Source: Periplaneta americana (Eukaryota; Arthropoda; Insecta; Blattodea; Blattidae). From it: 64,000 nt of DNA. This document shows, piece after piece, positions 1 through 64,000 of the stretch. Position 1 is the first letter of the stretch; every line of letters starts with the position of its first letter. Both the position numbers and the translations under genes were made by a program. The DNA lies in the NCBI RefSeq assembly GCF_040183065.1, contig NC_091132.1, positions 87,930,606-87,994,605 on the forward strand. Reading direction: 5' to 3'. A model generated the notes under the pieces. It saw only the letters and a program-made list of their open reading frames with translations. It was not told where the DNA came from and made no database searches.

Positions 1-45
1 ATATCACCTAATTTAAATAACTTGGTTAATGCCTCAGTAGCTGTA

Positions 46-290
46 CGGTGGCCACCAAGGTGTCCCAATCTTACACCGTGTGATTTTTTTTTTTTTTTAG
101 GGATTTGAGAAAAACAGGGTTTATGTCCCCCACTTTTTAATGATTTAGATGAGCTTGCAGATCGCATCCCGACAGCTGTGGCAAGTGTCAATGCAGTTTA
201 TGTAACACAGGGTTTGGGATGAACTAGACAGTGCTGTCATGGAGGCCATACGGGACCATGCATCGTATGGGAATCTACAATTTTTTTTAA
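46..290 (+). pseudogene. DDE transposase C-terminus relic (Tc1/mariner-related)
   Basis: Translating from about position 48 gives RWPPRCPNLTPCDF, which matches the motif around the last catalytic acidic residue in insect Tc1/mariner-related transposases (usual form WPPRSPDLTPCDFFLWG). After an expanded poly-T run the reading frame shifts. Downstream pieces DLDELADRIPTAVASVNAV and DELDSAVMEAIRDH continue the typical C-terminal helices in other frames. The gene is therefore a decayed, frameshifted fragment whose upstream part lies outside the window. Family assignment rests on recognised motifs only; no TIR was identified. Confidence 0.55.
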
Positions 291-599
291 TTAATCGTAT
301 GGGGAAAAGAAAATTTTGTCTGTATGGAGCCATACGGCATATGGGTGCCTAAGTTTTGTACGCGGAGATCTGTACAGATCTTAGATCATCTCTTGCTGTT
401 CCTAATATAGCTATTTCGTTTGATGTTCATAAACAAAAATTGTCCACCTCTGCAGCATTGGAATCCAGAATTACATAAAATAATGGTTGAAAAACAAGAA
501 GTGCTACAAATACACACTTCAAGATTCATCGAGACAAGTGAGCATCTACGGTGGTGCTATAGGGTGTATTCTTTAAATCAAACTTGTACAATTAAAATG

Positions 600-978
600 T
601 AAAGCAAAACAATTTATTTACTTCTTCTTTAATATTAAAAAAATCATTAAATGACAGTCGGAGAGATAGAGAAAGGAGAGTAAAATATATTTCAAGGGAG
701 AAAACAAGAGATGGGGTGTATGGCCAAGAAAAAAATTACCATGACAGCACTGAAACTAGACTATCGCCTTGATGTGTGCCGTGTGACACAAGGGGTACAT
801 ATTGAACATTTGTGAGTTCCCAAAGCAAACTTGAAGGATTACTTTATAAAATATCGTAAATAGATACCCGAAAACATGAATAGTTTATATAAGTCAGTTG
901 GAGTGCTAATATATTTTATTCTTACTAAAATTATTTATTCATTTATTCATTGATTCATTTATTTATTTAATTATTTTA
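600..978. other. unassigned AT-rich spacer
   Basis: No coding or structured feature seen. The last 80 bases are an imperfect ATTC/ATTT-rich simple-sequence stretch that abuts the truncated LINE at 979. Confidence 0.4.
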
Positions 979-1449
979 ACAGTTATATTGCCGGTTGTTC
1001 TGTATGGTTGTGAAACTTGGACTCACTCTGAGAGAGGAACATAGGTTAAGGGTGTTTGAGAATAAGGTGCTTAGGAAAATATTTGGGGCTAAGCGGGATG
1101 AAGTTACAGGAGAATGGAGAAAGTTACACAACGCAGAACTGCACGCATTGTATTCTTCACCTGACATGATTAGGAACATTAAATCCAGACGTTTGAGATG
1201 GGCAGGGCATGTAGCACGTATGGGCGAATCCAGAAATGCATATAGAGTGTTAGTTGGGAGACAGGAGGGAAAAAGACCTTTGGGGAGGCCGAGACGTAGA
1301 TAGGAGGATAATATTAAAATGGATTTGAGGGAGGTGGGATATGATGATAGAGACTGGATTAATCTTGCACAGGATAGGGACCAATGGCGGGCTTATGTGA
1401 GGGCGGCAATGAAACTTCGGGTTCCTTAAAAGCCGTAAGTAAGTAAGTA
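979..1449 (+). mobile_element. 5'-truncated LINE 3' end, family L-A copy 1
   Basis: Encodes the last ~150 residues of a non-LTR retrotransposon reverse transcriptase of the RTE/endonuclease-RT type. It starts at TVILPVVLYGCETW and includes the hallmark LRWAGHVARM and GRPRRR segments, ending LRVP then TAA at 1427-1429. It is dead: a 2-base loss near 1024 shifts the frame and a TGG-to-TAG change at about 1301 stops it just after GRPRRR, though the reading continues in frame as EDNIKMDLREVGYDDRDWIN. The 3' end is a short AAGCCG leader followed by a TAAG tetramer tail, the same end as copies at 15.6 and 55.8 kb. Confidence 0.8.
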
Positions 1450-2285
1450 TTTAATTATTTAAATTTAAATATAATTAGTATACAGAATACAGAATTATAA
1501 TTACAATAGAAATAGAAGATTTAGATCTTCGGCCATTCGTTGTAAAAATGTGATATGACAAATACTCTTGATTAAAATTTTGCACGTAGGGAAGTCGTAT
1601 GTCTGTTATATTACGTCAATGTGAATAAATTCATTGTTTTTGTTACATGTGCTCAGGGAACATATTGCGTTTTACTGTGTATGTGTAATTTTCCGCTTGG
1701 CTTCTACTTATCCTCTGGCAATTCTCCTTTAATTTGCTTGATCAGCACTGTTTACGTTGAGAAGAAGCTGGTACCCATAATAATGTCACATCATAACAAT
1801 AAATAGAATTAATAGCTCAAGAACAGTGCATACTATGTGAACTTAACACTCCGAATATTACCTAATACAGAGCAGTTCATTTCTTTCACGAGGAAAGTCA
1901 ACATAATTAAATCAACTGAACCATTAATCAGTGCCATATTAGTTTTGGATACGATGATAATGAACATGAAACAATACAGTCAATTAAACAGCAGACGTTC
2001 TAATTAACTTTGCCTTTGCCTGAATAGTCTAAACTTTTGTGATGGCGTGACGTACGTTCCTCTAAATTACTCACGGAATGGAGAAGTGAAATTTGTTATT
2101 TTTATAAAGGATTATTTTATTTTGAAATTTTCCTTCTAACAATCTAATAGAGTGTATGTTATCCATACTGCACACGTTTGGTGTATGTATGTGTATTCAC
2201 ACTGCAATGGGTATATACCCAGTGGCAGTGGTAACTAATTACACTCAATAATGACAATAATAAACACAATTAATAAAAAATACAA
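1450..2285. other. no feature recognised
   Basis: AT-rich sequence. The small open frame 1621-1806 has no recognisable domain and is not called as a gene. Confidence 0.4.
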
Positions 2286-2299
2286 TTAATAATAATACT

Positions 2300-2371
<72 letters not shown>
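2286..2371. repeat. (TAA)n microsatellite, LINE tail
   Basis: Near-pure TAA repeat. Read on the minus strand it is a (TTA)n tail directly following the 3' untranslated region of the LINE at 2372-3243, so it is probably the retrotransposon's own tail that has expanded. Confidence 0.8.
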
Positions 2372-2373
<2 letters not shown>

Positions 2374-3243
2374 GGGAACATCCTAAATTAAATTAAGCAC
2401 GATCACTTAAAATAACATTTAAAGTTTATCTAATTTGTATCTTAAACCTAAGTTCGAACTAAAACCCACGAGTACAGTATATGTTCATATCTGCACAAGT
2501 ACCTTTCAACACTACACTCATTTCGCTGTCAACTCACTCACTGCACTGGAACTACGACGCATTTCACTGATTCTATCCTGATTTCGCTAACACTTAAAAA
2601 ACATTTCACTGTTCAAATACTTTGCACTGCCACTATAAACTATAAAGCTTCACTGACAGGAACACGTTTCATTTACACAACACACTTCACTGACACAACA
2701 TAATTCTTCACTGATACAACACTTCAGTAACAAAATATCAATTACAACCTTTAAATACTGTGTATAATTACCGTCTATTAGTAAAGTCCTTAAGCCTATT
2801 TTTAAATATATTTTTGGTTGTTGGTAAAGCCTTTAGTAAGTCTGCAGGTACAGTATTCCAGTCCCTGATAGTACGATTGAGAAAAGAAAACTTTCCAGTG
2901 TCCGTCCTCTGTCTTCTTTCCCTCAATTTATATGAGTGGTCGTTCCTTGAAGAGTAATTTGGCGGCTGCAACCTATTTTTTATTTCTCTCCAGGCAGGCT
3001 CACCTCTGTATGTTTTGAACACTGCGCATAATCGAATTCGCGTTCTCCTGTCCGTGAGTGTGTCCCATTTTAATGGTGAATTTTTCCGACAACACTTGAG
3101 AGCCCGTTTTTGAATCTTTTCCTGTGTCTTAATAAATTATGTTCTAATCTGTAAGGATCCCAACATGCAGCACCATATTCCATTACTGGTGTGTGGGTAT
3201 ATGCATTAAATTTTGTTTTCTTGTAAATAATTTTCTTCCACTA
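2372..3243 (-). mobile_element. 5'-truncated LINE 3' end, family L-B (CR1/Jockey-like)
   Basis: Read on the minus strand from about 3243, the translation begins near KKIIYKKTKFNAYTHTPVM and continues EYGAACWDPYRLE. A one-base frameshift at about 3117 leads into IQKRALKCCRKNSPLKW and LTDRRTRIRLCAVFKTYRG. The uninterrupted end (2768-3022) finishes NIFKNRLKDFTNRR. This is the typical carboxy end of CR1/L2/Jockey-group reverse transcriptases. The ~400-base 3' untranslated part (2372-2767) carries many spaced copies of TTCACTGA on the plus strand. The element is truncated at its 5' side and ends in the (TTA)n tail. Confidence 0.75.
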
Positions 3244-3561
3244 TGTGATAAGCGCCCACTTACTGTACTGTAAGGATATAATTGGTAAGATTATAATTGG
3301 TATGATTGTAATTAATGTTTAGAGTGACATTATTAATACTGTAATTCTAAAATGTAATCCATCCTCATAACTAGTGCAGACTTGATCTAGAGATTATAGT
3401 TTGAGTCGTGTATGTATTGGGGTTAATGATTAAAAGATTATCTGTCCAAAGTCAGCCCACCGCACCGGCCATCGAGTAGACGCCAATCAAGCGGACTTCA
3501 AAAGTCACCGTAGCGTTACTGGCCCAAGTCTATAAAACGGTGCGGCGATCGCTGGAGGATC

Positions 3562-3631
<70 letters not shown>

Positions 3632-4753
3632 GCTCTGCAGTGAGCAGGAGTGTTTGGGAGGACGACGAGTGGCCCAAGTGGCAACGATTAACCATCATCA
3701 TCCTCATTTCACCACTTGTACTACGCCTTGTATATCAAGATTGATTAATAAACTTAAGTACTGGCAGCCCTTGGTTGTTCAAAGGACTTAGCTCTTTTAC
3801 TAATTCACCTTCAACGCACTCCAATAGAATTTTATTTCATCAAACTTCATCACAACTAGTACCTTACAGACAGCCTCACCTTGAGACGCGCCTGATTCTC
3901 GCCAGAATTATATCAGCCTCTAGCGAATACCATCTTATGAGAGAAATCTGCCAGTACAAGGTTACTAAATTGTGCGCGTTTATATAAGACAAGGAACGGT
4001 AACGACCTAACTTGGATGTTATTAACCTGTATGTAACGATCAAGAAGTAACTAGGAACATTCACTAACAAGGTATCAATTTGAACAAACAATTTTGTGGT
4101 GGAATTGCTTGTAGGATTCAGGATAGATTTAAAGCGTATCTGGGTTAGACTTGAGTATGTCAGATCGAATGGATCCATTGTGACTATTGGTTATTTGAGA
4201 ATGTTAGTCCACTTTCGTTGTTACTCAGATTTTTCGAAGTCTTCACAACCTTCGCACTATGTTAGAAACCGGTTTTACTGTTTTCCTGATCCGAGAACTA
4301 GATACCGCTATGGTCTCACAGGGCTTGTAGGAGGACATTTATCTCATAATAATGTTAGATCTCAAGTTTTTAATATTGTAAGAAATGTTAATTGCTACTG
4401 CATTAGGCCTAATAGAGAGAATACCCTAACAGGGGAAATTCCTGGTTAGATAATGTTGTGACTGACTTATCAAAGTAACTGATATATGTAAATGTTCTGG
4501 ATGTTCCTTATTCCGACCACAGTGCTTTAGTTATAAAGTTATCAAATACCCATGTAAACAATCTCATTCAGGAAAACAGATTATATAGATTGGTAAAACT
4601 GCACAATTGCAACGAGGCTAACCAGCTAAATTTTATTACATAGCTATCTACTGTGGATTGAAACTACTGTACGTTTGTAATCTTGACAGTCATTGTAGTT
4701 TCGGTCTACGTATTTATGCACATATTTTGTGATGCTTTGAATAAGTTCTTTTC
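3244..4753. other. unassigned region; possible solo LTR at ~3259-3770
   Basis: The stretch 3259-3770 has a possible LTR layout: a TGTA start, a TATAAAA box at about 3531, a downstream start-like TCACTC, a (TTA)n run and AATAAA at about 3746. No second LTR, primer site or gag/pol was found, so this is only a suggestion. The open frame 4096-4449 (117 codons) has no domain I recognise. Confidence 0.25.
3565..3630. repeat. (TTA)n microsatellite
   Basis: About 20 uninterrupted ATT/TTA units, lying between a TATA-like box and a GC-richer stretch. Confidence 0.9.
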
Positions 4754-4761
4754 GTTTAAGA

Positions 4762-5879
4762 CAGTGGCGGCTGATTGACTGAGGCAAGTGAGGCCGGGCC
4801 TCAGTCACTTGGCTTAACTGAAATCAAATTTTGTGTTTTTATATAATGTATTAGTTATTTCAATGAAGCATATATTGCTGTAGAAGCATTTGAAAACTTT
4901 GTGATGTAGATAGACTTGTTTTGCAGTAAAATTTGTTCCTGAGGCCAGGATCGCTCGAGCCGGGTCTCGCTTGTGATGTATATAGACCTGTTTTGCAGTA
5001 AAATTTGTTTCTGAGGCCAGGATCGCTAGTGCCGGGTCTGGTTTCTGCATTTCGTATGTCTTCGCGGGCTTTTGAGATTGCGCTTAAAACGCTGTAGCTG
5101 AGGTCAGGTTTCACTCATCCCATCCATGGTCCGGCCTCAAGGGTAGAGTGGGGTGGGAATAGCAATGGTGACTTGTCTTCCTAAATAGGCCATAAATAAC
5201 ACAAATTCCAGATCTTTGGCAGGCAGAGACGCACACTATTCTCTCCCCTTATATCTTAGTTTATGACTTAAGGGAGGGTGTTGTACTATTGTACTTCGTA
5301 GTACAGTAGTGAATCTGGGCCAATGTTATTATGTATTTCGGGAAAATATAAAGAGAAACAAATGCGAGAAATAATGCTGGTGTAGTTAAATCATTGTTAG
5401 AGTGTCCTTTTTCGAGAAGAAATAATATTGAAAGAAAGGAAGTTTCAAATAAAGAGAGAGCCTACCGAGATACCTACGACATCGCTGACAATTTTTCCGA
5501 CAGATAATCTTAAAATGCGAGTTTCTATTGCATCCTAGTATGGGCAACGTAAATGGTTAAGTGGTAATGTGGTGGAAAATAAACTTCTCTATTGGCTTGT
5601 TTGTTGCTGTCAAAGGAAAAAAATAAAAAGAAAAGAAAGAAAGGGAAATTTCAACATATAATATGGGTTGCTTCATCACACTGAAACAACCACTGAAACT
5701 CGCAGCACAGCAGCTTATTTGGTGACTGAAATTATTATTTTTAATTAATAATAATAATAACAGACTAAATAATAATAATAATAATAATACAGTAATAATA
5801 TCATAAACATTTCTTATCGGAGGCAATTAAACTAGTTGCATCTGCCCTTACCGAGGATTTCGATCACCGGCCGCTACTG
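4762..5879. mobile_element. non-autonomous hAT transposon
   Basis: Starts CAGTGGCGGCTG and ends with the complement of CAGTAGCGGCCGG, an imperfect TIR typical of hAT elements. It is flanked by an 8-bp TSD, GTTTAAGA at 4754-4761 and GTTTATGA at 5880-5887 (7 of 8 identical). No transposase is encoded. Internal features are a 72-bp tandem duplication and a (TAA)n run near 5747-5790. The 1118-bp size and lack of coding indicate mobilisation by a partner hAT elsewhere. Confidence 0.85.
4901..5044. repeat. 72-bp tandem duplication inside the hAT element
   Basis: Two adjacent ~72-bp units start GTGATGTA at 4901 and 4973. They share GCAGTAAAATTTGTT and GAGGCCAGGATCGCT with a few substitutions. The overlapping small open frames here are by-products of the duplication. 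Confidence 0.85.
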
Positions 5880-5887
5880 GTTTATGA

Positions 5888-7159
5888 TTAAAAAAAAAAC
5901 TAGTAATCATATACCTAAACTAAATTGGTATAAGATGATTTAAAATTGAGCAAGGAAGATGTTATTCACTTATATAGCTGTAAGAAATGGGTATTACGAT
6001 ATAAGGTCAATGAGGCTAAATTAAACTTCGAGGCAAAAACATTATTATAAACCAAAAAATAAAATAAGTAAAACTAGTATGTAATATTTCTTACATAAAT
6101 ACAGTGAAACCTCTATAATTGTTAAATATTTTAATGTTCACTAGTTAATGTTTCATTTGGTTTGATTTATTGAAGCTTGGTGAAACCGGCCATTTTAGTG
6201 TATTTAACAGTTCCCTTTATTTTTATCATGAATAAGATTACGAACTAATCGAAAGAGAGTATCTATAGGAAATTTTCATCGTATGAAGTCGGTCACATTA
6301 AAATTACAAGCAATTACAAGGTACGAAGATGGAAACAATAGAGTGTACTTTACAATGAACTGGACATACAACTAGCATATGGTGCAATTCACGAATATCC
6401 CAACTCTTTCGCGGCGTTACTCATATCGACAGCCCTGACATTGCTTCCGACCTCCTATTTATCATGAGAACCGTTCTGTGTGACACTAAACGTGAAAACA
6501 ATGCGTCATCCCCTTGTATCAACCCCGGATGTTTGACGTCAGCCAGGTGAACGGACCCTGTATGATAACAGCAGGCAGAAAAGGGGTCAAGAGTGTCGGA
6601 TTCCACCGCTACAGCGGGCGATGATGTTTTTGTTGTCGCGACTGTGATGCTAACGGAACCTCCACAACGGACAGTGACGCTGTGAGATGGGCCAAGTGGA
6701 AAAAAGCTTAAATGTTACAGTACTTCTTAGATAGGAGGACACTTCTCAGCCGTGAATTAGAGCACGGTCGGTTACCGGCCAGCCCGCCTGCGCCTAGCAC
6801 TCAAGGCCGGGCAATCTATGCGGTCGGTGGGAAAAGATCCCGTGAAATAATTTTCTCTTCATCGTCTTCCTCTTTTTCTTCTTCTTATATAAGGTTATCA
6901 CTAGTTTCATTCATAGCTTTCTGCCCAAGGCCAGGTCTTTCACTGCAAACCCAGCATTCTCCAATCTTTCTTAATTTCTACCTTCTTCTTACTTTCCGCA
7001 TACGATCCATATACTGCATCTTAATACTGTCTGTCATCTGGTATCTTCTTCTGCCCGAACTTTTCTCCCGTTCACCTTTCCTTCCAGTGCACCCTTCTTA
7101 GCCGGTGATCCAGCCAATTAATTTTTCTCCTCGTGATCAGTTTCAGCATTATTCTTTAT
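5888..7159. other. unassigned region with GC-richer patches
   Basis: Positions 6410-6830 are noticeably richer in GC than their surroundings but show no splice-bounded coding pattern I can support. Positions 6840-7140 read on the minus strand resemble part of a LINE open frame (for example RRINWLDHRL, AGFAVKDLALG), but with too many breaks to classify. Confidence 0.3.
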
Positions 7160-7539
7160 GTCATAACTAGGCTTCGAGACTTTGGACCCGATACAATAAG
7201 TTTACTGTGCATGTACTATAGGTTGTTGACTCGCTGCAGATAGGTAGAGATGTGTTGAGGTAACAACGTTGCTATTTAGAGTAGAGTACGGTAGTATGGG
7301 GAAACTCACACATATGTACAGTTTCCCTGAAAAAGGATGAGACGATTGAATATTCCTAAGTCTCAGATGTGAGACACTGCGCATGATCGGAGACCAGAGC
7401 ACTGATACACAAGATGACGAATATGATAATATTACGTAGGTAAATGAAAGATAAATATATACATAAATCGTGTAGTTAAATCGACAATGGACCTTCATGA
7501 CTAGATCGACACTCCACACAGAAAGGAAAGCTTTCATGT

Positions 7540-7612
7540 CCTTTCAATAGCTCAGACGGTAAGACTTCTGCGTGTTGTGTAGAAGAGTGCGAGTTCGATT
7601 CTTAGTCTATAC
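7540..7612 (+). other. tRNA-like (SINE-head-like) sequence near outer end of copy A
   Basis: Contains an A-box-like ATAGCTCAGACGGTAAGA and a B-box-like GCGAGTTCGATTC about 30 bases apart, as in tRNA genes and tRNA-derived SINEs. It reads towards the interior, about 220 bases from the TIR. No complete clover-leaf was forced. The same sequence is in copy B (63592-63665, minus strand). Confidence 0.6.
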
Positions 7613-7889
7613 AACGATTTTTTTTGTCTAAATAACGTTGAAATAGCTAAGTAACGTTGAAATAGAGTTTTACAAAGTCCTGAGATTAAGTGTTAATGAT
7701 CGCAAACAATACAAAATTACAAGTTATAATATTATAAACGTTAATCTAATGAATGCATTTATACACACACATATACAATGTAAATGCATATATATTAAAA
7801 ACTAACAATTAAAATGAAATTATAAAAAAAATATATAAAATAATAGACAAACTTTTACAAAGGTTTAGAGTCCTTAGGCTATGTAATTT

Positions 7890-8800
7890 GTTGAGTAATT
7901 ATTACAATATTTTATTAATAGCTTTCCCATATGTGTAACAAATGCACTCGCACAAAACAATTTTTGTTAAAAGTATGGCTTTAGATTATTTCATTCTCAC
8001 ACCTTCAGTTAATTTTAACTATTTTATCTACGTGTTTGCAATAGTGTTTAATTTAGTATGCATTCAATTTTATTCATGTTATGATTGAATGGAAAAGCAC
8101 TGTTGCAGTTATTGACTAATTACATATATTAATACTAATTATTAAATGCATCTGTTAAGTAACCAATTGCAGTATCTTTTGCAAAATCTTTAATGTTTAA
8201 GTTGTCAATAATATTTCTGTACTATATACTATAATACGTTAAAAGAATTTGCAATAGATTTGGGATCCTCTACTTTATAATCATTGGTTTTAGAGAAAAA
8301 ATATTTTCTTTCTTAGGATATCTACAAGTTTAAATTTAATAATATTCCGAATAGATTTAATTGCATTATCTGAATTTTGTACTTTTCTATTCAAATATAT
8401 TCTATTTCCCTCTTTCATAATTTTTGATAAATTACACTGTACTCCTTGCAGTATTTAAGAACATGAGGATCATTACATTGCAACTCATTACATATAGATT
8501 CTTCTTTTTAATACATGAGATTTTGAAGTCCCTGCGTTATCTACATGTTTTTACTTTTGAATTTTTTCACAACATTGAGTGGAGAAAATCCACTGAAGTG
8601 ATTATGAAATTAAGTGAAAAATGCAATACATTAGCTCTTAATATCAGTAGTACCAGTATCATATACGTTTTTCCAAGATTCATTTTGTAGACATAAATGT
8701 AAATAATCATTAGATACAACATTTACGATCCTTTCTTAGTTTTTAAATTAATATTTTGAAATTGTTCAGTAACATTGGAAACACTTAGGATTTGTTAATC
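7890..8800 (-). pseudogene. captured LINE open-reading-frame fragment in copy A
   Basis: The minus strand yields, in several frames, VIYQKLWKRGNRIYLNRK, NSDNAIKSIRNIIKFKL and NIIDNLNIKDFAKDTAIGYL followed by TDAFNN. These resemble the linker between endonuclease and reverse-transcriptase domains of Jockey/CR1-type LINEs. Frames change repeatedly, so it is a relic. Its presence at the equivalent place in copy B shows it was inside the DNA transposon before the two copies separated. The plus-strand open frame at 8424-8690 is a shadow of it. Confidence 0.6.
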
Positions 8801-9038
8801 ATGTTCAGACAAGCCATTGATTATAGGTTCTGTCGAATAGGAATTCAGTCTAATTCTGTGTACAAAACATTTATCAATGGCTGTGCTACTTCAGCTTAGA
8901 TTTAATTTGATTAGTTTCGCAACAGTTGGACTTCCTGTTATATCCTGTTATTTAGATATTTAATTTAGGGTTGATTTATTAACTCTTACTATGCAAGATG
9001 TATCTTATTTCAATAATTCTATATCACGTTAAATAGTC

Positions 9039-10091
9039 ATGTCTACACTAAAGTATTATCGTCATCCCTCATTTCTCATCGCAATGGCGAACCGACTAGA
9101 CATGAGACAGCGAGTTATAGCTCTAGTTGAGGCTGGATATGGGGCTAGATCTGCTGGCCGTTTGGTCGGTGTTCCTGGAAGTACAGCCGCGAGGTGGGTT
9201 ATCGTTGCCAAAATTTAGGAGAGGTCGAAAATCGCCCTATTCCTGGGCGTCCGCGGATTTCTTCATTGGAAGAGGATGCTCTCTTATTCGAGACAGTTCG
9301 ACAGGACCCCTTTCTGACTGCTAACGAAATAAGAGCAGTATCTAACTTTCCCGGCTCTTCACAGACTGTGATCAGCAGGTTGAGGAACCGCGGTATTAGG
9401 AGCCGGAGGGCTGCGCAAATGGAAATATTGGGGGAAGCACAAGCTGTCGACCGTCTTGCCTTCGCTACCAATCGAGTGGATTTCGATTGGAGAAATGTAA
9501 TTTACTCCGACGAAACAACCATCTCGAGTGATTACGAAGGTCCTGTCCGTGTCTATCGTGAGGATGGTCTCCGACATGACCAGCGCTATGTGCACCGACG
9601 TGAAAGATCGGGGCGCTTTAGCATATCGTGTTGGGGGTGGATGTCTTACGATGGACCTGGCGTTATAGAAGCATCTATGGCCGGTTTAATGCGGGAACTT
9701 ACGAGCACATTCTGAAAAATATATTCCTTCCCTCCGCCCGAGAACGTTTTCCCGAAAGAACATTGCTCTTCCAGCAGGATAGCCATCCCGTGCACTATGC
9801 TGCAAGCATTCAAAGATGGTTTCAAAGGAGACCCGAGATCGAAATCATTAATTGGCCTCCGAAGTCACCTGATTTGAATGTCATCGAAAATTTATGGGTG
9901 GAATTGAAAAAGAGAAGGATAGCCCCTATGCCCACCGACGCCCTCGAAATCGAGACGAATTTTGGGATCCAGTTGTTGACACCTGGGAAGAACTCGCCGG
10001 GGATCAGAACTTATTTCACAACCTCGTGACATCCATGCCGGATCGACTTAGATCTGTAATAGAAGCTGATGGCATGTGGACAAGATTTTAA
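9039..10091 (+). pseudogene. Tc1-type DD35E transposase, copy A (three frameshifts)
   Basis: Encodes a transposase of about 335-350 residues with the Tc1/mariner layout: N-terminal paired-like helix-turn-helix, a GRPR motif (PIPGRPRISS), then the catalytic core. The acidic residues are visible as VIYSDET, LLFQQDSHP and PDLNVIENLW. The spacing between the second D and the E is 35 residues, not the usual 34 of Tc1. Three single-base losses break it: near 9200, near 9669 (before the ASMAG misreading) and near 9928. Start is either 9039 or the Met at 9084 (MANRLDMRQ). All three catalytic residues are still encoded in this copy. Confidence 0.85.
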
Positions 10092-10304
10092 GTTAACAGG
10101 TCTCTTTTTGTTTCTTATGATTTTTGTTTGAGGAAGAATACTTTTAACTTCCAAATAAGATTTATTATTTTTTTTTGACGAGGTTCAGCCAACTTGTAAA
10201 ACCCAGAAATTGGGCATAAATTATTCCATATTTTTCGACAAATTAGACAGTCGAGGAACTCTGAACAAATTAATTACACCACAATAAAAAAAATGTTTTA
10301 CCCT

Positions 10305-10385
10305 GGATCGAACACGAGACGTTTCGGTTATACAGCGGAACCAACACGCTACTGTATGAGCTACCGAGACAAGACAGTGACAGCA
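10305..10385 (-). other. tRNA-like sequence near inner end of copy A
   Basis: Minus strand shows GTAGCTCATACAGTAG (A-box-like) and CTCGTGTTCGATCC (B-box-like). It points inwards, opposite to the tRNA-like sequence at 7540. Apart from the boxes the two are not alike, so they are not simply an extended TIR. Copy B has the counterpart at 60440-60525. Confidence 0.55.
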
Positions 10386-10857
10386 GCAGTCCAGAATGTA
10401 GATCCCTTAGCAGGCATTTGCCATTCGATACAGTGAAGCAATGATATTTTGTTACTCGAGCTATGTTATGAAATCCTGGCCTTAAATGGCAGTCTTCTTC
10501 GTGATCCTTATTCTGGTCCTTGTCCTTGTTGTGGTCCTTGTAACAATTCTTGTACTATTTCGCATGTTATGTATCGTTACGTCGATATCGAGTGAACCGC
10601 GCTGTAGAACTTTAACTTCCGACGACCAAGAATCGTCTCATTTTTTTAAGGGTAACTGTACATTCTGAAAGTAAATATACATTACACAATGACAATGACA
10701 AAAGAATGTGAAAAACATTTATTCTCCTGTCTTTTATAAATATTTGTGTTTAATTATACACAGTATTAATGGTGGAAATAAACATGTAGCAATTTTAATT
10801 TTTTTCGTTTATCCTATTGGTCGTCTTTAGGAAGTGCAGTTACAGTACCGAATTGCA

Positions 10858-11166
10858 TTATACTGCAAGGTACATTCTCAGTGTCTCAAACGTAAATCTT
10901 TTTCGGTTATCAGCCAAACACAGTTTGTATTGTGAAAAGCTGCACTCTACATCGCACGACGTGATAAGAGCAAAACGAAAAAACCTAACATCATTGCAGT
11001 CTCTAAGAGACAGTCCTTTATTCTCGGGCGACTGTATGTCCACTAATTTGTTGTTTATGTTACACAATGCTCCATATCCGTTATTTTTACATAAAATTGA
11101 TTTCCGCTTCTGTTTTACACATTCAGAAACAGGTGTACTTGATGTCTCATTAATTCTCTGTGTCAT
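10858..11166 (-). pseudogene. hAT transposase C-terminal (dimerisation) fragment
   Basis: The C-terminal part ALITSCDVECSFSQYKLC followed by LADNRKRFTFETLRMYL matches the hAT dimerisation domain and lines up with [16 protein letters not shown] and [13 protein letters not shown] of the intact transposase at 40249-41733. The upstream 60 residues are low-similarity linker. It lies inside the TIR-bounded hAT at 7168-11436, so it is that element's remaining coding part. Confidence 0.75.
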
Positions 11167-11444
11167 TTTCTCAATTAATTTGAGGGCTTCCGGCTCTCTT
11201 GCTCTGAATTTTCTAACCGTGTAATAGTTTCAGACACAGTTTGAAAATGGGTTTGTATGAGAACTAAGTTATTCGTCAGAACCTTCAAATCCAGAGCGTT
11301 TTTCTTTGCGCATTTGTTGGCATTCATTCTACAGTACCCCCCCCCCACCCACTGTACGCTTTACCACTATACTCAGTACGCCGTTATGCGGATTTCCCAC
11401 TGAACTGCTCTTTTGGGTCCGAAGATTCGAAGCCTAGTCAGAAC

Positions 11445-12300
11445 TTAATTGTTTCTAGCCAAGCAAAATAAACCAGAAGAACATAAACCATGAGCAATTA
11501 TTAAAACATATGAACCATAAAATCGTCAATAATCCAAAGTTATTAATCCACCAATAACAAAGTACTCTATTGAGGCTTCTGTTGTCTATACATTTTTATT
11601 AGTTGATATTAGAGGAATAAATGATAATAAATTAATTTCTAATCGTATTCGTGCCCCTTTCCGTTGTTATAGTTTGTTGTGTCAGATCTTGTTTGTATTC
11701 ATGTTTCCAGTCTTTCAAACGATTATGCATGAAGCAAAGTACTGTAGTTGACTGTCAAGATTCTACTACCAAGATTAAAAGTTTGTTCAGCATCTTAATG
11801 TTTTTACCAGTATAAAAGTTTGTTCAGCATCTTAATGTTTTTACCAGTAATTATATGTAAAGTTATCGAAGATCCGGTTAATAATTTAACATCCGAAACT
11901 GCACTCGGGCATGGGTTCTATTTTCTTTCGGGCTGATTCACTAAACAACAAATTATTACTTTTTGTCTTGCTTCGAAATAAAAATAGGTGAATATTACTA
12001 ATATGTAAGTTCTAAATCTGAATTTAAAATTCAAATTGCCCCATCACGTATCATTTTCCGAGGAAAGTGAATTGAATTTTTTTATGAAAAAAAAACTTAT
12101 GTTTTTATTATTTTTCACTGCTACTGATAAAATTACAACGAACTAGGGATTCAAAATGCCTCATAATACTTTAAAAATGTGTATTGGATACAAAAATGAT
12201 GTTACATAGTTTAAAATACAAAAAACACAACAACAATAAGAATATTTCATATGTATAAAGAGAAAAATCTCGGAATTTGAACTTACCATTTAAAAGGATA
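11445..12300. other. no feature recognised
   Basis: AT-rich; a short direct repeat (AAAAGTTTGTTCAGCATCTT) at about 11777 and 11814 is the only structure noted. Confidence 0.4.
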
Positions 12301-12309
12301 AGGAACCAA

Positions 12310-12600
12310 CAATTTTTTACATGCATACTAGATGATGATCTTCCTTTATATCGCTTTTTAATTTCAGATTTTTAATGATGAAATCTTTCCCCATGCTCGT
12401 CGCTTAAGGTTAAGAAGAAAGAAATCCAAATGAGAAAGTAAAACGTGTATTTTGAGAGACATGTTACACCCCATTTTCTCATATGCACTTAATATGGTTT
12501 CCAGAAGTTTGATGTAGTTGTCTGCTATAGAATTTCCAAGGAAATTTGAGCAAACATCTTTGAAAGCGCGCCATGCCATTTTTTCCGTAATAGAAAGTTT
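12310..12600 (-). pseudogene. fragment of a widespread arthropod repeat-encoded protein
   Basis: The minus strand gives MAWRAFKDVCSNFLGN, LLETILSAYEKMGCNMSLKI and HVLLSHLDFF, then after a frameshift SDEHGERFHH and IKKRYKGR. This order is familiar from a protein fragment found in many copies in arthropod genomes and presumed TE-derived. I cannot name the element. No catalytic domain is visible and the frame is broken. Confidence 0.5.
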
Positions 12601-13060
12601 TCCTCAAACAAAGAATCAGTCATAAATTTGCAGATTTGTGGATCGATGAAAATGCCCTCTTTTAATTTGCCCTCACTCAAACTGGTAAACTTTACTTTTA
12701 AATACTGAAAACCACACCCTTATTTGTTCATTACGTAAATCTCATTTTGAAGTGTTATGAAAGTTACTGAATAGAAGGACTAATATCTGTTTATTGATTA
12801 GAAGTACAAAAAATCATGTCAACAACTATAAGAAATCGGAAATAGGTCATAAACTCATAAAATGTATTAACTTTTGTTTTGGTTGCAACCCCTAACCCAC
12901 GTCAGCTGATTCCTGGAAAAGCGCTTCTCGAAAAGTGAAATCATAGTATATCTTAAAAACCTTACGTGATACGAAGAAAAGAGATGCGTTTTCGGATTCA
13001 GTGCACACCAAACCAGAGAGGTCACATTGTTTTAAGTCGGAGGAAAATTCTTGTTGTTCA
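12601..13060. other. no feature recognised
   Basis: AT-rich sequence without recognisable coding or repeat structure; it may continue the decayed element to its left. Confidence 0.3.
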
Positions 13061-13063
13061 GTC

Positions 13064-13185
13064 TTACCTGGATGGGTTGGGAGTTTTTTCTAAACTGTAA
13101 GGCGAATGCCAGGTAATTCATGGCGAAGCCTCGGTATCATATGGCCAAATACCATCACATTATCACCAATTTCATTGGCTTGAGG
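13064..13185 (+). repeat. SINE family S1, body fragment
   Basis: Contains GTTGGGAGTTTTTTCTAAAC and GTAAGGCGAATGCCAGGTAA, then ATGGCGAAGCCTCGG. This is the same body as the full S1 copy at 16491-16731, diverged and missing the tRNA head. Confidence 0.65.
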
Positions 13186-13701
13186 TGCAGAGCCTGTGTG
13201 GGATCAAGAGGATAACACTTTGAACAAAATCTACAGTAATCTGTTTTCGTTAGGTTATTTTGAAATGATATTCAAGTATTATTTTTTTTTGCCTTTTGTA
13301 GTCTACATAAAATTCTACAGCATTAATTTAATTTTTTGTTAATTGATTATGATTTATTAATATAATTATAATTTTTTACAAGTAAAGTTAAAAGTGAGGT
13401 GAGAAAACATAAATAGTTTTCACATACAAATAATTAACACTTTGTATATTGTAAAGAAATGGTTTTTGATAAGTGATTTTCTACCTCTAATTGTTTAGTT
13501 GGGCGTTCTCTACAACTCTGTTGTCGGTTGAATTTAGATTTACTCTGTATTTTAATTAATTATATATTACTATGCATATAATTATAAATATGTGATTTCA
13601 AATCTTAAATTTTTGTAAAACAGTTCAATAAATCAATATAAGGTAAAGGAGGGTAAGTGTGCACACCTAGTATATTATTGTCTGTGGAATCTATTGTATT
13701 A

Positions 13702-13915
13702 GGGGAGCGTTGGATAGTATCGGACATCGGGTAATATCGGACAGTGAGTTTCTTTCATCTACCAGCAGATGATAGTACCTGAATGACATGGTTACGTTTC
13801 TGTGATGTCGCATACAGAAACGTAACCATGTTATTCAGGTACTACCATCTGGTGGTAGATGAAAGAAACGCACTGTCTGATATTACCCGATGTCCGATAC
13901 TACCCAACTCTCCCC
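13702..13915. mobile_element. palindromic MITE with TA target site
   Basis: Almost the whole 214 bp is one inverted repeat: GGGGAGCGTTGGATAGTATC at the left is mirrored by GGGGAGAGTTGGGTAGTATC at the right, and the arms meet at TTTCTGTGATGTCGCATACA near 13805. It is flanked by TA (13700-13701 and 13916-13917), as for Tc1/mariner-type MITEs. It would form a long stem-loop. Confidence 0.85.
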
Positions 13916-13917
13916 TA

Positions 13918-14775
13918 TAGATGAAATATTGAAAAAATAGTTTAATGAATGATAGTAATTATACGGTTTATAAATTCAGCAGATGGACTTTAGGAAACGA
14001 TAGTAAACAAACGAAATTTGATTTTTTTTAAAGGAGGCAAATGCACATTCTTAACCACATAGGCAGGTAAGAGTAAGCATAAAGAGTTTGCAGTGATTAA
14101 GTTACGAAACAAACATTTGAATTCATGCCAAAACAATTTGTTTTATATGAGAAGACTTCTGAGGCAGACATAGAAATTTTCAGGCTTTTAATACACTTAT
14201 AACCGAAACTTTTTACACTATTCTAGAGCACAATGCCCACAACAGAAATATGAGATTTAGTAATAAATTTAACTACAATTGTAGAAACGAGAAATAATAG
14301 ACAACGATTACAAAAAGTGGCTCAAGAATAACAGTCGCATACAAATGCTCCAAATCCTTCGCAACTTGAATTTAACTCGCGCACTCGCTTATTCTGTGCA
14401 CACTGTTAGCCGACAGGGAGTCGGTTTAAGAAAGTATTACTAAGGAGCAGCACAATACGGTCATAGGACATCAGTTTATGCCACTTCATTGCTACTAATA
14501 GGACTTCATTTTAATAACAACATGTTCCTTCTGACTGACATAACTCTGTAGAAAGCTCAAGTTTTATTTTGAAAAATTACATGTGATTTCAAACAAAATG
14601 TTTACACACCTTTCTAAATAGAGATTCTTCTGCGGCTCGACCAACGTATGCCTCAACCTTGTCAATAATCCATACTCAATGGAGCAATGCAAGCCAATTT
14701 TGCAGTAGGCATACCAACTATGAAGAATTCACGAGAGCACTCTTACCCGACCTCGCACACTTATCATCCTTTACC
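13918..14775. other. no feature recognised
   Basis: AT-rich sequence with no convincing open frame or repeat. Confidence 0.35.

Positions 14776-14823
<48 letters not shown>
14776..14823. repeat. (TTA)n microsatellite
   Basis: About 16 units of TTA; the poly-Leu open frame across it is an artefact. Confidence 0.9.
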
Positions 14824-14825
<2 letters not shown>

Positions 14826-15178
14826 TCTATGTTATGTTATTGAGGTGTCATTTATTTACTCTTAAATATCATTAATCAAAAGCTTTAGTATACAGGGTAT
14901 AACTAAATTAAATAGGGCTACCCAAACTTCTAGGGATGATAGAAAGACCAAAACAAACGTTTTTTTGTTAAATGACCATGGGTCTGAAATAAATTATTGA
15001 ATGACAAAACCAGAAACTCTATTGTACTGTAAGGAATAAGGTCTACAGTTGTAACGTTACATATGACACTCATGCTTCAAAACCATCAATATTTACATTA
15101 ATCAGTAAACACGCCATGACGTGAGAGTGCAATGTTTGTGCTGTGATCACGCGGTACGTTATTGTTCATTGAGAGTAG

Positions 15179-15537
15179 AGAGATGGAACAGTTCACTTGG
15201 GCTGAATTAACAGATGCGCACTTAATTTATGGCGATTTGAACAGCAGATTCGGTAGCAGTGGATTGGCCACGGTAGACCAGTTGGATGGCCTGCTCGTTC
15301 TCCTGACCTCACCCCACTTTACTTTGTGTGTGGGTGCACTTGAAGAGCCTGGTGTACGAGACTCCAATTGAATCTGAGGACGAGCTCATCGCTCCGATGC
15401 TTGCAGCTGGTGACTATCTACATCACATGCCTAGAATCTTTGAAAGTGTACGGCAGGCAATGACACGTCATTGCAAAGTTTGTATTGAAGAAGGAGGCCG
15501 TAAATTTGAACAGTTTTTGTTAAGGATTACAAATTGA
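15179..15537 (+). pseudogene. internally deleted transposase of the 14893-16216 element
   Basis: The N-terminal helix-turn-helix start (MEQFTWAELTDAHLIYG, from 15183) runs directly into VDQLDGLLVLL/LTSPHF, a broken form of the WP-x-RSPDLTP motif. The last 69 codons (15328-15537) then carry the C-terminal WGHLKSLVYETP-type region and end FEQFLLRITN. The catalytic middle is missing and at least one frameshift is present, so the product cannot function. Confidence 0.65.
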
Positions 15538-15603
15538 AATGGTTTTGAAGCATGAGTATCATAGGTAACGTTACAACTGTAGTATGTTTATTCTTTACAG
15601 TTA

Positions 15604-16090
15604 AAAAATCTGAAAGTTAGAATTTATAAAGCAGTTATATTACCGGTTCCTCTGCATGGTTGCGAAACTTGGACTCTCACTTTGAAAGAGGAACAGAGAT
15701 TAAGGGTATTTGAGAATAAGGTTCTTAGGAAAATATTTTGGGCTAAGAGGGATGAAGTTACAGAAGTTACACAACTCAGAACTGCAAGCATTGTATTCTT
15801 CACCTGATATAATTAGGAACATTAAATCCAGACGTTTGAAATTGGCAGAGCATGTAGCACGTATGAACGAATCCAGAAAGTCATACAGAGTGTTAGTTGG
15901 GAGACCGGAGCGAAAAGACCTTTGGGGAGGCAGAGACATAGATGGGAGGATAATATTAAAATGGATTTGAAAGAGATGGGATATGATGTTAGAGTGGATT
16001 AATCTTGCACAGGATAGGGACCGGTGCCGGGCTTATGTGAGGGCGACAATGAACCTGCGTGTTCCTTAAAAGCCATTTGTAAGTAAGTAA
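15604..16090 (+). mobile_element. 5'-truncated LINE 3' end, family L-A copy 2
   Basis: Same family as the copy at 979-1449. Reads NLKVRIYKAVILPVPLHGCE, TWTLTLKEEQRLRVFENKVL and then GAKRDEVT-like sequence. An 11-base deletion near 15768 removes GEWRK and shifts the frame. The distal part runs LYSSPDIIRNIKSRRLKLAE to MNLRVP, with TAA at 16067-16069. It ends with a TAAG tail and is inserted in the right TIR of the 14893-16216 element, so it is younger than that element. Confidence 0.8.
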
Positions 16091-16490
16091 TCCTATAGTA
16101 TAGTTTCTGGCTTTGTCATTAAATAATTAGTTTCAGACCTGGTCATTTAACAAAAAACATTGGTTTTGGTCTCTTCTATCATCCCTAGAAGTTTGGGTAT
16201 TGAATTTAGTTACCTGTATCTATGAAGTGAAGGAGTATTAGCTTATTGAATTTCAAGACTGACCTCGCGTGGGTTACTGTTTTGACACTGAAAAGAGATT
16301 TAGTACCGACGACTGACGAACAGCTCAACGTGGGTGGAGAATCGCAACGAAGTTAGTAGTCGCTCAGACGTACAGTACATCACCGATGACATACAGCATA
16401 ATGGTAAGTGCAGGCTTACAATAAAGAACGTTCAAAACTATCTCTCCATGAAACCAATTTTTGTGTGTATTTTTGTTCGAACAAAATTAA

Positions 16491-16731
16491 GCCACCGGTG
16501 TGGCTCAGTCGGTTAAGGCGTTTGCCTGCGGTCTGAAGTTGCGGTCGGGCGTGGGTTCGATCCCCGCTTGAGCTGATTATCTGGTTGGGTTTTTTCTGAG
16601 GTTTTCCCCAACCGTAATGTGAATGCAAGGTAATCTATGGCGAATCCTCGGCCTCATCTCGCTATCATCAATCTCATCGACGCTAAATAACCTAGTAGTT
16701 GATACAGCGTCGTTAAATAATCAATTAAAAA
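16491..16731 (+). repeat. SINE family S1, full-length copy with TSD
   Basis: tRNA-derived SINE. Head GCCACCGGTGTGGCTCAGTC carries the A box and GTGGGTTCGATCCCC the B box. The body includes TCTGGTTGGGTTTTTTCTGA and GTTTTCCCCAACCGTAATGT, and the 3' end GATACAGCGTCGTTAAATAA is followed by an A-rich tail. A 10-bp TSD flanks it: ACAAAATTAA at 16481-16490 and ACAACATTAA at 16732-16741 (9 of 10). The other S1 fragments in the window share this order. It resembles tRNA-headed SINEs of Blattodea; the family name is not asserted. Confidence 0.85.
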
Positions 16732-16979
16732 ACAACATTAATATTTATTTTATTTCAAAGAGAAAAAGAGAATGAAGTACTTCATGAATGACATGTTTGT
16801 ATGTGGCAAGTTACACTTTCATATCACAAAACGACGATTACAGTAGATTTCAAGAAATCCTCAAAATGAGAAATAATTATTACATTAACCATTCCGAATC
16901 GAGTCTATAATCGTATAAATCTTAATTGAAAATTGCATTAGGAACAAACTCCATAACTGTAGGCTAAATTTCATGTATC

Positions 16980-17417
16980 ATTCTAAAAGGTGGATCAAAA
17001 ATCGCTTCCCCAAAACACTTCCTCACATTTAATTACATTCAATTTACATTTGACTACACATTTCTTTACAGATTTTGTTCAAAATGAGGCCCTGTTTCTC
17101 GATACACAATTCACAACTTTTAGACACTGATTTACAGTTGGCAGAACACAACTCACGATTTTCACGAATGACTGTTCGATCATCTGTCACAACTGATGCA
17201 GTTCCTGCGGTTTCTGAGCAAAAACATCATTTTCCATGATACCCCACAGCGAAAAATCAGGTCTCATGATCTCGGTGGTCATTCTGTTGTGCCACGACGG
17301 CCAATCCATAAGAACGAATATTGAGGAAAGCGATTTCTGACCTACATTGTATATACGGCCTTTAATATAAAAATACCGTACATTACACACCCTTTTTATT
17401 CCAAAACTTCGACCCAT
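16980..17417 (-). pseudogene. DDE transposase C-terminal relic
   Basis: Minus-strand translation includes FVLMDWPSWHNRM, then MRPDFSLWGIMENDVFAQKP and ELHQLWQMIER, close in layout to the SPDLTPCDFFLWG..KD.VF region of Tc1/mariner-related transposases. Downstream, in another frame, SVSKSCELCIEKQG matches the usual C-terminal RC..CIE.GG motif. Broken by substitutions and at least one frameshift. Confidence 0.5.
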
Positions 17418-17462
17418 TTCACGTTTCTTAAATTAATTATACACACACAAACATATACACAC

Positions 17463-17505
17463 CTATATATATATATATATATATTATACACACACACACT
17501 GACAG
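17463..17505. repeat. (TA)n/(CA)n microsatellite
   Basis: About ten TA units followed by CA units. Confidence 0.8.
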
Positions 17506-17567
17506 AGAACACACGCAATAAATATTCTAATCCAAGAAAACAGGTGACCTTGTTAGTTTTTTTAAGT

Positions 17568-17804
17568 CTGTATCAACTATACTACAGTAGGTTTTAGTGT
17601 CAATGGAATTCGTGACAGCGAAATGGTTTTGGCGAACGAAGTCGGAGATTCACCATGAGATTAACTGACTTTCGCCTCGCAGCTGGAGAGAACTCGGAAA
17701 AAAACCTCTCAGGAAATCTTCCGAAGCGAAAATCAAACCCAAACCCGAGCACAGAACCGGATCAGCAGGCAGCGCGCTACCGCCTGAGCTATGCTGTTGG
17801 CTAC
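17568..17804 (-). repeat. SINE family S1, diverged copy
   Basis: On the minus strand the head (GTAGCCAACAGCATAGCTCA, GGTTCTGTGCTCGGGTTTGG) is at 17804. The body keeps CCGAGTTCTCTCC and the 3' end keeps the GATACAGACT-like sequence near 17570. The order matches the full S1 copy, with heavy divergence in the middle. Confidence 0.6.
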
Positions 17805-18482
17805 CTTATTGGTGTATCTTTCTGGTGAACTATTGTATTCATTACACTACAAAGCATGTGTGTTGTAATGAAGTTTTAAAGTATTGAAATTAGTTCTGTC
17901 AGTAATTTTTGTGTCTAGAATGCAAGACAACGTTATTCATATTCACTTTCTATAATGCTGATACTTCCGCAAAACTTCAACTCATCACAATTTCCACAAA
18001 ATGCAGCTCATCCCATTTTCTCCCACTTTTTCTTCGTAACACATTCCATAATTCAATCACCTATCACGCAATTCAACTATGACCTGCAGCTTCATACAAA
18101 TCGAATATCATTCGAGTTGCTTTGTACTTGATGATAGATCTTTTGTTATTCTCTTCGTTTAGTGTAAGTAGCTTGAGGCTAGAAGAGCCAAGATGAAACA
18201 TGATTATATTTTGTCAGTGAGATGTACTTACTGAATACCTCCGATTCAGAGATTTGAAAATCATTCTCTACCTGAAAGGTTATAGGTTCTTACAATCAAG
18301 TTTTTATAAACTTAATTCAAAGGAGGACGGATTGAAGACAGGCATGTAAGTAAAATATTACATAATAGCAATGAGCGTCACGATTCACAGTCTTCATTGA
18401 GAATTATTATATCAACTAACTGCATTATGCTAAACGAGTATGAATGTTAAAAACTCAAAAATGGATGCCGTTTTTTTCTCAT

Positions 18483-18772
18483 AAGCCGTGAAAGGCATGG
18501 GCCGACCACCCTGCTGCTAGGCTCACGTCCACATGGCTCAGAAGAGGTGAACGATCATCCAACCAGAACGGAGGTATCGTGTTGTTAGCACAATGACAAC
18601 CCCAGCCATTATAGCAGGTTTTCCTAACCGTAGCTCCCAAAATTCATCAAGATGCCGAATGGGCACCGAGTCCATAAACTTTCATAATAAAATTCCTTCC
18701 TCAGGAGGACTCGAACCAGCGCTCATTCCGTAACGCGACTGCTAGGCATGAGGTCTTAGACCACGAGCCTAC
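18483..18772 (-). repeat. SINE family S2 (tRNA-derived), copy 1
   Basis: On the minus strand the tRNA-like head has TAGGCTCGTGGTCTAAGACC (A-box region) and GCTGGTTCGAGTCCTC (B box). The body includes TATGGACTCGGTGCCCATTC, TGGCTGGGGTTGTC and GGTTGGATGATCGTTCACCT, ending GCCCATGCCTTTCACGG. Two more copies at 51.5 and 53.9 kb share the body and carry an (ATT)n tail. Confidence 0.75.
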
Positions 18773-19726
18773 GCACAGTGTGCAATAACGCAAATCTAGC
18801 TGGACAAAATTCATAACTTCTTTGCATTCCAACGGATTGTTTTGAAACTTTGTACAGACATTATAGGTAGCACATATTGTTAATGTACAAACTTTGACTA
18901 CGATTGTGTAAGAGAAACTACCCCTTTACATGGGATGGTTTTAGACAAAAATAGTAACTTCTCTCTTATCTAATAGATTTTTATGAAAAATTGTACGGAA
19001 GTTACAGGTAGTATATATTTTTTTGTGTACAAACTATATTTGCGGTTCCAAAAGAGGAAGTACTCCTTTACATGGAGTACATTTAAACAAGATTAACTTC
19101 TCTCCTACATAACAGATTTTATGAAACTTTGTAGGTACAGGAGTTACAGGTAGCATATAAGTTACTTTTTGTGTACAAATTCTGATTATATCTGTATGCT
19201 ACCAGTAGGCCTAGTAGTTGTACAAAGTTGCATAAAAATTTATTATTTAGGAGAGAAGTTGTTAATTTTGTCTAAATGCACCAATATAAAGAGGTCGTTC
19301 TTCTTATAAAATATGATCAGACTTTGTAGACAAAAAATAAATATTCCACCTGAAACTTTTGTATAAAGTTTCATAAAAATCTGTTAGATAGGACAGAATT
19401 TACTAATTTTGTTTAAATGCATTCCTAAAAGAAGTAGTACTACTTATGAATCGTAAATATAGTTTGTGCACAAAAAATATATGCTATCTGTAACTTCCGT
19501 ACAATGTTTCATAAAAAATCTTTTAGATAGGAGAGAAGTTATTAATTCTGTCTAAATGCACCAGCTATAAAAGGGTAGTTTTTCCATGTGCAAACGTAAT
19601 CAGAGTTTGTACACAAATCATACGTGCCACTTATATGACATGCACAAAGTTTCATAACAATGCGTTAGACTGCAGAGAAATTATTAATTTTGTCCAGCTA
19701 ATGATTTACGTTCTGATTCACTGTGC
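18773..19726. mobile_element. foldback element built of ~140-bp repeats
   Basis: About 950 bp forming one imperfect palindrome centred near 19222. The left half has three ~140-bp tandem units, each with TAACTTCTCTCxTA...ATAGATTTTTATGAAA...TTACAGGTAG...GTGTACAAA. The right half has three units in the opposite orientation. Ends match as GCACAGTG...AAATC(AT)TAGCTGGACAAAAT. No coding. The organisation is like Drosophila foldback (FB) elements, whose long inverted arms are made of tandem repeats. No clear TSD was found. Confidence 0.75.
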
Positions 19727-19902
19727 GCTTGTTAAGGTTAGATAAAAATGTGTCCAATGTATTTTTAAACTGATATTCCATGTCATGTGAATTATTCTGT
19801 AGGCCTAAATCACTCTCACAGTGATTAAACATTTCCTTAGTCAATGATTCTTTTCTGCTGTTAAGCTAAATATGGAACCGTATGCCCCACCACTGAAAAA
19901 AA

Positions 19903-20046
19903 ATTACCTGACATTTGCCTTACGGTTGGGGAAAACCTCGGAAAAAATCCAACCAGGTAATCAGCCCAAACGGGAATCGAATCCTCGCCGAGCCAACTCT
20001 GGATCGGCAGGCAAGCGCCTTAGCCGACTGAGCTACACCGGTGGCC
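19903..20046 (-). repeat. SINE family S1, 3'-truncated copy
   Basis: Minus strand from 20046: GGCCACCGGTGTAGCTCAGT, then GAGGATTCGATTCCCG, CTGATTACCTGGTTGGATTT and CCCCAACCGTAAGGCAAATG. It retains head and half the body; the usual 3' end is missing. Confidence 0.8.
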
Positions 20047-20177
20047 TTTTCTGTGTTATTTAATAAAATGTAACATTATGTGGAGTGCCCCCTGACCACG
20101 AGTATGTAGCTTACTCTTTCTGGAGGTGCTAGAGTGTTTTATATAAAAAATCAATATGTTTCTTTGTTCTGGCAATA

Positions 20178-20378
20178 AAGTATTATCATTATCATTATTA
20201 CTATTACTATTACTATTACTATTACTATTACTATTACTATTACTATTACTATTACTATTACTATTACTATTACTATTACTATTACTATTACTATTACTAT
20301 TACTATTACTATTACTATTACTATTACTATTACTATTACTATTACTATTACTATTATTATTATTATTATTATTATTAT
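20178..20378. repeat. (ATTACT)n hexamer microsatellite ending in (ATT)n
   Basis: About 28 nearly perfect ATTACT units followed by about ten ATT units. The poly-Leu, poly-Ile-Val and Asn-Ser open frames across it are artefacts of the repeat. Confidence 0.95.
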
Positions 20379-22919
20379 GTGGGGAAATGTAACTTGTTCT
20401 ATTCCAGCAGGACTCTGCGATGGCACATACAGCCAAAATTCTCAGATATTGAAATTTTGGTAATATTTTATCATTCGACTCAAGCATATTCTATTCTAAG
20501 CACTTAAAAATTAAGTAACATAGGCCTAAATGATCTTTTTCAGGCTCGTATTTGTTCTTGTATTTCTTGTAGACGCAAATGCAAAATAAAAAAGTTAATT
20601 TATTTCTTAAAAAGTAATGTTTAACAGTACTCTGTGTGTTGTTGCTACAGGATTATGTATGTTGTCATTTTATTACTTACCGCACATGTTATCTTATAAT
20701 CTGTTATAACAGTTATAGTACTTTTTGGGAGGAGATTTCTGTGGAAACCAGGCAATATTTTGTGTAATCTACTTACATGGCGTGTGAACAATGTCGATAA
20801 GATCGAGAAAAAATACAATCGTGCAAAACTACTATAACGAAATAATATGCATGAGGTCTACCTACGATTTATTAACATCACTACAAACAAAAATGTTTTC
20901 TTGGCATGTCTGAGTGAAAAAGAGTTCTGATACTTTACATCTTCATACTAAAATGCAATACACACAAAACATATTAAGAGAATTGTCCGTTAAATCTTAC
21001 CATTAAACTTCTTTCGTTTCATTTCACACGATATTGCAGCACAACATCCGTTATTCAGCTGTTGTATTATATACTGTTGTGTGAGTCAGTAATAGCTTCG
21101 CGGTTTGAAAAGCTTACTTCATTCTGTAAAAAAGGAAAAAATAAATAAAAAAAATCCATTATCAAGGATCAATATAGCTCTTGCACATACCTATAGAAAC
21201 AACTGACGATTACGCTTGTTACAGTTCACTTGAATTTGATTGCGAGGAATAATCTAAATTACTGCATCTTAACCAAGCAGATGGGAACAAAGCTGTTGAC
21301 GCAATGCATGGCTTGTCTGTGCACTCGTTTCTTTTTATCTTAGTCCGTTACATGGTCCTTGTTTATAGATATTATTTGTAAACTAATACATCATAAAACA
21401 GAAAGATAAAATAAAAAAGTAATATACATTTATAAATGGATACTTAACAGTAGAAAGGTGCAAAGTATCAAATATATGAACATTATTTATTAATAAATAA
21501 CTTTTGATCTTGAACAATTTTAAGAATATATATGTTTTAAAATTGAATTGATAGTACTTACGACAACTTTTAACCAATCTTCAGCACTAGTTTGATACTA
21601 AAATTAGCACACTGAGAGAGTTAATTTCCATAAACATTTCTTATGTACTATGATCCATTTATTATCCACAGATCTGTTAATTTCTGCAAATACTTTCATT
21701 AAAGCGATTTTACAGACTTTCAGCAAATCACTGTCACCGCTTGGAACTGAATTTCACCGACTTTCATCATGATTATCATACATTCTATGTTGACGTCATT
21801 GTACTGGAATGGCAGTAGAGAGACCCAACAGAAATGTTGAAAATGTTGATTAATTTTGGTCATATACTTATAAAATAAAGCTATTTTCTACTCGGGTGTC
21901 AGTTCACTGCATTTTATTCTGCATTTTCATGCCCTTACAATAAACAGAAACGTGCTAATTTAATTATATTCCTTCCATTTTCTGGATTTTTAACATTAGG
22001 AATTGGAAAGTTTAAAACAGACCAGCTGTGTCATCTAGGGATAATAGTTTGTTTTCATGTAATTCATAGGCCTACATTACGTACGTATTATGTTGTATGT
22101 ATATATAAGATATATCTACGGTGATCTTCCTGTTTGTAGAAAAACACCATAGTATATAATCAATAATGCCTTCTGTCGTAACTTTACTATTAACACAGCA
22201 AATAAACAACGGAAGGAAATCAAAACGAATGGCACATTGCACATTTTTTTATGAGAGAGCCCTGATAACTTTGCACCACTGCCACCTTTGAGTGATCTTA
22301 ATAACACTCTACAATCTTCTGTGGATGTAGACCTGTTGATATGTAATTTGGCAATTTCCACCATTCTAATGAAATATCACATTTTTCTTTTAATTTTGCC
22401 ACTTAGCACCTTTCCAATGTTATGTATCCAAATACTAATAGCCAATAAGAGCATAAAATGGCTAATAAATAAAAATGTTCTCTGTCGGTTTTCTTCTGAA
22501 TTGATTATACACATAATAAGTTATCCACATTCGATGTGGAACAAAATTTCCAAACATTTACACATTCACTACACTGAGGTACACTTCAAATAGGACGTGT
22601 TGAGAGAAAAGTTGAGGTCACAACTTGTAAAATACAGCTATCCACTGGATAAAATCACATTCATTTCAAAAGGATGGCAGAAAATTGCGTTAAACGTTTA
22701 AGTGGTTGGTGGTTGTGGGATTTCAAACAATCTTAGGTCACTCGCATGATGAGCATCATCTTAGCATATAAATCGTGTAACAAAGAACTTGAACTTTTAA
22801 TGAATATCATAACCAGTGCAAGAAAATAAATGCAGCATTCTCTGCTCAAGTATCTACTAATATCTTAAATGTAATAAACATACGATGATATTGAAACTTA
22901 ATTTATTTTTCCAATAACA
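20379..22919. other. long stretch without recognised features
   Basis: AT-rich. Small open frames at 21383-21577, 22116-22364 and 22288-22593 have no recognisable domains or supporting context and are not called as genes. Confidence 0.4.
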
Positions 22920-22922
22920 TTA

Positions 22923-24046
22923 GACTAGACGTCAGTTTGGAAGGCGGTCGGCTGCTAGCGTTTGAGTCGAGAGAGACACATAGTGAGAGAAAGGCAATGT
23001 ACAGCATTGCCACATCGTACTTCACGCGGCGCGCAATACAAGTAGCTGAGGAGAGAATATCAATTTTAAAAAGACAATAATGACCTTAGCCGTTAATTAT
23101 TGCAAGCATGACAAACCTTTTATCAGGACATTATCAAATCCTACGTTCTATTAATAATGCTTATACCAAGTTTTAAGATTTTTATATGCGGTATTATTAT
23201 TATTGTTATTATTATTATTATTATTATTGTTATCACACAGTTTTAATACGAAGTGTATACGGTGTATTACTAGAAAAAATGATACACTATTTAAGTAGAA
23301 ATTGTATTTAGGTCTATTTCTAGGCGCAAATTATTTTAGCTAATTAAATACCCTAAAACAATAACTACGAGTACCATGTTATATTGTCACATTTCGGTCA
23401 CATTTAATATAAATTAGGATTTAATAAATATTCAGTACTTGGTTTTAATGGAAGTCGCTGATTTTCTCATCAGTCCCGTCAGATTCTTCAGAGTCGGATT
23501 CTCGAAGGTACATATCTAATACTGTACGTCGCAGCACACTTTTATTAAAATCGTCTAATTCTGAGACTGTTTTTCACGACGAGGATGTTTTCCAGGAGAA
23601 CGAAATGTGGCAGTTCCGCTTACATTAAAAGATTTGCTTCCTTCACTAACAATTCTTTGCACGGTTCGCAAACCCACACCACATGCTTCTGCAGTCTTCT
23701 CCTGCGCGTTGGCAACGTTGCGGCCAGCACCATGATGCCCGGCAGAGTTCTGCTCGTTAATGTTTTTAAAATAATTATACACCTTAAACACTATTTCCCG
23801 CGCCTGCCTGTGCAGTACTTGTCTTTTTATAGTATCTCCTTCCATTTATTTATCTTACACATACATAGTATATGTTAGTTTTACTTATTCGATGTTTTAA
23901 AACACTCACACGTGAACAAAGTAACTCGAGAAGCACTTGTTACTGACTGATTCTGATTGGTTCTCCTGTTGAAGCTTGTGACGTCACATGCCATACAGGT
24001 TACGGCGCATCTAGTAGCCGTCCGCCTTCCGAATTGCCGTCTAGTC
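22923..24046 (-). mobile_element. TIR transposon carrying a truncated transposase N-terminus
   Basis: Ends match over ~35 bp: GACTAGACGTCAGTTTGGAA on the left and GACTAGACGGCAATTCGGAA on the right, both continuing GGCGG. TTA precedes the left end and TAATTA follows the right end, compatible with a TA or TWA target. The minus strand encodes an N-terminal DNA-binding part at 23462-23845. At 1124 bp with no catalytic core, it is a deletion derivative. Confidence 0.75.
23462..23845 (-). pseudogene. transposase N-terminal domain relic
   Basis: MEGDTIKRQVLHRQAREIVF opens a helix-turn-helix-like domain (ACGVGLRTVQRIVSEG) followed by a basic FRSPGKHPRRE linker. This arrangement is seen at the start of DDE transposases that are common in insects. 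A one-base insertion shifts the frame after PRREK. The continuation VSELDDFNKSVLRRTVLDMY and LRESDSEESDGTDEKISDF is readable in the next frame down to 23458. I cannot assign the superfamily with certainty. Confidence 0.6.
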
Positions 24047-24049
24047 TAA

Positions 24050-24690
24050 TTAGGTCTCCATATTTAAATTCATGCATCTGCTTCTTCAAAGAAATAAAAA
24101 AAAAACTCTATCCCGAGCTACATCTTTGTAATAATCTGTGTTACAATGTATAAAAAACGAAAATATATTTGAAGAAAATACGCAGATCTATGTAAGTTCA
24201 CACAAAATCTAACGAAATTTTCCCCAAAATTAACTGTCCGCATTTACAATATTAGTGCGCAAGATCTACAAGTGGATTAGGCTAACCCTCACATTCAGTA
24301 TTACCTCCACTTCCTTGACCATTGGATGCTCAGAAATGTCAGCCCAGTTCCCAGTTTCACACGTTTAAAGGACTTTACAACAGTCTTCAGAACTTTCACA
24401 ACAGTGTTAGGAATGGATGTTTCTATTTTTCTGATTAGAATATCAGAAATCCCTGTAGTTGCAAACTACACTTAATGCTAATTGTCTGCGAAGCTTGGAA
24501 CTTGTAAAAATAAGTAGTCGTTAACGTTTCCTAGAATACTCTTACTCAAATATAAATTCGCGTTATGTACCGGTACTTAGTTTTACTTCCCTTCGGAAGG
24601 AAATGATTTCAATAATTTGTATAGCTTTTGAAAGCCCATCATCCTCGACCAAATTTGAACATACGATTCTAGAATTCAATTAAAATTGTG

Positions 24691-24754
<64 letters not shown>

Positions 24755-24801
24755 CAGCAGTAGCAGTAGCAGTAGCAGTAGTAGTAGTAGTAGTAGTAGT
24801 A

Positions 24802-24843
<42 letters not shown>

Positions 24844-25953
24844 GTGTATAATTTTCACACCACTGCTGCCACTGTACTGTTCTCTTACCAAAGGTATTTA
24901 AAATGTCAGTCTGCCACTATACATTAATTATTTTATTGGACGTAGTGTTCGAGCATATAACAACATTGAAAGACAAATTAAAACCAAGAATTCAAAAGGA
25001 AGGTTTGAACTACCGTTCTCTCGCAGACCACCCAGTATAGGTTTACTTGAAGTGTGGTTGCATGTTTATATACAGAATGTATGTCACTTCGTACCTACGT
25101 GCATTCCATTCTTTCAATGCTTCCGTTACTCCACCCATATCCTTCTGTCTTCCTGGTGGTATTCAGTTCCATATTCGTCACGAAATTTTCTCGTCACTTT
25201 ATAGACCTAGGATTGCCATTTTTGTAATTCTTCTGTCTTTTGCAGTAATACAATTACTTATGTTTGATTTATTTTATCACTGTATGCTTCAGTTTTAATT
25301 CATGATTTATAATGTCGCTTTTCTTGACTCCATATGACTAGCTTTATGGTGAGATGGCTGCAACGATGGAGAAGGTACGCGAAAACCTATCCTTGCAAGG
25401 GAGTTTAGGGCTAAGAAAAACTGAATATGTGAGCTCGAAGCTTGTTGGTCATTTGTCTCACTCCGAATTTCGCTGTTCCACTGAAGAACTTTAGAGAATT
25501 TTGATGGGGAAGCCGAAAATGGACGTAACGTAGTAGCTATCACATGACGGAAGGTGGGCGAGAAGCATGACAGAACAGCAACAGGATAGGAATGCCGAAA
25601 GGTGTTAAAAGCCTGCACATTGAGTACGATTGCCGCAGTCCTCGCAAGAGGAGGGTTCCGAGCCCTTGCACTGTGCGAGTGATACTCGAGCAAACTCGCC
25701 CCAAGTGCTGAAGATATTATAATGTTGTACTATAGGACACGATAATTCTATTTCACTAGTTAATTAAATTTTGCTCATTCATATCAAACAACTACATTCA
25801 CCCTTTTAAGTTTATTATTATGATGATATTGCAGAATTTTTAAGGTGGTAGCTATACCTTTATGGATAAGAAAAATGACGTTTTCCATTTAGTTGACGCA
25901 ATATGTATTTTTTTTTTATTTTTTGCGATGAGAGAATTTCTTAGTTATATCTA
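24050..25953. other. no gene recognised; contains a compound trinucleotide repeat
   Basis: Apart from the repeat at 24689-24842 nothing is identifiable. The 128-codon minus-strand frame at 25307-25693 lies in a slightly GC-richer patch but has no domain I recognise. Confidence 0.35.
24689..24842. repeat. compound (GTA)n/(GCA)n/(TAA)n microsatellite
   Basis: About 38 GTA units with a few GCA interruptions around 24755-24780, then about 13 TAA units. Confidence 0.95.
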
Positions 25954-26982
25954 GAGTCCTGCGTTTGGTTACTTTGAGTACAAGTTAGATGCTCATGGAT
26001 CAAACTAGCTTCGCTTGCAACGGAGAGCTCTGACTCATCTCCCCGCTCCATTTCGTGTGTTTACGTCTGCTTACTCGTGGTCTGCCTGTATAGACACTGA
26101 ACAATGTGAATACTACTTACGTACAAAATATACTATCACGTGTATTTAAAAGCAAACTAAATATATATTTAAAGTCGTCTTATGGACAACAGAAAATTAT
26201 TCTCACAATAGGTAAAAAGCATCTAGATTCTAGAAAGACTTACTTTTTTGTTTCACAAATATATTTTTCATACAAAAAGTAAAAAACCTATCCTCATTAG
26301 CTCTCTCATATTTACAAAGTTTTTAATATTTAAATATTGAACTTTTTAAAATAAATACATATTTTTTTTGTCAAAGTGAAAATGAGTGTAGAAGTACCGT
26401 AAATAATATGATAATTTATTAAAAGGATTGAAATTTGAATATTCACAATTAAAAATGAGTTAATATTGAAATACATGAAATATATTTTGCTCCTGATGTT
26501 TCAACTCTTGTTCATTTACAAATGTTTGTGGGTTCTTTTTGTATTATCTCTCTAGTGCCAGATTACAGAAATTAATTATGAATAGGCATATTTGTTTTGC
26601 ACGTGAGCGTTATAACTGGACGCAGTATAAGTATGTACACATCTATAAGTGCCGATAAATAAATGGTTGTAAATTACAATACTACATTAAACCATAGTAA
26701 AAACAAAATTATTTACACAGATTACTTGCTTTACGAGTCTCCACACATACAAGTGACCGTAAACATTATTGTTTCAAAATAAAAATTTCTCCTTCTTTCC
26801 TAATGAAGTGCTCTCTACCAAATTCTTCTGTTGGAGCACTCATTTCCAACCGTATATAGCTTTGTTTTCCTTTGATATGTTCACTGAACATCAGACCTGA
26901 AGTGTGTATGACTCGCTATACTCCGTACATACCTATTTTGTTGCGGATTCTCGGAGGCTTTAGGTAACCAAACGCAGGACTC
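25954..26982. mobile_element. non-coding TIR transposon with perfect TIRs and long target duplication
   Basis: GAGTCCTGCGTTTGGTTAC at the left is mirrored perfectly at the right. Directly outside lies the repeat TAGTTATATCTA (ends at 25953; repeated from 26983), up to 12 bp. Because the sequence at the TIR edge is itself CTAG, the true TSD is ambiguous between about 8 and 12 bp. That length would suit a Mutator-like, P or similar superfamily. No transposase is present in the 1.03-kb interior. Confidence 0.75.
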
Positions 26983-27321
26983 TAGTTATATCTAATAGTG
27001 CCCGAGATATGGTCATTATAATGTGCGCATGTCACATAGCCTATCATTTTAAATTTTTGCCGCTTGTTTTCAGAAACTTTAATTTTTATGCCTTTATATC
27101 TATAGTGGTCTTTGAAGATCATTTTCACTTCAGCTTTCAGTATTGTATCATCGACATAACATAATAATGTTCTATTATTTCTGCTGAACATATACCCTTT
27201 TCGTAGTTTCGTTTATAAAGTTATTTCATCCATTTAATAAGTAAACTTAGTCATCTGAAATTAAGATATAGGCTTAAGTTATAATAGCTTCTTCAGAAAA
27301 GCAACTTCAAAAAGCAAGTAC

Positions 27322-27421
27322 AATGCATACATTTTATCTTTCCTCGCTCGCATGTGTGTAGCTGTGGTGTGCACTGCCGCTTCCTTTCTTCATCCGCGAG
27401 CGTGGAAAGATAAAATGTAAG
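27322..27421. repeat. ~28-bp-arm hairpin
   Basis: TACATTTTATCTTTCCTCGC pairs with the complement of GCGTGGAAAGATAAAATGTA, leaving a loop of ~40 bases. It abuts the Tigger-like element at 27429 and could be a small MITE; no TSD was seen. Confidence 0.6.
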
Positions 27422-27428
27422 CACTATA

Positions 27429-28138
27429 CAGTAAAACCTTGGATTACGAGTGTAATTCGTTTCCAAAACGTGCTCTTAATTGAAAACTCATATCAAACCG
27501 ACTTTCTCTATAAGAAAATAATGCAAACTCAGATTAATTCGTTTCACAACTTTTTATGCATATAAAATACAGTATAATTGAAGTAAAATTAAATACAATA
27601 CTGCAACACAAATTACTTTACTGTATTTTGTTTTTGAGTGTCTTTAACTTATTTTACTGCTTAGTAAACATAAAGAAAATATTTTCACTATCATTAACGG
27701 AATCACTTCTGACTGCTTGACTGACTGAAATCTTTTGCTTGACTAAGAACCTATCCAATGACACCTGCCTTTGCCACATTTTGAGGATTTTGCGGAAATG
27801 TGACATTGCGTTGTCGTTAAACTGATTAATCGAACGCATTGCTACAACCTTATCAGGGTGGTGAATTTGAACAACATTTTGTAATGTTTTCCACTTTTTA
27901 CACACCTCTTCAATCTCATTTGAAGCGAGGAATTCGTCAGCTCTTTTCTCCTCTTCCTCCACAGATGAGATCCCCTCCATTGCTTCTTGCTGTTGCTCGC
28001 GAAGCAAGTTACATCCAACAATATAAATCGTGCTGCTCGTATTTCAGACTTCGCTCGTTTATCAAACAAAAATGTTTCCTCATTGTTTGCTCGTTTTGCA
28101 AAATACTCGCAAACCAAGTTACTTGTAATCCATTACTG
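27429..28138 (-). mobile_element. Tigger/pogo-type transposon remnant
   Basis: Left end CAGTAAAACCTTGGATTACG and right end (complement) CAGTAATGGATTACAAGTAA are Tigger-type TIRs. Both are flanked by TA (27427-27428, 28139-28140). The interior on the minus strand retains only the C-terminal tail of the transposase, so this is an internally deleted copy. Confidence 0.8.
27654..28007 (-). pseudogene. Tigger transposase C-terminal tail
   Basis: The stretch EIEEVCKKWKTLQNVVQIHH, then PDKVVAMRSINQFNDNAMSH and FRKILKMWQRQVSLDRFLVK matches the C-terminal region of Tigger/Jerky-type pogo transposases (typically ...DNAMSHFR..LK.R..Q.SLDRFL). The DNA-binding and DDD catalytic parts are absent, and an overlapping frame (27842-28117) carries further scraps. 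Confidence 0.75.
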
Positions 28139-28264
28139 TATACGTAAATGATAGAAAGTAACTAGTGATTACAATTTAAACATATCAATAAAAATAACAA
28201 CATCTATGGCATTTATCAGAACCCAACACAAAAAGAAAAAAAGTAGGATCTAATATAGCTGAAC

Positions 28265-28895
28265 AAGCGACTCTCAATCTGCCTTACAAACCATTGACGA
28301 TAAATACAACTTGCATTCCATAGCCGTCGAAATTAGATCCCCACTACTTAAATTTGAAGGTCGTATTTGCTTAATGTGGGTGCGCGGCCACACAGGTACT
28401 GAAGGAAACGAAAGAGCGGATACATTAGCGAAGCAAGCAGCCTCAACCAACTCAGAATATAAATATTCCACCTGTCCTATTTCATACATTAAGCAGAGGA
28501 TCAAACACACAACTACACTCAAGTGGACTACATAATGGAACTCTAGTGTTAAAGGCTCTGTGACCAAGAAATTATTCTTTCCCAATGTACAAGACAGACT
28601 ATGTTGTAGTCTGTTCTCAACCGACTTCTTTTTCGCTCAATTTATGACCGGCCATGGAAAATTCGGTTCCTACTTTGAAAGATTTAGGATCAAAAGTGCA
28701 GAAGAATCTCTGTGCATATGCAAAGACAATCAGACTGTTGAACATTTGATTTTTCACTGTCCAGTGTTCGAAAGAAAAAGACACTTTTTAAGATATATCT
28801 CGGACTGCAATTTAAATTACTGCACACCCCTTTACCATTTACTTAGGAAAAATGTTATAAACAATTCATAGAGTTTATACACCACATCCACGCAA
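28265..28895 (+). mobile_element. LINE fragment with RNase H domain
   Basis: Begins inside an RNase H domain (DSQSALQTIDDKYNLHSI, from 28269) and continues through ICLMWVRGHTGTEGNERADT, the conserved His- and Asp-containing end of the domain. A nonsense TAA at 28533 interrupts it; the same frame resumes and ends with a Cys/His motif (CICKDNQTVEHLIFHCP). RNase H plus a terminal CCHC-like motif indicates an I/R1/LOA/Outcast-type non-LTR element. Both 5' and 3' parts are missing. Confidence 0.75.
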
Positions 28896-29975
28896 ATGAT
28901 GTATGTTCATATTTGCTTGGACGTTCCCATATTGTTGATGTAAATGGAAAAAGAAGTGCTGTAGCTCCAATTAAGTGTGGTGTTCCTCAGGGCTCTATTC
29001 TTGGTCCATTTCTGTTTCTTATTATGATAAATGACTTGCCATACAATGTGTCGGCTAAAACTATAATGTATGCTGACGATACAACTTTTGTTATCACACA
29101 TAATAATACTGCTGAGTTAGATTTTATGAAGCAAGCTGTATTTGCTGAAATAAGAAAGTGGTTTTCAATTAATGGATTTATTGTTAATGATGAAAAAAAC
29201 TCATGTGTTAACTCTAAGTTTGAAACAAACCCAAAATAATGTGATAAATTAATCTGTAAAGATGCTGGGTATGTATCTGGATCCTAAACTAAGGTGGAAC
29301 AGCCATGTCAGTTATGTATGTAAAAGAATTTCTAGAGTAATTTATCTCTTGAGAAGTATCATGTACAAGATTCCCAAACATTATTTAAAACAAGTTTACT
29401 ATGCACTATTTGAAAGTATTATTAGATATGGATTACTTTTATATGGAAATAGTCCTGATCTTCCAAACATTTTTTTACTGCAGAAAAAGGCAGTTCGTAT
29501 GTTAACAATGTCACCACCCAGACTATCATGTAGATCTCTTTTCAGGAATGAAAAGATTATGACAATCTACAATCTATATATTTTTTAACTTTTAATGTAT
29601 GTAAACAAGTATAGCTGATCTGCATCGCTATGAAACCAGAAATAATGATCAATTAAACGTACCACATGTCAGGTTGCAAAAAACATAATCAAGCTATGTA
29701 ATTACTGTAATAAAAGTATATAATAAGATACCAACAATTATAAAGGCACTTAATGAAACACAATTTAAATTTCAGCTTAAGAGATGGCTACAAAATAATC
29801 CCTTTTATAGCATGAATGAATTTTTTGAAAATGATGTAGTATTTTAGTTAAATTTTATTATTTTTTACTCTTTTAATATTTTAAATATTGACATATTTTT
29901 TTTTATATTATTGCATTGACGAGGCCTCTTGTATTCTTGTACTTTCAGGCAAATAAAGAATATGAATATGTAAAT
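28896..29975 (+). mobile_element. 5'-truncated LINE with reverse-transcriptase palm
   Basis: Starts at SYLLGRSHIVDVNG and includes GVPQGSILGPFLFL and the catalytic YADDTTF motif. After a frameshift near 29240 the thumb region runs MLGMYLDPKLRWNSHV, ALFESIIRYGLLLYG, IFLLQKKAVRML. Further frameshifted pieces reach FKFQLKRWLQNNPFY by 29815. The 3' end is a short AT-rich trailer with AATAAA and a degenerate GAATATGAATATG tail. It belongs to the CR1/L2/Jockey group; no RNase H, so it is unrelated to its left neighbour. Confidence 0.75.
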
Positions 29976-30499
29976 TAATGATGATATAAAATCCTAATGC
30001 ACTATCTAAAACAAGATGTCTCTCTTTGGGACATAATAATAGTAATAACAACAATAACTATGTTTGTATTATAGATTTTACTATTGTTCAGTATTTGATG
30101 ACAAGTATATAGTTTGTAACCGTAAGTAATTTTGTTTTTATTTCTTTACTATTGCAAACCAACTATATAATAGGTGTTTAATTTGTAACTAAGCCAATTT
30201 TGTGCATTATCTCTTTACTATTGCTTAAAATTATGTATAAAATCGCAAATTTATGTAATATTCTTGCAATTTCTCTACACCTTCGATTATAATTTCTAAT
30301 TTTATTTAAAGTAATTATTGCATAAGGTATTTAGTATTGTTTACTGTCTATTAATTAGTGTATTTATATTGTAACTATGACTCAGGCCTACTACTACTTC
30401 TTTAAAATTGTGTATTATCTCTACATAATGTATTTCACATGTAACAAACTATAACCATAATATATCAAAGGTAAAATAGGGTTTCAATATTTTGATAAC

Positions 30500-30536
<37 letters not shown>

Positions 30537-31425
30537 GTGACCTCTTTTAACTGTCTACAATACACGATATCATGTTGGTGAAATATGAATGAGGAAAAGA
30601 AGTTAGGATAATTTCTAAAGATCTGTGGTTGAATAAGAAGTTAAGATATAAAACAACTTAAGAAACCCAATTAAAATTTAAAAAAGATTGCATGCATTTT
30701 TAAGGTAGATAGCTGGAGTTTCTTTAAGATATAAAAAAGAATGATAGCATCCGGAAAGAAACTATATACCGGTAACTTAAAAAAAAAGATGGAGACGAAT
30801 AAAAATAACAAGGTTTCTACATATACAATGGATGATATCTTTTATTGTAGAATTTAGAGTCAAAGAAATGTAGGATGACCAAGACAACCTTGAGAGACTA
30901 TCTGCCATATATTCCAACGGGGATAGGAACGAGTCAGTAGGCCCAAGACCTGAAGTTGATGACGATTATTAAATAAAATAGTAACGGACTTGGTGTTTCC
31001 TCGACTAATTGCATTTCCAATTTCCAGAAAAAAATGTAGCAACATGTTTTGCTTTTACTTCAGTTTTATCTCGAGTATATGTATATTACGAGTTTTATTA
31101 GCTGCTCTGAAACATGTTTTTCTTCCAGTAGGCATGTATGTTTTATATTTACAAAACGAATAAAAATTAAAGATTTCCGGACAAAATTTCCGGTTGGTTA
31201 CTCTATGAATTTCCAGTTTCATAAGCAATGTCTCTTTTAAACATTGTGATACTATAACGGTGTATGATTTTCGAATGAGAAGAATCGTAAAATGAGTTTT
31301 AGCATCATCGCGTAGGTTCTAAAGACTTCTACGATGTCGCTAGAACTTGTGGTAAAGAACAGAACTGGGTTAATGCTAGTAGGTAAAGTATTCCAGTGGT
31401 ACTAATATATATTTTTTATTTTTTA
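29976..31425. other. no gene recognised
   Basis: AT-rich, with a (TAA)n run at 30499-30536. No open frame or repeat structure I can support. Confidence 0.4.
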
Positions 31426-31588
31426 AATATTTTAGGAGAAAAATTCGCTCCGGCGCCGGGGATCGAACCCGGGTCCTTGGTTCTACGTACCAAGCGCTCT
31501 AACCACTGAGCTACGCCGAATTCAATCCACAGCACCGGATCGAACTTTCCTCCTTCGATGTTTCCTTTTGTGGACTGACTCCAAGTTA

Positions 31589-31649
<61 letters not shown>

Positions 31650-31833
31650 GTCAACATAAGTTATATGTGCCTAACTTGGAGTCAGGCCACAAAGGGAAGC
31701 ATCGAAGGAGGAAAGTTCGATCCGGTGCTGTGGATTGAATTCGGCGTAGCTCAGTGGTTAGAGCGCTTGGTACGTACAACCAATGACCCGGGTTCGATCC
31801 CCGGCGCCGGAGCGAATTTTTCTCCTAAAATAT
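31426..31833. mobile_element. inverted pair of tRNA-derived SINEs around an (AT)n core
   Basis: Two ~168-bp arms are near-perfect reverse complements: left 31426-31592, right 31666-31833. An (AT)n run (31592-31644) lies between them. Each arm has its tRNA-like head outermost and its tail against the AT run. Both heads keep an excellent tRNA shape: 7-bp acceptor stem, GCTCAGTGGTTAGAGC D-arm and CGGGTTCGATCCCCG T-arm. The left copy's anticodon stem (CTTGG/CCAAG) encloses a 9-base loop, so neither is a normal tRNA gene. Confidence 0.85.
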
Positions 31834-32076
31834 TAAGTGTCAGTATTACGATAAATTCTGTAGTTCAAATTAATATGTCTATAATATTCCAGTGGTATTC
31901 AATCCTTTTGCTAGCGTACCCCAAAGTACATTTCCTTTACTTTCGTACTCCCGAATTACATTGCAATTATATAAGAAATGAAAAATAATATTTTCGTTAT
32001 ATGCAAAATGAATTATTATTATTATATTATTATTATTATTATATTATACTGATGCAATAATAATATAACAATAGTA

Positions 32077-32134
<58 letters not shown>

Positions 32135-32670
32135 TGATGATGATTTAACCTAAGTGAAATGTTATTAAGCAAGGAAAAACAAGAGCTGATATTGTAAACG
32201 AAAACATGTAAACTACAATAATTATCAACAAGTATAATAAAATAAATGTCGGCATTTTTATATACACAGTCAGTGGGATGCACACCCCTTGAGATACGAG
32301 TACCGGTACCATAGATTGAATACCACTGGGTTATCTGATGGTACATATTACATAAGTGCAATGGGTTCATTGGGATAATCATATACGACTCTGCAGGTTT
32401 AATACTGTAATTGAAAGGTTCAGAGCCATGGTGTGCCAAGTGCCATTTATTAAAAACGGAGAAAGCAAGTGTTAAAGTTAAGTGAATACCATAGTTTAAT
32501 GAAGATTGACATATCATTTAGTTTTAATGTGTATACTTTATATTACTTGCTATATGTTTCCATTGAATTATGGTAATAACCTTATTTTAACCCTTGTTTT
32601 CTATGGTTTTAGTAAATGGTGCTTGGCCCACTATGGATCTGAACCCTTCAATTGTACCTTAGGTCAAGAA
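31834..32670. mobile_element. hAT-type MITE followed by a second inverted repeat
   Basis: CAGTGGTATTCAATC at 31890 is mirrored by GATTGAATACCACTG ending at 32328, a hAT-like TIR pair (439 bp); no convincing TSD. Inside are (ATT)n and (TAA)n runs that are themselves complementary (32015-32138). A separate palindrome follows at 32395-32670: GGTTCAGAGCCATGGTGTGC on the left corresponds to GGTTCAGATCCATAGTGGGC on the complement of the right. Confidence 0.65.
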
Positions 32671-32970
32671 ATGATAGCGTTGTACATTTTTTGAAAGTAT
32701 AGTTCATATTTCGTGGAAAAGTGCCAAGTCGCCTAGGCTCTATACACATAGGCCTACTGAAAAATAGTACCGGCGCGCGGCGTCGGGATTTTTAATGATT
32801 CTCCAGCGTTTCTGCCAGAGAATTTGCCCTCTCACAACAAGTGAAGTGACGAGAAATTTCTCTCAGTATAAAAACATAATATTTAAAGATATTAGGTATT
32901 GATCCACATTGGAAAATTTACAGATGTTGTAGCCTAAGTGCGTAAGATTTAGAGTAGCTATGTTTCAAGG

Positions 32971-33245
32971 CCGCGTTTGTAGCTCAAATGCTAGTGCATT
33001 GGTCTTCCATTCAGGCGACTCGGGTTACATCCCCGGCTAGGTTATGATGGAATTTTTTTTGTGGACAAAGCAGACGCAGCAGAGGGTTATTCTCTGGCTA
33101 CTTCCATTTCCCTCTATCATCTTACCAACACTCTTCGTCTCTCTCATATCATATTTCATCCGCAAGAGTAAAATCAGGATGGGGTGAAGTCTTGGTGTTA
33201 GTAGGCTAAGCTGGTAGGAGAAGGGCTCGGGGCCTCGGGCCCCTG
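32971..33245 (+). repeat. tRNA-derived SINE, family S3
   Basis: Head TTTGTAGCTCAAATGCTAGT (A box) and CGACTCGGGTTACATCCCCG (B box, one change) are followed by a ~200-bp body with ACTTCCATTTCCCTCTATCA. No clear TSD. A tandem 115-bp repeat follows directly. Confidence 0.6.
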
Positions 33246-33475
33246 GGGCTTATCAGGGTACTCGTATGCGAACGGGACCTGGCTCTACTGGGGGCTGAGG
33301 CAGAATGGCCCACCTGTCAGCGTTGGCTTATCAGGAAGGACTTCGAGCTCCGGACGCCAGAGGCTTATCAGGCTACTCGTTCGCGAAACGTGATGTGGCT
33401 ATATCAAGGTGTTTTAGGAAGGTGGCCCATCTATCAGCGTCTGATTCCTGAATGCCACCAGCCGAACTTTGACAA
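33245..33475. repeat. ~115-bp tandem duplication
   Basis: GGCTTATCAGGGTACTCGTA at 33247 recurs as GGCTTATCAGGCTACTCGTT at 33362, and GGCCCACCTGTCAGCG as GGCCCATCTATCAGCG. The two units are about 80 percent alike by eye. The region is GC-richer than its surroundings. Confidence 0.65.
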
Positions 33476-34806
33476 CCATCGCACACAAATGGCCAAACCG
33501 TGCCAAGTATATGGATCCGTCCCGTGTCCAACCTTCCTAAAGCTATACCAAGACAAGCTATGTTTGAATCAGACGTGGACATATTTTACAAGTCAGTAAA
33601 CTACTTGTTGCCTATTTAATTTATTCTAAGATTTGAATTTATTTACTTAAAACGTTTATTGCGATGATAGTACCTTGTCGATCATGAGTTTGTGGTATGC
33701 CTAGGATTAAAGTTGCCTATGTTTGTCTACGTTCAATAATTCGTTGCCTATTTTTAACTATTTTCAATACTTTTGCATGTTCCACTTAGCCTTGTGCCTA
33801 GAAATCCTCAACCTAATGACGATTAAGGAAGGTGGAGAAAATGGAAGTACTCGTACACCGGCACAAAATACCGTCTTTTTGTATACCAAAAATTCCCGGG
33901 TGATGTAAATTGTCTCGAAGGAGGCTATTCACCTTTTTATAAGTGCGTAAATTGCCTCCTGTTTACTAGAGATATTGTACGTAAATTGCCTCCCGTTTTC
34001 CTCGAACGTCGAATCTTCAAATCCGTCGCTAAGTGTACCTAGCACGGTAGTACTTGTTTATCCGCCAAGATAAGGTCGTTCCATAGAAAACTTAACAATC
34101 TTTTCAACGCCAGTTATCCAAATATTTATCACTTCATTGAAGTTCTCAAACAAATACAGAGCGACACCTACATGTCGCTTAAAGATCTGGGCGAAAGGAA
34201 TAAATCTGTTTTGGACAAATAATTATTTTCGCAAATAAAATACTTGCACTTCGGTAAAAACAGATTACTCGACTTGAGTTTGTAAGAGCTACTCGTTTTA
34301 AATTACGACCTTTTTAAAGAAGTCAGTAGTTAATGTTTTAAAGACATTTTAAGTTTCATGATGAAGTTATTCTAACTGAAGCTGATCAATATTTTAATCA
34401 TATTGAACCGCATTTTTAACTATACAAGTAATTTGTGAGAATCATGTACGTAAGCCAATATTACTGACAGTCCTAAGTTTGAAAATGGGAAGGAAAATGA
34501 TGGTTACAGTGGCATATTTACAAACGGAAAGCACATTCACTCTCTTAGGTAAAGAGGAGGCAATTTACGTATTGTAGCTCAATATAAACAGAAGGCAATT
34601 TACTGTACTCCAACCACGAGAAAGTGTCTGCGGAATGAGACGAAGCGGAGTAATGCTGTGAATGAATGTTGATGTCATAACATGTCATAAGGTCTCACAC
34701 GTGGGTACTCGTATCTCTATTGGCTAGCTCTCACAGCACAAACAATAACATTGATACACATATTTGTACTACCCTAGTTACAAAATTAGATCACGGTTAA
34801 TCTCCT
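33476..34806. other. unassigned, with repeated GTAAATTGCCTCC motif
   Basis: The motif occurs on the plus strand near 33943 and 33978 and on the minus strand near 34556, 34590 and 35167. It may mark a decayed element with inverted ends. No coding sequence recognised. Confidence 0.35.
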
Positions 34807-34984
34807 GGGGCCGTATTCATAGACATTTTTAGCGCGGGCTTCCGGTGGATGATCAGCGTTTTTTGTATTCATAAACCAGTTTTAACGATAGGATATGATT
34901 TGAATTCTATACTAAACAGTGGATAGCCGAGGCTAGCTTAGTACGCTCATAGCGCGTGCTGCGAAATGTCTATGAATAGCACCC
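34807..34984. mobile_element. MITE family M1, copy 1
   Basis: 178 bp with TIR-like ends: GGGGCCGTATTCATAGACAT at the left and GGGTGCTATTCATAGACATT on the complement of the right. Shares interior GGGCTTCCGGTGGATGATCA and TATTCATAAACCAGT with the copy at 37988. Non-coding. Confidence 0.8.
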
Positions 34985-35945
34985 TTGGTCTTTTAATCTC
35001 TCCATACAAGAAATAACATATGCAGGAGAGCGCATGGTTTTTAAACTGACGTTATAATGATAATATTATCTATCTACTTCGCTCCAATAGATGACGCAAT
35101 AGTAAGCACATTCCTTTCACGGTTGATCTCCTGGTTGGAGAACAGTACGTAATTTTTCGACCTGGGGAGGCAATTTACCGTTTCCGCTAATCTCCACTGA
35201 AAGCACTGGAATTTTAATCTGTATTATTACTAGCGTGAAAAGCCTATGCTCTAGCCCTTCGACTAATGATGTGCCACTCTTTACTAAATATTATAAACAC
35301 AAAATTAAACAGTAAGAAAGAACGTAATCATATCGACTTACATTTTTCCGCCGTGTTGAGAGGAGGTGAAATAATTATTTATTTAAGAATCCACAAAAAC
35401 TTTTTAGAACAGTGAAACTGTCATATGGCGATAATAGAACAATAGGAAAACCGAAAACTATTCCGTAATACTCTGTGTAAACTACGGATCCTACAGTTCA
35501 CTAACGTAAATAACTTGGAAAGAGCTATGAGAATTCTAGCAGGGGGCCTCTTAGGTGATTCACAGTCTCTTGTATTGGCAAGTTTGTCTCACCTCAAGAA
35601 ACAAGACGTCACAAAATCTCCCTCCTCGGCGGATGTCGTGGGTTACGTCAGACTTCAGAATACCCGCAGCAAGAATGAAATCTACCTTACAGGTATCCGA
35701 CTTGTAACTTAACCCGTACATAATCATAATGAAATATAATAGGCCTAAATGTGTACTTCTGTTTGAAAGTTGTGACATACAATATTTACGTGGGACATTG
35801 TGTAAGAGATTAAATTAAAAAAAAAGCGATGTTCCATACCTTCCGGCAGAGTTCTCCTCTTTCTTACAACACATACCGTCAATTTAAATGTTAACGGCTC
35901 ATGATATTAGTTATTAACACTTTAGGCCTACTTTACATAAGAATG
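34985..35945. other. no gene recognised
   Basis: AT-rich. The overlapping frames at 35515-35778 have no recognisable domain. Confidence 0.35.
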
Positions 35946-36190
35946 GCTGCCGGAAAGCTCAGTTGGTAAAGCAACTGGCTACGAACTTAAAGATCCCGGT
36001 TCAATTTCGGGTCGTGGGAGGATTGTTCTCGTTACCAATCTTCCAGAACGGCCCCGGGGACCTTTCAGCCTCCTGTGAAATTGAGTACCGGATCTTTCGC
36101 GGAGGCGAAAATGCGATTCTGCACCGGATATCGTGAACATAGCGTAGCGCCCTGTGTGGCCTTAGCACAATAAGTGGATAGTTATAGAAG
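35946..36190 (+). repeat. tRNA-derived SINE, family S4
   Basis: Head GCTGCCGGAAAGCTCAGTTG and GATCCCGGTTCAATTTCGGG carry A- and B-box-like elements. The body is GC-rich (CGGCCCCGGGGACCTTTCAG, CGGAGGCGAAAATGCGATTC). Ends near GTGGCCTTAGCACAATAAGT. Single copy in the window. Confidence 0.65.
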
Positions 36191-36220
36191 CAAACATGTT
36201 AAGCAAGAAATTACATATTT

Positions 36221-37608
36221 CATTGGATGGCCAACTCGTGCTCACAAAGTGCTAAAAACACCTTGAAAGAGAAAAAGACAGACGGAGCCAGCCGCAGTTG
36301 TTAGTAGTTTCGCTGCAAAAGCAGTTCACTGCCGCGGTGCGCTCTGGCGGCTCGTGCAAGTTGTCGTAATACCTACTCCATGATTTGAATTTCAGAATGA
36401 CGCATGATACAGTAATTAAAGTAATTTTATACTGTACCTAAATACACATAACAAAATTATATTATTTCCTACATTTGTAAATTAGTTTAGTACTGGAAAT
36501 ACTAACTAAATACAATCATTTCAAGATACAACAAATATAGGTGCAACACTATTTGTTAATATTTCTTATTATATATCTTATTTGAAACATAGAACGCGAG
36601 AATTTGCAAGTCTTTATACAATAAAGAGTATTCCTCTGTTCTCAGAAAGGTAATCGTTTGTATTCGCAAACAATCACAAATTCAAGCAAGTAATTTTTAC
36701 ATGTCACGTAAAATGAAATAAACTTACTTCTGAGCTCTTTTTGTACACAGAGAGCTTTACACTTCTTTCTTGTACTAAACTCTGTCTCAAGCACATACAG
36801 TAGATATGGAAGCAAAGAGTATATTTGGAAATTCTAACTTAGGTAGCATTACGAACAGTTCGATTCCTGATTTCGCTGGAATCTGAGTGGCGTGCTATTC
36901 TGTAGATTTATCAATTCAAGCTATAGACTTTCAGGATCTTCTATCGACTGTAAGCGAAAAGAATTTCAGAAAAATCTCGATTCCTTGTCAATAGTCACTG
37001 TTTCTTCAAACTTACCAGTGAATTCTGCTGTAGGTTTTGAAGTAGGGTCTTATATTTGACAAGAAGATTTACTTATCACTCTTCAAGATAGTTTATAGTC
37101 AAAGAAAGTGAAATTGTCTATGTTCTACATGATACTGCCATATTTAAAATTTATTAATAAATTCTCTTAGCTAATTGATCATATTTCATGCATTTCTGTA
37201 ACTCGCACGCACAACGTGCTAACGATATTTGATATCAGTATCACCTTGTTGATATCCCGTTTTTACTTTTAGCTGTTCTAAAGCAGATCTAGACAGAATT
37301 TCTTTACTAAAACCTTCACTGTGTTTGTTTGCAACATAAAATGTCATGCGTAAGAAGTGTAATGGAACATAATACAAGCTTTACCTCGCTTTTTAATAAA
37401 AGAAATCTTTCTCTTTCGACTCATCACTAAAGGGAAATGATCTGGGGATTATATTGTTTTTCACTTAAAACGAGCCGCCACTTACTGCAGACGCGAACAA
37501 ACTTGCGTGTTGCAAGAACCGCATACACACACTACAGCTAGTACAGAGTCCGCTGTGCCTTCACTGAGGTTGTATTGACACTCTGAGAGCACGAGTTGCC
37601 CACCTATG
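36221..37608. mobile_element. probable hAT-like TIR element, non-coding
   Basis: CATTGGATGGCCAACTCGTG at the left resembles CATAGGTGGGCAACTCGTGC on the complement of the right end, and both continue CTC. A GAGCCGCC-type motif also sits inside both ends. No TSD could be confirmed and the 1.39-kb interior has no open frame. Confidence 0.5.
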
Positions 37609-37683
37609 GGCTATAGCAATTCAAATGCTATATGCAGAAGTATTTCACTGTTAATGTGTCCACAACGCCTTCCTTTATTTTTA

Positions 37684-37817
37684 GTTGATTATTTAACTAC
37701 GCTGTCTGGTGATGGCGAGTAATATTTGGCAAGATGATGCCTTACAGTTGAGGAACGTCCAAGTGCAGCTCTGGAACAGCAGGCGAACGAACCTGCCACC
37801 TAAGCTACGACAGTGGA
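37684..37817 (-). repeat. SINE family S1, partial copy
   Basis: Left end TTGATTATTTAACTACGCTG is the complement of the S1 3' end; the right part ends in a worn tRNA head (GTCGTAGCTTAGGTGGCAGG on the minus strand). The middle is deleted. Confidence 0.65.
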
Positions 37818-37987
37818 CTGCCTTCCTTTTCTTCGCATAAAATCAAAATTATTCAACTCACTTTTCTTCACTGATCCGCTTCCTGCGTGACTAGGCAATC
37901 GAGCCGTGGATCACGTTCTAGTCGTCATTTATTCTGGTCTTGCGATGTCGGCATGTATACTGAGGATCACGTAGAAGTAATTCCTAA

Positions 37988-38176
37988 GGGCCATATTCAT
38001 AGACATTCTTAGCGCGGGCTTCCGGTGGATGATCAGCGAACTAACGTTTTTCGTATTCATAAACCAGTGTCAGCGATATGATATAATATGAATCCTGTAC
38101 AAGTAATCACTCGATAGCCTCGGCTAGTTTAGCACGCTCGTAGCGCAGGCTAGCGAAATGTCTATGCATAGCACCC
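37988..38176. mobile_element. MITE family M1, copy 2
   Basis: 189 bp, same orientation and ends as the copy at 34807 (GGGCCATATTCATAGACATT; complement of right end GGGTGCTATGCATAGACATT). Small insertions relative to copy 1 at about 38035 and 38100. Confidence 0.8.
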
Positions 38177-38259
38177 GACTAATTTGGCCATCTCTTCAGT
38201 GTTGCCAACTAATACTAGATATCACCAAAGGAGGATAAAAATCACACAATGCCATGTAC

Positions 38260-38308
<49 letters not shown>

Positions 38309-39876
38309 TAGTATTAACAATAACGATGTCTTGCTTGTTTACCACATCTCATCTTTATGTTGGGAAGGTGTTTTTTAAAAGGTTCAATAACTTGTGAAAG
38401 AGTATATTTTTCTTCTGGACCTCTCGAACATTATGTTAGTAGTTAGAAGATTAGTGATGATCTAATATTAAAATGTATTTTGTCTGACAACATGAAATTC
38501 ATTGCTTTGATTAAATAGTTCGCGATTCACGAGACCTAACCTAAAAATGTATTTTGTTTGATCACGCGAAATGATTTGTATGAATTCCGAAAACGAATGC
38601 CACTTTTAAATGTATGCTTTAGAATAATTACTCCATTATTGTAATAAAAGTCTAAACACGAAAGAAATTAATTTGAAATAGTATTTCTAACGATTATCCA
38701 AGGATATGTATCATACGAAATATGTTATATTTATTTACACTTAGCCTACATGACTCTAATCTTGAAATTGTAACCACAACACAAAGCAACACATACAATA
38801 ACTATAATGTATTAATATTAATACTGAAATTAATTAATTATTAGTATGTTCAAATTTCACTAGCTTCCTCAGAAATCTAGAATAATTTGAATTTTCACCA
38901 TTTAAACTAACAACAACTTGTGTCACTGTTGCCAACATAACAGTTATAAAATCACTACCAGTTGTATTATTTCTCAGTACAGAAATTCGAAACGAAGTTG
39001 GCAAAAGAAAATTCAACCTGCAAACTAGAAAATCACCATAATCCACTAGCTTATGTAGTAATGGGGGGAAAATGGTTAGGTTTAACCCTTACGGTATTAA
39101 GTAAGCCGACTCACACTATATTGCAGGGCACGCTCCCACCTAGATTTTTTATAAAGGACTTTGCTAGTGAATTTGTCGTCGAGTCTGAAATGACGTTATG
39201 ACAGCAACAATCGGGAATGTACGCTAACGCGAGAGAAATGTCTTTCCTTGGCGACTATAAAATAAATAGGGAACAGATTACACTGTGTGCTATAATTAGC
39301 AGTAACAGCTCCCTTTTCCCGTTTGCAACGTGAGGTGTAGCGCAGACACGGAACAGAGTCTGACGGCCCCGAACACTACTAACCGCTCTTTATATTAAGA
39401 AGTCAGTGCAAAACAAATAGTTTGTTACAAATTTACATACAATAGCTATAAATATTTTACAATCACTTCTAATATTATCTATTCCTTTACGAAATTCGGA
39501 ATTCAAAAAAAGTTACATGAATATTATACTACATAGAATTTGCATAATAATTTCATTAATGAAAAGAGATCCTAATCTTACTGCTATTAAATATTGTACG
39601 AGACCCTCTTTACTAAGGATCTAGCCTGAACTATCTGGACTTAGAATATTCGAAACAAAAGCAGAAATAATTCTACTACATGTTAATTAAAATTTCCTAA
39701 ATGCAGTACTCAGTTCATTTCATTATTCATTTTATTTTAGTAAAGGAAGAAAATTTAAAGAACATCATTAGGATATATTTCGAGTTGATTGTCATTTTAT
39801 GTTTTTGATTTCAAATAAAGGTCTATTAATATCAAAGTAAAGTTATCATGTGAAACATGCCCGAATAAATTGATTA
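38177..39876. other. no gene recognised; (TAA)n at 38261-38308
   Basis: AT-rich with one (TAA)n run. Short open frames around 38834-39201 lack any recognisable domain. Confidence 0.4.
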
Positions 39877-40011
39877 GTACGAGAGTAATTCCGAAAGTAA
39901 TGCCTCCTATTTATTTTCATGGAAACTATAACAGATATAGAGAGCATAACAACACAGTTAAATGGATCAAGATCTCAGCTACATGCGATTATTTTTCCAC
40001 ATAGTCATCAC

Positions 40012-42207
<2,196 letters not shown>

Positions 42208-43073
42208 GTCATCACCATTCGTTAGACCTATGCATTTTTGCCAGCGATGAACGAGAGCCTGCATGCCGCGCTCGTAAAAATCTGAAACAGCAGAGACAAG
42301 CCACTTTGTTACAGCTGCGATGACAGCATCCTTGTCTGGAAAATGTTGTCCACATAATCCATATTTCATAGGCTCAAAGAGATGGAAGTCTAAAGGCTCT
42401 AAATCCGGACTAAATGGTGGATGTGGTAGGACAATCCAGCCAAATTTTGCAATGTGCTCGGTGGTCGCGAAACTGATATAGGGCCTGGTGTTATCTTATT
42501 GCAAGCGAAAGGTTTTCTCCTCTGGGCTGACTCTGGAAATTCAGGCTTTCAGCTTTGCCAGGGTCTTCTTGTAACGTTCAATTTTGACAGTTTCTCCAGG
42601 CTTCAGAACGGCACACCCCGCCTATCCCAAAGGACTTCATTTTCATCACTGTTGGAACGCACTACCTATCGCCTCACTGTGCTCGCATCCACTGTATGGT
42701 CTCCGTACACCTTCAGCAAGCGTCGATGGATGTCAATGGGAGCAATTTGTTCGGCAGTGAGGAATTTAATAGCTTAATATCTCTGTTTTACGCACCTCTA
42801 TGTCAGATGCCATTTTGGTAGATTGCTCTGCTGCCACTATTCGTTTCACTACAACCAAATTAACAGGGCATTAGCGTGAAGGTTCGACTTTTACTACAAC
42901 ACCACTAACTTCCTGCTCAGACGTTATAGGTCAACACAAAAAAAAAACAGGGGGCATTAATTTCGGAACGACCCTCGCAAATATTGAATAGGAACAAATG
43001 TCGTCTAATAAAAAAAATCGCTGAACACAGAAACAGACAGACAGTCAAAATCTCTATATCAACATCAGTGATA

Positions 43074-44136
43074 CAGTGGAACTCCACAAATAGACACAGC
43101 AATGGTCCGTGTGCGAGACGATGTACGACCTCTGTCTTTCTACGGAGTATTGCGGACATTGGTAAATATAAGGGCTGTACAATGTTTTTTATGGCGTGCG
43201 GACCGAAACATAAATAATTAACGTAAATAATTTTAAATAATATATTGTATGTGCAAAATATATAACAAAACAAATCCGTGATACATCTGAAACATAAAAC
43301 AAACTTCTGGAGGAAAAACTCTAAATGTATTTACAGAGGTTTCATTTTAAAACTTCCCACTCTAAATAACTAGTTAATTAAATTGAATTCAATTTAAACA
43401 AAAAACACAAATTTAGATACTGAGGGAGAAGTCTTAAACAAGGCTTAATTGTATTTTAGATTTCACCTCCCAACCACAGCCACTCCCACTTTGAAATTTC
43501 AAATAGCAACCCTATATTTTTATACTTAAATATGAGAGAGCATTCACTTGTTTATACACCACATTCGTTTTCATATCTTTTCTTTTCTATTGTCGCCTGG
43601 CAACCTGGATTATTATTATTGTAGATTAGAGGTGAAGAGAATAAAGCTACAAAAACTTATTGAGCATTTCTTGTAGTAGTTGTGTTTGTGTATTAAATTA
43701 TTTTAAAATGGTGTATACCCTTCATGAGGGAACATAAATCATCCTTATTGATTAAATTTAGGAAATTACACAAAATGAGCTGTTTTTTCATTATACAATC
43801 AACTGATACTAACAAAGCTTCTTATAATCATTACAGAATGCCTCGTAATTAGATGAATTTTGTTTTATCCCATGCACTGTTCTGATCAAATTGTCAAATT
43901 CTTGAACGATGGCTCTGATTGATTCACCTTTTTAAACCGTTCCAATATTTGTAACTTCTGCTTCAACATAAGTATACATTTTTTTGTTCCGTGCCATGCT
44001 GCCAACGTGTACGAGTATCTGCACACTACTGCACTGGTTCAACTGGTTAGCCCTGTGCAGCGCGGGACAGGATGCGTTGACTTACCTTGTATCGTGAAGT
44101 ATAAGAGAGTGAGTGTCCATTTGTGGAGTTCCACTG
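43074..44136 (-). mobile_element. pogo/Tigger-type transposon, deletion derivative
   Basis: Ends match as CAGTGGAACTCCACAAATAG on the left and CAGTGGAACTCCACAAATGG on the complement of the right. TA flanks both (43072-43073, 44137-44138). The minus strand keeps only the first part of a transposase. The 1063-bp length and lost core make it non-autonomous. Confidence 0.85.
43810..43998 (-). pseudogene. pogo-type transposase N-terminal fragment
   Basis: Start MARNKKMYTYVEAEVTNIGT at 43998; a frame change leads to LKQKLQILERFK, KGESIRAIVQEFDNLIRTVH and GIKQNSSNYEA, the helix-turn-helix of Tigger/Jerky-type proteins. The rest of the gene is deleted. Confidence 0.65.
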
Positions 44137-44229
44137 TACTCGAAAAGCGTTGCAAGCAATTCTTATAATCGAATTTTTTCTGCGTCATAATAGGTTATTT
44201 TTTTACTTCAGTAAAAGGAACTCTCGTCT

Positions 44230-44895
44230 TTATACCGTCTAGTCACTGCTATTTAGTCACCCGATATTTTGGTCACTTCGACTTTTTGGTCTCCCGATAT
44301 TTTGGTCTCCAGTACACTTTTCCTTAAAAATAATAATCTATTTTAACAAGTAAAATATCCTTAAGTACACTGTATGAAATGTTATGTGATTAATGTTTCA
44401 AAATTGCCATACAGCATAAAATGTTACATGATTTATGTTTCAAAATTGCGATCCAAATTGTGTCCGATGGTTCTGAGGTATGTAAGAACATCATCATCTT
44501 TATAATCAGAATATCGTTCTGCATCCCACTAATCTTTTTGTCTAAATCCTCCACTTTCTTCTTGTTACGGAGTGGGGAGTGACCTTCGCAATATTCCTAA
44601 TACTTCGAGTGAATCAAAATTCCTCTTCGTGATGCTTCTTCAATATAATAAATTTGGTAACTAAAATAAGTAAGAACGTCACCTTACACCTAAAAGTTTT
44701 TGCCAAATACTTATTTGCGTAACCACGGAAACAACCTTACAGTAACATTTAAATCTCATTAAATTTTTCCAATAAAATATTAATAAATTATTAAATGTAA
44801 CCGGTGATGAGAACGCCGGTGACTAAAATGTAATCGGTGACAAGAAGGTATAATGACGACATCTCCGGTGACGAGAATTCCTAGACCCTTCAGTG
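44230..44895. repeat. region of repeated ~20-bp GTCACCGG/ATTTTGGTC motifs, possible element
   Basis: Left part repeats TTTAGTCACC, ATTTTGGTCAC, TTTTTGGTCTCCCG and ATTTTGGTCTCC within 80 bases. The right part repeats the complementary GGTGA(C/T)...AAAATG pattern: GTAACCGGTGATGAGAACG, CCGGTGACTAAAATG, ATCGGTGACAAG, CTCCGGTGACGAGAATTCC. Outer ends share GGAAYTCTCGTC in inverted orientation, so the whole may be one MITE. Confidence 0.45.
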
Positions 44896-44977
44896 AAAGG
44901 GACAGTAATAAAACTTGTTCGACTAACAGGAAGATCCTCTATGAAATATCAAGCATTATTTGCAAGCTTTCTCACAA

Positions 44978-45460
44978 TCGGAATATGTATGATAAGAACT
45001 TTCTTGTGTTAAATTTTAACGTACCTTGTTAACATGTTTCGACCTATTTTCGGTCATCTTCGGAACTGGTCGTTGTTGGTCTTGGCGCCTCTTGTTTCCT
45101 GTGTGGGTGCGTTCGTAGTGTAGAGTGAAAGAGTGTATGTGTTTTGAAATTGAGTTGTGTGTTGAGAATATCGTTGGGGTGTGTTTTCGTGTGTCTGTAT
45201 ATTTCATATTGTTCTAGTGTGTTGCGTTTCTGGTTGGATAGAACAATATGAAATATACAGACAACGATATTCTCAACACACAACTCAATTTCAAAACACA
45301 TACACTCTTTCACTCTACATTACGAACGCACCCACACAGGAAACAAGAAGCGCCAAGACCAACAACGACCAGTTCCGAAGATGACCGAAAATAGGTCGAA
45401 ACATGTTAACAAGGTACGTTAAAATTTAACACAAGAAAGTTCTTATCATACATATTCCGA
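44978..45460. mobile_element. 483-bp near-perfect palindrome
   Basis: TCGGAATATGTATGATAAGA at 44978 is mirrored by TCTTATCATACATATTCCGA ending at 45460. The arms pair almost perfectly for ~210-230 bp, apart from an extra ~17 bases in the left arm near 45175. The loop is about 24 bases (AGTGTGTTGCGTTTCTGGTT). Both arms carry a motif of the form CCGAAGATGACC...GGTCGAAACATG, read outwards. It could have arisen by inverted duplication of a retroelement end. Confidence 0.8.
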
Positions 45461-46277
45461 AGTGATACAGTGTTAAAAGTTTTGTAATCAAGACGTATTT
45501 CTCACAATGTTTCTATGGTAACATTGGTTATGAAAAAATTGCTGAAACATAAAAAATGACCAATTTAGAATTAAGTAAATATCAGATGTAATTTTTATGA
45601 ATTCTCTTTATTGATCTTAGGTCTCTAATCCATCCCTGAAGTAATTTCCACGTGTTATGATACACTCTGTATACATTTCCGGTCTATGAAGTTAGAAATT
45701 AATTTTAATTTATTCCCTTGCGGCGAGATCGTGTAATAGCGACAAATGGAGGCTCAAATTATGGCCGTAGGGCGTGATTTGTGGGAAAGTTTGACGGAAC
45801 ACCGCCCAGAATGCACTCATAGTACGTTGCACTGCAATTATTAAACTATGTGATCATACGTTTCCATTTGAACGTGCCAATTCAACTCTCTAATAAATTA
45901 GACATCCGCATTTAAAAAAAATTGATACTGCGTCATTATTGTGAGGTTTTATATTTCATAATATATAGTTTATTAATAAAAAATCAAGAATGTGAGCAGA
46001 GATTCGCGTTGTACTCAATTTAGTATACTAAAATGTAGCTGGACAGTAACAAAAACTTTCAGTTAATGATTTTAAAATAAATAGTATGATTTTAAATACG
46101 ATATTATTCGTTAGGAATCAAGCTATGCTAGCGAATTTTAAGAAAATCTCAAAAGGAAGTCATAAGGTGTTAAAGGTGATTTTTTACATTATGTTATCAT
46201 CCTCTAAAAGTCTAAAATAAAACATAAAAAATAATAATAATTACATTCAAGAATCCACTCACAAAATGTACGCCTGA

Positions 46278-46278
<1 letters not shown>
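45461..46278. other. no feature recognised
   Basis: AT-rich sequence without coding or repeat structure. Confidence 0.4.

Positions 46279-46342
<64 letters not shown>
46279..46342. repeat. (TAA)n microsatellite
   Basis: About 21 TAA units. Confidence 0.9.
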
Positions 46343-46344
<2 letters not shown>

Positions 46345-46869
46345 AAAGAATTCAACAATTTGATTTAGATAAGAGCTACATGTATACAAGAGTTAATTAC
46401 GAATTAAACAACAAAATACTATGAACTATTAATTAAACACTGAAATACAAACTATGTAGCAGAATTAAGCTAAAATACATAGAATTTTAATATATTTTGA
46501 ATAATGTTAGATAATAGAAAGAGATTATTATGAGACAATTTTGAAAATACAGCACTATCAGGATGATGTCTAAAGGCAGGAGTAACAATGTAGACAGTGA
46601 TAGTTTAAGTCAGTATGATTGGAGTGAAATCCTAAGAAGGTTATCTTTTAAGCTGTTTTTAAAAGTGTTTATTGTCTTGCAGCTCCTAATACTTTGTGAC
46701 AAGGAATTCCATTGTCGCGAGGTGGATACTGTAAAAGATGATGAATAACGAGATGTTCTATGAAGAGGTATACTTAACGCGCCACAGATAAGTGATCTGG
46801 TATTTACGTCGTGGTTAGAGTATAGATAAGAGAAACGAGACGAAAGGTAAGAAACGAGACGAAAGGTAC

Positions 46870-47215
46870 GGGGTTACCTGGCTGAAGAGCATGTGCCAGT
46901 TATTTTATAAGGCTTTAAGTGCAATAATTTAGTAATCTTTTGCATAGACTTATATGAAAGTAACACTTGTGCAAGAGGACGAAGAGATTTTCTAGAAGAA
47001 TTTTCTAAACGATTACGAGTGTCATGCAATCTTTCTTCGGTGAGAACCCTACGCTGCTTTTTTGCTTTCTTAGGCTGGACACTTCCAGTTTTCTGAAGTT
47101 TATGATAAAGATTATTGACTGTTTGACGATCTGAAGCGCCTACACCCTGGAATCTTTCTTGAAACAGTCCTCGAATTTCACGAGGTGACTGAGTTAACAC
47201 ATACAGGGACATCAT
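46870..47215 (-). pseudogene. transposase N-terminal helix-turn-helix fragment
   Basis: The minus-strand frame reads SPREIRGLFQERFQGVGASD, RQTVNNLYHKLQKTGSV, then a basic stretch, RVLTEERLHDTRNRLENSSR, KSLRPLAQ and ITKLLHLKPYKIT. This matches the bipartite DNA-binding N-terminus of an insect IS630/Tc1-mariner-related transposase (usually ...TGSV...LTEEKLDEI...SLTKLAQ...KLLKLRPYK). It ends before any catalytic residue. TIRs not located. Confidence 0.65.
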
Positions 47216-47263
47216 TTTATCTTTACTAACATTTTTAATATTAACTTGCCTATAGGCCTACCT

Positions 47264-48972
47264 CTGGATCAACGGCGTTTGCTACCCCCTTCCACGATGG
47301 AGTTCGATGATACTGGCGTAAAATAAAAAAAACACTTTACTAGATATACGAGGGAAGAAAAGTAGTTCATCCATTTACGTAAACTAGGAAATATTGCGCT
47401 TTTGAGTTTGATCATTTTCATTACTGTAGGTTTTTGTTTAATCAAAATACAGTACAGTATTAACAATGAGTGTTTTTACTCACGAACTGAGGTGTCCATG
47501 TGGACATATTCATTATGCAGTGTATATTATACTGTCTACAGCAAATTAGCGTACAATATAGAGAATGAAGTTAAATTGAAAAATAATCATAATATGGATA
47601 TTTAAACACATTTTTTAAAATGGTGCCGTTCATTTCGATACAGGCTTCAGTTATAATGTGCATATTATCGCACTATAGACTATTGCATCTAATCCCAATT
47701 ACCAGTTTCGTTCTTCGTACTAGTAACTCATGTTGAAATAATTCTGTACCTACTCTATAAAAGAGTACCTTACGTACTGTAAATTCAATCTTCACTTCTG
47801 CCCGATTCGAAAAGATAAAATTACTCAGACATACTATCTACTGTCCGTCCAAGTGGTTATGTCGCAGGGTCGTAGAAAGGGAGGAAATCACGTGACAGTT
47901 AATTACTCAACGAGGCCCTTTTATTTAAGTTATTTTAAACAGTTGTATAATATTACGTAGACGTCCAAATCCTAACAGAAATTAATGTTCTCAGAAAAGA
48001 GCTAAGACAGCCCAGCCACTAGCTGGTGAATAAAAGCTGGTAGGGGAAACTGGGATACGACGTAGGCAAATGGACGACAGTATCTGTGCGAAAATGATTC
48101 AATATTGAAAGCTCTTTCGTCACTGGGAAACGCGAACATATTTTTGGAACGTACTGTTTTCTATAACCGTAAGGCTACTATGACTGTATATGTGGTCTTG
48201 GATCTGTGTGGAGGACGGTTGAACTTCATTAGTAGAAAGGGTGGGAGTGAAGTACATTCAAAAACTCAGGTACAATAAAAATTGAAGTAAAAATAGAATG
48301 ATGTCCCTGTATAAGTTGTACATAAAGACATGCAGTGCCGTTGTAGACTCACGAGGCATATTGCACTTTATATATACTATCGAATTAAGAAACGAACAAC
48401 ACGCACACGGGAACAGCTGCACTACGACTGCGATACTCAGCAAGGCCAACAAGTAAGCAAGCAGGCTTGCTACTCCCTCCAGTGCGCTGCAAACGAGTGG
48501 AGGCTCGCTTATAGGAAAAACCCCGCGCCACGGGGGAAAGCATAACTGATCGCACTGTGTTTGTCTATGGTTCTGTCTGTCACGGCGGATTAAATAAGAC
48601 TTTTTCAATATAACAGAGCTTTATTAACAAATTATACTAAAAATCTTAGACCATAAAACTTAACTAAATCTGAATACAGATTTGAAAACCTCGTGTTTAC
48701 TTATGTACGAATCAATTCATAATATGTAGATCCAACTACTGTACTTTGAATAAAAATTACAATAAAATATTTAAATAATAATAAATCAATAAAATAAAAT
48801 AAAGTTTTAACAAACTGTTGTCTATAAGAATCTACATAGAAAGTATCAGCAGCACTAAAAAAAAATAAAATAAATATGTTCGTATTCATCCTCTAGTTGA
48901 ACGAAACAGTTAACTTATAATATTTTGTAACAGTGTTATATTCGTAATGGCACAGGACAAAAGTAAATAGGC
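47264..48972. other. no gene recognised
   Basis: Several small frames (47269-47466, 48258-48608, 48701-48889) show no domain. A GC-richer patch at 48400-48545 is unexplained. Confidence 0.35.
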
Positions 48973-49191
48973 CTACATTAAAGAAACCAAAGAGGAAATT
49001 CTAGATAAGATTGAACAAAAATTATTAATTTTAAAACCAAATGGCGGTTTTTCCATTGATTCTTTTAATTTTGGAATAACTTCAGCACGAAGTTTGTTTG
49101 CTCCATCCTTGACATTTCGTGATATTGTCGTCGAATGTGGAATAATGGAATATACATACACCTTACCATAAGTAGCTCCAACGTCAATCAT
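48973..49191 (-). pseudogene. hAT transposase fragment
   Basis: MIDVGATYGKVYVYSIIPHS followed by TTISRNVKDGANKLRAEVIP resembles the segment ahead of the first catalytic Asp in Hermes/ZBED-type hAT transposases (typically LP..TTISRNV...A..LR.EV....). The following TTDMWT-like catalytic stretch is absent. Isolated relic; unrelated in sequence to the intact hAT at 40 kb. Confidence 0.55.
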
Positions 49192-49641
49192 TGTCTGCGA
49201 TTAAGCATCTCTTAATATATACTAATTTTAAAATGTTAGTGAACGTATAGATTTGGTTTATTTTTATTAAATATTGTCACTGAAATAGTTTGTCTGCTTT
49301 TGAAGAAATTTGACACCCAACATAAAATCTCTGTCCTTTTTATACAATCACATATTTACTAAGCTACATTAAATATTTTCGTTGCTGATATGAGTTCGAC
49401 AAGTTGGATGCTGAATAGCACTATTGCTAATATAAAACATTACTTCATTAAAAAAATTGTGTTACCTATATCACAATTATGTTTCCTTGTTTAAATGTTA
49501 GAATACTTCTCAATTTTCGTGATACATGAAATAAAAACAAAGTGGTAACCTTCTTAGATAGGCTGTTTTGGGTGTCAGGCATTTAAAGGCGATGTAATTG
49601 TAGTGCAAGAATCTCGAACGCTCGCGGCCGACCGAGTAAAC

Positions 49642-50815
49642 CAGTGATGTCAAAGCAAGCGCATTTTTCTGACCTTGACGTCGTGCGCGGGCAGCAAGCG
49701 CTAAGTATGGAAAGAGGAAGGGTTGTGTATATGAATAAGCAACCTGTTGGATTAAGAAAACAGTGGTGCACAAACTTCAAACGGAACGTGAAATTTTATC
49801 TCGTTATTCTTATATATGGCTTCTTTCTGTGTAATATTATCTACATTGTCTGTAAAACAAAAGTACTAACACTGATTTCTTAATATTGCACTTGTGTTTT
49901 AAATCTTAATAATATAATAGAGAGTTAATAAGGAATATTCACTTAAGTTCCATAGTAGTATAATATTATACTGTACTAAGTGGATGAAGCACATCATTCA
50001 TAAAGAAAGTGATATTCCAAAGAAAGAGATTGAGTATGACATGATAAGTTGGAATTTATATTGATGGTATCTTTAGCCTTACAAAAGTAATCAATAAACT
50101 AATCAAATCAATATTACAGTACAAAGCAAAGTTACCTAGGTACTATATCTGTTTTAAGTATAACTAATATTACATAACAAAACTCTTATCGCATTATGCT
50201 TTTAAGGTGATATTTGTGAGCAACTTCCTATCATCAGAATATTAAATTATTTTCTCGAAATCTGCTGAAGCTACAGAGTTGACATTTTTACAACACACGG
50301 GCACGTATCTTTTGCTTATGATGTAACATTAGTTGCTTTGTTAATTCATTTCCTTACAAACAATTTCCATGCGAATATTTTCAAAATTTTCAATACACTA
50401 TCTTCAGTAATGCGTATATACGGTATATTAGATTTACGAAAATATTCTGTAAGGCTACTAAATAAATAGGCCTATATCTAAAAATTTCACGTTTCTATAC
50501 GAAAAGTTGAGAAAATATTTCTTTCGAATAAAAAAATCAAACTTGTGAAAAATGAGCATTAAAATTAAAAATTACATTCTTATAATGCACTTATACTTCT
50601 CAGGCAAATCTAAAAATTAACATGGATACAGTTTTAATAAGTTCTCTTCTCTTTATCTATTGAATCAATGCTGGGCATCCCTGAATATAGCTCGCCCAAG
50701 CGGCATATACCACCTATTTCGTCTGTCTCTTTCCTTTCCGCTGTAAAGCGCTCAGGCTCTCCTGGGCTCTAAAGCGCGTGCTTACTCCTGTGGGCATCAA
50801 TTGACATGCCTGGTC
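49642..50815. mobile_element. possible hAT-like TIR element, non-coding
   Basis: CAGTGATGTCAAAGCAAGCG at the left resembles CAGGCATGTCAATTGATGCC on the complement of the right end. The heptamer AGTAAAC lies directly outside both (49635-49641, 50816-50822). TIR identity is modest and the interior has no transposase. Confidence 0.45.
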
Positions 50816-50822
50816 AGTAAAC

Positions 50823-51523
50823 GTTTCAACCGACAGGTTATAAATTCTCGACTGCATGCGCTCGAGCGTATTAATTTCCGGCTGCCTTCTTCAGAACCGA
50901 GAACTGATCGGCAAGTTCAGTCGGACGTTTTCAAGAGAATGTAGAGGTCTAATCTAGTGCAGCAATGCAAGCTCATAAATAAATGTTATTCAACATAAAA
51001 AACAACAAAAAATACAGCCAGTTTATATACAGATTGGAAGTGAAATAACCTTGCAGACTGAAAGGGACGATAGGTTACACTTAAATGAATAGAAAATCTG
51101 TATTACGTTTTGCGATTAAATGCACTGTTAATTAGAAAATTCAGTTTGAAGTTTCAGTAATCCGCCAACATCGCCGCTAACACAAACTTCTCGTCATACA
51201 GATGTAAGAGGTCAACGAAATCGTTGTGTCTCGCTGGATGAGTTATTCTGTGGCGCTGTGCTGCAACCAATTCGCATCGTGCAGTGGCTTCAAATTAGGG
51301 GTTTTTAAATTTAAATTTATACGAAAACCGTCCACACTATTGAAATACCCCAGAGGAATAAATTATTTTTATTAGATATCCTATCGATATGGAAAAGAAT
51401 CACAATCCTACTCGCAATAGTTACCGAATAAGAGATTGTTAAACATTTTTTTTTCTGAAAAAAACTATGAACTTTCCACCAATATGATATAGTATAGTTT
51501 TTTGTTACATAGAACATGACCAA
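50823..51523. other. no feature recognised
   Basis: No coding or repeat structure identified. Confidence 0.4.
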
Positions 51524-51534
51524 TTAGCTCTGGA

Positions 51535-51672
51535 CGGCTGGGGGGATCATCGTGCTAACCACACGATACCTCCATTCTGGTTGGATGATCATCCACCTCT
51601 GCTTCGACATGTGGGCGTGAGGCCAGCAGCCGGCTGGTCGGTCTAGGCCCTTCACGGGCTGTAGCGCCACGG

Positions 51673-51706
<34 letters not shown>
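51535..51706 (+). repeat. SINE family S2, 5'-truncated copy with 11-bp TSD
   Basis: Contains GGTTGGATGATCATCCACCT, GGTCGGTCTAGGCCCTTCAC and GGGCTGTAGCGCCACGG, then an (ATT)n tail. The tRNA head is missing. TTAGCTCTGGA flanks it at 51524-51534 and 51707-51717, a clean target-primed retrotransposition signature. Confidence 0.85.
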
Positions 51707-51709
<3 letters not shown>

Positions 51710-51742
51710 GCTCTGGAAATGTGCAAAGCTATTTCACTTCAA

Positions 51743-51747
<5 letters not shown>

Positions 51748-51778
<31 letters not shown>
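51748..51778. repeat. (TA)n microsatellite
   Basis: About 15 TA units immediately left of the LINE fragment at 51779. Confidence 0.9.
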
Positions 51779-51782
<4 letters not shown>

Positions 51783-52830
51783 TAATGTATTAAGTGAATT
51801 TATTAAAATTAAAATAGGTGTTCCGCAAGGTACAGTCCTTGGACGGATTTTATTTTTAATATATAGACTATTAATGACCTTTTAATGATAGACCTTAAAG
51901 AATATGAAGGTGATTTATGTTCGTATGCTGATGATACTGTTTTACTTTTTTAGTGGAAAACTTGGGCTGATGCTTATTATAATGCAAATTGCGACTTAAA
52001 ATTAATAAAAAAATGGTTTGACTTAAATTCACTTGTAATTAATAAAGATAAAAGAATAGCTATCCAATTTTCTTTTAATAATAAAGGTAATAAACCAATT
52101 TAATCTATACTACAAATTAAAATGCATAATTCTGATTGTTCCGATATAAATTGCAATTGTTCAGTTATTAATGAAGTTAATGAGGTTAAATACTTAGGTA
52201 TAATTATTGATAATCATTTAAAATGGAATAATCATATTCATTATATTTGTAATAAATTACGTAAAACATTATGTTACTTTGTTATTCTAAGAAATATTTT
52301 ATCAATTAACTGTTTACGTGTAATTTAGTTAGCATTATTTCAATCTATATTTATGTATGGTATTATAGGTTGGGGTGGAACTTATAAATCCAACCTTTAT
52401 CCGTTAATTTTACTGCAGAAGAAAAGTATTAAAATTTGTTTAAAAAAGCAGAAAGATTGCCCAACTGAATTGTTGTTTAAACATTTCATAGTTTTCAACA
52501 TTAAACAAATTTATTATTTCATTTTATTAAAATATTTTCATAGAAATTTTAATATTAGCTCTGGTATATACATAAATATAGAACTAAAAATATGAATTCT
52601 CTGCTTTTGTGTGAACCAAAGTGTAAAACCAATGCAGCTTTTTATCATAGCATGAGTCAAGATCCCAGACTATTAAACAAATTTTATTCCAATAATATTT
52701 CAACCACGAATCCTCTCCAAATTAATAAAAAAAAATTGTATTGGATTTATAGTTTGGGTTAAAACATATTAAACCTATTTAATCTGTATTCACTCTAAAT
52801 TTTAATTTTATTTTTGTCTGTATTGGAATC
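51779..52830 (+). mobile_element. AT-rich LINE reverse-transcriptase fragment
   Basis: Begins inside the palm with IGVPQGTVLGRILFLI, then LCSYADDTVLLF (catalytic YADD). It continues through LKLIKKWFDLNSLVINKD and, after stops, INEVNEVKYLGIIIDNHLKW, ALFQSIFMYGIIGWGG and PLILLQKKSIKICLKKQKD. Several nonsense codons and frame changes show decay. Codons are extremely AT-rich compared with the other LINEs here. CR1/Jockey group by motif order. Confidence 0.75.
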
Positions 52831-52920
52831 CCCTCCTGAGCACGAGTCTCACTCATTCAGAAGTGGGCTAGTTTATCTTTCATTGTATTTATTAATTTGT
52901 ATTCATTTCAAACTTACTAG

Positions 52921-52967
<47 letters not shown>
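52921..52967. repeat. (TA)n microsatellite
   Basis: About 23 TA units downstream of the LINE fragment. Confidence 0.9.
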
Positions 52968-52969
<2 letters not shown>

Positions 52970-53870
52970 AAGAATGTAAGCAAAGAAGCTAACTAAAAAT
53001 ATGCTAACAGTAAGTTAAGAATCCGGAAAAGACAGTAATGCCGAAGTCTGACTGAACGGGAGGCTGGAATTTCTTGAGGGTGGGAAAAATTCAAGGGATC
53101 TAAATCCATAAAACAGGTGATTATTTCGTAATTTTCGTTACAAAAATTCAATTAAAATTGCTGAAAGAATTTAATCTGCTTCACCAAAACAAAGATTTTC
53201 TCAGAGATACAAACTTGTTTCTCTAAGGATTAGTCTCTGACGTACCTACATACTGGAGCAAGTTTTTCATGTGAATTATTTTTATTCACACGTTTACAGA
53301 TTCCCATTGATAAAAAAGTAAGTAATTTGAAAAATATTAACCACTGACTAACCCAGTCAAGAAATATTTCCCATCACATATTTGATTATTACCTCTTATC
53401 AATTTATCCATCTCAATACAAGTTAGGCCATGCACCTAAGTACCCTCAATCTGCATTTCTCACGCAATAAAAATGTTACAATGCACATTTCGAGGAAACA
53501 GACATATTTAGTAATAACCAGTGTTCCGTGTTAGATCAAATAAGCATTAGACTACAGATAACATCAAACAAGATAAGATATGTTTCAGTGCAGAATTTAG
53601 CAGGGAATGTGAAAAACTGCTCGTTTGTAGTAAAACTGCACTTTATCTGCATTGAAGTTGGTATAAAATCACAGTTTGCAGGCTAACTGCGCTAGTTTTT
53701 CGTCTTTCCTAAAAAATCAGATTTTTTGATAAAGTGCAATTTGATTCTAGGCGAGTCAATTGTTCTTTTTCTGACACATATCGTCAAGTGAGATGTTATG
53801 TCTGATAACAGATGCACATATCAGCCAATCAGAGGTAATTAGGATTAACGAAAATTCGTGTTTTTAGTAA
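52968..53870. other. no feature recognised
   Basis: AT-rich sequence without coding or repeat structure. Confidence 0.4.
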
Positions 53871-54190
53871 ATAATAATAATCCTTGGCGCTACAGACCGT
53901 GAAGGGCCCAGACCGATCAGCCGGCTACTGGCCTCACACCCACATGCCGAAGCAGAGGTAGACGATCATCCAACCAGAATGGACGTATCGTGTGGTTAGC
54001 ACGATGATACCCCCAGCCGTTATATCTGGCTTTCGCGACCGGATTTCGCTACCTATCGCAGCTCCCCAAGTGCATCACGATGCTGGGTGGGCATCGGTCC
54101 CATACACTGGCTGAAATTTCATGAGAAAATTTCTTCCCCCATGAGGACTCGAACAAGCGTGCATTCCGTAACGCAAGTCCACGGCGCGGG
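53871..54190 (-). repeat. SINE family S2, near full-length copy
   Basis: Minus strand: tRNA-like head around CGTTACGGAATGCACGCTTG and TTCGAGTCCTC, body TGGGACCGATGCCCACCCAG and GGTTGGATGATCGTCTACCT, 3' end GGTCTGTAGCGCCAAGG and a short (ATT)n tail. The A-box half of the head is disrupted by an S1 fragment junction. Confidence 0.8.
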
Positions 54191-54200
54191 ACCGTGTTTT

Positions 54201-54290
54201 TAATAGGTTACTTGACACTGTATCAACTACTAGGGTACTTAGCATCAATGGAATTGGTGATATATTATTTAGTGCACTGCTTGTGATTTT
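54201..54290 (-). repeat. SINE family S1, 3'-end fragment
   Basis: GTAGTTGATACAGTGTCAAG on the minus strand and the adjoining ATCAATGGAATTGGTGATAT on the plus strand match the S1 3' region as kept in the copy at 17568. Confidence 0.5.
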
Positions 54291-54329
54291 CCGATCGATG
54301 GTATAGAGCTGGAAGATATAGAATTCTTA

Positions 54330-54860
54330 CTGAGAAGTCCTTGACCTACGAATAGTGAAGACTAAAGGTCGATCTGCAGAAAACTGTATATTTGACTGTG
54401 AGAGGAGAGAGTTAAGATCTGACTAGATCAGGATGTTTTAAGATATGTAGAGAAGTTTAAATATCTTAGAGCCATAATGGAAAAAAATTGTGCATGTGAA
54501 TCTGAAATTTAGAATAGAGTAATGCAGGTAAGAGTTGCTATTGAAAGGATATTTTGGATTACAGATCTGTCCAAAGAAACTAAGAACAATATCATTAACA
54601 CAATAACAGAAAGCATTCTAACATATGATTCTATGAGTTGAACCATTACAGAGAGAATAAAACATCGAATCAACGCTGTAAAAATAGATGAATTTTTACG
54701 GACCTGAGAATATCAAGGTTGGAGAGGATTCGAAATATAGAGATGAGAAAATGAAACGGTTTATAAACGTGTTGTGGTGTCGAAGAGCTTGAGATGGCTT
54801 GGATATATTCAGAGATGACTAAGAAAGGCATTGGTAGTTTCGCGAACGGTGGAAAAGAGG
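54330..54860 (+). pseudogene. RTE-type LINE reverse-transcriptase C-terminal relic
   Basis: Readable pieces in order: VEKFKYLRAIMEKNCACESE, NRVMQVRVAIERIFWITDLS, KETKNNIINTITESILTYDS, TITERIKHRINAVKIDEFLR and LRWLGYIQR. This is the FKYLGS.....L.YG.E.W...KR.EA.EM..LR order of RTE-like elements. Numerous stops. It is a different, older family from L-A. Confidence 0.65.
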
Positions 54861-55170
54861 AAAATTACGACATACATGCAAAGGTCTCATGATACGAAAG
54901 ATGCAGTATCATGAATTGGAAGAGAAACAGTGACAGGATAGTCAGAATCGTCTGCCCTATGCTGATGGTTACATTCATATTAAATTTTGGAAAATTTCCT
55001 GGTAACTTCAAGTAATCAGACCAATTGGGAATAGAACCAAAGCCCAAACACAGTTTCAGAATACGAGTCATTAGTCAAGTGGTGCAGTTAAGTGTTTCAG
55101 CAATGAGGTGAAGTGAAGTTTTTAATATTTTAAATTACTTGTTTCTGTCTATATATACGAAGAGTCCACT
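54861..55170. other. no feature recognised
   Basis: Short AT-rich interval; the minus-strand frame 54865-55071 has no domain. Confidence 0.4.
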
Positions 55171-55534
55171 GCAAGAATGATGGATGTCATTTAGAATACA
55201 TTTTGCAGGAGAAACAATTGAAAGTTTGAAATGCTTAGCGCTCAAAGCTTAACTGTGATTTTCCGACCGTTACTGGAAAATGACTATCAGTGTTAATGCC
55301 ATATAACTTTCTATGTACATTCTATATGTCTTAAGCTATGCATTGACAGTCTTGGTTCATTTTCGATAAGAAAGTGACATCCACACTGTGATTTTCCGAT
55401 CGTTACTGGACAATGACTATCAGTGTTAATGCCATATAACTCTCTATGTACATTCTATATGTCTTAAGCTATGCATTGACAGTCTTGGTTCATTTTCGAC
55501 AAGAAAGTGACATCCATCATTCTATATATATTGC
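55171..55534. mobile_element. MITE-like element with internal 133-bp tandem duplication
   Basis: AGAATGATGGATGTCA near the left end is mirrored near the right end. Inside, ACTGTGATTTTCCGACCGTT at 55252 and ACTGTGATTTTCCGATCGTT at 55385 begin two ~133-bp units that differ at only a few positions, so the duplication is recent or homogenised. Non-coding; no firm TSD. Confidence 0.7.
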
Positions 55535-55688
55535 AATATCTCTTTAAATAAAACCAGGAAGCGTTTTCGAAAAAAAATGGAAAATGTTCCCATGCTGAAT
55601 CTTTCGTACACTACTTTTAACACTTGAATATAAATAATTTATTAAGTTAAATGGCGATCTTACTTGTGTTAATTATGTAAGCATGTGC

Positions 55689-55732
55689 GGCTTACAGCTG
55701 TTTCGGTGCTACTTGACACCATCCTCAGAGCC
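55689..55732 (-). ncRNA. hammerhead-ribozyme-like motif
   Basis: On the minus strand, in order: GGCT (stem I), CTGAGGA (matches the invariant CUGANGA core), a short GGTG...CACC hairpin (stem II, preceded by one unpaired U), GAAA (second core), CAGCTGTA (a very short, self-complementary stem III ending in a GUA cleavage-type triplet), then AGCC pairing with the first GGCT. Such minimal hammerheads with tiny stem III are known from Penelope-like retroelements. Whether this one cleaves is untested. Confidence 0.5.
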
Positions 55733-55749
55733 TTCACTTAACTACGTAG

Positions 55750-56253
55750 TTGAAATACTAAATGGGCTTTCAAATAAATTGAAAGTTAGAATTTATAAAA
55801 CAGTTATACTATCGGTTGTTCTGTATGGTTGTAAAACTTGGACTCTCACCTTGAGAAAGGAACAGAGATTAAGGGTGTTTGAGAATAAGGTACTTAGATA
55901 AATATTTGGGGCTAAGAGGGATAAAGTTACAGGAGAATGGAGAAAATTACACAACGCAGAACTGCATGCATTGTATTCTTCATCTGACATAATTAGGAAC
56001 ATTAAATCCAGACATTTGATAGGGCAGGGCATGTAGCACGTATGGATGAATCCAGAAATCCAGAAATGCATAGAGAGTCTTAGTTGGGAGACCTGAGGGG
56101 AAAATATATTTAGGGAGGCCGAGATTAGATGGAAGGATAATATAAAAATGGATTTGAGGGAGATGGGATATGATGGTAGGGGCTGGATTAATCTTGCTCA
56201 GGATTGGAACCGATGGCGGGTTTACTTGAGAGGCAATGAACCTCCGGGTTCTA
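55750..56253 (+). mobile_element. 5'-truncated LINE 3' end, family L-A copy 3
   Basis: Starts VEILNGLSNKLKVRIYKTVI and continues LYGCKTWTLTLRKEQRLRVF, slightly further upstream than the other two copies. A nonsense TAA at 55899-55901 (AAA in the other copies) stops it after FENKVLR. A deletion near 56020 removes part of LRWAGHVARM and a 9-base duplication (AATCCAGA) follows. The 3' end is worn and lacks the TAAG tail. Confidence 0.8.
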
Positions 56254-56255
56254 AG

Positions 56256-56898
56256 TTGAAATAATGAACATTACTTCATAAAAAATACCGTGAAGGTTTT
56301 AAATTTCACTTTTAAAATACAAAATCACAACGGTTTTAATTAACTGTCGTAATACACAAGAAACTACACCACCTTGGACATGTTCTGAAGGTTTTCTCTT
56401 CATGATCAATTGATCAGTAACTACCTCATTGATAGAATATTTTTATTCTGTTACATAACAATCGCAATTGTAGAATCGAATGTGTTAATGTGTAGTAGTG
56501 AGATAAAGGAGTTTCTTTAAGAATCGTGACCAAATAGTCTATGCGTATAATAATGTTGTAAAAAAGCGTTCAGCGTGACAGAAATGTCACGCTTAGTCAC
56601 TCGTGTGTGCTTTAGTTCGCCCAGTTCTGAGTTTTCTGGTTGTCAGCTGACTTGACATTGACCAGTCTTGTAGGACAACGGTTCCTAAAAGCATATGGCC
56701 CTATGCTAAAAGCAAAGCGTGAATGAAAATTATCTGGGTTACTAGAGGTGGGAATAGCAGGTCTTAATTGATATTCGCTTTGCTAATTGTCAACTTAATT
56801 GAAGAATAGGTGAAAGGTAAGTGTCCCATCCATCTCCCCTGCAGGTCATAAAATATTTGTCCAAATACAGTAATTGGCTTCCTTATAACTAATAATTA
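56256..56898. other. no feature recognised
   Basis: No coding sequence; a short GTGACAGAAATGTCACGC hairpin near 56574-56591 was noted. Confidence 0.4.
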
Positions 56899-57885
56899 GG
56901 GCGGATGTTGATGAAAAGTAATCCTATTTTTTACATTAGGACGATGCCTATTAATATAGAAATCCTATGTTAATATCAACGTAAGAAGTTAATTTCTTAT
57001 ATTGCATTTTTTTACGTTTTTGAACTAATTGGACATTTTTATATTTTTTCGGCATTTTTTGATCATTTTTAATACTTTGAAGAACTTTTACATCATTTGG
57101 AATGCATTTTACTTTCTTCTTTACCTCTAGATCTGTTAAATCTTTTTCTAAGCAAATAGGTCAGTAGTAATTACCTACTGGATAAGTGAATAATAGTAAA
57201 GTTTGAGTTTTATAGTTTGGAACAAATTCTAAAGTCCATCCCTCATTCTACTGAAGGCTTCACTTCACACAACGGAAGTAATATAAAATGCTTGACATCA
57301 GCTTAGTTTCAGCGAGGGCTTTGAACGTTACTGTTCTTTTGTCGGTACGAGGGTGTCTTCAGAATTTATGTTTGGTAGGGGGGAAACTTCCACCGTGTCC
57401 TGCACAGGACGTTGTGTCTCCAATATGATTAAGAAGGAATGTACATTTTTAACAAAAAGATTGCAAGAATGCACGCTGCGCCCACAATTTGTTTTGTCAT
57501 TCACACTCCCTCATTTGGAAGGTCTGGTAACAAAAGTGAAGAGTGGAAGGAGAAGGAGACGGAGAAAGAAGACACTGACATGGACCACCCCTGAATGAAA
57601 CACGTTGTAAACCCTTATTAAAATCTATAATTTTCCCTTAAAATCATCATTTTTTTGGTTGCCCTCTTCCTTTATCTTAGTCAAATTCCAGGAAGTTGCC
57701 TGTCTCTCCGAGTTTTGCAGGGCAGTCATTGAAACAAGGTGACTAGTTTTTAAGAAGTTGTGGTACGAATACTTTGAATAATATTTAAATGTCATTTTCT
57801 TTTAATTTTATGTCATTTTCCATTAGTTTAAGGGCATTTTAATAATCATTTTAACTAGATTTTTAGGTCATCAACATCCGTCCCC
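56899..57885. mobile_element. TIR element with CATTTT-rich subterminal regions
   Basis: GGGCGGATGTTGATGA at the left and GGGGACGGATGTTGATGA on the complement of the right. Both subterminal regions repeat CATTTTT/TCATTTT many times. The open frame 57353-57598 (81 codons, ending in an Arg/Lys-rich tail) has no family I recognise. No TSD is evident. Layout suits a non-autonomous DNA transposon, possibly hAT. Confidence 0.6.
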
Positions 57886-57900
57886 TACTTATAATATTAT

Positions 57901-58789
57901 TGTGTACTAGCCTTACCCGTGCGCTCCGCTGCACCTGTTAGAAATAAATATAAAGTAATTACATAATTAAAATAGGACGTTTGATCCAGGGAACATTCGT
58001 GTTTGATAGAAGGATAAATCGTTTAATATGTTACTTAATTTAAATTGTATTTAAATAATTAAAATGAGATCATTTTGGTCCAGAGAGCACTCAGAAGTTA
58101 CTGTAATAACATTATACAGTAGCATTATGTCCATCTAGAGAAACTACACTTTCCAATGGTGAAATAATAATGAATTCTACCAATCGGTTAAATAGCTTTC
58201 GATATTACTTCAGATAAACACAGAAACATTCTCTGTAGGCTATGTTTCATAGCTTTCGATTGTTGTTGTCCAATGCCCCTTATAGACGTAGTCATTTGTT
58301 TTCTTTTCATTACACCGCCTTAGATGGCATTGTATTTTAATTTTAAAACTCATTTATCTCATTAAATATCAGCTCTATCAAAATTTTGCAAAGAATACAA
58401 CTTATCGGAAATCATTTTAAGGAAACTTTTGTTATGTAACATATTTCACAAAAATCAATAATAAGCGAGATATTTCGATTTATTTAATTCAGGCTCCCTT
58501 ATAACCCCCCTTTTAAATAACGTATTTTGAATGCCATATGGCCTAAAATCTAAGTTACAGCGAACTTAATTTATATTCCACTTTTCATATAAATCGGTTC
58601 AGCCATTATCGCGTGAAAAGGTAACAAACATCCAGACATACAGACAGACAGACACACATGCAAACAAAATTTCAAAAAAGCGATTTTCGGTTTCAGGGTG
58701 GTTAATTATATATGTTAGAACCAATTATTTTTGGAAAATCGAAAATTACCAGAAAAATTTCGGCTACAGATTTATTATTAGTATAGATA
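57901..58789 (+). repeat. dispersed arthropod repeat, RTE/SINE-like
   Basis: Opens TGTACTAGCCTTACCCGTGC, GCTCCGCTGCACC and closes with ATCGGTTCAGCCATTATCGC, GTGAAAAGGTAACAAACATC, a CAGACAGACAGA run, and TTATTATTAGTATAGATA. These landmarks recur in many arthropod repeats related to RTE-type elements. No coding region remains; the class is uncertain. Confidence 0.5.
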
Positions 58790-59005
58790 TTACACCCTGC
58801 CTAATTCTTAGGACAAATAGGCTATTTCATATAAAATTTTATATTTGAACCTAATTTTTACCTACTGGTTACTACATAGCCCACACAGATAATTAGATTA
58901 TTATACGGCGATAATGAGTAATGTTATGGTACAGAATAATATAGTTTCCACAGAAACATTCCGTGATTATAAAGTAAGAATTTTGTAACTACTGCATACT
59001 TATTA

Positions 59006-59695
59006 CGAAACTCATACCGGTGCCATTAGAAAGAACGGCTCAAAGAATTTCAGAGGATGTGTAATTGTAAGTTGTTGGCGGAAAACAATATATGGTACCA
59101 TAAGAAAAAAAAGAGGCTGTTTCCGCTCTCTAGCCTGTCATTGTGGCACTGTTGGATAAAGCAAATTGTGTTAAATGGTTACATTTCAACTCATTGTGAA
59201 TTCTGCAGCATTTAAAGAGTTATGGCGAACCTACAGGAACGTAGTTGGTGTATATTTTACCATCTCAGAATCGTCTTGTCACTAGGTGCTGCATGTTGTA
59301 ACTCCCGTCTGAAAGCACGCTGAACTCTTACTACACTCCGTATGCTATGGTATTCCAATACACAGGAACGTATAATAACTCTTCTCTGGTTCTCAGCCAG
59401 GTGAGTTGGAGATTTGCTTCCAAACGCCGGGAAAGCCTCAAGTCATACACAGGAACATAGTTTGTAGCTCGCCATAATTCTTTGTTGCAGAATTCACACC
59501 GAGTTGAAATGTAAACATTTACACCATTTAACAAAATTTGCTTCTATTCAACAATACCACAATTACAAGCGAAAGAGCTGGAACAGTGTATTCTTTTCCT
59601 CATGGTGACATCTATTGTTTTCCGTCAACAATTACAATTACAAATCCCCTGAAATTCTTTGAGCCGGTCTTCATAATGGCGCCGGTATGAATTTC
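59006..59695. mobile_element. long-inverted-repeat element
   Basis: Arms of ~230-240 bp: CTCATACCGGTGCCATTAGA and GGCTCAAAGAATTTCAGAGG on the left against TTCATACCGGCGCCATTATG and GGCTCAAAGAATTTCAGGGG on the complement of the right. Similarity continues through AATTCTGCA to ATGGCGA. A spacer of ~190 bp separates them. The minus-strand frame 59331-59534 spans one arm and the spacer and has no recognised domain. Confidence 0.7.
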
Positions 59696-59831
59696 TTGAT
59701 ACTCATAGTTACAAAATTATATCAGTGTATAATCACGGAATGTTTCTGTGCACAAGCTGTATAATTGCTGAAGATATGTTAGGTATTTTCTGAAAATTTC
59801 GTCTACAGCTGTTTTCTGCACCATAAATCTA

Positions 59832-59912
59832 GCAGAATTTGACCGGATTCGAACTCCGGGCTTTTTGATGAGAAGTTGTGAGACAACTGCCTGTGGTATG
59901 GCTGAGTTTATC
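59832..59912 (-). repeat. tRNA-like SINE head remnant
   Basis: Minus strand includes ACTCAGCCATACCACAGGCA (A-box-like, weak), GCCCGGAGTTCGAATCCGGT (good B box and T-arm). No SINE body identified on the 3' side, so only a head fragment is claimed. Confidence 0.5.
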
Positions 59913-60439
59913 AATGTGAAACTACTTGTATCTAAAGTATCATATTTTATTAGACTTCTGATTGGGACCAATATAATTATACTTATCATTTTTCCGTTTT
60001 TTTCATACAGGTCAAAAGCTGGAAGTACCAGATGTCATCTAGTGTTGGCGAGTGATTATAGAAGTACAAAACATTAATCTGAAATGTGCACCAATTGCAC
60101 TATATTCCTGACAAGTTTCAGAAAATACTGGACCATATGTTCAAAAAGTTGTTGAAAAAACGTACAGTTACCCTTAAAAAGAATGAGACGATTCTTGGTC
60201 GTCGGAAGTTAAAGTTCCACAGCGCGGTTCACTCGATATCGACGTAACGATAAATACCATGAAAAATAGAACAAGAATTGTTACAAGGACCACAAGGACA
60301 AGGACCAGAATAAGGATCACGAAGAAGACAGCCATTTAAGGCCACGATTTCACAACTTAGCTTGGGTAACAAAATATCATTGCTTCTCTGTACCGAATGA
60401 CAAATGCCTGTTATCGGATCTACATTCTGGACTGCTGCT

Positions 60440-60525
60440 GTCACTGTCTTGTCTCGGTAGATCATAGTGTAGCGTGTCGGTTCTTCCGTATAACCGACAC
60501 GTCTCGTGTTTGATCCCAGGTGAAA
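60440..60525 (+). other. tRNA-like sequence near inner end of copy B
   Basis: Plus strand CGGTAGATCATAGTGTAGCG and CTCGTGTTTGATCCC correspond to the A- and B-box regions of the copy A sequence at 10305-10385. One B-box C has become T (TTTGATCC). Confidence 0.5.
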
Positions 60526-60714
60526 CTATTTTTTATTGAGGTGTAATTAATTTGTTCAGAGTTCGAGTTTGAAAAATATGGAATTATTTATGTCCAATTT
60601 TTGGGTCTTACAAGTGGGCTGAACCTCGTCAAAAAAAAAAAAAATCTTACTTGGAACTTAAAAGTATTTTTCCTCAAACAAAAATCATAAAAAAACTAAA
60701 AGAGACCTGTTAAC

Positions 60715-61769
60715 TTAAAATCTTGTCCACATACCATCAGCTTCTATTACAGCTCTAAGTCGATCAGGCATGAATGTCACGAGATTGTCGAATAAGTTCT
60801 GATCCCCGGCGAGATCTTCCCAGGTGTCAACAACTTGATCCCACAATTCGTCTCGATTTCGAGGGCGTCGGTGGGCATAGGTGGCTATTCTTTTCTTTTT
60901 CAATTCCGCCATAAATTTTCGATGACATTCAAATCAGGTGACTTCGGAGGCCAATTAATGATTTCGATCTCAGGTCTCCTTTGAAACCATCTTTGAATGC
61001 TTGGGGCATAGTGCACGGGATGATTACCCTGCTGGAATAGCAATGTTCCTTCGGAAAAACGTTCTCGGACTGAAGGAAGGAATATATTTTCCAGAATGTG
61101 TTCGTAAGTTCCCGCATTAAACCGGCCATCGATGCGTTCTATAACGCCAGGTCTATCATAAGACATCCACCCCCAACACGATATGCTAAAACGCCCCGAT
61201 CTTTCACGTCGGTGCACATAGCGCTGATCATGTCGGAGACCATCTTCACAATAGACACGGACAGGACCTTCGTAATCACTCGAGATGGTTATTTCGTCGG
61301 AGAAAATTACATTTCTCCAATCGAAATCCATTCGATTGGTAGCGAAGGCAAGACGGTTGACAGCTTGTGCTTCCCCCAATATTTCCATTTGCGCAGCCCT
61401 CCGGCTCCTAATACCGCGGTTCCTCAACCTCCTGATCACAGTCTGTGAAGAGCCGGGAAAGTTAGATGCTGCTCTTATTTCGTTAGCAGTCAGAAAGGGG
61501 TCCAGTCGAACTGTCTCGAATAAGAGAGCATCCTCTTCCAATGAAGAAATCCGCGGACGCCCAGGAATAGGGCGATTTTCGACCTCCCCTGAATTTTGGT
61601 AACGATGAACCCACCTCTCGGCTGTACTTCCAGGAACACCGACCAAACGGCCAGCAGATCTAGCCCCATATCCAGCCTCAACTAGAGCTATAACTCGCTG
61701 TCTCATGTCTAGTCGGTTCGCCATTGCGATGAGAAATGAGGGATGACGATAATACTTTAGTGTAGACAT
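60715..61769 (-). pseudogene. Tc1-type DD35E transposase, copy B (one frameshift, one catalytic change)
   Basis: 289 uninterrupted codons from 61769, then the last ~65 codons in another frame (60715-60912, from MAELKKKRIATYAHRRPRN to MWTRF). A single base lost in the ENLW codons at about 60911 explains the break. The true start may be Met16 (MANRLDMRQRV). Features: helix-turn-helix at ~20-60, GRPR at 70-73, second helix region ~80-125, first catalytic D158 (VIFSDEIT), E284 (PDLNVIENLW). The second catalytic Asp is Gly248 here (QQGNHPVHYA; QQDSHPVHYA in copy A). So this copy could not work even with the frame intact. Second acid to E spacing is 35 residues. Confidence 0.88.
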
Positions 61770-62439
61770 GACTATTTAACGTGATATAGAATTATTGAAA
61801 TAAGGGGTATCTTGCACAGTAAGAGTTAATAAATCAAACCTAAATTAAATATTTAAATAACATGATATAAGAGGAAGTCCAATTGTTGCGAACCTAATCC
61901 AATTAAATCTAATTACATTAAGTAAACAAATCCCAAGTTATGACACCACATTGCTACAACTAAATTGTAGGTTATTAACATACGCATTGAATAGGTCCGT
62001 GCTTATGCGTTGGACGACAAAACCAAACATCGAAATTTCGAATCTTGCCGAGGAATATAACTTCTTGCTTTTTATTATGTAAATCAGACTTCTAACTACA
62101 TTCATATTTCTTACATTATTTATTAATATTTATAGCCAACATTGAATTTGTAAAGAAAAGACTTTAGAAATCTCATATGGAATTTGTGATCTGTAGTGAC
62201 ATAAACATAGATTATCTCTCGGAGCTTTTGCGTAAAAGTAAATTAAATTCACTCCTTGAAACTGGAAACATTAGTCGTAGACTCATTGTCCCACCTGCAT
62301 ACAAGCTGAAGTAGCACAGCCATTGATAAAAGTTTTGTACACAGAATTAGACTGAATTCCTATTCGACAGAACCTATAATCAATGGCTTGTCTGAACATG
62401 ATAAACAAGTCCGAAGTGTTTCCAATGTCACTGAACAAT

Positions 62440-63350
62440 TTCAAAATATTAATTTAAAAACTAAAAAAGGGTCGTAAATGCTGTAGCCTATCTAGTGATT
62501 ATTTACATTTATGTCTACGAAATGAATCTTCGGAAAACGTATATGATACTGGTACTACTGACATTAAGAGTAAATGTAATGTATTTTTGACTTAATTTCA
62601 GAATCACTTCAGTGGATGTTCTCCACTCAATGTTGTAAAAAAAATTCAAAAGTAAAAACATGTAGATAACGCAGGGACTTAAAAATCTCATGTATTAAAA
62701 AGAAGAATCTATATGTAATGAGTTGCAATGTAATGAACCTCATGTTCTTAAATACTACAAGAAGTACAGTGTAATTTATCAAAAATTATGAAAGAGAGAA
62801 ATAGAATACATTTGAATAGAAAAGCACAAAATTCAGATAATGCAATTAAAGCTATTCGTAATATTATTAAAGTTAAACTTGTCGATATCCTAAGAAAGAA
62901 AATATTTTTTTCATTAAAAGCAGTGATTATAAAGTAGAGGCTCCCAAATCTATTGTAAATTCTTTCAACGTCTTATAGTATATAGTAAAGAAATATTATT
63001 GACAAATTAAACATTCAAGATTTTTCAAAAGATACTGCAATTGGTAACTTAACAGATGCATTTAATAATTAGTATTAATATATGTAATTAGTCAATAACT
63101 GCAAAAGTGCTTTTTCATTCAATCATAACATGAATAAAATTGAATGCACATTAAATTGAACACTATTGCAAACACGTAGATAAAATAGTTCAAATCAACT
63201 GAAGGGGTGAGAATGAAATAATCCAAAGCCACACTTCTAACAAAAATTGTTTTTGTGCGAGTGCATTTCTTACACATATTGGAAAGCTACTAATAAAATA
63301 TTGTAATAATTACTCAACAAATGACATAACCTAAGGACTCTAAACCTTTA
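62440..63350 (+). pseudogene. captured LINE open-reading-frame fragment in copy B
   Basis: Counterpart of the 7890-8800 fragment, on the opposite strand. Pieces such as YQKL, NSDNAIK, IDKLNIQDFSKDTAIGNLTD are discernible with multiple stops and frameshifts. It sits between the outer tRNA-like sequence and the transposase, transcribed towards the outer end. Confidence 0.55.
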
Positions 63351-63591
63351 TAAAAGTGTGTCTGTGTGGCTTAGGGATATTTTTTAATTTCATTTCAATT
63401 TTTAGTTTTTAATATATATGCATTTACATTGTATGTGTGTATGTATAAATGCATTCATTAGATTAACTTTTATAATATTATAACTTGTAATTTTGTATTG
63501 TCTGTGATCATTAACACTTAATCTGAGGACTTTTTAGAACTCTATTTCAACGTTATTTAGCTATTTCAAAGTTATTTAGACAAAAAAAATC

Positions 63592-63665
63592 GTGGGGTAG
63601 GCTAGGAACCGAACTCGCACTCTTCTACACAACACGCAGAAGTCTTAGCGTCTGAGCTATTGAAA
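63592..63665 (-). other. tRNA-like sequence near outer end of copy B
   Basis: Minus strand ATAGCTCAGACGCTAAGACT and GTGCGAGTTCGGTTCC correspond to the copy A sequence at 7540-7612, with one change in the B box (TTCGGTTCC). Confidence 0.55.
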
Positions 63666-64000
63666 CGCCACAAAAGCTTTTCTTTCTGTGCGGAGAGTCG
63701 ATCTATTCATGAAGATCCATTGTCGATTTAACGACACGATTTACGTATATATTTATATTTTATTTACGTAATATTATCATATCTTTTGCAGTTTTTGAAG
63801 TGAATTTCGGAACGATGCTAGTAACAAACCAAATAGCCTGAATCTAAGTAACTCAATATTCGTTATCTTGTGTATCAGTGCTCTGGTCTCTGATCATGCG
63901 CAGTGTCTTACATCTGAGACTTAGGAATATTCAATCGTCTCATCCTTTTCTAGGGAAACTGTACAAAAACATAAACACATATGCAAATATATAGGCCTAC

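Follow-up and report, generated by a model that had tools for sequence, protein, structure and literature searches.

Among the closest described DD34E/Tc1 elements, those of the Sleeping Beauty type are usually about 1.6 kb in size. The family criterion is a spacing of 34 residues between the second Asp and the Glu of the transposase. In the published description of the DD35E family Traveler (PMC7093834), the Sleeping Beauty terminus is given as CAGTT and the Traveler termini as CAGTC or CAGCC (51 and 23 of 78, respectively). Intact Traveler copies of 1.0-2.2 kb, an open reading frame (ORF) of about 340 aa, and vertebrate hosts only are reported there. For Periplaneta americana, the repeat account in the assembly paper (PMC12774602) lists Tc1-Mariner among the main DNA elements, more abundant near 5% Kimura divergence, and describes no single family. 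A search of titles and abstract openings found no published account of the family analyzed here, although a description may exist elsewhere.

The window, a stretch of 64,000 nucleotides of the P. americana genome, contains two elements, copy A (7319..10658, plus strand) and copy B (60165..63961, minus strand). Both start with CAGTTTCCCT, finish with ...GGGTAACTG, and have TA on either side. The terminal inverted repeats (TIRs) of copy A lie at 7319..7347 (left, plus strand) and 10630..10658 (right, minus strand), with arms of 21 + 17 nt. In copy B, whose orientation is that of the minus strand of the window, the right TIR is at 60165..60193 (plus strand) and the left TIR at 63933..63961 (minus strand); the arms match over 32 nt at 88%. 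The copies are about 92% alike overall, with 88% identity in the left 1.6 kb and 93% in the right 1.75 kb of the alignment. Copy B has about 391 bp additional in the middle of the element (61913..62302, minus strand), a segment that is present in 27 of the 30 loci of the ORF search, including B, and absent from the sublineage of A. Copy A lacks about 74 bp near its left end, a private deletion on top of its 3.41-kb sublineage form. Thus, the ends and the full-length alignment agree with the first-pass annotation, which had proposed two related elements with matching CAGT TIRs, TA targets, and a common interior. A point absent from that annotation is that the transposase genes of both copies are broken.

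Twenty further A-like copies were collected, and ten full copies came from the ORF search. The 135 scored own-genome matches and the 30 fetched loci rank highest among 24,002 first-look candidates and form a nonrandom sample; 125 of the matches were stop-free in the matched stretch, the end of which is just past the Glu, and 21 of the loci contained the full 336-aa ORF (search anchored on MANR). Eight intact copies are 3,782-3,787 bp long and differ by 0.3-0.7% from their own consensus of 3,785 bp, while the consensus of the A sublineage is 3,410 bp. The intact layout comprises 29-bp TIRs, a left part of about 2.2 kb, one 336-codon ORF, and about 0.56 kb of 3' DNA. The consensus TIRs (29 columns, 3 mismatches) start with CAGTT, which was found at both termini of all 32 copies. 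A size of 3.3-3.8 kb, as noted in the first-pass annotation, is therefore normal for the family and no accident of two copies. The consensus of ordinary size named there as an argument to the contrary was not what we found.

The tree of copies shows three groups. Copy A clusters with 19 other copies (support 100/100), and copy B belongs with L030 to an older sublineage, 5.8% from the intact-type consensus. Divergence within the intact and A sublineages is 0.3-1.9%, so these copies are younger than the Tc1-Mariner repeats described for the same genome in the assembly paper (PMC12774602). The family was recently amplified in P. americana. In one locus (L033), the left-half match was absent. Another (L031) shows probable recombination between the frameshifted A sublineage and intact relatives.

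TA was present on both sides at all 32 distinct insertion sites, and the target preference is strong (AYG-TA-CRT). Four sites had spanning paralogs: at two of them (L021 and L027), the empty paralogous site contains a single TA, whereas the paralogs of the other two (L019 and L020) have differences within the target and no clean TA. Together with a transposase of the DDE/D type with helix-turn-helix (HTH) domains and TIRs starting with CAGT, the TA duplication places the element in Tc1/mariner (IS630-Tc1-mariner group). The earlier description of a Tc1-like element in an insect genome with TA target, CAGT ends, and D-35-E spacing is thus supported.

The consensus ORF encodes 336 aa with the triad D143/D233/E269. 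In Pfam, the protein matched DDE_3 (9.1e-19) and HTH_Tnp_Tc3_2 (6.7e-10), with HTH_23 also above the cut-off; the HTH_SB model remained under its cut-off (21.6 vs 43 bits). A GRPR motif sits between two HTH matches. An AlphaFold2 model made without an alignment had a mean pLDDT of 38 and was not used for a fold search, so the assignment of the transposase fold rests on sequence. The spacing between the second Asp and the Glu is 35 residues in copy A (hand count on the ORF) and, by motif search, in 27 of 30 loci, including copy B (L029), which has Gly for Asp; in three loci (L030, L052, and L053), the spacing was unreadable by this search. The spacing given in the first-pass annotation was therefore correct, and the 34 residues of the DD34E/Tc1 criterion were not found.

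In copy A, the transposase gene (9084..10091, plus strand) contains three single-base deletions causing frameshifts, which are common to most of its sublineage, and DDE_3 and HTH_Tnp_Tc3_2 were recognized on fragments. The deletions at 2423 and 2677 are present in 20 of 22 aligned copies (exceptions B and L015), and the deletion at 1953 in 18 of 22 (exceptions B, L009, L010, and L015). The gene of copy B (60715..61724, minus strand) is open until just past the catalytic Glu, immediately after which one G is missing, a private frameshift; at the second-Asp position, it has FQQG instead of FQQD. Four single-base indels distinguish the two genes, one of them being B's own defect. Comparing the B branch with the intact consensus gave a pN/pS of 0.38 (25 changes, 11 synonymous and 14 nonsynonymous); the value among the eight intact copies was 0.36 (20 changes, 9 synonymous and 11 nonsynonymous, no stop).

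No ORF of 100 codons is present in the consensus over its left 2.16 kb, where the longest stop-free stretch is 89 codons. The "cargo" of the first-pass annotation, understood as carried genes, was accordingly not borne out: the extra ~2.1 kb shows no gene in the ORF scan. In copy B, most of the left part (61913..63670, strand not assigned) is likewise without a long ORF. On the strand opposite the transposase, phrases such as INGLSDHD recall, by eye, what we take to be a LINE, and we suspect that the extra DNA is a decayed element of this kind. Four pieces gave no relevant Pfam match to an endonuclease or reverse-transcriptase domain at E<=10, and a PDB search with one left-part piece returned nothing. 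Matches to the left part below 85% identity, sought in the window and the loci then fetched, were element copies and one weak match (E=0.42). In a test for ancient long TIRs, the local similarity between the inner 375 bp of the left and right sides was not significant (equalled in 154 of 300 shuffles), and the global score exceeded 200 of 200 simple shuffles. About 2 kb of DNA without a recognizable gene brings the element to more than double the size usual for such transposons. This passenger DNA predates the split of the family branches and is the source of the large size.

Very probably, then, the two copies are inactive members of separate branches of a single, recently amplified Tc1-like family of P. 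americana, whose intact form of 3,785 bp is large by virtue of an ancestral passenger and whose A sublineage presumably spread in trans. By homology, the transposase (HTH + DDE) would bind the TIRs and excise the element, and insertion would follow at the TA inside AYGTACRT. Intact copies would provide the enzyme. Because the frameshifts are shared among copies differing by about 1%, the 3.41-kb sublineage probably spread with this enzyme in trans; some of its copies could instead be duplicates of segments.

It is unlikely that the oversized form is secondary, that is, an ordinary Tc1 element of about 1.6 kb with a recent insertion of unrelated repeats. One short form (L053), in which the left TIR is fused to the promoter region and the 336-aa ORF is kept, would suit this explanation. 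However, L053 was placed within the young intact group and its junction coincides with a short microhomology, which suggests that it arose from the long form by deletion; moreover, the long left part is common to branches about 6% apart. The element shares with Traveler the D-35-E spacing, the ORF length (336 aa vs ~340), the GRPR motif between two HTH matches, and the TA duplication, as would be expected if an insect had acquired a vertebrate-type Traveler (DD35E/TR) by horizontal transfer. We consider this highly improbable. Compared with the published description (PMC7093834), the terminus (CAGTT, not CAGTC or CAGCC), the size (3.8 kb vs 1.0-2.2 kb), and the host (an insect, with Traveler known there from vertebrates only) all differ, and the kinship with Traveler raised in the first-pass annotation is not supported on these three grounds. 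The consensus protein aligned with the Sleeping Beauty transposase SB100X over 221 residues (E=2.1e-27), its D-E interval being longer by a single residue. This alignment favors a DD34E lineage that gained one residue, the other argument to the contrary named in the first-pass annotation. With Sleeping Beauty-type elements, the cockroach element shares the HTH and DDE_3 domains, the CAGTT terminus, and the TA target; it differs in the additional residue, in its size, in the HTH_SB score, and in that the TIR core is not repeated internally close to the ends at <=3 mismatches (the lone 3-mismatch match is at 3439, plus strand). Scans of viral (IMG/VR) and GTDB contigs found no relatives. The element is a member of the well-known Tc1-like family, not a new kind of element.

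A further reading, compatible with the preferred one of an ancestral passenger, is that the left part is functional. The consensus contains two box A/box B pairs (TAGCTCA-N20-50-GTTCGA), 303 bp from the left end and 297 bp from the right, both directed inward and followed by T-runs; in copy A, these tRNA-promoter-like pairs lie at 7548..7625 (plus strand) and 10286..10363 (minus strand). Shuffled sequences contained a mean of 0.004 pairs and none of 1000 reached two, with a search pattern picked after the sequence had been seen. Among 32 copies, the left pair is kept in 26, the right in 27, and both in 22. That such promoters serve as boundaries or a small-RNA source protecting or regulating the element seems improbable, however. 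At E<=10, the Rfam tRNA model matched nowhere in the two copies and in none of three 111-base stretches. The right pair falls in the 200-bp block that diverges fastest (9.5%), and both pairs are missing from copy B. ARAGORN with relaxed settings gave matches throughout the window (339 at -ps60) and was uninformative. According to the assembly paper (PMC12774602), tRNA-derived SINEs are abundant in the genome, which makes old insertions of SINEs a simpler origin for the boxes. Quite improbable, too, is a Tc1-like lineage apart from Traveler with its own route to D-35-E in an insect, which would be highly successful at 3.8 kb by retaining a long passenger between symmetric inward Pol III promoters about 300 bp from the ends, acting as boundaries or regulators, and by an unusually strict 8-bp palindromic target.

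The family offers an example of a transposon sublineage, full-length at 3.4 kb, with common frameshifts spreading alongside intact relatives in one genome, and of probable recombination between the frameshifted and intact sublineages. It is also an example of a Tc1-like element that apparently stayed mobile although over twice as long as usual. Since one inserted residue yields DD35E, this spacing alone need not define a Tc1 family.

Copy A (7319-10658, plus strand) and copy B (60165-63961, reverse strand) both have CAGTT termini, TA flanks and a common interior, confirming the first-pass annotation, which had described paired elements with matching CAGT ends, TA targets and a shared interior. 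In a default-scored search, the two copies were approximately 92% identical in both large blocks. Their alignment revealed that approximately 391 bp of B are absent from A, and that A is missing approximately 74 bp near the left end.

Further copies were retrieved from the same genome (GCF_040183065.1; 3.23 Gb, 91 scaffolds, 17 chromosomes, N50 188.1 Mb, according to the accessible text of PMC12774602). The left 200 bases of A yielded 742 first-look candidates, 40 of which were scored, and 20 of the 39 scored places other than A were fetched. All 20 A-like copies were full length and had TA at both sides; they measured 3,374-3,421 bp, except for L015 (3,797 bp), which carries a private insertion. 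The majority sequence of 22 copies (A, B and the 20 fetched) was 3,410 bp long; A and the 20 differed from it by 0.6-1.9%, and B by 5.8%. A protein search with the ORF of B gave 24,002 first-look candidates, 135 scored matches and 30 loci. The matched stretch was free of stops in 125 of the 135 scored matches, which are the best of the 24,002 candidates. Using MANR as its anchor, a search found the full 336-aa ORF in 21 of the 30 loci; copies whose start has changed, L030 for example, escape this search. When 10 of the 30 loci were extended to the left end, all were full elements: eight of 3,782-3,787 bp, L030 (a member of B's branch) of 3,792 bp, and L031 of 3,413 bp. The 336-aa ORF was present in all eight of the first kind (the intact type), which differed by 0.3-0.7% from their own 3,785-bp consensus. 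Both copy sets were taken from the top of long ranked lists and provide no measure of the intact fraction genome-wide. The consensus lengths of 3,410 bp (22 copies) and 3,785 bp (eight intact copies) bear out the unusual size of 3.3-3.8 kb noted earlier. The family is real, young, numerous, unusually long and Tc1-like.

The 391-bp segment was present in 27 of the 30 ORF-search loci, including copy B; neither L031 nor the short form L053 has it, and L033 was unreadable, with no left-half match. Thus, the segment was lost by the A sublineage, the 3.41-kb copies with shared frameshifts. Single-base deletions at 2423 and 2677 (reference B) were detected in 20 of the 22 copies, the exceptions being B and L015. 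A further deletion of this kind, at 1953, was seen in 18 of 22; here L009 and L010 are exceptions in addition to B and L015. The frameshift at 2649 is B's own, since the G absent there was kept in 21 of the 22 copies. At the sites where B and L030 agree, 11 synonymous and 14 non-synonymous differences separate the ORF of their branch from the intact consensus (pN/pS 0.38). The eight intact copies vary among themselves by 9 synonymous and 11 non-synonymous changes, with no stop.

In the transposase, DDE_3 (68.2 bits), HTH_Tnp_Tc3_2 (39.5) and HTH_23 (33.0) scored above their Pfam cut-offs, and HTH_SB (21.6) stayed below its own cut-off of 43. Among the PDB matches returned, the Sleeping Beauty transposase SB100X (E=2.1e-27) was the sole Tc1-like chain with a significant E-value, and in the alignment with it the stretch from D233 to E269 is longer by one residue. 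A motif search read a D-E spacing of 35 in 27 of 30 loci, one of which (copy B) has Gly instead of Asp, and could not read it in L030, L052 and L053; the 35 residues initially counted from the second Asp to Glu therefore stand. The suggested kinship with Traveler, a DD35E Tc1-related group, fared differently. As described in the accessible text of PMC7093834, Traveler shares the D-35-E spacing, ORF length and GRPR with the cockroach element but differs in terminus, size and host, and the kinship was not borne out. On the strength of the SB100X match, the family would best be filed as Tc1-like, near DD34E/Tc1, with a catalytic spacing longer by one residue. As far as the searches go, it is a new representative of known Tc1-like elements.

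A tree of the right 1.66 kb with 51 rows (L029 was removed from the original 52, being the same locus as window copy B) resolved three groups, with a bootstrap that had not settled: B with L030 (100/100), 20 A-type rows (100/100) and 28 intact-type rows (100/98). L015 joined the A-type group with weaker support (93/73). The right half of L031 fell with the intact type, but this copy has an A-type left end and no 391-bp segment, and it is probably a recombinant of the intact and the frame-shifted sublineage. In L053, a short microhomology marks the point where the left TIR meets the promoter region. Because of this junction, its 336-aa ORF and its position inside the young intact-type group, L053 is probably a deletion derivative.

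The approximately 2.16 kb located 5' of the transposase ORF contain no ORF of 100 codons. By eye, opposite-strand pieces recall a LINE endonuclease and linker, which may serve as a lead only; Pfam returned nothing relevant for four pieces at E<=10, and a PDB search with one piece gave no match. Divergence between branches was 3-9% per 200 bp over this part, and none of it stood out as strongly conserved.

The pattern TAGCTCA-N20-50-GTTCGA, resembling box A and box B, is found twice in the consensus, at 303 (+) and 3489 (-). The distance to the nearer element end is 303 bases for the first pair and 297 for the second; both pairs read inward and are followed by T-runs. Dinucleotide shuffles gave a mean of 0.004 pairs, and two were reached in none of 1000. 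Of 32 copies, 26 have the left pair, 27 the right pair and 22 both; copy B has neither, and L030 has the right one only. Several points speak against a function of these promoter-like pairs: the pattern was picked after looking at the sequence, the Rfam tRNA model did not match at the pairs, and the right pair sits in the block that diverges fastest (9.5%). The pairs are most simply derived from old SINE heads, since the genome is rich in tRNA-derived SINEs: SINEs make up 3.47% of it, mostly with tRNA-derived promoters (accessible text of PMC12774602). A third, weaker pair, followed by TTTTT, was spotted by eye outside the pattern search in B's 391-bp segment (61985-62080), where Rfam gave no tRNA match.

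The pattern matches four times in the whole window: at the two pairs of copy A and at two places in tRNA units at 31.5-31.7 kb. The latter units (Tyr and Arg by ARAGORN; 31426-31834) lie in 173-nt arms that form a 97% inverted repeat about an (AT)n run, and are probably two copies of a tRNA-derived repeat joined head to head, not a pair of tRNA genes. The sequence at 16501-16700, with a tRNA-Ser-like head and a longer tail behind it, resembles a tRNA-derived SINE. On the minus strand, an open frame of 494 aa (40249-41733) matches DUF659 (2e-12) and, weakly and below the cut-off, a hAT dimerisation domain; it is possibly a hAT-related transposase. A hairpin-like repeat at 44978-45460 has 199-nt arms, 99% complementary, with 85 nt between.

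TA flanked the element on both sides at all 32 distinct sites. With TA counted as bases 1-2 from the element, the third base was G on the left and C on the right, each at 31 sites, and the fifth was A on the left at 28 sites and T on the right at 26; some copies were read from the opposite element end, which is irrelevant for a palindrome. The preferred target is therefore A-Y-G-TA-C-R-T. Spanning paralogs, self match excluded, were found for four sites. Of the 10 alignments around L021, 7 show TTTTATGTACATTC, containing a single TA, and the other 3 had diverged; L027 gave a clean match, located in L018, and a second one that reads GTGC. L019 and L020 were of no help as empty sites, because the target reads GTGC in the paralogs of L019 and is gapped in those of L020. 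The A-type copy L013 and the intact-type copy L036 occupy one identical position of a repeat; since they belong to different sublineages, this site was probably hit twice. Copy A (window 7319) and L012, both A-type, also share a position, with flanks 89-93% alike, possibly through conversion or duplication. This strict target, the symmetric promoter-like pairs and the spread of the frame-shifted 3.4-kb sublineage are the family's points of greatest interest.
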